A stretch of 64,000 bases of DNA from Sipunculus nudus (Eukaryota > Annelida > Sipuncula > Golfingiida > Sipunculidae): NCBI GenBank assembly GCA_026874595.1, contig CM049319.1, positions 64,596,417 to 64,660,416 of the forward strand, in the 5' to 3' direction. Positions 1 to 64,000 of this stretch are shown one piece after another. Position 1 is the stretch's first letter, and each line of letters begins with the position of its first letter. The notes beneath the pieces are model-generated. The model was not told the origin of the DNA and ran no database searches. It worked only from the letters and a program-made list of their open reading frames with translations. Both the position numbers and the translations under genes were made by a program.

Positions 1-1233
1 TAATAACTTATAAAATTTGAAAAATTCAGAACTAATTTTGGGTATTCAATTGAATCTTGATTAAATAATGTTACATCCCTGACAAAAAAGATCTCTAGCT
101 TCAGCAATGCCCTTGTTAAGGGAGTAAATATATTTCTTGATTTTTTACAAAGTGCATTATGTTTGGGCCCATAACTTAAAAAAAATACACAATACTGACA
201 TCATTTCTGGCATGTGCATAGTGAATGTATAGAAAAATATGTATATTATATATGATCAAAGTCAGATCAGTGGTTTTGATATTAGGCAGTCTTAAAGTGT
301 AACATTTGGTTTTTAATGGAAAAATGAAGTTTTTCATTGATATCTCGAAGGAATTAAGTCCTAGTGACCAAATTCTTGGCATGGTAGGGGATTTTGGAGA
401 AATCTAACTGTATGCCAAATTTAAGGAACTTAGAGCTGAAGCTCGGGAGCTGAGCTCTAGCAAACTGCATAACACTAGCAATATGTGACATGGTGCTTGA
501 AAACTTGAATAAAATCTACAGTTTTTGATGAACTGGTTTCAAATTTTTGGTGTTAATAGTTGTAATGCTAACAAAAACATGCTGTGAAAATTAAATCCAC
601 AGCAGTTACAGCAAAAAAACGTGCCATGGTCAAAGTTGGGCAAAATTTAAGGTACCAATTTTTTATTTTTGCTAATATTTTTAAAAATTTAAAAGATTTT
701 GATCTAATTTTGGGTATACAATTTAATTTTGATTAATAAAAGTAATATTACTAGAAAAAAAGTGCTTAGCTTTAACAAGTTTTGTGTTAAGTGATAAAAT
801 TTCTTTCCTGATTATTTAAAAAATGCATTATGTTTGGGCCCATAACTTTTTTAAATTAAATAATACAGACCTAATTTCTGGCATGTACATAGGAATTATA
901 TAGAGGATTATTTATAGGAAATATGAGGAAAAACAGATGAGTGGTTTTGATAGTAGGCAGTCCTAAAGTGTGAAAATAGGTTTTTAATAAAAAATTGAGG
1001 TTTTTCCTTAATTTCTCAAAGGAATGAAGTCGCAAAGACCCAGTTTTCGGTTTGGTAAGAGATCTTGGGGACATCTAACATTATGCTGAATGTTGGATTC
1101 CTAGGTCTTACGGTTTCAAAACGTGCCACATCTACGGACGGACGGACGGACGGACGGATGGACAGACGGACGGACGACGGACAATGGACCACGACTATAG
1201 CTCAGATGACTTATAGTCAGCTGAGCTAAAAAT
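1..1233 (+). mobile_element. Class-1 element, 3' part with two ~600-bp modules (A' then A)
   Basis: Non-coding. Two diverged modules lie head to tail: A' (about 1-430) and A (about 605-1233), joined by a 170-bp linker. Both contain 'gggcccataac' and 'ggttttgatattaggcagtc'-like blocks. The same double module recurs at about 36,045-37,289, 33,838-34,985 (truncated) and 49,180-50,456. Module A ends in an (ACGG)n tract (about 1134-1180) and a 3' hairpin at 1198-1228: arm TAGCTCAGATGACT, loop TAT, arm AGTCAGCTGAGCTA, one mismatch, then AAAAA. The 5' end lies outside the window. Short ORFs here are not conserved as frames between copies. Confidence 0.8.
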
Positions 1234-4200
1234 CGTAAAAAATAAAAAAAATATAGGTGGCGCCACCAATCTCCAGAAATTGATGAAACACTCCATGATC
1301 AATATCCATGCAAAGAATCATGGTGATTAATGCATTAGTTGTTCAGATACTCGAGCTTTTGTATTAAATTTTGCATTATTCTGGGGGGTACTTCAGAACC
1401 CCATAGCTCGAAGAATATAGGTCACAGTGACCTAATTTCAGGTTTACAAGGAGAATTTCCATAGACCTCCCAGGATTTTAAGTAATGAGATTCCCGGTCT
1501 AGTGGTTACGATTTGTGCCCTGTTAACAGACAGACGCCTGGATGGCCGGATGGACGACGGACAAAAGGTGATCCCTACAGCTCAGATGACTTTCAGTCAG
1601 CTGAGCTAAAAATTGAAAAAATACAGGTGGCACCACCAGAATGCAGAAACTGATGAAACATTTCATGATCAATATCCATGCAAAGAATCATGGTGATCAA
1701 TATAATAATTGTTCAGATACTTGAGCTTTTGTATCAAATTTTCCATTATTCTGGGGGGTACTTCGGAGCCCCATAGCTCAGAGGTTATGGGTAACAGAGA
1801 CCTAATTTCAAGTTTTTAAGGAGACTTTTCATGGGCCTCTCAGCATGTCAAGAGAGAAGATTCTAGGTCCAGTTGTTACTATTTGTGCCATGTTAACAGA
1901 TGACTGCATCTTATAAGGTCTCAAAAATAGAGAAAAAAAATCGTAAAAATAAAAAAAATACAGGTGGCCCCACCATACTGCAGAAACTGATGACACATTC
2001 CATGATCAATATCCATGCAAAGAATCATGGTGATCACTGTAATAGTTGTTTAGATACTTGAGCTTTTGTATCAAATTGTCCATTAATTTGAGGAATACTT
2101 CAGATGACTTACAGTCAGCTGAGCTAAAAACACCTAATGGTCAATATCCATGCAAAGAATCATGATGATCTCCGTATTAGTTGTTCAGATACTTCAGCTT
2201 TTGTGTCAAATTGTCCATTATTCTGAGGGATACTTCAGAGACCTGTTAACAGATGACCAAATCTTTATTCTGGGGAGTACTTCGGAGCCCCAGAGCATGA
2301 AGGATATGGGTAACAGAGACCTAATTTCAAGTTTCCACAGGCACTCTTCATGGGCCTCCTTGCATGACAAGAATGAAGTTTCTAGGTCCAGTTGTTGCAA
2401 TTTGTACCCTCTTGATAGATAACCACATCTTCAAAGGTCTCGAAAAAAGAGAAAAAAAAAATTCGTAAAAATTTGGAAAAAATAGAGGTGGTGCACCCTC
2501 TCTGCAGAAACTGATGGAACAGCTCATGATCAATATGTATGCCAAAAATCATGACCATCAGTGTTGTAGTTATTGAGATACTGCACTTTTTGTATCAAAT
2601 TTTCCATTATTCTGGGGGGTATTTTGGAGCCATACAGCCTAAAGAATATGGGTAACAGAGACCTAATTTCAGGTTTCCATGGAGAATTTTCATGGGTCTC
2701 CCTGTGTGTCAAGAATGAAGATTCTAGGTCCAGTTTTATTGATTTGTGCCCTGTTAACAGATGTTCATATCTTTAAAGGTCTCAAAAATAGATAAAACAT
2801 TCGTAAAAAAAAACTTGAACAAATACAGGTTGTGCCACCAGTCTGCAGGAACTGATGGAACACCTCTTGATCAATAGTTATGCCACAAATCATGACCATC
2901 AGTGATGTAGTTATTGAGATATTGAAGTTTATGTATGAAATTTTTGACTACTCTGGGGGGTACTTTGGGGCCCCATAGCTCAAAGGATATGGGTAACAGA
3001 GACCTAATTTCTGGTTTCCATGGAGACTTTTCATAGGTCTCTCAGTGTATTGAGAATGAAGATTCTAGGTCCAGTTGTTACGATTTGTGCCATGCTAACA
3101 GATGACAGCATCCTTAAAGGTCTCAAAAATAGAGGAAGAAATCGTAAAAAAATCAAACAATATAGGTGGCGCCACCAGTCTGCAGGAACTGATGGAACAT
3201 CTCATAATCAATATGTATGCCAAAAATCATGACCACCAGTGATGTAGTTATCGAGATATTGAAGTTTTTGTATGAAATTTTTGACTACTCTGGGGGGGTA
3301 CTTTGGGGCCCCATAGCTCGAAGGATATGGGTAACAGAGACCTAATTTCTGGTTTCCAAGGAGACTTTTCATAGGTCTTCTAGTGTGTCGAGAATGAAGA
3401 TTCTAGGTCCAGTCGTTACTATTTGTGCCATGCTAACAGATGACAGCATCCTTTAAGGTCTCAAAAATAGAGGAAAAAATCGTAAAAAATCGAACGATAC
3501 AGGTGGCGCCACCAGTCTGCAGGAACAGATGACACATCTCATGATCAATAGTTATGCCACAAATAATGACCATCATTCAAGTAGTTAATGAGATATTGAA
3601 GTTTTTGTATGAAATTTTTTACTTTTCTTGGGGGTACTTTAGGGCTCCATAGCTCGAAGAATATGGGTAACAGAGACCTAATTTTTGTTTCCATGGAGAC
3701 TTTTCATAGGTCTCTCAGTGTGTCGAGAATGAAGATTCTAGGTCCAGTCGTTATGATTTGTGCCACGTTAACAGATGACAGCATCCTTAAAGGTCTCAAA
3801 AATAGAGGAAAAAATCGTAAAAAATCAAACAATACAGGGGGCGGCACAAGGCTGCAGGAACTGATGGAACATCTCATAATCAATATGTATGCCAAAAAAC
3901 ATGACATCAGTGATGTAGTTATTGAGATATTGAAGTTTTTGTATGAAATTTTTAACTACTCTGGGGGGGGGGCGTACTTTGGGGCCCCATAGCTCGAAGG
4001 ATATGGTTAACAGAGACCTAATTTCTGGTTTCCAAGGATATTTTTCATGGACCTCTCAGTGTGTCAGGAATGGAGATTCTAGGTCCAGTCATTACGATTT
4101 GTGCCTTGTTAACAGATGTTCACATTTTGAAAGGTCTCAAAAATAGAGAAAAAATTCGTAAAAAATTGAACGATACAGGTGGCGCCACCAGTCTGCAGGA

Positions 4201-4879
4201 AGTGATGGAACATCTCATGATCAATATGTATGACAAAAATCATGACCATCAGTCAAGTATTTAATGAGATATTGAAGTTTTTGTATGAAATTTTTTACTT
4301 TTCTGGGGGGTAGTTTGGGGCCCCATAGCTGGAAGGATATGGGTAACAGAGACCTAATTTCTGGTTTCCATGGAGACTTTTCATAGGTCTCTCAGTGTGT
4401 TGAGAATAAAGATTCTAAGTCCAGTCATTACGATTTGTGCCTTGTTAACAGATGTTCACATTTTGAAAGGTCTCAAAAATAGAGAAAAAAATTCGTAAAA
4501 AAATCGAAAAATACAGGTGGCGCCACCAGTCTTCAGGAACTGATGGAGCCTCTCATGATCAATATGTATGCCGAAAATCATGACCATCAGTCAAGTAGTT
4601 AATGAGATATTGAAGTTTTTGTATGAAATTTTGGACTTTTCTAGGGGGTACTTTGGGGCCCAATAGCTCGAAGGATATGGGTAACAGAGACCTAATTTCT
4701 GGTTTCCAAGGAGATTTTTCATGGACCTACCAGGATGTCAAGTAAGAAGATTCCAGTTCTAGCGGTTACGATTTGTGCCCTGTTAACGGACAGACGCCCA
4801 GACGGCCGGACGGCTGGACGGACGACGAAAAAAGGTGATCCCTATAGCTCAGATGACTTTCAGTCAGCTGAGCTAAAAA
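1234..4879 (+). repeat. Family-B tandem array, ~337-bp period (class-1 interior and 3' end)
   Basis: Units are anchored on GGTGGCGCCACC or a 1-3 base variant at 1256, 1626, 1963, 2487, 2828, 3165, 3502, 3837, 4178 and 4516. From 2487 on, spacing is 335-341 bp. Each unit has the order palindrome, 'agtctgcag', 'catgatcaatatgtatgcc', 'ggatatgggtaacagagacc', 'aagattctaggtccag', 'ggtctcaaaaatagag', then an A-rich link. Class-1 3' hairpins end inside the array at about 1579-1608 and 2100-2127 and at its right edge (4844-4875), the last after an ACGG-like tract (4784-4830). Units drift 5' to 3', with 3165-4516 most uniform. ORFs such as 3609-3992 are array artefacts. Confidence 0.85.
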
Positions 4880-5281
4880 GCTGTCCAGGATGTATAAACC
4901 TGCAAAATTTCAGGTGGAAAAGTCAAACCACTGCTGAGATATGAGTGATATTATCCCAAGACAGATGAACAGATGGAAGCTGTGCAAAAATGGTTGCAGG
5001 TGGCGCCATCATTTTTAGTGTATGTTATAAAGCTATCAAAGGGCAACATTTGTGCAAAATTTTTAGCCTGATCGGTCAAACAGTTCCTGAGATATGTGGG
5101 TTTATGTGTGGAAACAGATGCACAAATGGATGCTGGGCAGTGAGGAAAGGTCAGAGGTCAACCAATAATGAGGGCGCAGCAGTTCACATGTGACCTTATG
5201 ATAAACCTGATTCGCTAAAAATGCAAACCAAGTTTTTTCAAACAGTTGAAAGATATAGTTCCAATAATCCGGGAATTCTGC
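4879..5281 (+). mobile_element. Class-2 (family C) fragment
   Basis: The sequence from 'gctgtccaggatgtataaacc' through 'gggaattctgcatct' aligns with about 54,175-54,857. It holds one near-palindrome GGTGGCGCCATC at 4999 (one mismatch). It abuts the class-1 3' hairpin directly at 4879, so the class-1 array probably lies inside or against this element. No coding potential. Confidence 0.65.
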
Positions 5282-6981
5282 ATCTTGGCCTTATAACTTA
5301 TAAGCAGAACATATAATATAAGAGTTTAACTGTTTATTAAAAATAATTACAAATTGTCCCATATATTATTTTTATTAAAAATAATAAGAGATTCGTATGA
5401 TTTTTTAAAATGAAATACAACTGAAATGATTATTAAAATAATATTTAAGAATATATTCATGAATGCATTCATGATTACATTTTGAAAGTATTTGCACTGG
5501 TATTCATATACTTTCATTTTACCTGCATACCCATTCTTATGCAAGAAATTTTATAATGGAGTACATATTCATATTCAAATACATTTGCAAAGTATTCGCA
5601 CCATGCATGTCTGGTATTTATTCAGTTTTCACCTAACAATGATGTTGTGAATCCAGAATATACAAAATTCACACATTTAAATAATGATCATAAGTACCTT
5701 GTTTTATGGCTTTTATTCATACAAAAAAAAAATAAATGTAATATATTCATTTTGGACTAATTTCACATCAATGTACACACTAGACACAGCAGGAATCTAG
5801 ATTAATATTATCAACTGCATCTTTGTCTATCATTAATTTCCTTCATATGATCCCTAATGATTAGTAATGAATAATATGATTTATTTTTTTTAACATTAAA
5901 ATTGAACTGAAAAATACCAAAGGTGACTACATGGTGTTATTTGGAATACGTGACATTCTATCAATCGATACAAGATTCTTATATCATCAGTAACTGCAAG
6001 TTAATTTCCTGTTATTATCAACTAACAAATTCCTTTTCCATTTTTCTTTAATTTGTTATTAAAAACCAATAAAAATTTATTAATTTATTGTTTATTGTTA
6101 TGTTGTTAGTTAAACTAGTAGATGAGTTGGGTTGAACACCTGGATCAACTGTGGCTGGCCATAAGCTGCCTGGATTCTCCCCTCAAGCGTGCATAATTTG
6201 ATGAAAGGTCAACAAGGTCAACATACAGGTGACTCAAGAGGGGCTGGAGAGAGCCAAAGTCTGACAGGGTCTCATAAAAAAACATTAATAAAAGCTACAA
6301 TATTTGGCAAATTTCTTTCAGCTTTCTAAACAAAAAAGCTGAAATCCTTATGTGTGCATGATATGAAAATTATATCAACAGTGCTCACGGGAAACAAACG
6401 TGCCATGGTCACAGTTGGGCAAAATTTAAGGTACTAATTTTATATTTATACTAATAACTTATAGAATTTGAAAAATTCAGAACTAATTTTGGGTATTCAA
6501 TTGAATCTTGATTAATAAAGTTATATTCCTGAAAAAAAGTCTCCAGCTTCAGCATTTCTCATGTTAAGTGAGCAAATGTATTTCCTGATTTTCAAAAAAC
6601 TGCATTATATTTGGGCCCATAACTTCAAAATAATACCCAATACTGACCTAATTTTTGGAATGTGCATAGAAAATGTATGGAAGAATATGAATACTAAATA
6701 TGATCGAAAACGGATCAGTGGTTTTGATATTAGGCAGCCTTGAAGTGAAACAATGGCTTTTTTTATGGAAAACGGAGGTTTTTCCTTAATATCTCAAAGG
6801 AACGAAGTCCTAATGACCCAATTTTGGGTATGGTAGGAAATTTTGGGGACATATCTAATGGTAAGCAGAATTTTGGATTCGTAGGTCCAACGGTTTTAAA
6901 ATGTGCCCTGTTAACGGACGGACGACGGACAAAGGACCACGACTATAGCTCAGATGACTTATAGTCAGCTGAGCTAAAAAT
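5281..6981 (+). mobile_element. Class-1 element: AT-rich body plus one A module
   Basis: An AT-rich, non-coding body (5281-6390) is followed by an A module that starts near 'cgtgccatggtcacagttgggc' (6401) and ends in a short ACGG tract and a 3' hairpin at 6945-6975 plus AAAAA. The body is shared with 29,322-29,759 + 33,180-33,720 and with about 48,705-49,180. This copy is uninterrupted at about 5731, where the 29-33 kb copy carries a 3.4-kb insertion, so it acts as an empty-site reference. The own 5' terminus is missing. Confidence 0.75.
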
Positions 6982-6994
6982 TGTAAAAATAAGA

Positions 6995-8154
6995 ACAAGA
7001 CCTACAGGCAAATGCAAACCTGTGCAATGGTTTATACACCAGTTATAATGCTTCAATGCTGGGCCATTACTTTTCAAGCAAGGCTACATGTCTTGTACAT
7101 GACAAAGGTATTAGAGATGTATACTTTTGCCCAATTTCAGGCTGATATCCGCTCCTGAGAAGCAAGGACATACACTGTGCACAAATTTTTGTAGGTGGTG
7201 CCACCAGTCTTGTATACAACAAAGCTTTAGGATATGTATAAATTTGCCTAATTTCAGGCTGATATATCAAATTCCTCTGGAGAAATAAGCAGGCACATAC
7301 AATGTGCAAAAGTCATTGCAAGTGCCGACACCTGTCTTGTGAATGAGAAAGCTATCAAAGACGCATAGACGGGTTAAAATATCACGCCAATATATAAAAC
7401 TTCTCAAGTTTGATGCACTGGGCTGACCAGGCTTAGGGGAGAAAGGCAGTTGCCCTGAGTTAACTGTGACAAATTGCTGGCTCAAGCAACTGCACTGAGT
7501 GAACTCTTGACCTGCACCTGACTAGACTGAGAGAAATTTTGACCTGTACCAGGCTGCACTGAGTGAACAATTGACCTATTGCATATTATGACACAGTTGG
7601 CAGTAGCCAAAGCTATAAACAGATCAAGGCTGACCTTTGGCTCAAAATCTGATACAGTTGGCAATCCGCAAAAGCTATAAATTGAATGCATCTACTGCAC
7701 TGAATGAACTCTTGACCTATACCTGGCTGCATTGAACAAACTCTTGCCTAATCTGATACAGTTGCATGTCTGCCAAAGCTATAAATAGATCCAGGCTGAC
7801 CTTTGGCCTGTTGCAAAATCTGAAATAGTTGGCAGTCTGCCAAGCTATTTAACCTGAAATCTAGTGGCATGATGTTAAAGATGCTGATAAACAGGTGCCA
7901 GGCTAGATGTAACTGCTTAACACAGCTAACATATATGGTAAAATGACTCAATTCAATCTCCATAATTCAGCCAAAAATCATTCATTTGGAACCATTAAAA
8001 ACAAATATTATAAGAATTATTGTGGGGATTATTCTTGGAAAAAAATTTTAAACAAATTGGCTTCAGTGGCATCAGTCAAAAAAGTTTTTGCATGTTTTTC
8101 ACTTATACAGATACAGCAAACTGGCTAAATTCAGCTTCCTGTAACTCAGACAAA
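6995..8154 (+). mobile_element. Class-4 element copy 1, 5' part
   Basis: Starts with 'acaagacctacaggc' and the subterminal repeat GCAAACCTGTG (7014-7024), matching the 5' ends at 45,821, 53,266 and 16,928. Contains a GGTGGTGCCACC variant at 7196 and a set of irregular repeats of 'tgcactgagtgaactcttgacctg' with 'ggcagtctgccaaagctataaatagatcc' (about 7490-7860). The region 7855-8150 matches 47,690-47,990. At about 8151 it is split by the class-1 element 8155-9985 and resumes after it. Confidence 0.7.
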
Positions 8155-9985
8155 CAAGGGACCTATGGGTCACTGTGCTCAGCTGACGTTAACCTTGAAG
8201 GTAAAAATCGAAAATAATATAAAATGGAAATAAAGTGTAAGAGGAAGAGGTAATAAAGGCCATGGTTGGTTTATATGATTGGTTTGTATTGATGAGCAAG
8301 AAATTGTTGCAAATAATATTTTGTGACATTATTTTGACATTTCAGTAGTTTACACATTTGTTCAATCAAATCTTTTTTTTTGTATAATATATATTATTAA
8401 ATATGTTCTTTTTATGAAATGTATACAGTTGAAATATAACTAATTAACAACATAAAAAATGGCAAACAAAGCCTGATCTCAAACTCTGCTGATGCAGGAT
8501 AATAATGAACACATGTTTGTAATAAATCCTCATTTTTTTATCACATCAATTTTTTTTAAAATTTAAGTTTATATTTCTATACATTTTCAATATAACATAT
8601 ATATCTGAATATAAAAGTTGATTCATAATTCTCAATTGCATCATCATAAATCTCAATCTTGTCAGATAACACCACATCATGCATACAAATGTTTATTTAT
8701 TTTTTACCACAAAAATATATCTTTTAAATCTGCAAAACAATAAATATTTAAAAAATACTTGATTTAAATTTCACAGTTTTTAATTGTGTCTTTATTTATC
8801 CATAATGTGCTTCATATTTTATCATAATTTAAGCATACTGATGGGTTCCATTATGACTGGTAAAATCATTTAAAAGAAAAATGATTTCTTTAAAAATGCT
8901 ACATTACACAACATTGCATCTTCTGGATTACACCTTGAATTACTTTTTCAAGGAAAGTTTTTGCATATCAGAGTGGAAACAGCATTACAATTAAGGAGAT
9001 ACAGTGAAAACAATAACAATACTACATAACACTTGGTGGGTTGGGTTTGCGCGGGGGGGGGGGGGGGGGGGGGGGGGTGATTGGGGTGGTGATATGAGAA
9101 TAACTGTACACCTGTCACAGCAGGGGATCTCCCCCAGTGACTGTAACAAATCAGAAACCCTGGCATAGCTGACTTCCAGTGACCTGGAGTGGGACCCTGC
9201 ATCTGTAATCTGTAATCAAAGCAAATGACTACAACAGAGCCTCAAGAAAAAAATCAATAACTAGCTTAATTTTCAAGCTTTTACTTCCAAATTTCAGATT
9301 TAAACAAATTAAATATTTATGTTTACATGGTGTGAAAATTAAATCAATGGTACTTACAGGAAAAAAACGTGCCATGGTCAAAGTTGGGCAAAATTTAAGG
9401 TACTGATTTTATTTTTATGCTAATTACTTAAAAAATTTACAAAATTCAGATCTAATTTTGGGTAAACAATTGAATCTTAATTAAACATAGTTATATACTT
9501 GGGAAAATAGACTCTAGTTACAAAATTTTTCATGTTAAGTGAGTAAATATTTTTCCTGATTTTTTACAAAGTCCATTATGTTTGGGCCCATAACTTAAAG
9601 AATTTACACTTAACAGACTTAATTTCTGGCATGTACATAGGAACTATATAGAAGAATATTTATGGTAAATATGAGGAAAAACAGATGAGTGGTTTTGATA
9701 TTAGGCAGTCCTGAAGTGTGAAAATAGGATTTTAATAAAAAATTGAGGTTTTTCCTTAATTTTTCAAAGGAACGAAGTTGCAAAGACCCAGTTTTCGGCT
9801 TGGTAGGAGATCTTGGGGACATCTAACATTATGCTGAATTTTGGATTCCTAGGTCTTACGGTTTCAAAACGTGCCACATCTACGGACGGACGGACGGACG
9901 GACGGACGGACGGACAGACGGACGGACGACGGACAATGGACCACGACTATAGCTCAGATGACTTATAGTCAGCCGAGCTAAAAAA
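8155..9985 (+). mobile_element. Complete class-1 element (E1 type), copy 1
   Basis: The 5' end is 'caagggacctatgggtcac' followed by 'gctcagctgac'. The 3' end is a hairpin (about 9951-9981) with GCTAAAAA. In between are an AT-rich body, a G25 tract (9053-9077), a conserved 'acacctgtcacagcagggg' block, an A module and (ACGG)n at 9888-9935. It is collinear with 58,131-60,007 but lacks about 105 bp near 8330. The host repeat resumes on both sides: 'ctcagac' before, 'gaaccataactatttgaac' after, matching about 47,985-48,020. No ORF is conserved between the two copies. Confidence 0.85.
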
Positions 9986-10262
9986 GCAATGAACCATAAC
10001 TATTTGAACAAACTTGAATTATCAACATCTGGGGATAATTAATGTGTGAGATTAAAGAATTTGGCCCAGAGGTTTTTGAGAAGAAGATCTTTGCAGCCAC
10101 TAAGCTAAAATGGGCTGTTTTGGCATATGACTAAATTCAGCTTCCCATAACTCAGCCAAAAGTCACTGAACTGAGACCATTTGAACAAACTTCAGAAAGC
10201 ACTACCCTAGGATCATTTCTGTGCAATATTATTTAAAGAAGTGGGCTCTATGACCTTGACCC
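9986..10262 (+). mobile_element. Class-4 element copy 1, continuation
   Basis: Resumes the host element after the nested insertion. The blocks 'gaattatcaacatctggggataattaatgtgtgag' (split here as two parts) and 'tcagcttcccataactcagcc' are shared with the ~180-bp units at 47,970-48,480. No recognisable 3' terminus follows, so this copy is 3'-truncated or decayed. Confidence 0.6.
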
Positions 10263-10720
10263 CATGCCCAAATAAATAGAGTACGTCCTTACTTAATTGG
10301 TGGGCAATGTATTGGTCAAGTTAGAACCAATATGTCAATCCAAGCTCAAATAATCATCCAGTAACAAATTTGTGGATTGTCAGATCTGATGCACACATAG
10401 ATAGACCAGGTGATTACTATATGGCACCCTCTCATTCAAGCAGAGCCCCAACGATCCCACTTATTTCCAGTATGTGCACTTTTATGGAAATGACTTGTTT
10501 TCCCAGTAATCAATATATTTGTCTACCATTTTTTTCCTTTTCATGATATAGCCATATGCTATTTCTGGAGACCATGTGTATACTTGTCTTTATGACTTAC
10601 ATGGATATATATAATGACTATTGCAAGACCCATTAACCTGTTTATAGCATTTACTGGGATGAAGAACCTGAATCAGTCTAAGACATGAATATTTACTCAA
10701 ATACCAGGTATATGTTATAT
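10263..10720. other. Unassigned stretch
   Basis: No ORF above 60 codons, no repeat shared within the window and no clear splice-flanked reading frame were seen here. Confidence 0.4.
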
Positions 10721-10724
10721 ATAT

Positions 10725-11300
10725 GTCACAGGCGAAATTAGAATCTGGGCAGATTTATGGTGAGATTAAAATTTTGATTTTGCCTAGGTGAGATTAAAAT
10801 TCAATCTTACCTAGGCCCATTTAAAATCCACCAAGGCGAGATTGAAATTCTGATTTCACTTAGGCCAGATTAAAATCCTAGCTATTAATCTGCTTCATTC
10901 AATTCTTTGGTTTAACTTTGCTGATTGTTAAATTAAAATTTGACAATTTTAATAGCTGAAGGGGGCAAGGAGGATACAGTCTGTTTCAGCTAGTAAGTGC
11001 AGTACAGGATAAAAATCAGTCTAGGTGAGATTGAAATTCTGATTTTGCCTAGGCCAGATTAAAATCCTAGCTATTTATCTGTTTCATTCAATGCTTTGGT
11101 TTAATCATGCTTATCATAATAATGCATCATGCACTTTATTCTCAGATTTGACATGGAGAGATTTATCTGTTGAAAATTTTATAACTGAACATCTTAATTA
11201 ATAGGACCATTTTAGGAATTTAAGATCTGCCCTGGCCCACAAGACTGAAATTTTGATTTTGCTTTGTTTTAAGTTAAGGTCTAACAGAAATTTTGGATTT
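10725..11300. mobile_element. TA-flanked palindromic element, 'gagattaaaat/cctagg' type
   Basis: Starts in a TA tract with 'atatgtcacaggcgaaattagaatctgggcagat', which aligns base by base with the left end of the 57,568 element. The interior is laden with short self-complementary motifs (cctagg, aatt, gagattaaaat and inverse). A ~75-bp block repeats at about 10,850 and 11,030. The right end near 11,250 ('gatctgccctggcccacaagac') is an approximate inverse of the left. Non-coding; a MITE-like derivative is likely. Confidence 0.55.
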
Positions 11301-11834
11301 TGTAAGAACAGTTTATTAAGACCACTATACCTTTAATGACATAAAAAAATAAATGTTTTTTTCATAATTACTGATGCTTAAGAATGGTATACAGAAGTGA
11401 TGGAGTCTTTTCTGAAAGGTGGATGAAATTTGAAAAACTAGCTGTGTCGGTACGACACGAATGCCCCCGCCTGGGGCAAATTAGAAACATTTGTTAAATT
11501 TTGTAAAATTTTTTTAAGTTCAGGAGGTGTTGTATGGTCAAAAGTAGGTCAAGAAGGGCAAAATGCAAACTCGATCTGTAACGGGTCATTATCAAGGAAC
11601 ACACCAAAAATCAAGCCAGTATGCAGGCACTGTGAAAAAAAGTCCATACATGTGCATTTTTCATAAAAAATTCTCTTTTATGAAATTTTCTATGTTCAGG
11701 ATCTGTCATATGGTCAAAAATAGGTTAACTGGGATGAAACGCGAACTTGACCTTTAAGTGGTCATTATGCGCCTACAGACCAAACATTGGGCCAGTATCT
11801 GTAAGCATTGTATTGCGAAACTAGAATATTAGCA

Positions 11835-12487
11835 AAAGCTGGTAATCAGTTATAAATTTAAATTGGAGAGGTATGTACCATGTTTTATAACAATCCACCA
11901 AATGCTTCCTGAGAAATATCCCCCTAAGTTTTTTTTCTATACTAAGCTCTGTGACCTTGAAACCACCCATCTTTGAACCTGACCAAGATTTTGTAAATAT
12001 GATGCAAAAGCACTGAAGTAATGAAGTTCTTCAGTTGAATACCTTTGGAGATATCCTGCACAAAGGCCAAAACTGAAAAATCCGATAAAATTTCATTAAA
12101 AAATCAGAAATTGAAGGTGACGCCACCAAAATTGTGCAGAACGTACAGACCATCAGTCCCAATGATCATAGTAAGTTTTGTGAAAATCCACACAATGGTT
12201 CCTGAGATATAAGCTTCTGAGGGTTTTTCTATAATCAGCTCTAAAATGTAGAAAAATGGGTCAAGGTCACCCATCTTCGAACTTGACTGAGATTTTATCG
12301 ATATTTATCTTCACTGATGAAATAAAATTCCAACGGTGAATCCTTTTAGAGATATCCCGCTCACAAGGTAAAAGTTAACAGATGGGGAACAGACAGACAG
12401 ACGGACGGACATCGACAGACAGATGGACGGATAGACGGACAGCTTGTGTGACGACAATAGCCCATCAGCCTATGAGCTGAGGGCTAA
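11835..12487 (+). mobile_element. Family-I fragment inside the class-3 element
   Basis: Two diverged ~300-bp units ('gagaaatatccccctaag...' near 11,905 and 'gagatataagcttctgag...' near 12,208), with the palindrome variant GGTGACGCCACC at 12,116. A gacagacggacggac tract follows. The 3' end is a hairpin with arms TAGCCCATCAGC and GCTGAGGGCTA (one bulge) plus AAAAA near 12,460-12,490. Class-3 sequence resumes immediately after. The 5' terminus was not found. Confidence 0.65.
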
Positions 12488-12489
12488 AA

Positions 12490-13580
12490 ACGGCTGTACA
12501 TGTACATTTGTCATAAAAATAATTTTCATGAAATTTTCTATTTTTAGGAGCCGTAAAACAATCAAAAGTAGGTCAACCGGGACGAAACGCGAACTCGATC
12601 TGTAACTGGTCATTATCTGCATACACACCAAAAATCAGGCCAATATCTGCAAGCATTGTGAAAAAAAGTCCGTACAGGTGTATTTGTCATGAAAATTTCT
12701 ATTTTTCATGAAATTTTCTAAGTTAAGGAGCCATAAAACGGTCAAAAGTAGGTCAACCTGGACGAAACGCAAACTCGATCTGTAACTGGTCATTATCTGC
12801 CCACACACCAAAAATCAGGCCAATATCTGCAGGCATTGCGAAAAAAAGTCTGTACATGTGTATTTGTCATGAAAATTTCTATTTTTCATGAAATTTTCTA
12901 AGTTTAGGAGCCGTAAAACAGTCAAAAGTAGGTCAACCGGGAAGAAAGGCGAACTCGATCTGTAACTGGTCATTATCTGCCCACACACCAAAAATCAGGC
13001 CAATATCTGCAGGCATTGCGAAAAAAAGTCCGTACATGTGTATTTGTCATGAAAATTTCTATTTTTCATGAAATTTTCTAAGTTTAGGAGCCGTAAAACA
13101 GTCAAAGTAGGTCAACCTGGACGAAACGCGAACTCGATCTGTAACTGGTCATTATCTGCCCACACACCAAAAATCAGGCCAATATCTGCAGGCATTGCGA
13201 AAAAAAGTCCGTACATGTGTATTTGTCATGAAAATTTCTATTTTTCATGAAATTTTCTAAGTTAAGGAGCCATAAAACAGTCAAAAGTAGGTCAACCTGG
13301 AAGAAACGCGAACTCGATCTGTAACTGGTCATTATCTGCCAACCCAACAAAAATCAGGCCAATATCTGCAGGCATTGCGAAAAAAAGTCCGTACATGTGT
13401 ATTTGTCATGAAAATTTCTATTTTTCATGAAATTTTCTAAGTTTAGGAGCCGTAAAACAGTCAAAAGTAGGTCAACCGGGACAAAACGGGAACTCGATCT
13501 GTAACTGGTCATTATCTGCCCACACACCAAAAATCAGGCCAATATCTGCAGGCATTGGGAAAAAAAGTCCGTACAACTGT
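12490..13580 (+). repeat. Homogeneous 180-bp tandem array of the class-3 element
   Basis: About six units. Consecutive anchors are spaced 180, 180, 179-180, 180 and 180 bp. Internal units differ by only a few substitutions (e.g. cgtaaaaca/cataaaacg, gggacg/ctggacg), whereas the two upstream units at 11.5-11.8 kb are clearly diverged. Each unit contains inverted 'tttcatgaaa'-like segments and no frame that is open through all units. Confidence 0.85.
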
Positions 13581-13673
13581 TTTATTTCGGAAGGACGGAA
13601 GGACGGAAGGACAGAATGACGGACATGGGTAAAACTATATGCCCCGGCCACTTTGTGGCGGGGGCATAAAAAC

Positions 13674-15371
13674 AAGTGACCCATTGTAAAAGCAAAATTG
13701 CACTGTTAACATATGGACAGAAGATCAGCATTATTATAACCTTAACCCATAACTGTAGTTAGTCAACAGTTAATTGCTAATAAACAAACAGAGCTCAGAA
13801 TACAGAACAAAAAGTTATACATAAAACCATTGTCACAATACTGAAAATACTGAATCCATGAGTAGGCTAAGTAAATGTTTTACTAGGTTCAACTTTACAC
13901 ACAGCTGCAAATAACATACTTGTATGTAAATGTCAGATATGTCAACAAACTTGAACTATAACTGTGTATCATAGCATACTGCTGGATTAATTCAAATGTT
14001 GATCAATGCATGTTCATTCATATTTTATACAGTGTTAAAAATGGGTTCCACAAATATTTATGTGAAAATGATATATGCACATGGCATATAACCTATAAAG
14101 CAGGTGCTCTCTGACTCTCATCACGGTCTGCAGGGACGAAAACTTAATTACAGTGCTTCAATCAACGACTGATTTGTAACCTCCCCATACAAGGAGCTTA
14201 GTAGTGTTTGTGCACAATGCGATATTTTTTTTTAAAATAGAGCTTCATTAATCATTGTTATGAACATCATGATATAAAGTTTTGCAGAACAGTAAGAGTA
14301 TCTTGTTTAGATCCAGACTGCAGCTTACTCCCAATAGGATGTGCTTTTTACATGAGTTGTGTATTTCTATCCATCTTGGCACATGCCACACTGCACAATA
14401 GCCATGAATTTATATGAAGCAACACAGCATTGTGCATTTTGTTTGTATTACAAAGGGATATACACATATTTAAATTAAGTGTCAATGCGTACGTACTGGC
14501 TTATGTACCATAACTGAATCTTTAAGTAATTTAACTCAGATATTTATGATTTAATGGGAAGTTAATTCTGCCTTTGATAAACATTAAGAGCTTATAATTC
14601 AACTTATGTGCAAATGTGGGATGTTAGAAATATCTGATAGCATATTTTAGTCACCCTTGGTGGAGTATGGTGCTTGCTGCGCCTTTATTAAACTGTCCTC
14701 TGACATGTCTTTACCAGCAACATGTCAAGCCCTTGTCCTGTTGTTTGAATTATGTCACACTTCCTGCTGACCAACACAAACTCAAGGCCCAGTAAGCTGT
14801 TCTTGTCTATAAATTTGGTCTAAAATGCCAGGTTATACCCTCACCATACTTTATACCCAGTTAAAATTAAGCCTAGGTCAGCATATTCTCTGGCCAAGGC
14901 TATTTTTTAACACACTGCAATCAGGTAGGAACTAATTTTGTTTTATAAGGAATAATGTTTTCTATTACAAATCACCCAAATAAATTGTATTAAATTTTCA
15001 GCCAGGGTTCTTTGAAAATTAAATGTCACATTCTTAAGTTTTTAATGAATATTGGTCCAATGAAGCGGATAATTGGCCCTAAGCCTCCCAATAAGCTTCA
15101 TACTACTGCATAAACCACCCCTCCCACCCACAGATGATATCAGTCTTTTATATCATGAAATAAAATTTATCTCGGTATATTGTGATATCAAAATATCAGT
15201 TACTGGAGCAGGAACTGCAGTTCTTGTTATCATATCAAGATTGTCAATGCTTTCCACCATGTTTCTGGGACAAACAGAAAATCAGCAAATTGTTGGCAAA
15301 TCCTCCCATGAAAATCCCTGCACCAAATGGAGTTCTGCACCAAAGCCCCTTCCCTCACCCTCAGTCAAAAA

Positions 15372-15383
<12 letters not shown>
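13674..15383. other. Unassigned stretch
   Basis: Starts with a truncated class-1 5' motif ('caagtgaccca', 13,673-13,683). The rest shows no repeat shared within the window, no tRNA-like fold and no convincing exon. The ORF at 15,073-15,375 is short, low in conserved-looking composition and runs into the TA tract. Confidence 0.35.
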
Positions 15384-15402
<19 letters not shown>

Positions 15403-15720
15403 TATTTACTTATTTAAGGGAAGACTTTTGTCCTCATTACCATTAAGGGTAGGGGGCTTTTGTTTGAGGAACTATTTCCCAGGAAAGGCGTTTTTTTTTT
15501 TGGGGGGGGGGGGACTTTAGTCCTCTCCATTAAGGTAGGTGGGCTTTTGACTGGGGGGGGGGGGCTTTTGTCCTGGGGGACTTTTACCAGAGGCTGCTTT
15601 TGTTTTCTTTATCATTAAAGTAGAGGGATTTTTGACTGGGGCCCATGCTTTTGTCCTGGGAGAGTTTTTACCACATGGGCTTTTGTCCAGGGGCAGGGGG
15701 TTACCCATATAACAAGCAAT
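15384..15720. repeat. (TA)n and G-rich degenerate repeat ('ggcttttgtcc')
   Basis: A TA microsatellite (about 15,384-15,406) is followed by at least six imperfect copies of a 'ggg-cttttgtcc-tgggg' motif with runs of up to 12 G (15,420-15,705). The asymmetry, G-rich on the plus strand, suggests either a decayed transposon terminus made of short sub-repeats or a G-quadruplex-forming tract. No coding content. Confidence 0.5.
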
Positions 15721-16733
15721 TTAATATATTAATTGTTTTAATAATATTTTTTTAAGGTTGCACCCCTGGCTAAAACTCAACCCATTTTAATTTAATATCA
15801 GACCTGTACAGTACATATAATTTCAAACATGGTGTAGTGTCTTTCTAATGGTATATGTATTTATGAAATACACATTAATTTTTTTTATAAACAATTTTAA
15901 TATTTTGGAAATGTTTTAAAAAAGTATATTTGATTTTAAGCAACCAATCACAGCAAACCACTTATTAGTTGCCCAATGACAAATTTCATTAAAATATCTC
16001 AAACCATTTTTTTTGTTTTTCCTCTACCATGTTTCTTTCAAAATAATGTTTTAAATTTTGATTTGATAAAAAATTTAAATTTCACTTTTGAACATGAATT
16101 AATCTGGATACCTAAGTTGTTAAACAAGGCCTTTAAACTGAACAATGGACCATAACTAAGGCTATAAGCAGGTAGAAAACAAAACAGAACAAACAACATC
16201 CAAACAACAGCCCACTTTGCACCTTAGATACAGTATAAGAGATAGGGCTGATTTTATCCAGGGTATAAAGTGAACAGGGGTTATTCTGGCCTGCAACACT
16301 GAACTGACCAATGGACACGAAAAGAGCCTGTCTGTACATAATTCATGCCTGGTTAGCTCTCAGTGCCCTCTATTGAAATGTCTGCGACTTGTGTACCTAC
16401 AAACTAGATCTCTTCAGTGTTTATTTACTGGGCCAGACCATTTTGTAACCACAATAGGTGACATATTTATAGCTTAATGTTTTTAAAGACACAGAATTTC
16501 ACACATACCGTGAATATTATTAGTGTACCACAAGACCAGGAACTAATTCAGGTAACATCAAGTGTTCATGTGGAATCATGGCAACACAATGAAACAAGTC
16601 TAGTGTTAAATAAGTCTGAATGTAACATAGCTGTAACCGAGTGCCAGGTCACCAGAATTTTATAGGAGTTTTATAGGAGGAAGGGCTTAAGTTGGTTAGC
16701 ACCAGCCCCCATTACAAGGTTTTAGGCAGATTG

Positions 16734-16734
<1 letters not shown>
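15721..16734. other. Unassigned stretch
   Basis: No repeats shared with the rest of the window and no splice-flanked frame that I trust. The ORF at 16,477-16,665 lacks any recognisable motif. Confidence 0.3.

Positions 16735-16769
<35 letters not shown>
16735..16769 (+). repeat. G35 homopolymer
   Basis: Thirty-five consecutive G residues. The other long G/C runs in the window are 9053-9077, 54,917-54,945, 26,750-26,760, 28,258-28,269 and 43,950-43,968. Length is liable to be an assembly or sequencing estimate. Confidence 0.85.
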
Positions 16770-16772
<3 letters not shown>

Positions 16773-16927
16773 CATGCATAAGTCTTTGCTGCCTGAATTT
16801 CGCCACATTTTTCTTAAACTATTAATATTTTACATGTCAAAACATACTACTTAAAAGAGTTCTACAAAACAATAAAAATTTTATGATCAATGTTAATTAC
16901 ATTACAATATTTTAAAACTAATTAGTT

Positions 16928-19060
16928 CAAAGCCTCCAGGCCTAATGTGAACCTGTGCAACAGATACAGATCAGGCATAATGGTTCCATGCTGGACCATT
17001 ATTTTTCAAGTACACGTGTGAACTGTATATATACATGTACAATGCAAGTACTAAACATTTTGAACACGACTATTAGTGCCAATTACACAACTGTAACTCC
17101 TGAAAATACTGGCACGGATGTACACAACACAAAATGATTGTACATTGCGCAACCAGTCTTAAGTATGAGAAAGTCATGGATGGTGTATAGGTAAAGGTAG
17201 GTATAGTCTGCTGGGCTTTTACACACGAGCCTAATAACTCATCAGGCCGGAGCTTATCCCAGTTTCTGTAGCGTGAAGCGACTTAGGAGTTAAACTCCTC
17301 CTGGATGGGACGCTAGTACATCGCAGGTTACCTTCCCAGTATCTACTGGTACCCATTTCTACTGCTGGGTGGACAGAGGCACACTAGTGGTTGGGACCTT
17401 GCCTAAGGGTCTTGGCACGGTGTGGGTCTGACCGGGATTCGAACTCACAACCTCTTGATCATGAGCCCAGCACCATAACCATTACACCACCGCCCCCACA
17501 TGGATGGTGTATGGACATGCAAAATTGCAGGCAGATACTTCAACCCTCTCGGACTATGTGCACAGATGCAAATGAAACTCAAAAACAGTTGTAGATGGCA
17601 ACACAAGTCTTGTATACAACATATCTATCTGAGATGTATGGACATGCATTATGTCAGCTGATATGTCAAATCAGCCCTGAGAAATAAGCAGGAGCATTCA
17701 CTGTGCAAAAATTATTGTAGGTGGTGCCACCCATCTTGTATACAACAGAGCTATATCTGAAATGTATGCATATGCCTAGTATTATGTAGCAGAAGCCATC
17801 AGAGATACATGGACAGGCCAAAATTTAAGGCAGATACATTTCTCTTGAGTCAGGGACACTGGACTGACCAAGCTCAGCTGAGGCAAGCAGTTGCCCCAAG
17901 TAAATTGAAGCCAATTGCCAGCTGCAGCAACTGCACTGAGTAAACTCTTGACCTGTACCTGACTGCACTGAGTGAACTCTTGGCCTTTTGCAAAATCTGA
18001 TACCGATGTCAGTCTGCCAAAAAAGCTCTATAAATAGATCCAGATTGACCTTTGATCTGTTGCCAAACTGAAATAGTTGGCAGTTTGCCAAGCTATTTAT
18101 AGATACAGACAAAATTCTGTCATGTTGCCAAATATGTTTATACATACTGAAAGACTCTGGCTACAATATTTTTTTCAACTGCTAATTTTTTATCAAAATG
18201 TTTAGAATAATAACATATGCCTATAGCAAGCAAAATCAAAATACAGATATATTTAATTCTTGGATTTATCTTACACATAAGCTGGATATGAAACCAATTA
18301 TTTATGTTGCCTGTACAGCTCTGCTTATATATCCAAAGAGCTCAGTTTGTTGATACAATTAATCTACTAGCTTTGTATACCAAAGTATCTCACAAATATC
18401 ATTTAAGTAAACTTCAACAAATTTCACTTAAGAATAATTTTTGTGCAATGTTACACAAGTTGAAACAACAGTTTTGCAAAAGAATAATATTGCAACCCTC
18501 AGTTTGAAAAAGGCTTACTAATGGCCACAAGACCACCTTAAGCTTTCCTTGACACTGCAACAAATCAATGAACCCAATCTATTATTATACAATTGTAAGA
18601 ACCCTACTCTAGGTTCTTGTGAAAAATTAAACCATTATTTCAGCTTGACAGTCTCACCATTAAACATTTTTAGCTGAGAAGGGCTCAAATTGTGAGTTTT
18701 TTGCCTGTAAAAAGACAGAGTGATGTAGTTGGTGCCACAAAAACCTCAATTTTAAGTTGAATTATGAGTCTTGTGACAAACATTTGCACAAAACTTGGTG
18801 ATTTTAGCTTCTGTGGTTTTTGACATTGTTGTGTTAGTATGCTAGCTTGGCAAATGACTAAGTCAAAATCCTGTAACTCTCCAAAAACTCTTTGAGCCTA
18901 AACCATTCAAACAAACAAGAGCAATAGTTCCTGAGATTATTTCTGTGAAATATCAGACAAAATGGCTTAACATTACTGAGAAGATTTTAAAAGGTTTTTT
19001 AACTTTTCCCCTATAAAATCTAAGTAAATTCAAAGACAGATCTCACAATGTATTGTAAAA
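16928..19060 (+). mobile_element. Class-4 element copy 2 (decayed, split by a SINE)
   Basis: The 5' end is 'agcctccaggcctaatgtgaacctgtgcaac', with the subterminal repeat GTGAACCTGTG at 16,947-16,957. E-type repeats ('tgcactgagtgaactcttgg', 'tataaatagatccag') lie at 17,590-18,110 and a GGTGGTGCCACC variant at 17,719. An H-type module occupies about 18,700-19,060, with a decayed palindrome at about 18,730. The 3' terminus is not clear. The element is interrupted at 17,189-17,498 by a SINE. Confidence 0.6.
17189..17498 (-). mobile_element. tRNA-derived SINE with 14-bp target-site duplication
   Basis: On the minus strand the head reads GGTGGTGTAATGG..., an RNA polymerase III A-box match, followed by GAGTTCGAATCCC, a B-box match, about 50 nt downstream. 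The body (about 220 bp) continues to a short tail near 17,190. The element is flanked by a perfect direct repeat CATGGATGGTGTAT at 17,175-17,188 and 17,499-17,512, as expected for LINE-mediated insertion. The host class-4 sequence is continuous once the SINE and one repeat copy are removed. About 310 bp long. I cannot assign it to a named SINE family. Confidence 0.85.
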
Positions 19061-20369
19061 TTCAAACCATAGGTTGCATCATTTTTACAAGTCACGTACA
19101 TCCTGACTTCAAAGGCATCCCAACAACCTGGTATCCTGACTGCCTATGGTGCAAAACTATAACTCAAGCAATACTGCTATGAATCTGCATGGTTTATAAA
19201 CTAGGTACAAAGTTTAAAACCAAAAGATAAATCATACAGTTTAAATACAATTCATTTAATTAAATGAGAAACAACAGTATCATAACATATGAAGTCAAAT
19301 TTAATTTGTCAGATAGGATTTATAGTGTACAGGAGTCCAGAGGTCAGAAGCATTCTAATTACATTTTTGCATGCATTATATGTGCTGTAAAATGATGTCT
19401 TTATTGTCCTTTCTTACTGGGTTGAGTAGCATTAAATACAATGATAAGTTAAATGACTGTTTGAATATAATAAATAGCCCGAAACAAAATAATATCACTC
19501 TTGTGCAACTATTTAATTGCCTGGAGATCATCTAAAGTAGCATGGATACAATAGCTTCTGCATGCATGACCTATCCTCCACATTGGGGATATTTTGATTT
19601 GTCAAAAGAACACTGAAAAATTGGAAAGAATATTTTGGTTTTAATGTATTCAATCAATTTTAAAAAAATTCACTCATGAATACTGAAATGGGCTCTAAAA
19701 TTGAATTCAGTAACACTTGAATTATTTTAAATAATGTTGGCTATTAAGGCATCACATACATTGAATTACCAGAAGAATTAAATGAAACCTGTCAGTCATA
19801 AAGTGGGTATTATGAATGGTTTATTGACTGGTCAATTTTAAAAAAATAAACTCCAGTCCAATATATTATATGTACTGAGAAGTATTGCTTTTAATTCTGT
19901 GATTTTATCTTGAAAGTCAATAATTTAAAGGTAGATAATATGGTATAATAGTGTGTTGAATCAGATCCATCATGACACTAAATGATGTCCTCTTCAGTAT
20001 AATTAAAGGTTTGTATGTGGCCATTTCAATAATTAAAATATATCTGTGTTTATTATCAGTTCAGCACTGTGAAATGCTTATTTCTTTTAATTTTTGTAAA
20101 ACTCTCCCCTTGCTAAATGACATGCAGATATTACAAGAGATACAAAAAAAAACAGACAGACAAGCACACACTGCCAGAAAGATAAACAGACAGACAGAAA
20201 TCAGATGGGACAGAAATGGAGACATAGAGGTTGACACAAAAGCAGACACACACTGACAGACAGAAATGTTGAAAGATAAAAATGCATTGGTAAAAATGTT
20301 CTTGATGTAAAGATGATAAGCTAAAAGTTTATTTATCAATATTTAGAACATTTTTTTGGCATTAACCTG
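19061..20369. other. Unassigned stretch with a CAGA-rich patch
   Basis: Mostly AT-rich sequence with no shared repeat. At 20,150-20,270 a CAGACAGA/CACACTGACAGA-rich patch produces overlapping ORFs on both strands (19,972-20,256 plus, 20,061-20,339 minus). These are low-complexity artefacts. Confidence 0.35.
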
Positions 20370-20424
20370 TATATATATATATATATATATATGGCACAGT
20401 GCTCAATGGTTTACCCAGAGCATA

Positions 20425-20750
20425 TAAATATATATCATGTTTAAGGAATCAAACGATTGTAAGCATCGTGTTTACTAATTTGTTTCATACCGTTGTACCG
20501 CATTCTTCAGAACGGTACGATTGGAGGGGTTGTACATTGAACGTCTGATATCTCTTACATAAACTCAACACAAAGAGTAATCAAGATTAGGCACGTTGTA
20601 CAGGTATTAAGCACAAACACGCTTCAGTGAACAACCAGATGTACAATGTACAATCCCTCCAGTCATACTGTACTAAAGAGTGTCATACAAATTAAGGTAC
20701 GAAACTAATTATTCATCATGATGCTTACAACTTGATTCCTTACACATGAA

Positions 20751-20757
<7 letters not shown>
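20425..20757. mobile_element. Palindromic MITE with ~115-bp inverted arms, TA-flanked
   Basis: The left arm (about 20,428-20,545, 'tttaaggaatcaa', 'ttgtaagcatc', 'ggttgtacattg') is the approximate inverse of the right arm (about 20,645-20,755, 'caatgtacaatccctcc', 'gatgcttacaacttgattcctta'). A ~95-bp loop separates them, and (TA)n tracts flank both sides (20,370-20,392; 20,752-20,790). There is no ORF. The size, long TIRs and TA flanks fit a Tc1/mariner-type MITE. Confidence 0.7.
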
Positions 20758-20788
<31 letters not shown>

Positions 20789-20790
20789 TT

Positions 20791-21249
20791 TAGAGAGAGA
20801 GGGGGGAGAAAGATATTGAGAGAGACAGGGGTAGTTATAATTTCTTGAAATTCCATTTTTCTTGAAATTCCATTTCACTTGAGAATTTCAATATCATTCA
20901 GTTATCATTTTGAATTTAAAATCAAATGTTTTCTATAACAACTATGAAGCAAAATTAATAGACAGAGACAAAGATTGCTAAGGCAACATCTGAAGCAAAG
21001 TCCTACGCCAACAAGAATTCATTGGAAGCACAGATGAAAGCTACAACTGTGTAACTTTTCACATGTAACCACCTTTTTCAGAGAAAAATTCTGCATAATC
21101 CCTTTATTTTGATGCAGTCTGTGCTGTTTTGTTGATCAAAATGATGCACAAACTAATCAGACCTAATCATCCCAAATATATCACCTACAAATATACATAT
21201 TAAAATAAACAATTTGGCCAGACAGTTTTGGAGAAGCTAAAATTTTTAT
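20791..21249. other. Unassigned stretch
   Basis: A GA-rich patch (20,793-20,830) and a small duplicated 'ttcttgaaattccattt' (about 20,840-20,885). Nothing else recognised. Confidence 0.35.
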
Positions 21250-22791
21250 GCACCAGAACCTGCTGTGAGGGGACACGAGGATGAGTGGACACCTTCGATG
21301 TATGGACACTAAGCCAATGTCCCGATCCATTTCCCATTAAAATTGACCTGTCATGAGCGGACACCTGCTAAAAGCAGACAGGGACAGTCCTGTTTGGCCC
21401 AAAATTCTGTCATGAACGGACAACAGAGTCTGATTTATCAGCGGCCACCAATTACGCTGCACGTGTGTACCAGCTGAACAGCTCTGCGGAATGCTTTGTG
21501 CATGCAGTGAATGGCTCATATATTGATTCATTCATAGATATTATGTAAATCGCGGGAATTCCATATCATATGACTGACACGACCAATGAGCATCAACATT
21601 AGGTGACTGGAGTCTTTTCCTGTCATACAAGCATGGTGGACGAGTGGTTTGCACCGGCAAACTTGCGGCACTATTTGATGGTTGCAAAATTAATAACGAT
21701 AGCATAATTGATAATTGTAACTCTAACTGTTTCAAAAATCATCGCTGAATTTGAGGCATCCAGTCATAATCTCAATATCAAGATAAAAGTTAAATGTTGA
21801 AAATTATTTCCGTCCAAATATAGAGTTTAAAGTCAAAGTATTTGAGTCGATTTCAGTGTTTGAAATCACCGTACATAGTTCAAATTTGATTGCACTTAGC
21901 ACTGGCTGGCCACAGCTACCGAAGGCCACCGAATGCTCCCGATCACTCCAGTGTTTCCACCATATTAAATGCCCGCCTGATGTGAAACGGAGTCACCGCA
22001 ATGTTAATCTGACTAAATTATTGCTGAATTTGAGGCATCCGGTCATAATTTCAATGTTGGGATAAAATTGTGATGTGGAAAACTGATATCGATCCAATGT
22101 TGAGTTTGAGGTGTCCGGATTTGAATGATTTCTCATGGACCCTACACAAGGGATATGAGATAAAACTCATTTTGACAGACATAAATTTACTCTTCTGTGT
22201 CGTGGATAGAACATATAAATTTTAATAGTTCATTAAAAATTGAAATTAATGCAGTATCTTAATGACACCCTTATCTTTGATTCCAAATATTCTCCTGTCA
22301 TGCAAGTTTGGCTAAACCAGAGGTTTGCAGGATGACTTTTATTTATTTATTCAGAAACAAATATTTAATTATTCAGAAACAATATGTGATTAAGAAATAT
22401 TATAGATATATTTTATTAAATAAAAATTTGTTTTAAGAGTTATTTTAGTAGAAAAGTAACTATTTCAATGAAATTCTACTCAGGATCCACCAATATTTAA
22501 TTTTTTGTATTTAAACATGAACCAGCTCTTGAAAGACTTTTTAATCATGTCATAAAATATCTGCTTTCCTGTGTAAGATGTCCATATAAATATTTGTTCA
22601 TATATTATTGATATAAAAAAAAATTATTTATATATATTTATAGGTAAGTGATTCTTCTTTTTTAATTGTTGAATGAATCTCTATACAGTAATAATTATTC
22701 CCACCCGCATCTGTCCCTACCTCTCATGAAGGGACACCTGCAATGTAGGGACACTTTGCTGATATCCCACAGGTGTCCCCTCACAACAGGT

Positions 22792-22795
<4 letters not shown>
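21250..22795. mobile_element. pogo/Tigger-like TIR element, no intact transposase
   Basis: The left end 'cagaacctgctgtgagggg' with repeated 'ggacac' motifs (21,253-21,380) is the inverse of the right end at about 22,690-22,793, read on the minus strand as 'cagaacctgttgtgagggg'. The right end abuts a (TA)n tract. CAGAACCT...GGACAC ends with internal GGACAC sub-repeats are typical of pogo/Tigger-type elements, which use a TA target. The interior holds two ~60-bp direct repeats ('tgaatttgaggcatcc', 21,745 and 22,023). No DDE-type protein was seen. Confidence 0.6.

Positions 22796-22857
<62 letters not shown>
22796..22857. repeat. (TA)31 microsatellite
   Basis: About 62 bp of uninterrupted TA at the right end of the pogo-like element. 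It probably grew from a TA target site. Confidence 0.9.
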
Positions 22858-22860
<3 letters not shown>

Positions 22861-23052
22861 TATTATGTTATAACCTTATGTACTCTATACCCTTTAATAA
22901 CTCTTGATGCTTTGGTACAATTTTTAGTATTAAGCTTACAAATCCTGTATAAACAGATACAATATGGACTGTGTACAGACTGAGACAGATTGATCACCGA
23001 TCACATCAAAATAACAAATGTGAACCTATCCATAAATTAATTGAATACTCAC

Positions 23053-23120
23053 AACATGTGGTGTTCCCAGGACCTGGATAACAGGCTTTTCTTCACAAGG
23101 CACCACTTGCAAGTTGCTTT
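23053..23120 (-). CDS. Candidate internal coding exon (68 nt), unknown protein
   Basis: On the minus strand a tract ending 'gtgttttag' forms the acceptor and a strong GTGAGT donor follows. The 68-nt exon has one fully open phase: two bases complete the previous codon and 22 codons follow, ending exactly at the donor (phase 0). The peptide includes NLQVVPCEEKP and VIQVLGTPHV, with ordinary amino-acid composition unlike the repeat-derived ORFs. The upstream candidate exon 24,170-24,411 ends in phase 1, which is exactly what this acceptor needs. The joined codon would be GAA (Glu). I do not recognise the family, and neither the first nor last exon was found. Confidence 0.5.
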
Positions 23121-24169
23121 CTAAAACACAAAACAATATATATAAATATATATATCAAACTAAGTATATTTATATGTCACATGTCACAGTCAAGATTGAA
23201 ATCCAAGCAAACTTAAAATTAACTGGATGAGATAGCAATTGTTTTTGCCAAGGCGAGATTATGATCTCATCAAGGCAGATTTTAAATTTATGCTTATATA
23301 ATTGATAGGATGGGCAATATTATCCATATATTGCTATAATTGTTATATAACAATCCAGCAGTTCATGTACCACATTTCCTTGATCAGACACCTATGCTGT
23401 ATTTTTATCTGCCCCTGCTTTGACTGGGACTCTAATCAAAGCAGGCTTCTCTTTAAGGCCAGTATTTATTGAAAATACTCCACAGACAAAAAGCAATTGA
23501 TCATTAAACAAAAAACCTGCCAGTCACTACTTGGGGACGCAGTTGAAAACATCACCGGTAAATGGATTGCGTTTTCAAAATATCCCAAGTTCAATAGGCA
23601 TATGGGACACACAGGCAATCAGGTATCATAACAAAAATTAACTCGGAATGAATCACGAGGGATTTAGAAGCTGTCCACAATAACCTGTCAGTTTGGCATG
23701 AGACCATGTGACACAGTGTTTATGTTGGTTTCCATTTATTGTGCACCACATGCAATTGGTAACGTTGTTTCCATCTGAATATGGGGTGTTCTAATAAGAT
23801 AAGAAGCAATTGTAGTCTGAAGCTAAAAGGTTCACGCAGTTGGCTCGTGTCTAGCAGCAGGCAGTGTTATGAGATCAGAACAGACTTATGAGATACTAAA
23901 CAAATTTAAGTTTTACCATTAAAAGATGCGTTCTGTTTTGTTTAAACTCTGGGGAGTTGTTCATTCATTCTCAGCAGCATCCTTCTGCAAGAGGCCATTT
24001 ATACTCAAAACATAGCTCTTCTAGAAAGAAAGTGTGGGACAGCTGGGACCAATAATGTCTCAACTGTCAAGTTAGATTTCAAAGAAACAACTTCTATTGA
24101 CATTTCATGCTAGCGTATACTTACCAAATATTTGAATAGACTACATTACCCTCTTCAGTACATTCATAC
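23121..24169 (-). other. Putative intron between the two candidate exons
   Basis: 1049 bp running from a GTATGA donor to a TTTTAG acceptor on the minus strand. It contains a decayed fragment related to the palindromic 'gagatt' element ('gtcacagtcaagattgaaatcc', 'aaggcgagattatgatctcatcaaggc', about 23,170-23,290). The rest is unassigned. Confidence 0.4.
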
Positions 24170-24411
24170 CTTTTGTTGTGGTGTATATAGAGGCCCCAAT
24201 GCATTGTGGGTGGCAGATTTTGAAGCCCAAAACGCTAACATTAGAAACGTACTCTAATGAGTCTGATATGCACACTGTGTCTGACCAGATAAAGTAATCC
24301 CCTCTCTTGAGATTGAAGCTTATTAAATGTGCCCATTCACCTACCTTTTGAAAAAGAACTGATGTGATTTCTGGCTTCCTCTGTGTATATTTAATTGATC
24401 TCAGGGTAATT
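24170..24411 (-). CDS. Candidate internal coding exon (242 nt), unknown protein
   Basis: Minus strand. The acceptor lies after 'tttttcccaccag' and the donor is AAAAG|GTATGA. The exon is one base plus 80 open codons plus one base (phase 2 in, phase 1 out). The peptide includes GDYFIWSDTVCISD and GFKICHPQCIGASIY; several Cys and aromatic residues suggest a folded, possibly extracellular domain, but this is inference. The phase fits the exon at 23,053-23,120. Sequence immediately upstream (24,415-24,453) was copied into 25,725-25,763, and the region beyond about 24,470 is a repeat, so the open frame to 24,506 overruns the true exon. An alternative shorter exon could begin after 'ctttatctggtcag'. 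No family was recognised. Confidence 0.4.
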
Positions 24412-24470
24412 CTGGTGGGAAAAATTCTTTTAAGGCCTTTGTGAAGGATGTATAGTTTCAGTGTTTTTAC

Positions 24471-24693
24471 TCTGGATATATATAATGATTGCAACTTTTG
24501 CAACAATTCTAATATTTTAACTTCTATTTTCAGTTTTTATTATTAAAAATTTATAAAACCTGTAAATAAAAAAAATGATTCAGATAAAAACTTTTTAATG
24601 GAAAAAGTGGATATGCTAAAAAAATAGGCTTATATATAAACTTAAATGCATTATTCCCTTGAAAGTGAAATAAAGGTATTACTATTAGTCCAT
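24471..24693 (+). repeat. Dispersed repeat, inverse copy at about 34,980-35,186
   Basis: The stretch from 'actctggatatatataatgattgcaac' to 'gaaagtgaaataaaggtattac' is the reverse complement of 34,985-35,186. The shared blocks are AT-rich and non-coding. Confidence 0.7.
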
Positions 24694-25510
24694 TCTTTCC
24701 ACTTGCCTGTCCATCTGTAAATTTTCATATGCATCACATTATCTCAAAACTTTTACTGTTTTTCTTCATGAGAGTCTTGTCAGAGTATTAGTTTGCAATC
24801 ATATATTTAGAACTTTACTATAACCAAGTAGGAGGGCCCCTTTCCTCTTAGCTTTTCATAATCTTATATAAATGAAAAAACATTACAATAGAATATTTCT
24901 ACATCCACCTTCGTGCTGCCCTCACTTTTCCCTTCTTGGAATCCCATCCCAAAGTCAGCCTCAGTAAGCAAGAACAAGATGAATCAGATGTATTCATACT
25001 TTAATATTTTGTATAACTATCCGTCCATAGGTACCTATGTACATGCCAGAAATTATGTCAGTATTGTGTAATATGTAGACACAGTGGGCATCACAATAAT
25101 GTACCTTGTCAAGACAAAAGAGATATTGTGTCATACAGTCACAAATTCATAAATCACTTCATCAGCATAGTTAATCATAACATCATATCTGTCAAATTGA
25201 AAGCTTGCAGACTACCATACACTTTAGATCCTTCAACAAATAGCCTTATCATCATTCTACTACTGCTTATTACTGCTGTCATTGCATTCATATTTGCTCA
25301 AATATATCACAATTTTCAACCCCTCCTAAATAAATAAAAAATAAACCACTATATTTGACTATTAATCCATCAGTCAGGTAATTTCATTTATCATTTACTC
25401 ACATATTACATTACATTCCTTTATAATAGCCCAACATGTCCATGATATTCATAAGCTTTATCGACTCAATATAGTATCACAGTGGAGAAACATTTATAGT
25501 CCAATCACGA
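24694..25510. other. Unassigned stretch
   Basis: A short inverse fragment of a class-1 module ('tacatgccagaaattatgtcagtattgtgtaat', split) lies at about 25,040-25,075. Otherwise no shared repeat and no supported exon. Confidence 0.35.
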
Positions 25511-25542
25511 TCAGCTGAGCGCCGTGACCCATGGGTCCCTTG
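25511..25542 (-). mobile_element. Orphan class-1 5' terminus (minus strand)
   Basis: On the minus strand: 'caagggacccatgggtcac' then 'ggcgctcagctga'. It matches 53,222-53,252. No class-1 3' hairpin is present to its left, so only the 5' end is kept. Confidence 0.7.
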
Positions 25543-25724
25543 TTTAATATATGTGGGGGCCCGCCAAAAAATCAAAATAAATTCAACAAGGGCATCTAGC
25601 ACCAAGTCAGATAAGCCAGAGCTTTGCAACAAGTGATCTTTCTACCTCTGCATATATATGCAACCTACCAACTTAGGGTATATGATTTTCCTGTTTGTCA
25701 AACATGTTGTTGATAAAAAAAATC
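25543..25724. other. Unassigned stretch left of the inverted duplication
   Basis: No repeat or coding signal recognised. Confidence 0.3.
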
Positions 25725-25763
25725 ATACATCCTTCACAAAGGCCTTAAAAGAATTTTTCCCAC
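25725..25763 (-). repeat. 39-bp copied segment at a rearrangement breakpoint
   Basis: An exact reverse-complement match, 39 of 39 bases, to 24,415-24,453. It ends exactly where the left arm of the inverted duplication begins (25,764). Confidence 0.8.
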
Positions 25764-27084
25764 GGCAAAAATATAAAATTGGTACCTCAAATTTTGCCCA
25801 AATTTGGCCACGGCACGTTTTTTTCCTGTAAGTACTGTGGATTTAATTTTCACAGCATGTACACATAAGGATTTAATCTGTTAAAAACTAAAATTTGAAA
25901 ATAAAAGCTGCAAAATTAGGCTAGTTATTGAATTTTTTTGGAGGCTCTTGTTGTATTCCCTTACATTGTCAAGCAGTCCACTTTGATGACTGTAGGTCAT
26001 TCAATGCACATCTCTATGCTCCCCAGGCTGTTGGCATAATGTCCCAAAAATCTCCTACCATACAAAATTGGGTCATTAGGACTTCGTTCCTTCGAGATAT
26101 TAAGGAAAAACCTCCATTTTCCATAAAAAAAGCCATTGTTACACTTCAATGCTGCCTCATATCAAAACCAATGATCTGTTTTTGATCATATTTAGTATTC
26201 ACATTCTCTCATACATTTTCTATGAACATACCAAAAATTAGGTCAGTATTGGGTAATATTTTGAATTTATGGGCCAAAATATAATGCAATTTTTAAAAAA
26301 TCAGGAAAAATATTTACTCACCTAACATGAGAATTGCTGAACCTAGAGAATTTTTTTCAGGAATATAACTTTATTTAAACAAGATTCAATTGTTTACCCA
26401 AAATTAGATCTGAATTTTGCAAATTTTTCAAGTTATTAGCATAAATAAAAAATCAATACCTTAAATTTTGTCCAACTTTGGCAATGGCACGTTTTTCCCT
26501 GTAAGCACTGTTGATTTAATTTTCACAGCATATATACATAAGGATTTAATCTTTTAAAATCTGAAATTTCAAAGAAATTGATAGGAAAGAATAGCTTTTA
26601 TTCACGTTTTCATACACCATGTCAGGTGTTGTTTACATCTAGCCCACCTAGTAGTACAGCCTTCACTTGCATTATGTAACCCACCCCAGGCAACTTGCCT
26701 TGGCTCAGCTTGGCCACTACCAGCAGGCTTCCCCTCTGCCCTGCACTCCCCCCCCCCCCCAGATGGTGCATAAACTAGATGAATGTTATTATTTTCTGTA
26801 TTTGATTCATTCTTATTCTAGGCTATCTATGCTACATTTTAGATTTTGTTTTGTACCACCAGGGTTACAATGATTAAAGTGCACATTTAATTGTGTCCAC
26901 AAAGTAGTTTAGTTTAGTTTAGTTTAGTTTATTCAACTCAGAAGGACCCCTTTCGGGGTATACAGAGTCATGCAATACATTATAAAGAAATTCTTACATG
27001 GCAAGATCACATGTGATATAAAACAAGTTTTACATAGTCATCCAATGATCAATAACAATCAATATACGACAAAAGCACATTTCT
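25764..27084 (-). repeat. Left arm of large inverted duplication (about 1.32 kb)
   Basis: Reverse complement of 27,937-29,089 plus 37,290-37,461. The arms share a class-1-type A module, a 'catgtcaggtgttgtttacatctagcccacctag'-type block (a longer shared stretch), a C/G tract, a (TTTAG)n tail and the LINE 3' end. Where I compared them, identity looks about 95-98%. Differences include cacatg/ctcatg, ccaatg/cgaatg and a 9-bp gap near 26,043. Confidence 0.85.
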
Positions 27085-27936
27085 AACCTGAGTATAAAAA
27101 GAAGATAATATGCAACATACCAATATACTAACATCCGCATAAAGATAGGAACACCTATCTGAAAATAATACTGACACTAAGATGGTAAAATAATTATTTG
27201 TAATGTGTATATATAGGATGTTCCCTGGGTGTATCAAGTGCAGTAATATTTTTAATTTAATGCTGATATGATTTTCTTTACAAATTTAGCTAAGTTTGGT
27301 AGTTGTAATCGATCCTCAGTATTGAACAATAGGTGCATTTTTAAGGTGTTTGGTCTAGTCAGGTAAAACTTTGGTATTAGGCGGGATCTTTCTGTCTTGA
27401 AGGTAGTACATTCAAACAAATAATGAAACTCATCACCGTGGGTATTTAGATTACATAATGTGCATAGACTAGAATGTTTTTTATGTTTAAAAAGACTAAT
27501 ATGAGATGGAAGTTTGTGATTTGCACACCGAAATTTAATCATGGCATTTCTCTCTGAGAGGTTAAGTGTATTTAAATACTTTTCAAAGCCAAAGTCCTGC
27601 TTAATTATCCTATAACTGTGGCACAGTTTGTTTTCTGCCAATTCATTATGCCAATTTTGCTTACAGATATCATTAAGTCTGAGCTCTATGCTCCTTTGTA
27701 ACCATTTCTTGTTAACATCATGACCGGTGTTCCACATGGATGAGTATCCACATCTATTGAGAATACTTTTGATCTTTGATGCCCATACTGGTTTAAATTC
27801 ATTGCTGTCATAGAGTTTTTTCTGAAGACTAAACATGATAAATGACAACTTGTGCTGCTTTCCTTCCAATTAATTTTATCCAATAGTTGATCATTCTTCT
27901 TTCAATAAGATTGTCAATAGGAGTTCTATGTGAAAT
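26904..27936 (-). mobile_element. 5'-truncated LINE (non-LTR retrotransposon)
   Basis: Minus strand: degraded ORF2 3' end (27,252-27,936), about 320 bp of 3' UTR including 'ccgaaaggggtccttctgagttgaataaac', then a (TAAAC)n tail at 26,904-26,930. A tail of short tandem repeats instead of poly(A) is common in some non-LTR clades. The insertion lies in a repeat also present without the LINE at about 35,585-35,600 ('caccactttgtggacac'), giving an empty-site comparison. The 5' end is lost at the junction with the right arm. Confidence 0.75.
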
Positions 27937-28047
27937 ATGCGCTTTTGTCGTATATTGATTGTTATTGATCATTCGATGACTATGTAAAATTTGTTTTATA
28001 TCACATGAGATCTTGCCATGTAAGAATTTCTTTATAATGTATTGCAT
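27252..28047 (-). pseudogene. LINE ORF2 C-terminal remnant (frameshifted)
   Basis: Two minus-strand frames: 28,047-27,829 (containing RTPIDNLIERRMINYWIKL) and 27,869-27,252 (205 codons, ending in a stop). They overlap near 27,869-27,885, where a frameshift separates the RMINYW block from a GKQHKLSFIM block. The second frame has a late Cys/His cluster CTLCNLNTHGDEFHYLFEC (C-x2-C ... H ... C) and a basic tail ending NLAKFVKKI. This order is the usual C-terminal end of reverse-transcriptase ORFs in invertebrate LINEs, downstream of the RT catalytic domain, which is absent here. The copy is dead. Clade assignment is not possible from this fragment. Confidence 0.75.
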
Positions 28048-29089
28048 GACTCTGTATACCCCGAAAGGGGTCCTTCTGAGTTGAATAAACTAAACTAAAC
28101 TAAACTAAACTACTTTGTGGACACAATTAAATGTGCACTTTAATCATTGTAACCCTGGTGGTACAAAACAAAATCTAAAATGTAGCATAGATAGCCTAGA
28201 ATAAGAATGAATCAAATACAGAAAATAATAACATTCATCTAGTTTATGCACCATCTGGGGGGGGGGGGGAGTGCAGGGCAGAGGGGAAGCCTGCTGGTAG
28301 TGGCCAAGCTGAGCCAAGGCAAGTTGCCTGGGGTGGGTTACATAATGCAAGTGAAGGCTGTACTACTAGGTGGGCTAGATGTAAACAACACCTGACATGG
28401 TGTATGAAAACGTGAATAAAAGCTATTCTTTCCAATCAATTTCTTTGAAATTTCAGATTTTAAAAGATTAAATCCTTATGTATATATGCTGTGAAAATTA
28501 AATCAACAGTGCTTACAGGGAAAATCGTGCCATTGCCAAAGTTGGACAAAATTTAAGGTATTGATTTTTTATTTATGCTATTAACTTGAAAAATTTGCAA
28601 AATTCAGATCTAATTTTGGGTAAACAATTGAATCTTGTTTAAATAAAGTTATATTCCTGAAAAAAGTCTCTAGGTTCAGCAATTCTCATGTTAGGTGAGT
28701 AAATATATTTCCTGATTTTTTAAAAATTGCATTATATTTTGGCCCATAAATTCAAAATATTACCCAATACTGACCTAATTTTTGGTATGTTCATAGAAAA
28801 TGTATGAGAGAATGTGAATACTAAATATGATCAAAAACAGATCATTGGTTTTGATATTAGGCAGCCTTGAAGTGTAACAATGGCTTTTTTTATGGAAAAC
28901 GGAGGTTTTTCCTTAATATCTCGAAGGAGCAAAGTCCTAATGACCCAATTTTTGGTATGGTAGGAGATTTTGGGGACATCTAACATTATGCCAACAGCCT
29001 GGGGAGCATAGAGATGTGCATTGAATGACCTACAGTCATCAAAGTGGACTGCTTGACAATGTAAGGGAATACAACAAGAGCCTCCAAAA
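27937..29089 (+). repeat. Right arm of the inverted duplication, first part
   Basis: Inverse of 25,936-27,084, including a LINE 3' end with an (AAACT)n tail (28,087-28,111). It stops at 'gcctccaaaa', where a class-1 element begins; the remainder of the arm is at 37,290-37,461. A third, non-inverted copy of the outer part lies at 35,590-36,230. Confidence 0.85.
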
Positions 29090-29934
29090 CAAGGGACCTA
29101 TGGGTCACGACGCTCAGCTGTTATATATGATAAAAAAATATTATTAAGAAATGAGGCACATGCTGGTTTTGTGTGGTAATAAATATAAGCTGTATTATGA
29201 GTTGTTGTTGTTTAACTTGTGTATAATTCTGATAGTACCTTTGGAGACAGGGAAGAGGATTGATTTCATTTATTTTATTAACAAATGAAGTACTACTGTC
29301 ACACAGATTTTGACTTGGCCATATAACTTATAAGCAGAACAAATAATATAAGAGTTTAACTATTTATTTAAAAAATTACAAATATTGTCCCAAATATAAT
29401 TTTTATTAAAAATAATAAGAGAATCATATGATTTTTTAAAATGAAATATAACTGATATGATTATTAAAATAATATTAAAGAATATATTCATGAATGCATT
29501 CATGAATACATTTTGAAAGTATTTGCACGAGTATTCATATACTTTCATTTTTACCTGAATTCCCATTCTTTATGCAAGAAATTTTATAATGGAGTACATA
29601 ATCATATTCGTATTTAAATACAATTACAAAGTACTCGCACCATGTCTGGTATTTATTCAGTTTTCACCAAACAAAGATGTTGAGAATCCAGAATATACAA
29701 AATTCACACATTTAAATAATGATCATAAGTACCTGGTTTTATGGCCTTTATTTATATAACAAGTGACCCATGGGTCATGACGCTCAGCTGACTGGGAAGA
29801 GATTCGCAAAAGGAAATTTTATCATCAGAATGGTAGTATATACCCATTCAACTGAAGCATCAAACAGATTAACCAACAGGCCAAGATTTAGTCTGTATTT
29901 ATATATCTCAAAAATAGAGAAAAATGTGTAAACT

Positions 29935-31112
29935 TTTAAAACTAGAATACGGGTAACCGACAAGTGACTACATGTATCTGCCAAAATCAGATAGTGAGGC
30001 ATGGATTGAGTGGCAAGGGGAAATAGAGTGAGGTATGTTGCATATTAGCATGGATGTCTGCAGCCTAAATGTGTATGTAGGTTGTGCCACCTACCACAAA
30101 TCCAGAAAGCTGTCCAAGTTGTATACACCTGCAAAATTTTAGGCAGAAAAGTCAAACCACTACATGTATATGAGCGATTTTTGCCCATGGCAGACAAACA
30201 GACAAACACTGTGCAAAAATCTTTCCAGGTAACCCCTCCAGTTTTGTGCATGATAAAGACCTATGTGAGATCTAAACACATGCACAATTTTGGCCCAATC
30301 GGTCAAATGGTTCCTGAGATATGAGCTTGGATGTGTCCAGCATTAACTAGAATGTAGGTGGCGCCACCTGTCATAAAATCAAGAAAGCTGTCCACGATGT
30401 ATAAACCTGCAAAATTTTAGGCAGTTATGTCGATCCACTACAGAGAAATGAGTAATTTTAGGCCACGGCAGACTAACAGACAGACGCTGTGCAAACATTG
30501 TTACAGGTGGCGCCACCATTTTTTGTGTATGTTACAGAGCTATCAAAGGGCTACATTTGTATAAATTTTATTTCCTGATCGGTCAAACGGTTCCCGAGAT
30601 ATAAGCTTGGATGTCATCAGTGTGAACGTGAACGTAGGTGGCGCCACCTGTCATAAAATCAAGAAAGCTATCCTGGATGTATACACATGACGAATTTCAG
30701 GTGAATTAGTCAATTCACTGCAGAGATATGAGTGATTTTAACCCAAGGCAGATGAACAGATGGACACTGTGCAAACATGGTTACAGGTGGCGCCACCATT
30801 TTTTGTGTATGTTATAAAGCAATCCAAGGGCTACATTTGTATCAATTTTATTTCCTGATCGGTCAAACGGTTCCCGAGATATGAGGGTTTATGAGTGGAA
30901 ACAGACCCACAAATGGACACTGGATAGAGAGGAAAGGTCAGAGGTCAATGCAAATTGGTTAGGCACCAGTTCACATGTGACCCGATAATAGGTGTAAGTT
31001 TGGGAAAAATCGGTCCATTAGTCTCCGAGGAGCTCTCTGGAAACGAACGCGGCGGCGGCGGAGGAACTCGGTCAAAAACATAGTATCCGCAAAACTTCGT
31101 TTTGGCGGATAC
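29935..31112 (+). mobile_element. Class-2 element (family C) nested in class-1
   Basis: The 5' end is 'actagaatacgggta' and TATCTGCC. The 3' end is a hairpin at 31,083-31,112: arms GTATCCGCAAAAC and GTTTTGGCGGATAC, loop TTC, one bulge, then AAAAA. Perfect GGTGGCGCCACC copies lie at 30,357, 30,506, 30,637 and 30,786, in two alternating contexts ('taggt...tgtcataaaatc' and 'caggt...attttttgtg'). A 'gcggcggcgg' run near 31,050 is local. Non-coding. Confidence 0.8.
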
Positions 31113-33167
31113 AAAAATACAGGTGGCTCCACCAGTCTGCAGAAACTAATAAAAACACTTAATGGTCAATATCCATGCAAAAAATCATGGTGATCTCTGC
31201 ATTAGTTGTTCAGATACTTCAGTTTTTGTATCAAATTGTCCATTATTCTGAGGGATACTTTGGAGTCCTATAGCTTGAAGGATATGGGTAACAGAGACCT
31301 AATTTCAAGTTTCCACAGGCACCTTTCATGGGCCTCCTTGCATGACAAGAATGAAGATTCTAGGTCCAGTTGTTGCGATTTGTACCCTGTTGACAGATAA
31401 CCACATCTTTAAAGGTCTCAAAAAAAAGAAAAAAATTCGTAAAAATTTGAAAAAAAAAATAGAGGTGGCACACCCAGTCTGCAGAAACTGATGAACAGCT
31501 CATGATCAATATGTATGCCGAAAATCATGACCATCAGTGTTGTAGTTATTGAAATACTGCAGTTTTTGTATCAAATTTTCCAATATTCTGGGGGGGGGGG
31601 TATTTTGGACCCATACAACTTAAAGAATATGGGTAACAGAGACCTGATTTCAAGTTTCCATGGAGACTTTACATGGGTCTCCCTGTGTGTCAAGAATGAA
31701 GATTCTTGGTCCAGTTTTTATGATTTGTGCCCTGTTAACAGATGTTCATATCTTTAAAGGTCTCAAAAATACAGAAAAATTTCGTAAAAAAAAACGAACA
31801 AATACAGGTGGTGCCACCAGTCTGCAGAAACTTATGAAACACTCCATGATCAATATCCATGCAAACAATTATGGTTATCTCTGCATTAGTTGTTCAGATA
31901 CTTTAGCTTTTGTATCAAATTTTCCATTATTCTGAGCTGTACTTTGGAGTGCCATAGCTCAAAGGATATGGGTAACAGAGACCAAATTTCAGGTTTCCAT
32001 GGAGACTTATCATGGGTCTCCCTGTGTGTCAAGAACGAAGATTCTAGGTCCAGTCGTTACGATTTGTACCCTGTTGACAGATAACTACATCCTTAAAGGT
32101 CTCAAAAATGGAGAAAACAATTCGTGAACATTGAAAAATACAGGTGGCGCCACCAGTCTGCACAAACTGATGAAACATCTCATGATCAATATGTATGTCG
32201 AAAATCATGACCATCAGTGATGTAGTTAATGAGATATTGAAGTTTTTGTATGAAATTTTTGACTATTCTGGGGGGTAATTTTTGGCCCCATAGCTCGAAG
32301 GATATGGGTAACAGAGACCTAATTTCTGGTTTCCATGGAGACTTTTCATAGGTCTCTCAGTGTGTCGAAAATGAAGATTCTAGGTCCAGTCGTTATGATT
32401 TGTGCCACACTAACAGATGACAGCATCCTCAAAGGTCTCAAAAATAGAGGAAAAAATCGTAAAAAATCAAACAGTACAGGTGGCGCCACCAGTCTGCAGG
32501 AACTGATCGAACATCTCATGATCAATATGTATGCCAAAAATGAAGACCATCAGTGATGTAGTTATTGAGATATTGAAGTTTTTGTATGAAATTTTTTACT
32601 ATTCTGGGGGGTACTTTGGGGCCCCATAGCTCAAAGGATATGGGTAACAGAGACCTAATTTCTGGTTTCCAAGGAGATTTTTCATGGACCTCTCAGTGTG
32701 TCAAGAAATAAGATTCTAAGTCCAGTCTTTATGATTTGTGCCTTGTTAACAGATGTTCACATTTTTAAAGGTCTCAAAAATAGAGAAAAAAATTCGTAAA
32801 AAATCGAAAAATACAGGTGGCGCCACCAGTCTGCAGGAAGTGATGTAACATCTCATGATCAATAGGTATGCCAAAAATCATGACCATCAGTCAAGTAGTT
32901 AATGAGATATTGAAGTTTTTGTATGAAATTTTTGACTTTTCTGGGGGGTACTTTGGGGCCACATAGCTCGAAGGATATGAGTAACAGAGACCTAATTTCT
33001 GGTTTCCAAGGAGATTTTTTATGGACCTCTCAGAATCCCAAGTTACAAGGTTCTAGGTCCAGCGGTTACGATTTGTGCCTGGTTAACGGACGGACAGACG
33101 GACAGACGGACGACGGACAAAGAGTGATCGCTATAGCTCAGATGACTTTCAGTCAGCTGAGCTAAAA
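31113..33167 (+). repeat. Second family-B tandem array, six units
   Basis: Anchors at 31,122, 31,464, 31,807, 32,143, 32,479 and 32,816 (the last three perfect GGTGGCGCCACC), spaced 336-343 bp. It ends in a gacggacagacgg tract (33,087-33,118) and the class-1 hairpin. Unit order and variants parallel the 1.2-4.9 kb array, so both descend from a common multi-unit element. Confidence 0.85.
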
Positions 33168-34985
33168 AAATAACTTTAAAAAATTCATTTTGGACTAATT
33201 TCACATCAATGTACACACTAGACACAGTAGGAATCTAGATTAATATTATCAACTGCATCTTTGTCTATCAATAATTTCCTTCACATAATCCCTAATGATT
33301 AGTAATGTATAATATGATTTACTTCTTTATCATTAAAATTGAACTGAAAAATGCCATAGGTGACTGCATGGTGTTATTTGGAATATGTGACATTCTACCC
33401 ATCGATACAAGATTCTTATATCATCAGTAACTGCAAGTTAATTTCCTGTTATTATAAACTAACAAATTCCTTTTCTATTTTTCTTTAATTTGTTATTAAA
33501 AACCAATAAAAATTTATTAATTTATTGTTTACTGTTATGTTGTTGGTTAAAACTACTAGATGAGTTTGGTTGGACACCTGGATCAACTGTGGCTGGCCAT
33601 AAGCTGCCTGGATTCTCGCCTCAAGCGTGCATAATTTGATGAAAGGTCAACAAGGTCAATAAAGTGGTGACTCTAGAGGGGCTGGAGAGTGCCAAAGTCT
33701 GACAGGGTCTCATATATATTTGGCCAATTTCTTTTAGCTTTCTAAACTAAAAAGCTGAAATCCTTATGTGTGCATGATGTGAAAATTATATCAACAGTGC
33801 TCACGGGAAACAAACGTGCCATGGTCACAGTTGGGCAAAATTTAAGGTACTAATTTTATATTTATGCTAATAACTTATAAAATTTGAAAAATTCAGAACT
33901 AATTTTGGGTATTCAATTGAATCTTGATTAAATTATGTTACATCCCTGACAAAAAAATCTCTAGCTTCAGCAATGCCCTTGTTAAGGAAGTAAATATATT
34001 TCTTGATTTTTTACAAAGTGCATTATGTTTGGGCCCATAACTTAAAACAATTACGCAATACTGACATCATTCTGGCATGTGCATAGAGAATGAAAAATAT
34101 GTATATTATTTATGATTAAACTCAGATCAGTGGTTTTGATATTAGGCAGTCTTGAAGTGTAACAATGGGTTTTTAATGGAAAAATGAAGTTTTTCATTAA
34201 TATCTCGAAGGTATTAAGTCCTAGTGACCAAATTCTTGGCATGGTAGGGGATTTTGGAGACATCTAACTGTATGCCGAATTTAAGGAACTTAGAGCTGAA
34301 GCTGGGGAGCTGAGCTCTTGCAAACTGCATAACACTAGCTTGATGTAAACAATATGTTACGTGGTGCTTGAAAACTTGATTAAAATCTACAGTTTTTGAT
34401 CAACTGGTTTCAAATTTTCGGTGTTAACAGTTGAAATGCTAACAAAAACATGCTGTGAAAATTAAATCCACAGTACATACAGTAAAAAAAACGTGCCATG
34501 GTCAAAGTTGGGCAAAATTTAAGGTACCAATTTTTAATTTTTATTAATATTTTTAAAAAATTTAAAAGATTTTCATCTAATTTTGGGTATACAATTTAAT
34601 TTTGATTGATTAAAGTTATATTACTGGAAAAAAGGTCCATAGCTCTAACGTTTTTTTGTATTAAGTGATCAAATATCTTTCCTGATTTTTTACAAAATGC
34701 ATCATGTTTGGGCCCATAACTTTTTTAAATTAAATAATACAGACATAATTTCTGGCATGTATATAGGAACTATATAGAGGAATATTTATAGGAAATATGA
34801 GGAAAAACAGATAAGTGGTTTTGATATTAGGCAGTCCTGAAGTGTGAAAATAGGTTTTAAATAAAAAATTGAGGTTTTTCCTTAATTTCTCAAAGGAACG
34901 AAGTTGCAAAGACCCAGTTTTCGGCTTGGTAGGAGATCTTGGGGACATCTAACATTATGCAAAATTTTGGATTCCTAGGTCTGGA
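33168..34985 (+). mobile_element. Composite class-1 element: AT body, A' and truncated A module
   Basis: Continues the sequence interrupted at 29,759. The body 33,180-33,720 matches 5750-6300, A' matches 1-430 and A is cut at 'gattcctaggtctgga' before its ACGG tract. An unrelated repeat (inverse of 24,471-24,693) follows at once. Confidence 0.7.
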
Positions 34986-36044
34986 CTAATACCTTTATTT
35001 CACATTCAAGGGAATAATACATTTAAGTTTATATATTATTTAAGCATATCCACTTTTTCAATAAAATAGTTTTTATCTGATTAATTTTTTTTTATTTACA
35101 AGTTTTATAAATTTGTATTAAAAAAACACTGAAAATATAAGTTAAAATATTAGAATTCTTAGTTGCAATCATTATACATCCAGAGTGTACCTCGTATTGG
35201 GTCATATTATGCATACACATATATTTTTATTATTTTTAAATCACAAATTTTTAAACTGAATTTAAAAGAAAATAATGCCACAACATGGCATCTGCAAGAT
35301 TATTCATTGAATCACTATTAAAAAGTTTTGCATATTGGAGTTTTCAGTACATGCTTAATGTTATTCACCAAATAAAATAAGATTCTGTAAATTTGGTAAA
35401 ATAAAAACATCTTTTCAAATAAAGTATACACACTGTTGGTTGAATGAGGGACAAACAATATCATTATGCTAATTAAAATCTAAGCTTTAATTTATTCCTG
35501 GAATTAATAGTCAATTTCACACCTTGTGAAGTTTTTACTCTTCTCAAGGAAGGAATTACTTATCTGATGAACATCCACACTTTCATAGAAATACACCACT
35601 TTGTGGACACAATTAAATGTGCACTTTAATCATTGTAACCCTGGTGGTAAATACAAAATCTAAAATGTAGCATAGCCAAGAATAAAATGAAATACAGAAA
35701 ATTATAACATTCATCTAGTTAATGCATCATCTAGGGGGGGGGGGGGGAGGGTGTGCAGGGCAGAGAAGAAGCCTGCTAGTAGTGGCCCAGCTTGGCCAAG
35801 ACAAGCTGCCTTGGTCGGGTTACATAATGCAAGTGAAGGCTTTACTACTAGGTGGGCTAGATGTAAACAACACTTGACATGGTGTATGAAAACTTGATTA
35901 AAAGCTACACTTTTCAATCAATTCCTTTGAAATTTCAGATTTTAAAAGATTAAATCCTTATGTATATATGCTGTGAAAATTAAATCAACAGTGCTTACAG
36001 AAAAAAAAACATGCCATTGCCAAAGTTGGACAAAATTTAGGGTA
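34986..36044 (+). mobile_element. Class-1 related body with dispersed repeat
   Basis: 34,985-35,186 is the inverse of 24,471-24,693. 35,187-35,590 is a diverged relative of the E1 body ('ttttgcatattggag'). 35,590-36,044 matches the outer part of the inverted-duplication arm without the LINE, including a G run (35,736-35,747). Confidence 0.6.
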
Positions 36045-37289
36045 TTGATTTTTTATTTAAGCTAATAACTTGAAAAATTTGCAAAATTCAGATCTAATTT
36101 TGGGTAAACAATCGAATCTTGATTAAATAAAGTTATATTCCTGACAAAAAGTCTCCAGCTTCAGCAATTCTCATCTAAGGTGAGTAAATATATTTCTTGA
36201 TTTTTAAAAAAGTGCATTATGTTTGGGCCCATAACTTAAAAAAAATACACAATACTGACATCATTTCTGGCATAAGCATAGCGAATGTATAGAAAAATAT
36301 ATATATTATATATGATCAAAGTCAGATAAGTGGTTTTAATATGAGGCAGTCTTAAAGTGTAACAATGGGTTTTTAATGGAAAAATGAAGTTTTTCATTGA
36401 TATCTCGAAGGAATTAAGTCCTAGTGACCAAATTCTTGGCATGGTAGGGGATTTTGGAGAAATCCAACTGTATGCCAAATTTAAGGAACTTAGAGCTGAA
36501 GCTCGGGAGCTGAGCTCTAGCAAACTGCATACCACTAGCAATATGTGACATGGTGCTTGAAAACTTGAATAAAATCTACAGTTTTTGATCAACTGGTTTC
36601 AAATTTTTGGTGTTAACAGTTGAAATGCTAACAAAAACATGCTGTGAAAATTAAATCCACAGCAGTTACAGCAAAAAAACGTGCCATGGTCAAAATTGGG
36701 CAAAATTTAAGGTACCAATTTTTTATTTTTGCTAATATTTTAAAAAATTTAAAAGATTTTGATCTTATTTTGGGTATACAATTTAATTTTGATTAATAAA
36801 AGTAATATTACTGGAAAAAAAGTGCTTAGCTTTAACAAGTTTTGTGTTAAGTGATAAAATTTCTTTCCTGATTATTTACAAAATGCATTATGTTTGGGCC
36901 CATAACTTTTTTAAATTATATAATACAGACCTAATTTCTGGCATGTACATAGGAATTATATAGAGGATTATTTATAGGAAATATGAGGAAAACTAGATGA
37001 TTGGTTTTGATATTACGCAGTCCTGAAGTGTGAAAATAGGTTTTTAATAAAAAATTGAGGTTTTTCCTTAATTTCTCAAAGGAATGAAGTCGCAAAGGCC
37101 CAGTTTTCGGCTTGGTAGGAGATCTTGGGGACATCTAACATTATGCTGAATTTTGGATTCCTAGGTCTTACGGTTTCAAAACGTGCCACATCTACGGACG
37201 GACGGACAGATGGACGGACGGACAGACGGACGGACGACGGACAATGGACTACGACTATAGCTCAGATGACTTATAGTCAGCTGAGCTAA
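36045..37289 (+). mobile_element. Class-1 A'-A double module, 3' end
   Basis: Collinear with 1-1229 over its whole length and very similar (for example the linker 'ctgaagctcgggagctgagctctagc'). An ACGG tract (37,195-37,245) and hairpin (37,258-37,288) follow. Confidence 0.8.
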
Positions 37290-38022
37290 AAATTCAATAA
37301 CTAGCCTAATTTTGCAGCTTTTATTTTCAAATTTCAGTTTTTAACAGATTAAATCCTTATGTGTACATGCTGTAAAAATTAAATCCACAGTACTTACAGG
37401 AAAAAAACGTGCCGTGGCCAAAGTTGGGCAAAATTTAAGGTACCAATTTTATATTTTTGCCAATATTTTAAAAAATTTAACAGATTTTGATCTAATTTTT
37501 GGTATACAATTAAATTTTGATTAATTAAAGTTGTATCACTGAAAAAAAGTCCCTACCTTTAACACTTTTGGTCTTAAGTGACCAAATATCTTTCCTGATT
37601 TTTTTACAAAGTCCATTATGTTTGGGCCCATAACTTTTTTAAATTAAATAATACTGACTTAATTTCTGGCGTGTACATAGGAACTAAATAGAGGAATATT
37701 TATGGTAAATATGAAGAAAACCAGATGAGTGGTTTTGATATTAGGCAGTCCTGAAGTGTAAAAATAGATTTCTAATAAAAAATTGAGGTTTTTCCTTAAT
37801 ATCTGAAAGGAACGAAGTCCTACTGACCCAATTTTCGGCATGGTAGGAGATTTTGGGGACATCTAACTGTATGGCGAATTTCAGATTCGTAGGTCCAATG
37901 GTGTCGAAATGTGCCAGTCTTACTGATGGACATCCGGACAGACGGACGGACAGACAGACAGACGGACGATGGACAATGGACCACGACTATAGCTCAGATG
38001 ACTTATAGTCAGCTGAGCTAAA
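37290..38022 (+). mobile_element. Host class-1 element resumes: end of right arm plus A module
   Basis: 37,290-37,461 completes the right arm of the inverted duplication (inverse of 25,764-25,935). The A module continues to its own ACGG tract (37,925-37,970) and 3' hairpin (37,989-38,020). Confidence 0.75.
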
Positions 38023-38770
38023 AATAGGTTATATAAACAAAACAAACAGCCTGTGTGCGGTGATATCCATGTTTTTTTTTCCTATTTTTATGAAAGCTCC
38101 AAGGGATTACATTTAGTTTATAAGGGTCAGATAGGTGATTGGGCCTCTTTAAATGGATGCGTTCATAAGAAAGGTGTTATTTTTTTCATTGGCTCACTCC
38201 TTTTTTTATTCGACCAAGAGTCGAAATCAGTTTACTTATTTTTTTTTCTATTTGAGTGTCCTAACAGGTTAATATGTTTTTTTTTCAGAAAATTAAAAAG
38301 TTCTGAGGACACTCTCCACTTAACATATGTTTATCATATGACAGTCTCTGTCTGATCACATGTTTTGTACGCAAAATATCCATGACTTATTGTTAACCCC
38401 ATTTTTCCTTGGGGAGGTTGGAATGACAACCATTTTGGCCCTCTGACAATTATAAAAGCTAGAGTCTCTGAAAAGCATTAGAACATCTTCATATCTTGTA
38501 TGGAGGACTGCAATATAAGGTTCTATAAGGATACAAATAAAGTATATTCATCATTTTTTTACAATGCCTCATGACCTACAGGTATTTGTCATTTGAATGA
38601 ACCAGACCAATTGTTATATAGATATGTTTGTGTACTTTCTAACATCTGAAATGTGCAAGAAAAATTCTGTTATAAGACAGCATATTGGTTATAACCTAAA
38701 CTTCATGTTTCTTGAATTCCTGACTGCATGAATACAATCGTGTTACACACAAGTTATGTACTTGATGATT
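38023..38770. other. Unassigned stretch
   Basis: T-rich, with several T8-T9 runs that create a spurious ORF at 38,053-38,355. No shared repeats seen. Confidence 0.3.
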
Positions 38771-39027
38771 GCAGGGCTCAACATTATCTTCTGAAAGTTT
38801 TTGCCTGACTGGGCAATTCACATCTAGCTTTTACTTGCCCTATATGATTTTTTACTTGCCCTACAAAAAACATTCATTGTATTCAAGAACACCAATTTCC
38901 TTTTTCAGGCCTTTGGGTTAAAGGTTTATGTTGGACCAACCTGTCCAGTCGGGCAAGTAGGAGGTGAATTTTAGTTGCCCTACCACTATTTTCACTTGCC
39001 CCAGGCAAGCAGTTAATGTCAAGCCCT
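38771..39027. mobile_element. hAT-like MITE
   Basis: The ends 'cagggctcaacatta' (38,772) and 'taatgtcaagccct' (to 39,027) are inverted. The interior has repeated 'acttgccctac' and its inverse 'gggcaagtag'. Candidate 8-bp flanks TGATGATT and TGATGGTG agree at 6 of 8 positions. TIRs beginning CAGGGCTC with 8-bp duplications are the hAT pattern. No transposase. Confidence 0.65.
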
Positions 39028-39229
39028 TGATGGTGATCTTATATGTTACACAGCAACTGACCTGTTAACATAGAGATAGCTTTACATGTTGGTTTGTGAA
39101 CCCGCATATATTCTTTTGTGTTAATTGATAACTTTTGCTGAGTTTATTGACTGTTATTCACCATGGTACTGGTGCAATAGGATGGATGGCTGTTAGAGTG
39201 CATTCTTGCCAATGACTTGAGACTTGAGA
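39028..39229. other. Short unassigned stretch
   Basis: Nothing recognised between the MITE and the class-2 copy. Confidence 0.3.
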
Positions 39230-40611
39230 ACTCCTCCGTAACCACTGGGCGGAATTTTACGAAACCCGGGATTATGTTCGGGTCACATGTGAACTGCTGC
39301 GCCCCGATTTTGTTTTGACCTCTGACCTTTCCTCTGCGCTCTGTGTCCATTTGTGCGTCTGTTTCCACACATAAACCCACATATCTCGGGAACCGTTTGA
39401 CCGATCAGGAAAATTTTTTTGCACAAATGTAGCCCTCGGAGAGCTTTATAACATACACAAAAAATTGTGGCGCCATCTGCAACCATGTTTGCACAGTGTC
39501 CATCTGTTCGTCTGCCTTGGGTTAAAATCACTAATATCTCTGCAGTGACTTGACTAATTCACCTGAAATTTGGCATGCGTATACATCCTGGATAGCTTTT
39601 CTGATTTTGTGACAGATGGCGCCACCTACATTCACGTTTACGCTGCAGACATCCAAGCTCATATCTCGGGAACCGTTTGACCGATCAGGAAAATTTTTTT
39701 GCACAAATGTAGCCCTTGGAGAGCTTTATAACATACACAAAAAATGGTGGCGCCACCTGCAACCATGTTTGCACAGTGTCCATCTGTTTGTCTGCCTTGG
39801 GTTAAAATCACTCATATCTCTGCAGTGACTTGACTAATTCACCTGAAATTTGGCATGCGTATACATCCTGGATAGCTTTTCTGATTTTGTGACAGGTGGC
39901 GCCACCTACATTCACGTTTACGCTGCAGACATCCAAGCTCATATCTCGGGAACCGTTTGACCGATTGGGCCAAAATTTTGCATGTGTATAGATCTCACAT
40001 AGCTCTTTATCTTCGCAAAACTGGTGGCGCCACCTGCAGCCATTTTTGCACAGCTCCTGTCTGTTTGTCTGCCATGGGATATAATCACTCATATCTCGGC
40101 AGTGGTTTGACATATCTGGCTAAAATTTTGCAGGTTTATACATCCCCGACAGCTCTCTTGATTTTATGACAGGTGGCGCCACCTGCATTCTAGTTTATGC
40201 AGCAGACATCCAAGCTCATATCTTGGGAACCGTTTGACTGATTGGGCCAAAGTTTTGCATGTGTATAGTTCTCACATAGCTCTTTATCATACGCAAAACT
40301 GGTGCCGTCACCTGCAACCATTTTTGCTCAGCGTCCATCTGATTGTCTGCCACTGGCTAAAATCACTCATATACATGTAGTGGTTTGACTTATCTGCCTT
40401 AAATTTTGCATATGTATACAACTTGGACGGCTTTCTGGATTTTGTGGTAGGGGGGGGCAACCTTCATACACAATTTGGCTGCAGACAACCATGCTAATAT
40501 GCAACACTTCACTCTATTTCCCCTTGCCACTTAATCCATGCCTCACTTCACCCGTTCCACTCTGATTTAGGCGGATACACGTAGTCGCTTGTCGACTACC
40601 CGTATTCTAGT
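39230..40611 (-). mobile_element. Class-2 element (family C), minus strand
   Basis: The minus-strand 5' end at 40,611: ACTAGAATACGGG, then a hairpin (GTAGTCG, loop ACAA, GCGACTAC; 40,581-40,599) and GTATCCGCC. Perfect GGTGGCGCCACC copies at 39,746, 39,895, 40,023 and 40,172 (spacing 149, 128, 149). The 3' terminus near 39,235 is decayed ('gggcggaattttacg' on the plus strand). Two ~280-bp units at 39,360-39,900 are almost identical. Confidence 0.8.
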
Positions 40612-40781
40612 TTCAGTTTCTGGGTCTTAACACTGTGGAAATCCAGAAAAGTGCACCCATTTGTGAGTGAAGCATGGCTGTTTGGTACAACCTTCCCATT
40701 TTGCTCACAGAATGCTTGCCTTAGCTGAGATTTTAACTCATGATCTCCAGAGATTGATTTGTAAAAATCTAAAAAAATACA

Positions 40782-41142
40782 GGTGGCGCCACCAGACTGC
40801 AGAAACTGATGAAACATTCCATAATCAATATCCATGCAAAGAATCATGAGGATCAATGCATCAGTTGTTCAGATACTTGAGCTTTTGTATCAAATATTAC
40901 ATTATTCTTGGGGGTACTTTGGAGCCTCATAGCTTGAAGAATATGGGTAACAGAGACCTAATTTCAGGTTTCCAAGGAGATTTTCATGGATCTCTCTGGA
41001 TGTCAAGTAAGAAGATTCCAGGTCCAGTGGTTACGAATTGTGCCTGGTTAACAGAAAGACGGACAGATAGACAGACAGACGGACGAAAGACAAAGAGAGA
41101 TCGCTATAGCTCAGATGAATATTAGTCAGCTGAGCTAAAAAG
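40782..41142 (+). mobile_element. Single family-B unit with class-1 3' end
   Basis: One GGTGGCGCCACC unit (40,782) followed by a gacagacggacg tract and a class-1 hairpin (41,106-41,136). This is a one-unit member of the family, useful for comparison with the multi-unit arrays. 40,612-40,781 is unassigned. Confidence 0.75.
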
Positions 41143-42400
41143 TTGAAAGAGCTGAATTTAACTCTCCTCCCCCCCCCCCCCCCACCAGATCTGCCCTGGA
41201 AATTGTATGATTGAAGGAGGTAGCAAATTTGATGATCAAACACTTCACCTGTTATTATTACCAGACTTTGACTTGGGTATTCATTAGTGGTGTAACAATT
41301 AATAAATTATATAAATGATTAGTTGTTTTCTCTATAAATCAACTAAATTTGTTGCATATTTGAACAAGTGATAACAAACAATAATGTAATTACATCCAAC
41401 ATAATCATATTTTCTAGCTTAAATGTTTGAATTCTGTCAGAGATATGAGAAAGATTGGACACCAAATTAACAATAGCATTAAAACATAACCTTGTGCAAC
41501 ATCTTAATGTCAACAACTTGACCTTAATTACAGCATGATGAACAAGTCAATATTTCACGTACAATTCTATACAGCAGATTTTATGATAATATAGTATGTA
41601 CATTATAAGATAGTCAATTGATAATCGGTCACTGGGTTTTCTATCCTTCAATCAACGGATATACTTTTACATCTGATTCCTACCACTGATCCACTGCCGG
41701 GATCACTACAGCTAAATCTCTAATTTATGACTCACATGAATATATTGTGCGTGTATATTGTAAGGGAAAACAACTTACAAATACTAACGCAAGGAGAAGG
41801 AAGTACACTACAATGCTATAAAACAAAGAAAAAAGCATACCATATCATTTCCAGTTGGCTCGAAACAATTTATTAGCCTAACCAATAGCCACATGAAAAA
41901 CAGTGTAATTACATTATACTTACTGCATCAAAGGCTAATTCAAGTACTTCAGTATTAGTTTACACTCAGTTTAAGGCTAGGTTAGAATAACTTTGACTTG
42001 ATGGCAGTTTATTCTTCTCTGCAATGGTGTAAATGCAAGATAAGCTTAGGCTTTGCTATAAACTAAGGTTGCCTTTTTGTCCACAAGTGTTTTTTAATTT
42101 AATTTGGGATATAAGCGAAAGGGAATTTTCGGGAATACAAAACATTCCCATGATAAAGGCAAAGTTAAAAAGTACAAGATTGACTTATAAATAGAAATAG
42201 TTTGTGTATGATCAAAGACTGATACTTTGAGTGATATCAGATCTTTCCAATTTTCTGCCATTAACGAACAATATTTTTTGTTAAAAAGATTGTCTACACA
42301 TAAAATCTGTTATAAATCACACAATCATAGTAACACTCTGTGTAAAGGTTTTTTTGTACTGTGAGATTACTAAATGATTCCCTTGTGAAAGAGTGAAAAT
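41143..42400. other. Unassigned stretch with a poly-C run
   Basis: A C-rich run at 41,167-41,182, then AT-rich sequence without shared repeats. No credible exon. Confidence 0.3.
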
Positions 42401-42409
42401 TGCAAACTT

Positions 42410-42703
42410 TTAACCCAGTGAATATGAAATCAACCATAGTATAAATAATCTAACCAAGTGTGTGGATACGTGGTCAGTGCAAGGGGTTGTTGTTTGCTCC
42501 ATCTCATCCACTGGTAAACTTGAGAACACTTCTTGACAGTTAACACACATATAGATATATATATTGTTTTTAAGGATAAATCCAAGGCCTGTTGGTTTTG
42601 AATAAGGATGAAGGTATCCATATGATAGAAATATGTTATTATTCAGCCTTTCAGGTTTTATATGCTCAGGGTTAGGAATAATCCAGAAGTCATAACCTGT
42701 CAA
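42410..42703 (-). CDS. Weak candidate exon or ORF, unknown protein
   Basis: A minus-strand frame of 97 codons. Its first half (YDFWIIPNPEHIKPERL, NNNIFLSYGYLHPYSK) has balanced composition and is preceded by an acceptor-like 'tttgcttgacag' at about 42,705. No good donor follows (the best is a weak GTGTGT near 42,547), and the second half looks random. It may be a decayed exon, a TE fragment or chance. Confidence 0.2.
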   Translation of the reverse strand: MTGYDFWIIPNPEHIKPERLNNNIFLSYGYLHPYSKPTGLGFILKNNIYIYMCVNCQEVFSSLPVDEMEQTTTPCTDHVSTHLVRLFILWLISYSLG

Positions 42704-42749
42704 GCAAATCTCTGAGGTTCAACGAGATGTCACCATTATGCCATTTAAG

Positions 42750-42827
42750 CACCGGCCGGGTTCGAACCAGGGGCCTTCAGCTCCAAAGTCCAACCCCTTC
42801 AGTAACCACCAGGCTACGTCCTACCCC
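42750..42827 (-). mobile_element. tRNA-like SINE head
   Basis: On the minus strand: an A-box-like TAGCCTGGTGGTTA and a perfect B-box GGTTCGAACCC about 45 nt later, in an ~78-nt tRNA-length segment. The anticodon stem does not pair convincingly, so a SINE remnant is more likely than a functional tRNA. The body and tail are not defined. Confidence 0.55.
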
Positions 42828-42839
42828 TTGATAATTGTT

Positions 42840-43440
42840 TGTTTATTTCTTTTAAACATATACAAACTGAGTCTCTAGCTTGAAGGTGCTTGTCTGATTG
42901 AAAGGTGACTTGACTATGACCTCTATGACTTACATACATACATGCATATGATGGATATCCAACAGAATTACAGTGTAGAAATGACTAAGAGAGACACTCC
43001 AAACAATGAAATAAATATGGCTTGAGCTTGTTACATGAAAATATTCTAGTTCAGTAACACTACCAATGGTAAAAACATAATCTGACACTTGACAGAAATG
43101 TTTTCAAATAAGAGAGGAACATGATTTGTGGTTAAGACAATTAAATACTTTGGACACAGTTTTAAGTTGAAGTTTGTTGCGAAATGTGGCTTGGTGACAT
43201 TATTTTTTTTTATTCAGCTGGCAAGATAGTGTCATCTGAACTGATGCAAGAAAGTCCCCTTTTAACAAGATACTGGCAGAAAACCCCAATCAATGGTGCT
43301 GAAATGGGATTCCGTAAGAAATGCCCATAAAACATGCTCACAGCCTTAACTAGAATGTCCCCTCCCCAAAACCCTGTGTATTGGCCATCCCAAAATATAA
43401 GGGATAAAAATATATATATATCAAAAGAGTAATTCCTCAT
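42840..43440. other. Unassigned stretch
   Basis: No shared repeats. The minus-strand ORF at 43,210-43,554 overlaps the next repeat and is not credible. Confidence 0.3.
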
Positions 43441-43444
43441 TTCA

Positions 43445-43915
43445 GCAGATTTGACCTTGAAGATCAATGTAAAGGTCACCAGTTTGGAACACCTCTGAGA
43501 TTTTCGCAGAAAGAACTGGTGTGTTAGAGTTGGAAAAAAAAAAACATTCAGCACTTCTAAGTTATGTGGGTCATTATAATCCTAGAATTGCACAGATTTG
43601 ACCTTGAAGATCAAGGGCAAGGTCACCAGTAACCATACTATACCAAGAACTCAGTGGAAAAAATGTGTGTGTCCAATCTGAGTGAAAAATATACAATACT
43701 TCACAAGTTATTGTGTTAACAAGACAATAACTACAATTTGGCTTATTTGACCTTTGACCTTACAAAAATTTTACATTTTGGTATATTTGCCTAAAAGATG
43801 AAGGATTTCAAACAAAATATTTGTGTTTCAAATTTCATGGGAAAATATTCAGCCCTTAACAAGTTGTGTTCACAAGATATCCTACAGATGACGATGACTG
43901 ACGACGACAGACAAC
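43445..43915 (+). repeat. Degenerate ~150-bp tandem repeats (family J)
   Basis: 'tttgaccttgaagatcaa...aaggtcacc' recurs at about 43,449 and 43,596, with a weaker 'tttgacctttgacctt' at 43,747 (spacing about 147 and 151). A 'gacgatgactgacgacgacagac' tract follows near 43,890, echoing the order tandem repeats then GAC-rich tract seen in the other classes. No terminal hairpin found. Confidence 0.5.
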
Positions 43916-43949
43916 CTAATATGACACTGAAAACAACATGTCTCCCCTG

Positions 43950-43968
43950 GGGGGGGGGGGGGGGGGGG
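43950..43968 (+). repeat. G-run
   Basis: About 19 consecutive G between family J and the 177-bp duplication. Confidence 0.8.
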
Positions 43969-43974
43969 CAAAAT

Positions 43975-44328
43975 GAGATATATAAGAAACAATTGCCAAC
44001 AACTTTCATTAGTCATATTAGCAACAATGGAAACTTTTATGGAGATGCTGAGGTATATGATGCTTCACATGTTGTGGTTTTCAAATATCTGTTAAGATTA
44101 TTATATTATTATCATTATTATTATTATTATTATATATGTTACTATTTATAAGAGATATATAAGAAACAATTGCCAACAACTTTCATTAGTCATATTAGCA
44201 ACAATTGAAACTTTTATGGAGATGCTGAGGTATATGATGATTCACATGTTGTGGTTTTCAAATATCTGTTAAGATTATTATATTATTATCATTATTATTA
44301 TTATTATTATATATGTGACTATATATCT
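43975..44328 (+). repeat. Tandem duplication, two 177-bp copies
   Basis: The segment from 'gagatatataagaaacaattgcc' through an (ATT)n tract is repeated at 44,152 with very few differences (e.g. atgctt/atgatt, tgttac/tgtgac). A recent local duplication. Confidence 0.9.
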
Positions 44329-45246
44329 CTTAGGACCAAATACTTATTCGCTGAACAGCAGTGTTCCATATTGTTACACTCTTAGATGAGCAGCTCTGTT
44401 GGGTACACAACTGTAACCTGTTTCCAATATTGCAGATATTATATCATAGCACTTTTATCTTGTTATTATTTCAAAAACCCAGAACAAGTTAACACAGTCG
44501 GTTGTGAGACCTGGGACCACTGATATAGGAAGCAACTGATTGGCTTGTTCAATTGATACCTGATTTTCCGGCAGTTTGCCTAAACTTATACTTTATATTT
44601 GGTATGTTAACTTGTATGAGATACGGTGGTTGGCTTCATATTTGCTGGGTTAAAATTTCGCGATCACTTCTTCAGTGTTTCGTGAGGGTTTTGTTTTTGT
44701 GATCTCACAAAACAACACACCTATACACAGCTTATACCATTATCATGTGAATTAATTATATCAAATATTGTGTGCCAAATTTCTTATTAAAAAAATTTTT
44801 TTTTAATGGCACACAATTAGTTGGAAAGATCTGTTATAATTTAAAATAACTATCTTTGATATAATTTTATTCATAATGTCAACTGTTTATTTTTTAATTT
44901 TGTCTTTGATGATGGAAGCTCTTATTCGTGAAGGTTTTATTTTTGTGACAAATTTCATTTCGTGAATATCACAATTTGAGACTCTTGTGAAAAAAAAGGA
45001 AACCATAGTCTACCAAAATGGTTCCCTTCTTCTACCACCTTATTTGGAACATTGACTTTATAACTGAAAAAAACACAAAAACATGGTAAAGCAAATCCTC
45101 TGTGGCTATGACTTGGAAATGCCCGTTTTTGGTCTTGAAGAGGCGGATTTGCCACGTGTGTCCTCAGGGTGGAGTCCATTTTTTACATTTTCAGATAAAT
45201 CCTGAAGTTTGATATTATTTCATAGGGGTGCCTATAGCATTGTCAA
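44329..45246. other. Unassigned stretch
   Basis: Contains two similar 'tcgtgaaggttttatttttgtga' segments (about 44,670 and 44,930) that look like a decayed element. The minus ORF at 44,955-45,179 starts with a normal-looking peptide but has no donor and runs into a T-rich tract; not accepted as an exon. Confidence 0.3.
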
Positions 45247-45820
45247 CAAGTGATCCGTGGGTCATGATGCTCAGCTGACTGACATGTTGATAATTTGTTC
45301 TTGCACAGACAACTTATAAAGATAGGTGGCATCATTGTTGATGTTTATTAGCTTAAGTTCATCAAGACCCATAAGCACAACAAATTTGATGACAATCCAA
45401 CCAGCCTTTCATGAGGAATCTGGCAATTTGTGTGTATTTTGCATTATTTCTGGGGTGCTCAAACATACCCCAAAACTCTGAGAATATAGGTTAACTGTGA
45501 CCCAATTTCAGGTTTCTGGGGAGAACATTTTAGGAACTCTCAGGATGTCAAGTTAGAAGATTCTTGGCCCCATGGTTATGATTTGTGCGCTACTTTGGTA
45601 AAAAATTTTTAATTATTCTGAGGGGTGCTTATAAGCCCCATAGCTCAGAAAATATGGGTAACAGAGACCTTAATTTATGTATCCAAGGAGATTTTTATAG
45701 ATCTCCCTGGATGTCAAGTTTGAAGATTCTAGGACCAATGGTTACAATATGAGCCCTGTTAAGGGACGACCGCATCTTTTAAGGTCTCAAAATAGAGAAA
45801 AAAAAATCGTAAAAAATCAA
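45247..45820 (+). mobile_element. Class-1 element 5' part with diverged family-B units
   Basis: The 5' end 'caagtgatccgtgggtca' and GCTCAGCTGACT (45,269-45,280) is followed by two strongly diverged B units ('gggtaacagagacc', 'ggtctcaaaatagag'). It is interrupted at 'aaaaaatcaa', where a class-4 element begins. Confidence 0.7.
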
Positions 45821-47435
45821 ACAAGGCCTACAGGCCTAATGCGAACCTGTGCATATGGATATACACCAGGTATAACGCTTCAATGCTGAACCACTACTTT
45901 TCATATATGAACAATGCTAGTACTAAACATTTTGAACAAGAAACAATACACAAACATCACTGCTGAAATCCTGGCATGGGTGCACACAACACTAAAAAGA
46001 TTGTAGCTGGCACCACCAGTCTTGTATACAACGAAGCTATCAGAGACATAGACATATGCCCAATTTCAGACTGATATATCAAACCCCTCCTGAGAAAAAC
46101 GCAGGGACACACACTGTGCAAAAGTCATTGTAGGTGGCGACACCTGTCTTGTGAGCGAGAAAGCCATCAAAGACACATAGACAGGTCAAAATATTAGGCC
46201 AATACATCAAAATATTAGGCCAATACATCAAACTTACCTTGAGTCTGATGCATGGGGCTGAACAGGCTTAGGTGAGAAAGGCTGTTGCCCCGAGTGAACT
46301 GTGACAAATTGCTTGCTCAGGCTACTCCACTGAGTGAATTCATGACCTGCACCTGGCTAGACTGGGTGAACTTTTGACCTGTACCTGGCTGCACTGAGTG
46401 AACTCTTGACCTGTTGCATAATCTGACACAGTTGGCAGTCTGCCAAAGCTATAAATAGAATGCAGCTACTGCACTGAGTAAACTCCTGACCATACCTGGC
46501 TGCACTGAGTGAACTCTTGACCTGTTGCCTAATCTGATACAGTTGGCAGTCTGCCAAAGCTATAAATAGATCCAGACTGACCTCTAGCCTGTTGCCAAAT
46601 CTGAAATAGTAGCCACACCATTGCATAAACTCATGCAGGGGCCCTGCCTTGAGGGGCTTGACACCAATGAAGTGATCACATGGTGCCCATGAGGTGTTCA
46701 CATGTCACCCATGAGGTGATCACATGCCTTGTGCTTGGCTGCACTGAATGAACTCTTGACCTATATCTGGCTGCACTGAATGAACTCTTGATCTGTTGCC
46801 AAATCTGAAAGAGTTGGCAGTTTCTCAACCTATTTAAAGATACGGATTCAATCTTGGACTGTTGGTATATCTGTTAACACATACTGAAAGACTTTGGCTA
46901 AAATTTTTTTATTATTCATATACATAAACTTTTTATCAAAATATCTAGAATAATAAAAGATGACCAATGACCCCCGTACAAAAAAAGATTAATGCCGGTG
47001 GCGCCACCAATACCTGAATTTTATAAATGACTCAAGTGACCAACACTGGCAAAAAATTTGATGATGATAGCTCCGGCCGTTTCTGAGACTGTCATTTTAA
47101 TATGCTTTTTTGGACAGATGACTATGTTCAACTTCCTGTAACTCAGCCAAAATTCACCAAACATGAAACATTGGAACAAAATTGAGGGAGATGGTATAAA
47201 AGATAATTTCTGTGAAATATTGAACAATTTGGCTTGAGTGTTTCGGAGGAGAAGGTTTTAAAGTTTTTTTCAGCTTTTTCTCTATAAAATTTAAGAAAAT
47301 GCAGAGCTTTTGAGATGGCTAATTTTTTGCATTAAATTTCATTAGCTTGCTCCAATCATTTTCAAAATAATATAGGTTATCGTACAGAAGACAAACGCCG
47401 CCACACCATGGCATTAGCTCACAGGTTCCCTAAAA
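45821..47435 (+). mobile_element. Class-4 element copy 3, both ends present
   Basis: The 5' end has 'acaaggcctacaggcct' and GCGAACCTGTG (45,841-45,851). The 3' end has 'ccacaccatggcattagct' and CACAGGTTCCC (47,420-47,430, one mismatch to the inverse), then TAAAAA. The interior has E-type repeats with 'tataaatag' at 46,449 and 46,560, a GGTGGCGACACC variant at 46,133, and an H module with a perfect GGTGGCGCCACC at 46,997. Non-coding. Confidence 0.8.
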
Positions 47436-48700
47436 ATTATTACAGATGCAAATTGAATGCAAAATTGTAATACAGATACATCTCACTGATGGCAAAATCT
47501 TGAATTAATTTGACTATGGATACCAATTATTTATAATCCATGTACAGCCGTCTTTATATACCCAAAGACAGCTGTATACCTGTGATTGTAAACATTGCCT
47601 GGCATGAGGAATATCTAAAAATCATAAATCTACATTTTTTAAAAGCTTTTAAAAAACATTCTTTTCAATATTAACCATAGATAACCTGAAATCTAAATGT
47701 CTGGAGGCATGATGTAATAAATGCTGATAAACTGGTGCCAGTCTAGATGTATCTGCTTCACACAGCTAACATATATGGTAAAATGACTCAATTCAATCTT
47801 TATAATTCAGCCAAAATTAATTCTTTGGAACCATAAAAGACAATTATTATAAGAATTTTTCAGGGGATTATTCTTGTAAAATATTAAACAAATTGGCCTC
47901 AGTAGTGTCAGTCAAAAAAAATTTTTACAGGTTTATAACTCAAATGGGAAAATACAGCAAAATGGCTAAGTTAAGCTTCCCATACCTCAGCCAAAAATCA
48001 CTGAACCAAAACCATTTTAACAAACTTGAATTATCCACATCTAAGGATAATTAATGTGTGAGATTTAAGAATTTGGCCCAGTGGTTTTTGAGGAGAAGAT
48101 TTTTGTAGCCACTTAGCTAACATGGGCTGTTATGGCATATGACTACATTCAGCTTCCCATAACTCAGCAAAAAGTCACTGAACTGAGACCATTTGAACAA
48201 ACTTGAATTATCAACATCTATGGATAATTAATGTGTGAGATTTAAGAATTTGGCCCAGTGGTTTTTGAGAAGAAGATTTTTGTAGCCACTTAGCTAAAAT
48301 GGACTGTTATGGCATATGACTAAATTCAGCTTCCCATAACTTACCCAAAAGTCACTGAACTTAGACCATTTGAACAAATTTCAGAAAGCACTACCCTAGG
48401 ATCATTTCTGTGCGATATTAAACTATTTGGCCATATGGTTTCAGAGAAGAAGTTTTTAGTAGCCGTCAGTATGATACAGGCACTGATGACCCCCGTACAA
48501 AAAAGGTCAATGCAGGTGGCGCCACCAATACCTCAATTTCAGATATGTCTCATGTGAACAACATTGGCTTAAAATTTGGTGATGATAGCTCCAGCCGTTT
48601 CTGAGATTGTAATTTTAGTATGCTTTTATGGACAGATGACTAAGTTCAACTTCCTGTAATTCAGCCAAAAATCACCGAACTTAAACCATTCGAACAAACT
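47436..48700 (+). mobile_element. Further class-4 sequence: three ~180-bp units and a second H module
   Basis: 47,690-47,990 matches 7850-8150. Three units anchored on 'agcttcccata(a/c)ctcag' follow at about 47,971, 48,150 and 48,329, then an H module with a perfect GGTGGCGCCACC at 48,515. It is cut at about 48,700 by class-1 sequence. Confidence 0.65.
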
Positions 48701-50456
48701 TGAGTGTTTTTTGGAATATGTGACATTCTATCCATCGATACAAGATTCTTATATCATCAGTAACTGCAAGTTAATTTCCTGTTATTACAAACTAGCAAAT
48801 TCCTTTTCTATTTTACTTTAATTTGTTATTAAAAACCATTAAAAAATTATTAATTTATTGTTTATTGTTATGTTGTTGGTTAAAACTACTAGATGAGTTG
48901 GGTTGGACACCTGGATCAACTGTGGCTGGCCATAAGCTGCCTGGCTGCCCCAGTGGATGCCTCGCCTCAAGCATGCATAATTTGCTGAAAGTTCAACAAG
49001 GTCAACATACAGGTGACTCAAGAGGGGCTGGAGAGAGCCAAGGTCTGACATGGTCTCATAAAAACATGAATAAAAGCTACAATTTTTGGCTAATTTCTTT
49101 CAGCTTTCTAAACTAAAAAGCTGAAATCCTTATGTGTGCATGATATGAAAATTATATCAACAGTGCTCACAGGAAACAAACGTGCCATGGTCAAATTTGG
49201 GCAAAATTTAAGGTACTAATTTTTTATTTATACTAATAACTTATAAAATTTGAAAAATTCAGAACAAATTTTGGGTATTCAATTGAATCTTGATTAAATA
49301 ATGTTACATCCCTGACAAAAAATCTCTAGCTTCAGCAATCCCCTTGTTAAGGGAGTAAATATATTTCTTGATCTTTTACAAAGTGCATTATGTTTGGGCC
49401 CATAACTTAAAACAATTATGCAATACTGACATCATTTCTGGCATGTGCATAGAGAATGTATAGAAAAATATTTATATTATATATGATTAACGTCAGATCA
49501 GTGGTTTTGATATTAGACAGTCTTGAAGTGTAACAATGGGTTTTTAATGGAAAAATGAACTTTTTCTTAAATATCTCAAAGGTTTTAAGTCCTAGTGACC
49601 AAATTCTAGGCATGGTAGGGGATTTTGGAGACATCTAATTGTTTTCCAAATTTTAGGAACTGAGAGCTGAAGCTGGGGAGCTTAGCTCTTGCAAACTGCA
49701 TAACACTAGCTTGATGTAAACGATATGTTACATGGTGCTTGAAAACTTGTATAAAATCTACAGTTTTAAATCAACTGGTTTCAATTTTTGGTGTAAACAG
49801 ACAAAATGCTAACAAAAACATGCTGTGAAAATTAAATCCACAGTCCTTACAGGAAAAAAAACGTGCCATGGTTAAAGTTGGGCAACATTTAAGGTACCAT
49901 TTTTTTATTTTTGTTATTATTTTAAAAAATGTAAAAGATTTGGATCTAATTTTGGGTATATTATTTAATTTTGATTAATTAAAGTTATATTACTGGAAAA
50001 AAAGTCCATAGCTTTAACATGTTTTGTGTTAAGTGATCAAATATCTTTCCTGATTTTTTACAAAATGCATTATGTTTTGGCCCATAACTTTTTTTAAATT
50101 ATATAATACAGACATAATTTCTGGCATGTACATAAGAACTATATAGAGGAATATTTATGGTAAATATGAGGAAAAACAGATGAGTGGTTTTGATATTAGA
50201 CAGTCATGAAGTGTGAAAAAAGGTTTTTAATAAAAAATTGAGGTTTTTCCTTAATTTCTCAAAGGAATGAAGTCGCAAAGACCCAGTTTTTGGCTTGGTA
50301 GGAGATCTTGGGGACATCTAACATTATGCAGAATTTTGGATTCCTAGGTCTTACGGTTTCAAAATGTGCCACATCTACAGACGGACGGACGGACGGACGG
50401 ATGGGCAGACGGACGGACGACGGACGATGGACCACGACTATAGCTCAGATGACTTA
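48701..50456 (+). mobile_element. Class-1 element: AT body, A' and A modules, truncated hairpin
   Basis: The body 48,705-49,180 matches 5945-6400, and A' and A match 1-1233. An ACGG tract (50,382-50,425) is followed by only the left arm of the 3' hairpin ('tagctcagatgactt'); the right arm is missing and family B starts directly. Confidence 0.75.
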
Positions 50457-51176
50457 AAAAAAATTGAAAAATACAGGTGGCGCCACCAGTCTGCAGAAAC
50501 TGATGAAACACTCCATGATTAATATCCATGCAAAGAATCATGTTGATCAATGCATTAGTTGTTTAGATACTTGAGCTTTTGTATCAAATTTTTAGTTATT
50601 CTGGGGGGTACTTCGGAGCCCCATAGCTTGAAGAATATGGGTAACAGAGACCTAATTCCACGTTTCTAGAAAGACTTTTCATGGACCTCTCTGGATGTAA
50701 AGTGAGAAGATTCCAGGTCTAGCGGTTACGATTTATGCCCTGTTAACAGATGATGGCATCTTTTGAGGTCTCAACAATAGAGAAAAAAATCGTAAAAAAT
50801 AAAAAAAATACATGTGGCGCCACCAGTCTGCAGAAACTGATGAAACACTCCATGATTAATATCCATGCAAAGAATCATGGTGATCAATGCATTAGTTGTT
50901 CAGATATTTGAGCTTTTGTATCAAATTTTTCATTATTGGGGGGGGGGGGGGTACTTCGGAGCCCAATAGCTTGAAGAATATGGGTAACAGAGACCTAATT
51001 CCAGGTTTCCAAGGAGATTTTTCATGGACCTCCCTGGATGTAAAGTTAGAAGATTTCAATTCCAGTGGTTACAAATTGTGCCTTGTTAACAGACAGACCA
51101 CCGGATGGCCAGACAAATTACGGACAAAGAGTGATCACTAAAGCTCAGATACCTTACAGTCAGCTGAGCTAAAAAT
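50457..51176 (+). repeat. Two family-B units with class-1 3' end
   Basis: Units at 50,476 (perfect palindrome) and about 50,814 (one mismatch), spacing 338 bp. A weak GAC tract and a class-1 hairpin (about 51,141-51,172) follow. Confidence 0.8.
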
Positions 51177-51735
51177 CAGAAAGTTTTCCTGTGTATACAT
51201 TTGGCCCATTAGAAACCATAATGAGATTGAACTCGGTCAATATGAAACCTGTCCCAACCTGTCCAAACTCAAGAACAGGTAATATGCTGGTGATAATTCA
51301 TGCAGCATACTGGCAGAGTATTCAGCCTTACTCTCAATCTGTTTGGATAGTTTTGTTTGCAATTATCTGAAGGCTGAGAGGGCTACATTCTAGCTGAACT
51401 AACTGCACTTATTTGACATTCATTGGAGCCTCTCCAAGTCAATACACAGTTCAATACAGCCATGAGACTATTTGACTGAGCATATGTTTGTGTCTGTACA
51501 GTGAATAATGTTAAGAGTTTTTATGCCAGGGAAATCAAATAAACATAACAAGTCCTCGATTAAGTATATTGTACATGGTATTCAGAAAGAAAACCTGCAT
51601 GCTTGGTGATACAGTTAATTTGCATGTCTGTCAGTACTCAGTTGAAGTACTCAGCCAGGTTTCCATGTGACTCAAATCTAGTCCAACAGAGTTCATTCAC
51701 GATAATCCTCACAGTTAAACTGAACCCTGGCCATA
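51177..51735. other. Unassigned stretch
   Basis: No shared repeats and no supported exon. Confidence 0.3.
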
Positions 51736-51739
51736 TATA

Positions 51740-52570
51740 CTCAAATATAGGGTCTGCATCTGACCCTGGTAAAACTAAATACTTTACCCAAACCCAGTGG
51801 GTAAAACCAGGATTTAAAGTATTTTACCCAAGCTGGTTCCCATGTTTATTTGCTTTTATCAAGCAAAACCAAAGATTTGTTTATTTCTGATCAGTCAGCA
51901 GAAGTTATACCCACATTTTGTGAATATTGGTAGTAAGCCAAGTGGCTCTGACCTCATAACCCTGTCTAGAACTAAGTAAAAGAAGCCATTTACAACTGAT
52001 ACTTTAATTCATGTTTGGCTGTGCTGAGCAAATCTCTCCAATTAACCAAAAAATAGGGGTAACGCACAGCAATCCTAGATACTACGGCTGAAATGGGTAC
52101 AAAATTTTGGACTCGAGTACCCGACAGGCATTACCCGAATCGGACTCGAGTACTTGTTACCATAGCAATGCTGTAAAGATAAAACAGACATTTCTTTACG
52201 GAGGCAAAATATGCATAAATTTGACTTTGTGACAGCTTAACTTTATCCCAGTGAAGGAATAGATATATATGTCATTACAAGACCTCTGTTAATTTGACTA
52301 GCATATGTTTAGGGCCCTATGCCAGGCTACGATAATGAATTAATAGGCCTACAGCCTGCCCGTAAATTTGCAGTAATATTCAGATATGCATGTACATACA
52401 CAAGAACTCGAGACCAAATTTTGGACTCGAGTACTCGGTTAGTATTACCGGGACTCGAGTACTCCTTTCAGCCCTACTAGATACTGGGTATTACCTATTT
52501 TACCCATGCAACCCAGGTTTCACCTTGATAAACCCATGTTTTACCTGGTGCTGGGTAAAACCAGTGAACT
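51740..52570. mobile_element. Palindromic element, 'gggtaaaacc' type, copy 1
   Basis: The ends are rich in 'gggtaaaacc' and its inverse ('cccagtgggtaaaaccagg' left, 'acctggtgctgggtaaaaccag' right). The central part ('ttatcaagca', 'aaaagaagccatttac') is collinear with 60,707-61,130. Interrupted at 52,083 by a hAT MITE. Non-coding. Confidence 0.65.
52083..52476. mobile_element. hAT-type MITE with perfect 8-bp target duplication
   Basis: 394 bp. Ends TACGGCTGAAA and TTTCAGCCCTA (inverse at 10 of 11 positions), with repeated 'actcgagtac' inside both ends. Flanked by CTAGATAC at 52,075-52,082 and 52,477-52,484, an exact 8-bp duplication as expected for hAT transposition. The surrounding 'gggtaaaacc' element continues across it. 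No ORF. Confidence 0.9.
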
Positions 52571-53220
52571 CATCTCAAATAGTAAATAACAGCCATCACA
52601 GCCTGAATTCAGTACTAAAAGACAGAGCAAAACAATTCACACAATCCAATATCTTCAGTTAAACCTAGCTGTCTGCCATCAGCTAAACATCTCCCCTCTC
52701 TGCTGTCACTTCAGGTCACCCCTACATCCAAAACCCTAACCTTTCAACAATGGAACTGGAACTGTATATACAGTGCTTGCAGGGATTTAATTTTGCAATA
52801 TTCACAAATGGGAATTAAATCATCAATATGAAACCCTAGGGAATAAGATGCCCCATAAACTAAGATGACCTCCGAAAACAACCTCATCAGCAACCCAATT
52901 TTTACCTGGTTTTGTAACTGGCCCATGCATTAGCAGAACACACAGACTGTGATACATATCGACTGTGATACAAGTCCTAATTTAATGACTGAACCAGAAA
53001 TTAGTTAGGTATTTGGGATTTGTTCGAAACTTTAAATGAATACAGATCCTGCTGTGCTTAAATTTTACAGGTTCTGATGCAATTGCGAAAAAGAAATCTT
53101 TTGGAAACATTCAAAATGCAGAAATCACATAATTTCAGCCTCGCAAACATAAAACCAACCACAGTATCCCCACACATGTATCATACGGAGTGCCATTGTA
53201 CATGAGTGAGAGACCAACTA
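52571..53220. other. Unassigned stretch
   Basis: No repeat or exon recognised. Confidence 0.3.
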
Positions 53221-53437
53221 ACAAGGGACCCATGGGTCACGGCGCTCAGCTGTTATATATGATAAACAAGGCCTACAGCCCTAATGCTAACCTGTGCTAA
53301 GTTTGAGAGTATGAATGGAGGTTTATTTTTAAAATTGAATATTGATCCTCCTAAGTCCTGCATATCTACCTTAGTCATTATGATATCAGCAAATTGGACA
53401 TTTCGGACCTGCAAGTTTCAGACTAGGACATTTTAAA

Positions 53438-54857
53438 ACTAGAGTATGGGTAGTCGACAAGCGACTATGTGTATCCGCAGAAATCAGAGTGGGACGGGTG
53501 AAGTGAGGGATGGATTAAGTGGCAAGGGGAATAGAGTGAGGTGTGTTGCATATTAGCATGGATGTCTGCAGCGTAAACGTGAATGTAGGTGGGGCCACCT
53601 GTCATAAATCGAGAAAGCTGTCCAGGATGTATAAACCTGCAAAATTTCAGGTGGATAAGTCAAAACACTGCTGAGATATGAGTGATATTATCCAAAGGCA
53701 GATGAACAGATGGATGCTGTGCATTAGAGGTTGCAGGTGGCGCCACCAGTTTTGCCTATGATGAAGAGCTATGTGAGATCTTTACACATGCAAAATTTTG
53801 GCCCAATCGGTCAAACAGTTCCCGAGATACGAGCTTGGATGTCTGCAGAGTAAACATGAATGTAGGTGGCGCCACCTGTCATAAAATCGAGAAAGCTGTC
53901 AAGGATGTAAAATACCTGCAAAATTTCAAGTGGAAAAGTCAAACCACTGCTGAGATATGAGTGATTTTAACCTAAGGCAGATGAACAGATGGACGCTGTG
54001 CATAAATGGTTGCAGGTGGCACCACCAGTTTTGCCTATGATGAAGAGCTATGTGAGATCTATACACAGGCAAAATTTTGGCCTAATCGGTCAAACGGTTC
54101 CCAAGATATGAGCTTGGATGTCTGCAGAGTAAATGTGAATGTAGGTGGCGACACCGGCATAAAATCGAGAAACCTGTCCAGGATGTATAAAACTGCAAAA
54201 TTTCAGGGGGAAAAGTCAAACCACTGCTGAGATATGAGTGATTTTATCCAAAGGCAGATGAACAGATGGACGCTGTGCATAAGTGGTTGCAGGTGGCACC
54301 ACCAGTTTTGCCTATGATAAAGAGCTATGTAAGATCTATACACATGCAAAATTTTGGCCCAATCGGTCAAACGGTTCCTGAGATATGAGCTTGGATGTCT
54401 ACAGAGTAAATGTGAATGTAGGTGGCGCCACCTGTCATCAAATCAAGAAAACTGTCCAGGATGTATAAACCTGCAAAATTTCAGGTGGATAAGTCAAACC
54501 ACTGCTGAGATATGAGAAATATCATCCCAAGGCAGATGAACAGATGGACGCTGTGCAAAATTGGTTGAAGGTGGTGCCACCATTTTTAGTGTATGTTATA
54601 AAGCTATCAAAGGGCTACATTTGTGCAAATTTTTTAGCCTGATTGGTCAAACAGTTCCGGAGATATGTGGGTTTATGTGTGGAAACAGAAGCACAAATGG
54701 ACACTGGGCAGCAAGGAAAGGTAAGAGGTCAACCAAAAATGAAGGCGCAGCAATTCACATGTGACCTGATGATAAACCTGATTCGCTTAAAATGCAAACC
54801 AAGTTTTTTCAAACAGTTGAAAGATATAGTTCCAATAATCTGGGAATTCTGCATCTA
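53438..54857 (+). mobile_element. Class-2 element (family C), innermost layer
   Basis: The 5' end is 'actagagtatgggtagtcg' with the hairpin arms GTAGTCG and GCGACTA and 'gtatccgc'. Perfect palindromes at 53,736, 53,865 and 54,421, with variants between, in ~280-bp units. The end ('gggaattctgcatct') matches 4879-5281 rather than the hairpin-type 3' end of 31,112. Confidence 0.7.
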
Positions 54858-54884
54858 AACATTGTGTCCAGACGTCTATACACT

Positions 54885-54945
54885 GTGTCTAGACGTCTAG
54901 ACACATTGTCTAGACACCCCCCCCCCCCCCCCCCCCCCCCCCCCC
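54885..54945. repeat. 20-bp perfect palindrome followed by C29
   Basis: GTGTCTAGACGTCTAGACAC at 54,885-54,904 is its own reverse complement. It is the middle of three imperfect copies (from 54,863; partial copy to 54,916). A run of 29 C follows (54,917-54,945). Confidence 0.9.
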
Positions 54946-56652
54946 GAGCCAGGTCAGTTGCCATGGTGATGTCTGGACCCCACCTGTTTGTACTGAGTGA
55001 CCTCTTGACTTGGCTGCATGAAGTCAAATCTGTACTCAAATACAGAAAGCCTTTTTTAATTGGCTACAATGCTTTTTTAAAACTGTATTTACCCAATCTA
55101 TTCTTATAAAACTGGGAGAACCTACCATAGAATAATTCTTGTAAAGTTTAAACCAATCAGCTGAAAAGTTTCATAATAAATCAGTGTATAAGCTAGAAGA
55201 GTTTAAAATTACATTTTTGCCTGTAAAAAACACATCAATGTAGGTGGCGCCACCAATACCTCAAAATCAGATATGACATATGTGACAAACATTGGTATAA
55301 AATTTGGTCATAATATCTCTAGCCGTTTCTGAGATTTTAATTTTAGTGTGCTTTTTTGGACAGATGAATAAGTTCAACCTCCTGTAACTCGGCCAAAAAT
55401 CTCAGAACTGGAACCATTCAAACAAATTTGAGAGAGATTGTTCCAGGGATCATTTCTGTGAAATACTGGACAATTTGGCTGGATAGTTTCAGAGAAGAAG
55501 ATTTTTAAAGGTTTTTAAGCTTTTTCCCTATAAAATCTAAGAAAATGCAGTTAGCCAAAAAATAAGCAAAATCTGATGGAGTTTTTAGATGACTAATTTT
55601 TTGTATAAAATTTGGTGATGCTTAAACTCTTGTTGTTTTCAAGATAGTACAGACGCAGGACGCCGGACGGACACCAGAAGCCGGACGACGCCACACCATG
55701 GCATAAGCTCACAGGTTCGCTAAAAATGAAGTTTTTCATTAATATCTCGAAGGTATTAAGTCCTAGTGACCAAATTCTTGGCATGGTAGGGGATTTTGGA
55801 GACATCTAATTTTATGCCAAATTTAAGGAACTGAGAGCTGAAGCTGGGGAGCTGAGCTCTTGCAAACTGCATAACACCAGCTTGATGTAAACAATATGTT
55901 ACATGGTGTTTGAAAACTCGAATAAAATCTACAGTTTTTGATCAACTGGTTTCAAATTTTAGGTGTTAACAGACAAAGTGCTACCAAAAACATGCTGTGA
56001 AAATTAAATCCACAGTACTTACAGGAAAAAAATGTGCCATGGTAAAAGTTGGGCTAAATTTAAGGTACCAATTTTTTATTTATGTTAATATTTTTAAAAA
56101 TTTAAAAGATTTTGATCTAATTTTGGGTATACAATTTAATTATGATTAATTAAAGTAATATTACTGGAAAAAAAGTCCATAGCTTTAACATGTTTTGTGT
56201 TAAGTGATCAAATATCTTTCCTGATTTTTTTACAAAGTCCATTATGTTTGGGCCCATAACTTTTTTTTTAATTAAATAATACTGACTTAATTTCTGGCAT
56301 GTACATAGGAACTATATAGAGGAATATTTATGGTAAGTATGAAGAAAACCAGATGAGTGGTTTTGATATTAGGCAGTCCTGAAGTGTGAAAATAGATTTC
56401 TAATAAAAAATTGAGGTTTTTCCTTAATATCTCGAAGGAACGAAGTCCTATTGACCCAATTTTCGGAATGGTAGGAGATCTTGGGGACATCTAACTGTAT
56501 GGCGAATTTCAGATTTGTAGGTCCAATGGTGTCGAAATGTGCCAGTCTTACGGACAGACATCCAGACGGATGGACGGACAGACAGACGGACGGACGACGG
56601 ACAATGGACCACGACTATAGCTCAGATGACTTATAGTTAGCTGAGCCAAAAA

Positions 56653-57567
56653 TGAAAACACATATATCTGACTTATACTGACAAACAACTGTGACAGTCA
56701 TTATCAAGATTCACACAGAACTAGCTGTCTAACAAACAAAAGTGGGATAATAACCCATTGTGCTAAAAGTGTTTTTCCTGGTGTGCTTGTGACTTTGCTA
56801 GTTGTGCAAACATGGACGGATACAGGTTACCACTTATTACAGAGAAAGCCAACTCCTTGTTTGTTAATTATTGTACAAACTGATATTTTATATTATTTTA
56901 TTAATTTTTGCACTGGGATTCTCATGTAGAGAAACATATATATCCCTTTATATAAAGTAAAAGATACAATATTATAATACATCCATCATAATGCACACCC
57001 TTGGTATTAGAATGTAATAGCTCTTGATAGGTGAACACTGATAAGACCATAGATAAGACCCACGCAGTGTTATGCTTCTCATGCACCGATTATACACTGC
57101 AGTCACCCTAGCATCTTATCAACCCTCTGGCATTAGACCAGATTACTGGTGCCAGAGTGTCTTTACATCCAAGTCTGTGGAATGCATTATAAGGCCTTAT
57201 GAAGATGCAAATATTTGCGTCATTTCTGACGTTTCATGGCCTACAGATACACTGTCAATCAACATAAACCAGACCGATCATATTCTTTTTATGTGTAAAA
57301 ATCTAAAATAATATCATTGGACATATATTCAGTCTAGGGTATGAGGTAATGTAGGCCATGGTTGTTAGATATGATTGTTTTGTATTGAGGAATAGGAAAT
57401 TGTTAAAAATAAGTTTTTTAATCAGACCATGTGTTTCACCTTCATAATTAACTCTTTGTTCAAGTGCACAAGTGACATATTGTTGATATTGTGTCAAAAG
57501 AGAATTGAATTTTGATCCTGACGGAGATATACTGATTGAATATCTCAATGGTTGTTGTCATATATAT
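56653..57567. other. Mostly unassigned; diverged E1 body fragment at 57,299-57,450
   Basis: 57,299-57,450 ('ggccatggttg', 'atgattgttttgtattga') is a diverged relative of 58,180-58,330. The ORF at 57,072-57,311 overlaps its left edge and has no recognisable motif. Confidence 0.4.
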
Positions 57568-60404
57568 ATGTTGTGGGAAGAATGAGAATCTGGGAAGATC
57601 CGGAATCCTCCTGGGAAAAATGAGAATTCTGATTTTTCCCGGGAATAATGGGAATTCCCATTCTTCCCGGGAAAAATGAGAATCATTTCATACTATGATT
57701 TGATTCTGATTTTTCCCGGGAAGAATGAGAATTCTGATTTTTCCCGGGAAAAACCAGAATTCTTATTTTTCCCAGCCAGCTCCAACTTGTTGAATGATAT
57801 CCTTTTTATAGTTAAAGCGGGTTGAGTTTGCATATTAAACTACAGTATTATTACCAAATTTTTATGTTATTAACTGACCATTGCTAAAAGAACAGTAACA
57901 TTTTTTGTCATGAAAAAAAAGTAGAAAACACATTTGTTAAAATCAGTTTTATTCACACATGATAGTACTAAACCCATTACATACATGTAAGTTGAAAACA
58001 ACCACACCTGATATTTACTGATTAGTTCTTAGCACACATGATTCAATTATAAAGATTTCTAGATGAGAATATTTTTAATCTACAATTCAGTTAAAATAAA
58101 CATCTATGTTAGATTGAGGAAGTATTAAAACAAGGGACCTATGGGTCACTGTGCTCAGCTGACGTTAACCTTGAAGGTAAAAATCTAAAATAATATCAAA
58201 TGGAGATAAAGTGTAAGAGGAAGAGGTAATAAAGGCCATGGTTGGTTTATATGATTGGTTTGTATTGATGAGCAAGAAATTGTTGCAAAAAATATTTTGT
58301 GACCTGACCATGTGTTTCCTAATGTTGAAACTAAAGCATGTGAGCAGTTTGTGAACAAATGATCTGTACTATTACCATGATCATTAGTTGGTTTTTCGAT
58401 TAAATGTTGACATTTCAGTAATTTACACATTTGTTCAATGGAATCTATTTTTTGTATAATATATATTATTAAATATATGTATTTTTTTATGAAATGTATA
58501 CATTTGAAATATAGCTAATTAACAACATAAAACAGGGCAAACAAAGCCTGATCTCAAATTCTGCTGAGGCAGGAAAATAATGAACAAATGTTTGTATTAA
58601 ATCATTTTTTTATCACATCAATTATTTTCTAATTTAAGTTTATATTTCTATACATTTCCAATTTAACATATATATCTGAATATAAAATTTGATTCATAAT
58701 TCTCAATTGCATCATCATAAATCTCAATCTTGTCAGATAACACCACATCATGCATACAAATGTTTATTTATTTTTTACCACAAAAATATATCTTTTAAAT
58801 CTGCAAAACAATAAATATCTAAAAATAATACTCGATTTAGATTTCACAATTTTTAATTGTGTCTTTATCCATAATGTGCTTCATATTTTATAATAATTTA
58901 AGCATACTGATGGGTTCAATAATATTTGTTAAAATCATTAAAAAGAAAATTGATATCTTTAAAAATGCTAAATTACACAACATTGCATCTTCTGCATTAC
59001 ACCTTGAATTATTTTTTCATGGAAAGTTTTTGCATATCGGAGTGAAAACAGCATTACAATTAAGGAGATACAGTGAAAACAATAACAATTACTGCATAAC
59101 ACTTGGTGGGTTGGGTTTGCAGGGGGGGGGGTTGATTGGGGTGGTGATATGAGAATAACTGTACACCTGTCACAGCAGGGGATCTCCCCCAGTGACTGTA
59201 ACAAATCAGAAACCCTGGCATAGCTGACTTCCAGTGACCTGGAGTGGGACCCTGCATCTGTAATCAAAGCAAGTGACTACAGAAAAAAAATCAATAACTA
59301 GCTTAATTTTCAAACTTTTATTTTCAAATTTCAGATTTAGACAAACTAAATATTTATGTTTACATGCTGTGAAAATTAAATCAATGGTGCTTACAGGAAA
59401 AAAACGTGCCATGGTCAAAGTTGGGCAAAATCTAAGGTGCTGATTTTTTTTTATGCTAATAACTTAAAAAATTTACAAAATTCAGATCTAATTTTGGGTA
59501 AACAATTGAATCTTAATTAGACATAGATATATACTTGAGAAAATAGACTCTAGTTTCAAAATTTTTTCATGTTAAGTGAGTTATTATTTTTCCTGATTTT
59601 TTACAAAGTCCATTATGTTTGGGCCCATAACTTAAAGAATTTATACTTTACAGACTTTATTTCTGGCATGTACATAGGAACTATATAGAGGAATATTTAT
59701 GGTAAATATGAAGAAAAACAGATGAGTGGTTTTGATATAAGGCAGTCCTGAAGTGTGAAAATAGATTTTAATAAAAAATTGAGGTTTTTCCTTAATTTCT
59801 CAAAGGAATGAAGTCACAAAGACCCAGTTTTCGGCTTGGTAGGAGATCTTGGGGACATCTAACATAATGCTGAATTTTGGATTCCTAGGTCTTACGGTTT
59901 CAAAACGTGCCACATCTACGGACGGACGGACGGACGGACAGACGGACGGACGACGGACAATGGACCACGACTATAGCTCAGATGACTTATAGTCAGCTGA
60001 GCTAAAAATTAAAAGAGTTAAGTTGGCATCAATAATTCCCATTCCCATTTTTCCCAGGTTTGAATTTCAAAACTGAATTCCACTCTCTTCCAGGAAAAAT
60101 GAGAATTCTCAATTTTCCTTGGAGAATCTGGAATTCTCATTTGTCCCAGGAAGAATTTTTCCAAGGTTTGAATTTCAAAACTGAATTCCACTCTCCCAGG
60201 AAAAATGAGAATTCTCAATTTTCCTGGGAGAGACTGGAATTCTCACTTGTCCCAGGAAGAATGAGAATTCTCATTCTTCCCGGGAAGAATGGGAATCCCT
60301 TCATACCATCTCTGGATTCTCATTTTTCCTGGGAAAAATCAGAATTCTAATTTTTCCCGGGAGGATTTTGGATCTTCCCAGATTCTCATTCTTCCCTCAA
60401 CATA
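57568..60404. mobile_element. Palindromic-TIR element, 'ttcccgggaa' type, split by a class-1 copy
   Basis: The left terminus (57,568-57,785) and right terminus (about 60,030-60,404) are inverted. The left reads 'atgttgtgggaagaatgag' and the right, on the minus strand, 'atgttgagggaagaatgag'. Both are packed with TTCCCGGGAA, AGAATTCT and GAATGAGAAT in both orientations, and TA tracts flank each side. The original interior is short (57,786-58,130 plus about 20 bp); the rest is the class-1 copy 58,131-60,007. The left end aligns with the 10,725 element, so they share ancestry. Confidence 0.75.
58131..60007 (+). mobile_element. Complete class-1 element (E1 type), copy 2
   Basis: Same ends and order as 8155-9985, but retains about 105 bp ('gaccatgtgtttcctaatg' onward, about 58,305-58,405) missing there and has a shorter G run (59,121-59,130). 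An ACGG tract (59,928-59,957) and a 3' hairpin (about 59,975-60,004) end it. ATTAAAA occurs on both sides (58,124-58,130; 60,008-60,014), but in such A-rich DNA this may be chance. Confidence 0.85.
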
Positions 60405-60446
60405 TATATATATATATACATAAATATATATATATATATATATATG
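60402..60446. repeat. (TA)n microsatellite
   Basis: Interrupted TA tract at the right end of the 57,568 element. Confidence 0.85.
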
Positions 60447-60700
60447 GTTTTTATATACCAGGCTAGTTCCCTAGCAAGATTTTGGTACATCGTTCAGGGG
60501 AGATTAGAAAATGACTTTTACAGTGAAATGTTAACCTGCTACAGACAGACTGAGAGTTAAGGACTGTGAATTACTTGTTTATCTTGGATGTTATGCTTCT
60601 CAACTGATATACAGGCATTCAAGTAAAAGCCCCACTGAAATAGATATTTAAGTGCATCAACATCTGTGATTATAATGAGACACATGTTGTTTTGTAATAC
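60447..60700. other. Short unassigned stretch
   Basis: Nothing recognised. Confidence 0.3.
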
Positions 60701-60702
60701 AT

Positions 60703-61135
60703 GTGGAGTTCGCATTTGACCCTTGTTAAATCTATTTCACTCAACCCAGTGGGCAAAACCTGGATTAAAAGTATTTCACCCAGGTTTGACCTGTTTTACA
60801 TATTGATTTTGCCCAGCATATTACCCAAAGATTTTCCATTGTTTATTTGATTTTATCAAGCAGGACTTAAACTTAGTTTCTTTCTGATTGGCCAGCTGAA
60901 GTTAACACACATTTTGTGAAAATTGATAGCAAATCAAGAGGCTCTGAAGACATAGCCTCTGTCTAAAAGAAGCCATTTACCACTCACTTTATATCATATT
61001 TGACTGTGCAGAGTACATCACTCTAATTAATAGGAATCCTGGGTAAACCAAAGAAATCCTGGGTAATACCTGGGTTAAACCTATGTTACCAAGTGCAGGT
61101 TTTACTCAATACATTACCTGAATAGATAAAGCAGA
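60703..61135. mobile_element. Palindromic element, 'gggtaaaacc' type, copy 2 (uninterrupted)
   Basis: Collinear with 51,740-52,570 minus the hAT MITE. At the MITE site this copy reads 'atcctgggtaatacctgggttaaacc' without insertion, an empty-site comparison. Ends are decayed. Confidence 0.65.
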
Positions 61136-61684
61136 TTATAATAATGAAATCTCTGTGTGACAGAAGTGTTTTACAAATTTATCAATGGTTCACAGTAAAT
61201 ATGAGCAGTTGTGAAATTCTAATATTTCTTTGAATAATGTAGTTATAATTATGTTCCGTCTAAATATTTATGATTACCTGAAGGTCTTATTAGACTAATT
61301 TTCTGGAACAGCTGAAAGAGGTTCTAGGTAAAAAACACTTTCAGATATTAAGACACTTCAGCAAAGTATGTTTATTGTGAATTGCTATTGCAAATGGCAA
61401 GAACATGTTAGTTGCTAAAACAAGTGACCCATGGGTCATTACACTAACCTGACCAACATGAGATCATGGAGTAATATTTGCCACTATTGGTCACATATTT
61501 GAAAAACTTCAAACTCTTGGAAAAATGTATCAGAAACAGAAAAAAATACAGACAGAAACTCCCCCCCCCACACACACACACACATGAATTTTGTATGGCT
61601 AGTAAGTTTTCAAATCACAATCATCACTTATCATGATGCTGAATTAGCTGCATACATGTTTGTTTAATTGCAGGTTTACATATC

Positions 61685-61945
<261 letters not shown>

Positions 61946-62560
61946 ACTTTAATATGTATAAGCAAATATTTGAATATATGCATATAAATTTGGTCCTGAG
62001 GTAAATTCTAAATAATATAATAGTATACTGCTGTATAATATTCTGATTACATTTCTGATTTGAAACATTTATCTCTCTTTCGACATTTGAGGAACCAACT
62101 ATTTTAGTCACAATACATCCCTATCTTCACCGAGCCACACAGCCGGAAAACAACATGCCAGATGATTTACCTTGATAACATGCAATGACTATATTTGTTC
62201 TAATTTTATACTTTCACATGTACCAGACAGTAACAGTGTATACAACATTTAAACCCAACAAGTAAACAATATATTAACAATAACATTGTGTATGGGTGTG
62301 ATGTAGACAGAAATATAATTATTAAAAGGACCCAATCACCTGTAAAGCATGTTGAATTAACACGAAAAATAGCTTCTTCCCTTTGAAATACATTTGTACC
62401 TGCCAAAATATTGCCCTAAAACTGTTTGCTTTAACTCCTGTAAATGAGTGTTAAAAAACAGGCAACATAAATTTGTTTAGCCCGGCCACGACACATGTCG
62501 ATCAGGAAATGCCCTGACTGACTTGGTCAGTCAGCTGAGCATGAGCTAAAATACAGATGG

Positions 62561-62930
62561 CCCCAAAATGCAGTCTTAGGGGACTGATGAACCAAGTCAT
62601 GATCAAGTAGCATACCAGGTTAAAGGGCTCTAGATGAAACCACAGGTGAGAAAAGTATATGACTGCTGTAATTCAATAATCTCAAAAACAGAGGATACAG
62701 CTGACAAAATTGTTTATATGAAATTGAAACTGCATGAGTACCAAAATTGTGATCCATTATCTGAAATCTGAACGATGATAAAAAATTATAAAAAGTTGGA
62801 ATGACAAATGTACAGAGATTAGCATTAATATATAATGCTGATTAATTCAGGAAGTCCATTAGACTGCAGGCATTAAGTAAGTGTCAGTCTATGTAATTCT
62901 GGGCTCACCTATTTTAGGAGAATCAAAGTT
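62561..62930. other. Family-B-like fragment then unassigned sequence
   Basis: 'gactgatgaaccaagtcatgatcaagtagcata' (62,580-62,615) resembles a B unit; the rest is unassigned. Confidence 0.35.
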
Positions 62931-63955
62931 GTCTGGGAATTACCAGGGTAAGAATTCCCAGGTGGTAATTCCTGGGAAATCACCCCAAAGAAATATTCAT
63001 GTGACCATGAAATAAAAAAAAAGTATTTGTACATTTGTGTACTTAATTAAAAAAAAAGGTTTTATTTTAACTATTTCAGTACTGGTAAAGCAGTTACAAC
63101 CCATTCAATATAATAAATTTAAAAGCATGTTTGCTGTCTGCATATACGGTAGTCAGTTTTTAACATGCATGTTAATTCCTCTTTTAAAGAGAACAATGCC
63201 AAAAATAATTACTACATGATAGAAAGAGCTATATGGAAATATATTTTGGGTTACATCTGACCTTCTAATGGGTTTCATAAGTCTTGTTCTGTTTGAATTA
63301 AAAAGTATGAATTCAGTGTGGAAAAATTATTCAGATTATTATAATACAGTGCTGTCAGGTCTGATTGCATTTACTCAATTAAGAATTGTTTACATCTAAA
63401 TGTCACTTTGACTTTATCATTCATTTCATTTTCTTGTGATGATAAATGTTACTGATGCTAAGGCTATGGTTATGTGGTTCATCATATACACTTGTACATA
63501 CTGCCCAGTTTTTCCATTTATACATGTTATTAAAGGTATTATGATAGCTGAAGTCCGGTTCCACAATCACAATGACTTGTTTATATAATCATAATTTCAG
63601 CTACAGGAAATATGATTTCCAGTACATCATCACCTGATACTGGCCTCCTATATGTTGAGGTGTCTTAGACCCCCTGTGGTGCCCACATAAGTAAACTTTG
63701 TTTCTTCTGTCATAATTACCACATAATGCACATGCATGTATGGTTTAAATAAGACTGTTTATCAAGATAAATTAGAAAACAGGTAAGAATTATCTGCTTT
63801 GTAATAATAATTTTAAGACCGTCAATAAGTGACTACTTAAAAAAACTGTACAAAGGTGTGACTATTAATCCTATAATTCCCAGTAATTCCTGGTAATTCT
63901 AACTGCCCTGGGAAATATGCTTATTTTCTGGAAAATTAACAACCCTGCAATTAAT
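62931..63955. mobile_element. Palindromic element, 'gaattaccagg' type
   Basis: The left end (62,931-62,985: 'gggaattaccagggtaagaattcccagg') and right end (63,872-63,955: 'taattcccagtaattcctgg') carry the same short motifs in opposite orientations. The interior has no repeat or intact ORF. Architecture as for the 51.7, 57.6 and 60.7 kb elements, with a different motif. Confidence 0.5.
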
Positions 63956-64000
63956 ATTAATTTTTAAATTACATTCTTTATGAATGATTGCAAGTTCTAT

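What the first reader, a model, noticed from the sequence alone, without database searches (positions are those of the whole stretch)
11437..55725. Four element classes with unrelated bodies share one end architecture
Seen: class 1 (29,760-33,167) has palindrome TGACCCATGGGTCA then GCTCAGCTGACT at the 5' end, and AGTCAGCTGAGC in a hairpin plus TAAAAA at the 3' end. Class 2 (e.g. 40,611 minus, 31,112) has ACTAG, a GTAGTCG/CGACTAC hairpin, then GTATCCGCC; 3' GGCGGATAC in a hairpin plus AAAAA. Class 3 (11,437-13,673) has ACTAG, a GTGTCG/CGACAC hairpin, then ATGCCCCCGCC; 3' GGCGGGGGCAT in a hairpin plus AAAAA. Class 4 (45,821-47,435; 53,266-55,725) has an AGGCCT palindrome then GCGAACCTGTG; 3' CACAGGTTCGC plus TAAAAA. 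Known: bivalve pearl elements and Helentron-associated elements combine subterminal inverted repeats, central tandem repeats, ACGG microsatellites and a 3' hairpin. Inference: one trans-acting machinery may recognise structure (hairpin plus paired subterminal repeat) while the sequence drifts as a lock-and-key pair within each class.
Basis: partly seen in the sequence, partly recalled or inferred. Interest (0 to 1): 0.78.

Follow-up and report, generated by a model that had tools for sequence, protein, structure and literature searches.

The report
Four Helentron-type hitchhiker DNA families
The shared end pattern is the known signature of Helentron rolling-circle jumping genes, and for one of the four families a protein-coding parent was found in the same animal genome, so the elements are mostly ordinary although the parent is worth having.

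Summary
Reverse-complemented, each starts after a T-run with a subterminal repeat and ends with the repeat's complement, a palindrome, and CTTG or CTAG before TT; in classes 1-3 the first repeat sits in a hairpin. That is the published architecture of Helitron2/Helentron elements and their non-autonomous HINEs.

Class 3 boundaries held at both ends in 18 of 20 copies. Class 2 has a natural empty site at TT without target duplication. Class 4's CTTG end was confirmed, but 47,435 is internal in 29 of 39 other scored copies, and class 4 lacks the 5' hairpin.

New: the class 1 end closes an autonomous Helentron family (98-99% alike) with Rep, PIF1 helicase and a weak endonuclease match. Its 5' side runs into the class 1 tandem array; its exact 5' terminus is seen in one copy only. 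The window holds an endonuclease relic beside a class 1 end.

No partner was found for classes 2-4, so a common machinery is untested. In classes 1-3 the 5' hairpin shares one shape with one unpaired cytosine.

The parts
11437..13667 (-). Class 3 HINE, complete: head ATGCCCCCGCC with hairpin at the 13,667 side, central 180-bp repeats, tail GGCGGGGGCAT + GTGTCG/CGACAC hairpin + CTAG at 11,437
   Evidence: both ends kept in 18 of 20 genome copies fetched
29760..33163 (-). Class 1 HINE: head hairpin at 33,132-33,163, GACGGACA-type microsatellite, 336-bp array, tail AGTCAGCTGAGC + TGACCCATGGGTCA + CTTG at 29,760; carries a nested class 2
29942..31112 (-). Class 2 HINE (1,171 bp) nested in the class 1 array at a T-run
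   Evidence: the left flank is the class 1 monomer up to the insertion point, and the joined flanks align to one H65 monomer
40571..40611 (+). Class 2 tail (3' end) following a 280-bp array; no matching head found in the window
45821..45851 (-). Class 4 tail: CACAGGTTCGC + AGGCCT palindrome + CTTG; boundary confirmed in other copies
47400..47436 (-). Class 4 head-like end; internal in 29 of 39 other scored copies, no 5' hairpin
53266..55726 (-). Second class 4 copy, mosaic: contains a class 2 tail (53,438-53,479) and a 277-bp array
   Evidence: boundaries not tested genome-wide
58131..60003 (-). Class 1b deletion derivative: head at 60,003, ACGG microsatellite 59,918-59,958, endonuclease relic, tail ending at 58,131
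   Evidence: head-tail pairing inferred from order
58287..58442 (-). Helentron endonuclease relic beside the class 1 tail
   Evidence: tblastn to the H66 ORF, 36.5% over 52 aa, E 1.6e-5, the only match of nine Helentron frames in the window; overlapping DNA 58,251-58,415 is 78% identical to the 3' part of H67

Best explanation
The four classes are non-autonomous Helentron (Helitron2) elements, HINEs. In the correct orientation an element is inserted after a run of T on one strand and reads: 5' subterminal repeat (in classes 1-3 folded with a near-complement copy into a hairpin), often a GTCC-type microsatellite, central tandem repeats, the complementary 3' repeat, a palindrome, then CTTG or CTAG followed by host TT. 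Class 1 is derived from an autonomous Helentron family in the same genome (at least about 14 kb; Rep with HUH and two-tyrosine motifs, PIF1 helicase, endonuclease-type C-terminus) that has the class 1 array in its 5' part and the class 1 3' end. Inferred mechanism: RepHel nicks at the T-run beside the 5' hairpin, peels off and replicates one strand, and terminates where the 3' repeat, able to pair with the 5' repeat, and the 3' palindrome signal the end; insertion at TT gives no target duplication. Each class keeps its two repeats complementary, so sequence differs between classes while architecture stays. Shown: ends, boundaries, one empty site, the class 1 parent. Inferred: nicking, pairing, termination, and the partners of classes 2-4.
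For: Grammar found without class knowledge for classes 1 and 3, 0 in 10 shuffles. Class 3 bounded at both ends in 18 of 20 copies, A-rich as read (T-rich) next to the head in all 18. Class 2 empty site: H65 carries an 857-bp class 2 element as TT|element|TT where H66 is uninterrupted, no target duplication. Class 1 3' end: for a query from RepHel locus H65 (CTTG ends at query base 1001) 23 of 39 other scored places end at 999-1007 and one at 1022; five of them are 98-99% identical, and four of these five lie downstream of other RepHel matches on the same strand (C5:42.91, C9:52.35, C10:71.60, C1:71.80 Mb). For a query from H67 (CTTG ends at 894) 28 of 39 other scored places end at 895-898 and one at 902; one of the 28 lies downstream of the RepHel match at C3:10.58 Mb. 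Eight of these ends, read out, have unrelated flanks: seven read CTTG then TT, one CTAGTGTT. 5' side: the class 1 array end continues into the Helentron body at 97% in copies on C1, C5, C8 and C10 and, in two pieces, at 98% on C9, on the strand of their tails; array-to-tail spans 13.7-14.5 kb. H65 has a class 1 head 14.9 kb before its tail. Domains and motifs; RGSPHxH has the Helentron-diagnostic S (PMC4067079 section 7). Window endonuclease relic beside a class 1 tail.
Against: The head-plus-array query from H65 did not list the sister copies among the 40 scored of 12,214 candidates, so the exact 5' terminus of the autonomous family is seen only in H65; the head there could belong to an upstream HINE joined to the array (3 other places do start at query 233-239, the head). 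H67 showed no class 1 head in 7.6 kb upstream, and H66, 93% like H65 in coding DNA, no class 1 tail in 2.6 kb. H65's endonuclease match is below Pfam's cut-off, and the WSDH motif was found only in H66. A large OTU-type Helentron (16 kb read) has none of the four ends. Class 4 lacks the 5' hairpin. No partner for classes 2-4.
Confidence: 0.9

Rival explanations
1. One Helentron machinery, reading hairpin shape rather than sequence, moves all four classes.
For: Classes 1-3 share the 5' hairpin shape: about 8 bp, one unpaired C, about 5 bp, 3-nt loop, with unrelated sequence. In Helraiser, a canonical Helitron, exchanging the 3' hairpin stem while keeping the loop left about 90% activity (PMC4778049 section 8).
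Against: Loops differ between classes, and changing the loop did cost activity in Helraiser; class 4 lacks the hairpin; several Helentron lineages exist in the genome, so one partner per class is possible.
Confidence: 0.2
2. Each class is served by its own Helentron lineage that carries exactly its ends.
For: Class 1 ends were found on RepHel loci; Thomas et al. 2014 describe HINEs as deletion derivatives of Helentrons with the same end structures (PMC4067079 section 7).
Against: No RepHel locus with class 2, 3 or 4 ends as its own boundary was found in the pieces read; only 5 loci were read beyond about 1.5 kb of the Rep domain, out of 143 matches. Two lineages, 68% alike in DNA (H65, H67), share the class 1 end.
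Confidence: 0.65
3. Ordinary DDE-type MITEs with inverted repeats.
For: Short, without long open frames, high copy, with inverted repeats.
Against: Repeats are subterminal and asymmetric; no target duplication at the class 2 empty site; RepHel carriers for class 1.
Confidence: 0.02
4. The class 1 tails lie beside RepHel genes by chance, because class 1 elements are dense.
For: At least six class 1 tails with the CAGCTGAGC repeat occur in this 64-kb window.
Against: Nearly the same distance, the same strand and the same end in H65 and four more RepHel loci, and in two H67-type loci, with 97-99% similarity up to the end and loss of similarity there.
Confidence: 0.02

Closest known systems
HINEs / DINE-1 (Thomas et al. 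2014, PMC4067079; passages and sections 6 and 7 read)
   Same: Subterminal inverted repeats, palindrome at the 3' end, microsatellite and central repeats, TT target, no target duplication, deletion derivatives of Helentrons
   Different: Different species and sequences; here classes 1-3 share a 5' hairpin shape with one unpaired C
Helitron2 (Bao and Jurka 2013, PMC3627910; passages read)
   Same: Asymmetric terminal repeats of 8-15 bp, hairpins at both ends, T-run target; pairing model already proposed
   Different: Class 4 lacks the 5' hairpin
Cg_HINE elements of Pacific oyster (PMC7492417; passages and sections 7 and 9 read)
   Same: subTIR, complementary IR, GTCY microsatellite, satellite-like arrays, 3' palindrome, T-rich target
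   Different: There no autonomous Helentron could be related to the HINEs; here one was, for class 1
Helraiser (PMC4778049; passages and section 8 read)
   Same: CTAG-3' end, CTTG-3' end in some truncated derivatives, hairpin as terminator
   Different: Canonical Helitron with 5' TC and a single hairpin near the 3' end

Membership tests
Helentron/HINE (Helitron2) | Short inverted repeats, 5' copy near the terminus, 3' copy upstream of a palindrome | tested here: met
   all four classes; the class 4 pairs and the nested class 2 pair have one mismatch
Helentron/HINE (Helitron2) | 5' hairpin including the 5' repeat (classes 1-3) | tested here: met
Helentron/HINE (Helitron2) | 5' hairpin including the 5' repeat (class 4) | tested here: not met
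   Both window copies; class 4 is therefore HINE-like by its other features, not a full member by this test
Helentron/HINE (Helitron2) | Insertion at TT or a T-run without target duplication | tested here: met
   Class 2 empty site. T-rich flanks in class 3 and class 1, without empty sites. Class 4: flanks only
Helentron/HINE (Helitron2) | Autonomous partner with Rep, helicase and endonuclease and the same ends (class 1) | tested here: met
   3' end. 5' side. Exact 5' terminus only in H65, not confirmed. Endonuclease match sub-threshold in H65, above threshold in H66
Helentron/HINE (Helitron2) | Autonomous partner with the same ends (classes 2, 3, 4) | tested here: inconclusive
   None found in the loci read
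Helentron versus Helitron1 | RGSPHxH with S (Helentron) rather than L (Helitron) | tested here: met
   H65, H66, H67 and the OTU-type element; criterion
pearl elements of bivalves | Sequence similarity to described pearl elements | not testable with these tools
   No pearl sequence held; host identity as a bivalve is inferred, not shown
DDE MITE | Terminal inverted repeats with target duplication | tested here: not met
   for class 2; not tested for the others

The most novel reading that the evidence does not exclude
Helentron 5' ends carry a sequence-independent recognition structure, a hairpin of about 8 bp, one unpaired cytosine, about 5 bp and a 3-nt loop, that lets one RepHel accept families whose repeats share no sequence, while the 5'/3' repeat pair of each family serves as its private endpoint key. 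Support: three unrelated classes with this shape, and 15 class 1 heads with the mispair kept (14 C-T, 1 C-A, none C-G; one search lists 16, one being the same hairpin read backwards; the list is not exhaustive and the copies are related by descent).
Probability: 0.15. Interest if true: 0.7.

Novelty: new member of a known kind. Interest (0 to 1): 0.4.

Why it matters
HINEs and their arrays are high-copy in this genome (1,890 to 16,329 first-look candidates per query). In oyster no autonomous partner could be matched to such elements (PMC7492417, passages). A young family with long open RepHel frames gives a concrete parent for class 1 and makes the pairing model testable. The shared hairpin shape is a cheap, specific hypothesis about what RepHel sees.

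Tried and rejected
Class 1 5'-hairpin pattern in viral contigs: 0 matches. The OTU-type Helentron on C7/C11 as partner: no class 1-4 end in 16 kb, and both copies are alike over nearly all that was read, so no boundary shows. H66 tail: satellite-like repeats, no clear end. Head of H67: not found in 7.6 kb upstream. An RPA-like stretch upstream of H67 was not confirmed; the one Pfam query for it was partly mistyped. Class 3 head in L056: a HINE inserted in a Helentron, pointing away from the Rep. One grammar hit in the OTU-type element looks like chance. Genome-wide covariation of the two repeats within a class: not done, for lack of letters. After I took the H65 head for a stray HINE; one search then showed that sister copies share the array end, so both results are reported. 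Fuzzy-pattern scripts returned best matches only and are not exhaustive; one search shows further heads.
Full report
Setting. The window lies at C14:64,596,417-64,660,416 of a 1.43-Gb, 153-contig assembly without a name. I take it for a bivalve from the repeat types; that is inference.

The observation. The quoted motifs are there. Read in the other direction they give a familiar order: T-run; subterminal repeat, in classes 1-3 folding with a near copy of its complement; often a (CCGT)n-type microsatellite; body with tandem repeats; complement of the repeat; palindrome; CTTG or CTAG; host TT. DNA folding gives the class 1 head as 8 bp, C-T mispair, 5 bp, 3-nt loop; class 3 as 8 bp, C-C mispair, 5 bp, 3-nt loop; class 2 the same shape with a bulged C; class 4 nothing comparable. 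For the class 1 tail the palindrome is not the minimum-energy fold. A scan that knows only this order found in the window the class 1 element 29,764-33,162 and the class 3 element 11,444-13,667, and nothing in 10 Markov shuffles. A looser scan over 318 kb (window plus fetched loci) found copies of these two classes, the Helentron H65 and one likely chance hit, paired some class 1 heads with a distant class 1 tail, and missed classes 2 and 4.

Boundaries. Class 3: 20 genome copies were fetched; all 20 keep the CTAG end (ACTAG as read) and 18 also the head within 4.3 kb, lengths 1,525-2,253 bp, T-rich next to the head in all 18. Class 2: Helentron H65 (C17) carries an 857-bp class 2 element where its relative H66 (C13, 93% in coding DNA) is uninterrupted: TTCTTATT|element|TTATAGG against TTCTTCTTTTTAGG, so insertion between Ts and no target duplication. 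The window's own class 2 copy (29,942-31,112) sits in the class 1 array; its left flank is that array's monomer up to the insertion point, and its two flanks joined align to one H65 monomer. Class 4: of 39 other copies scored, 20 start at query 220-222 and one at 219 (window 45,818-45,821), and 10 more at 204-217, slightly further out; one starts at 229 and 7 inside, of which 5 have a second piece starting at 211-224. 29 run on through 47,435 to 47,644-47,650 and one to 47,541; 2 stop at 47,437-47,438. The ranking favours long matches, so this shows that a longer family exists and that the window copy belongs to it; it does not show that the short unit never moves.

The parent of class 1. PF14214 (Helitron_like_N) has 143 matches in the genome, seven in open frames above 2,200 aa. 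Besides an OTU-type pair on C7 and C11, the 3' side of three such loci was read. Two, H65 (C17:35.63 Mb, 2,342-aa frame) and H67 (C7:71.19 Mb), have a class 1 tail about 1 kb past the coding region; the third, H66, has none in the 2.6 kb read. Between H65 and H67, 68% alike in coding DNA, the last 35 bp are the only similar stretch after the coding region. As a test, the 3' kilobase of each was searched in the genome. For H65 the tail ends at query base 1001: 23 of 39 other scored places end at 999-1007 and one at 1022; the five best (98-99%) are on C5, C9, C10, C1 and C8, and four of these lie downstream of another RepHel match on the same strand; the C8 copy has no PF14214 row. For H67 the tail ends at 894: 28 of 39 other scored places end at 895-898, one at 902; one of the 28 belongs to the RepHel locus on C3 (97%); the C7:70.98 Mb copy matches on into the flank and is a duplication. 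Eight of these ends were read out: unrelated flanks, seven reading CTTG then TT and one CTAGTGTT.

The 5' side. Upstream of H65 lie the class 1 tandem array and, 14.9 kb before the tail, a class 1 head with T-run, hairpin and microsatellite; a second head lies 0.7 kb further in. A query of head plus array did not list the sister copies among the 40 scored of 12,214 candidates, which speaks against the head; three other places start at query 233-239, the head. A query starting in the last array monomer and running to the class 2 insertion did list them: copies on C1, C5, C8 and C10 match from base 1 or 2 at 97%, C9 in two pieces at 98%, all on the strand of their tails; spans from array to tail are 14.1 (C1), 14.3 (C5), 13.7 (C8), 14.5 (C9) and 13.9 kb (C10). 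A further 24 places match only from base 1 to 116-869 at 90-99%; those that pass the array end, at about base 127, are what deletion derivatives would look like. So the array belongs to the Helentron family; the exact 5' terminus is seen in one copy.

Proteins. H65: Herpes_teg_N, DUF6570, Helitron_like_N, PIF1 and a sub-threshold Exo_endo_phos match; H66 has the same order with Exo_endo_phos_2 above its cut-off; the main frame of H67 shows no endonuclease match. Motifs RGSPHIH, YIVSYVSK, a Walker A motif and GDFN are present in H65; WSDH was found in H66 only. The S before PH marks Helentrons (PMC4067079, section 7). A distinct OTU-type Helentron with OTU, Rep, PIF1 and Exo_endo_phos also occurs, in the C7 copy split over three frames. 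In the window, 58,287-58,442 is an endonuclease relic next to the class 1 tail at 58,131-58,163.

Mechanism. Shown: ends, boundaries, one empty site, one parent family. Inferred from Helitron2 and Helraiser work: nick at the T-run beside the 5' hairpin, strand transfer with replication, termination at 3' repeat plus palindrome. Bao and Jurka (PMC3627910, passages) already propose that the two repeats pair to end the cycle. Helraiser tolerates a new 3' stem but not a new loop (PMC4778049 section 8).

Novelty. Architecture and mechanism are known; the classes are new members of a known kind. A HINE-parent match was reported as missing in oyster (PMC7492417, passages); the paper searches (listings only) showed me no later molluscan match.

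Noticed in passing
window, heads listed: The 12 canonical 5' ends found by that script (four classes) are all on the minus strand, although the 40 class 3 places listed genome-wide are 24 plus and 16 minus as read. The list is not exhaustive and nested arrays make the events partly dependent; a regional strand preference would be worth testing.
   Followed up: partly
window 48704-50300: A very high-copy repeat (13,025 first-look candidates) starts sharply at about 48,704: 38 of 39 other scored copies start at query 1404-1407, one at 1423. Its left end is not one of the four end types; class unknown.
   Followed up: partly
window 1226, 1606, 2124; H65L 1040 and 1764: Several class 1 heads follow each other within one array, as if heads had entered T-runs of the monomers or been amplified by rolling-circle read-through.
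   Followed up: no
window 61421-61465: A TGACCCATGGGTCA + CTTG end without the class 1 repeat: the bases before the palindrome read GGTCAGGTTAGTGTAA. Possibly a further family.
   Followed up: no
window arrays 31113-33087, 30042-30882, 39380-40500, 53550-54587: Monomers of different length (about 336 and 280 bp) in class 1 and class 2 elements share the palindrome GGTGGCGCCACC.
   Followed up: no
window 27252-27869, minus: Open frame of 205 aa that looks like the end of a non-LTR reverse transcriptase (impression from memory, not searched).
   Followed up: no
G000:C7:48525832, 48556035, 48587672: Three near-identical RepHel loci about 30 kb apart, probably a segmental duplication array.
   Followed up: no
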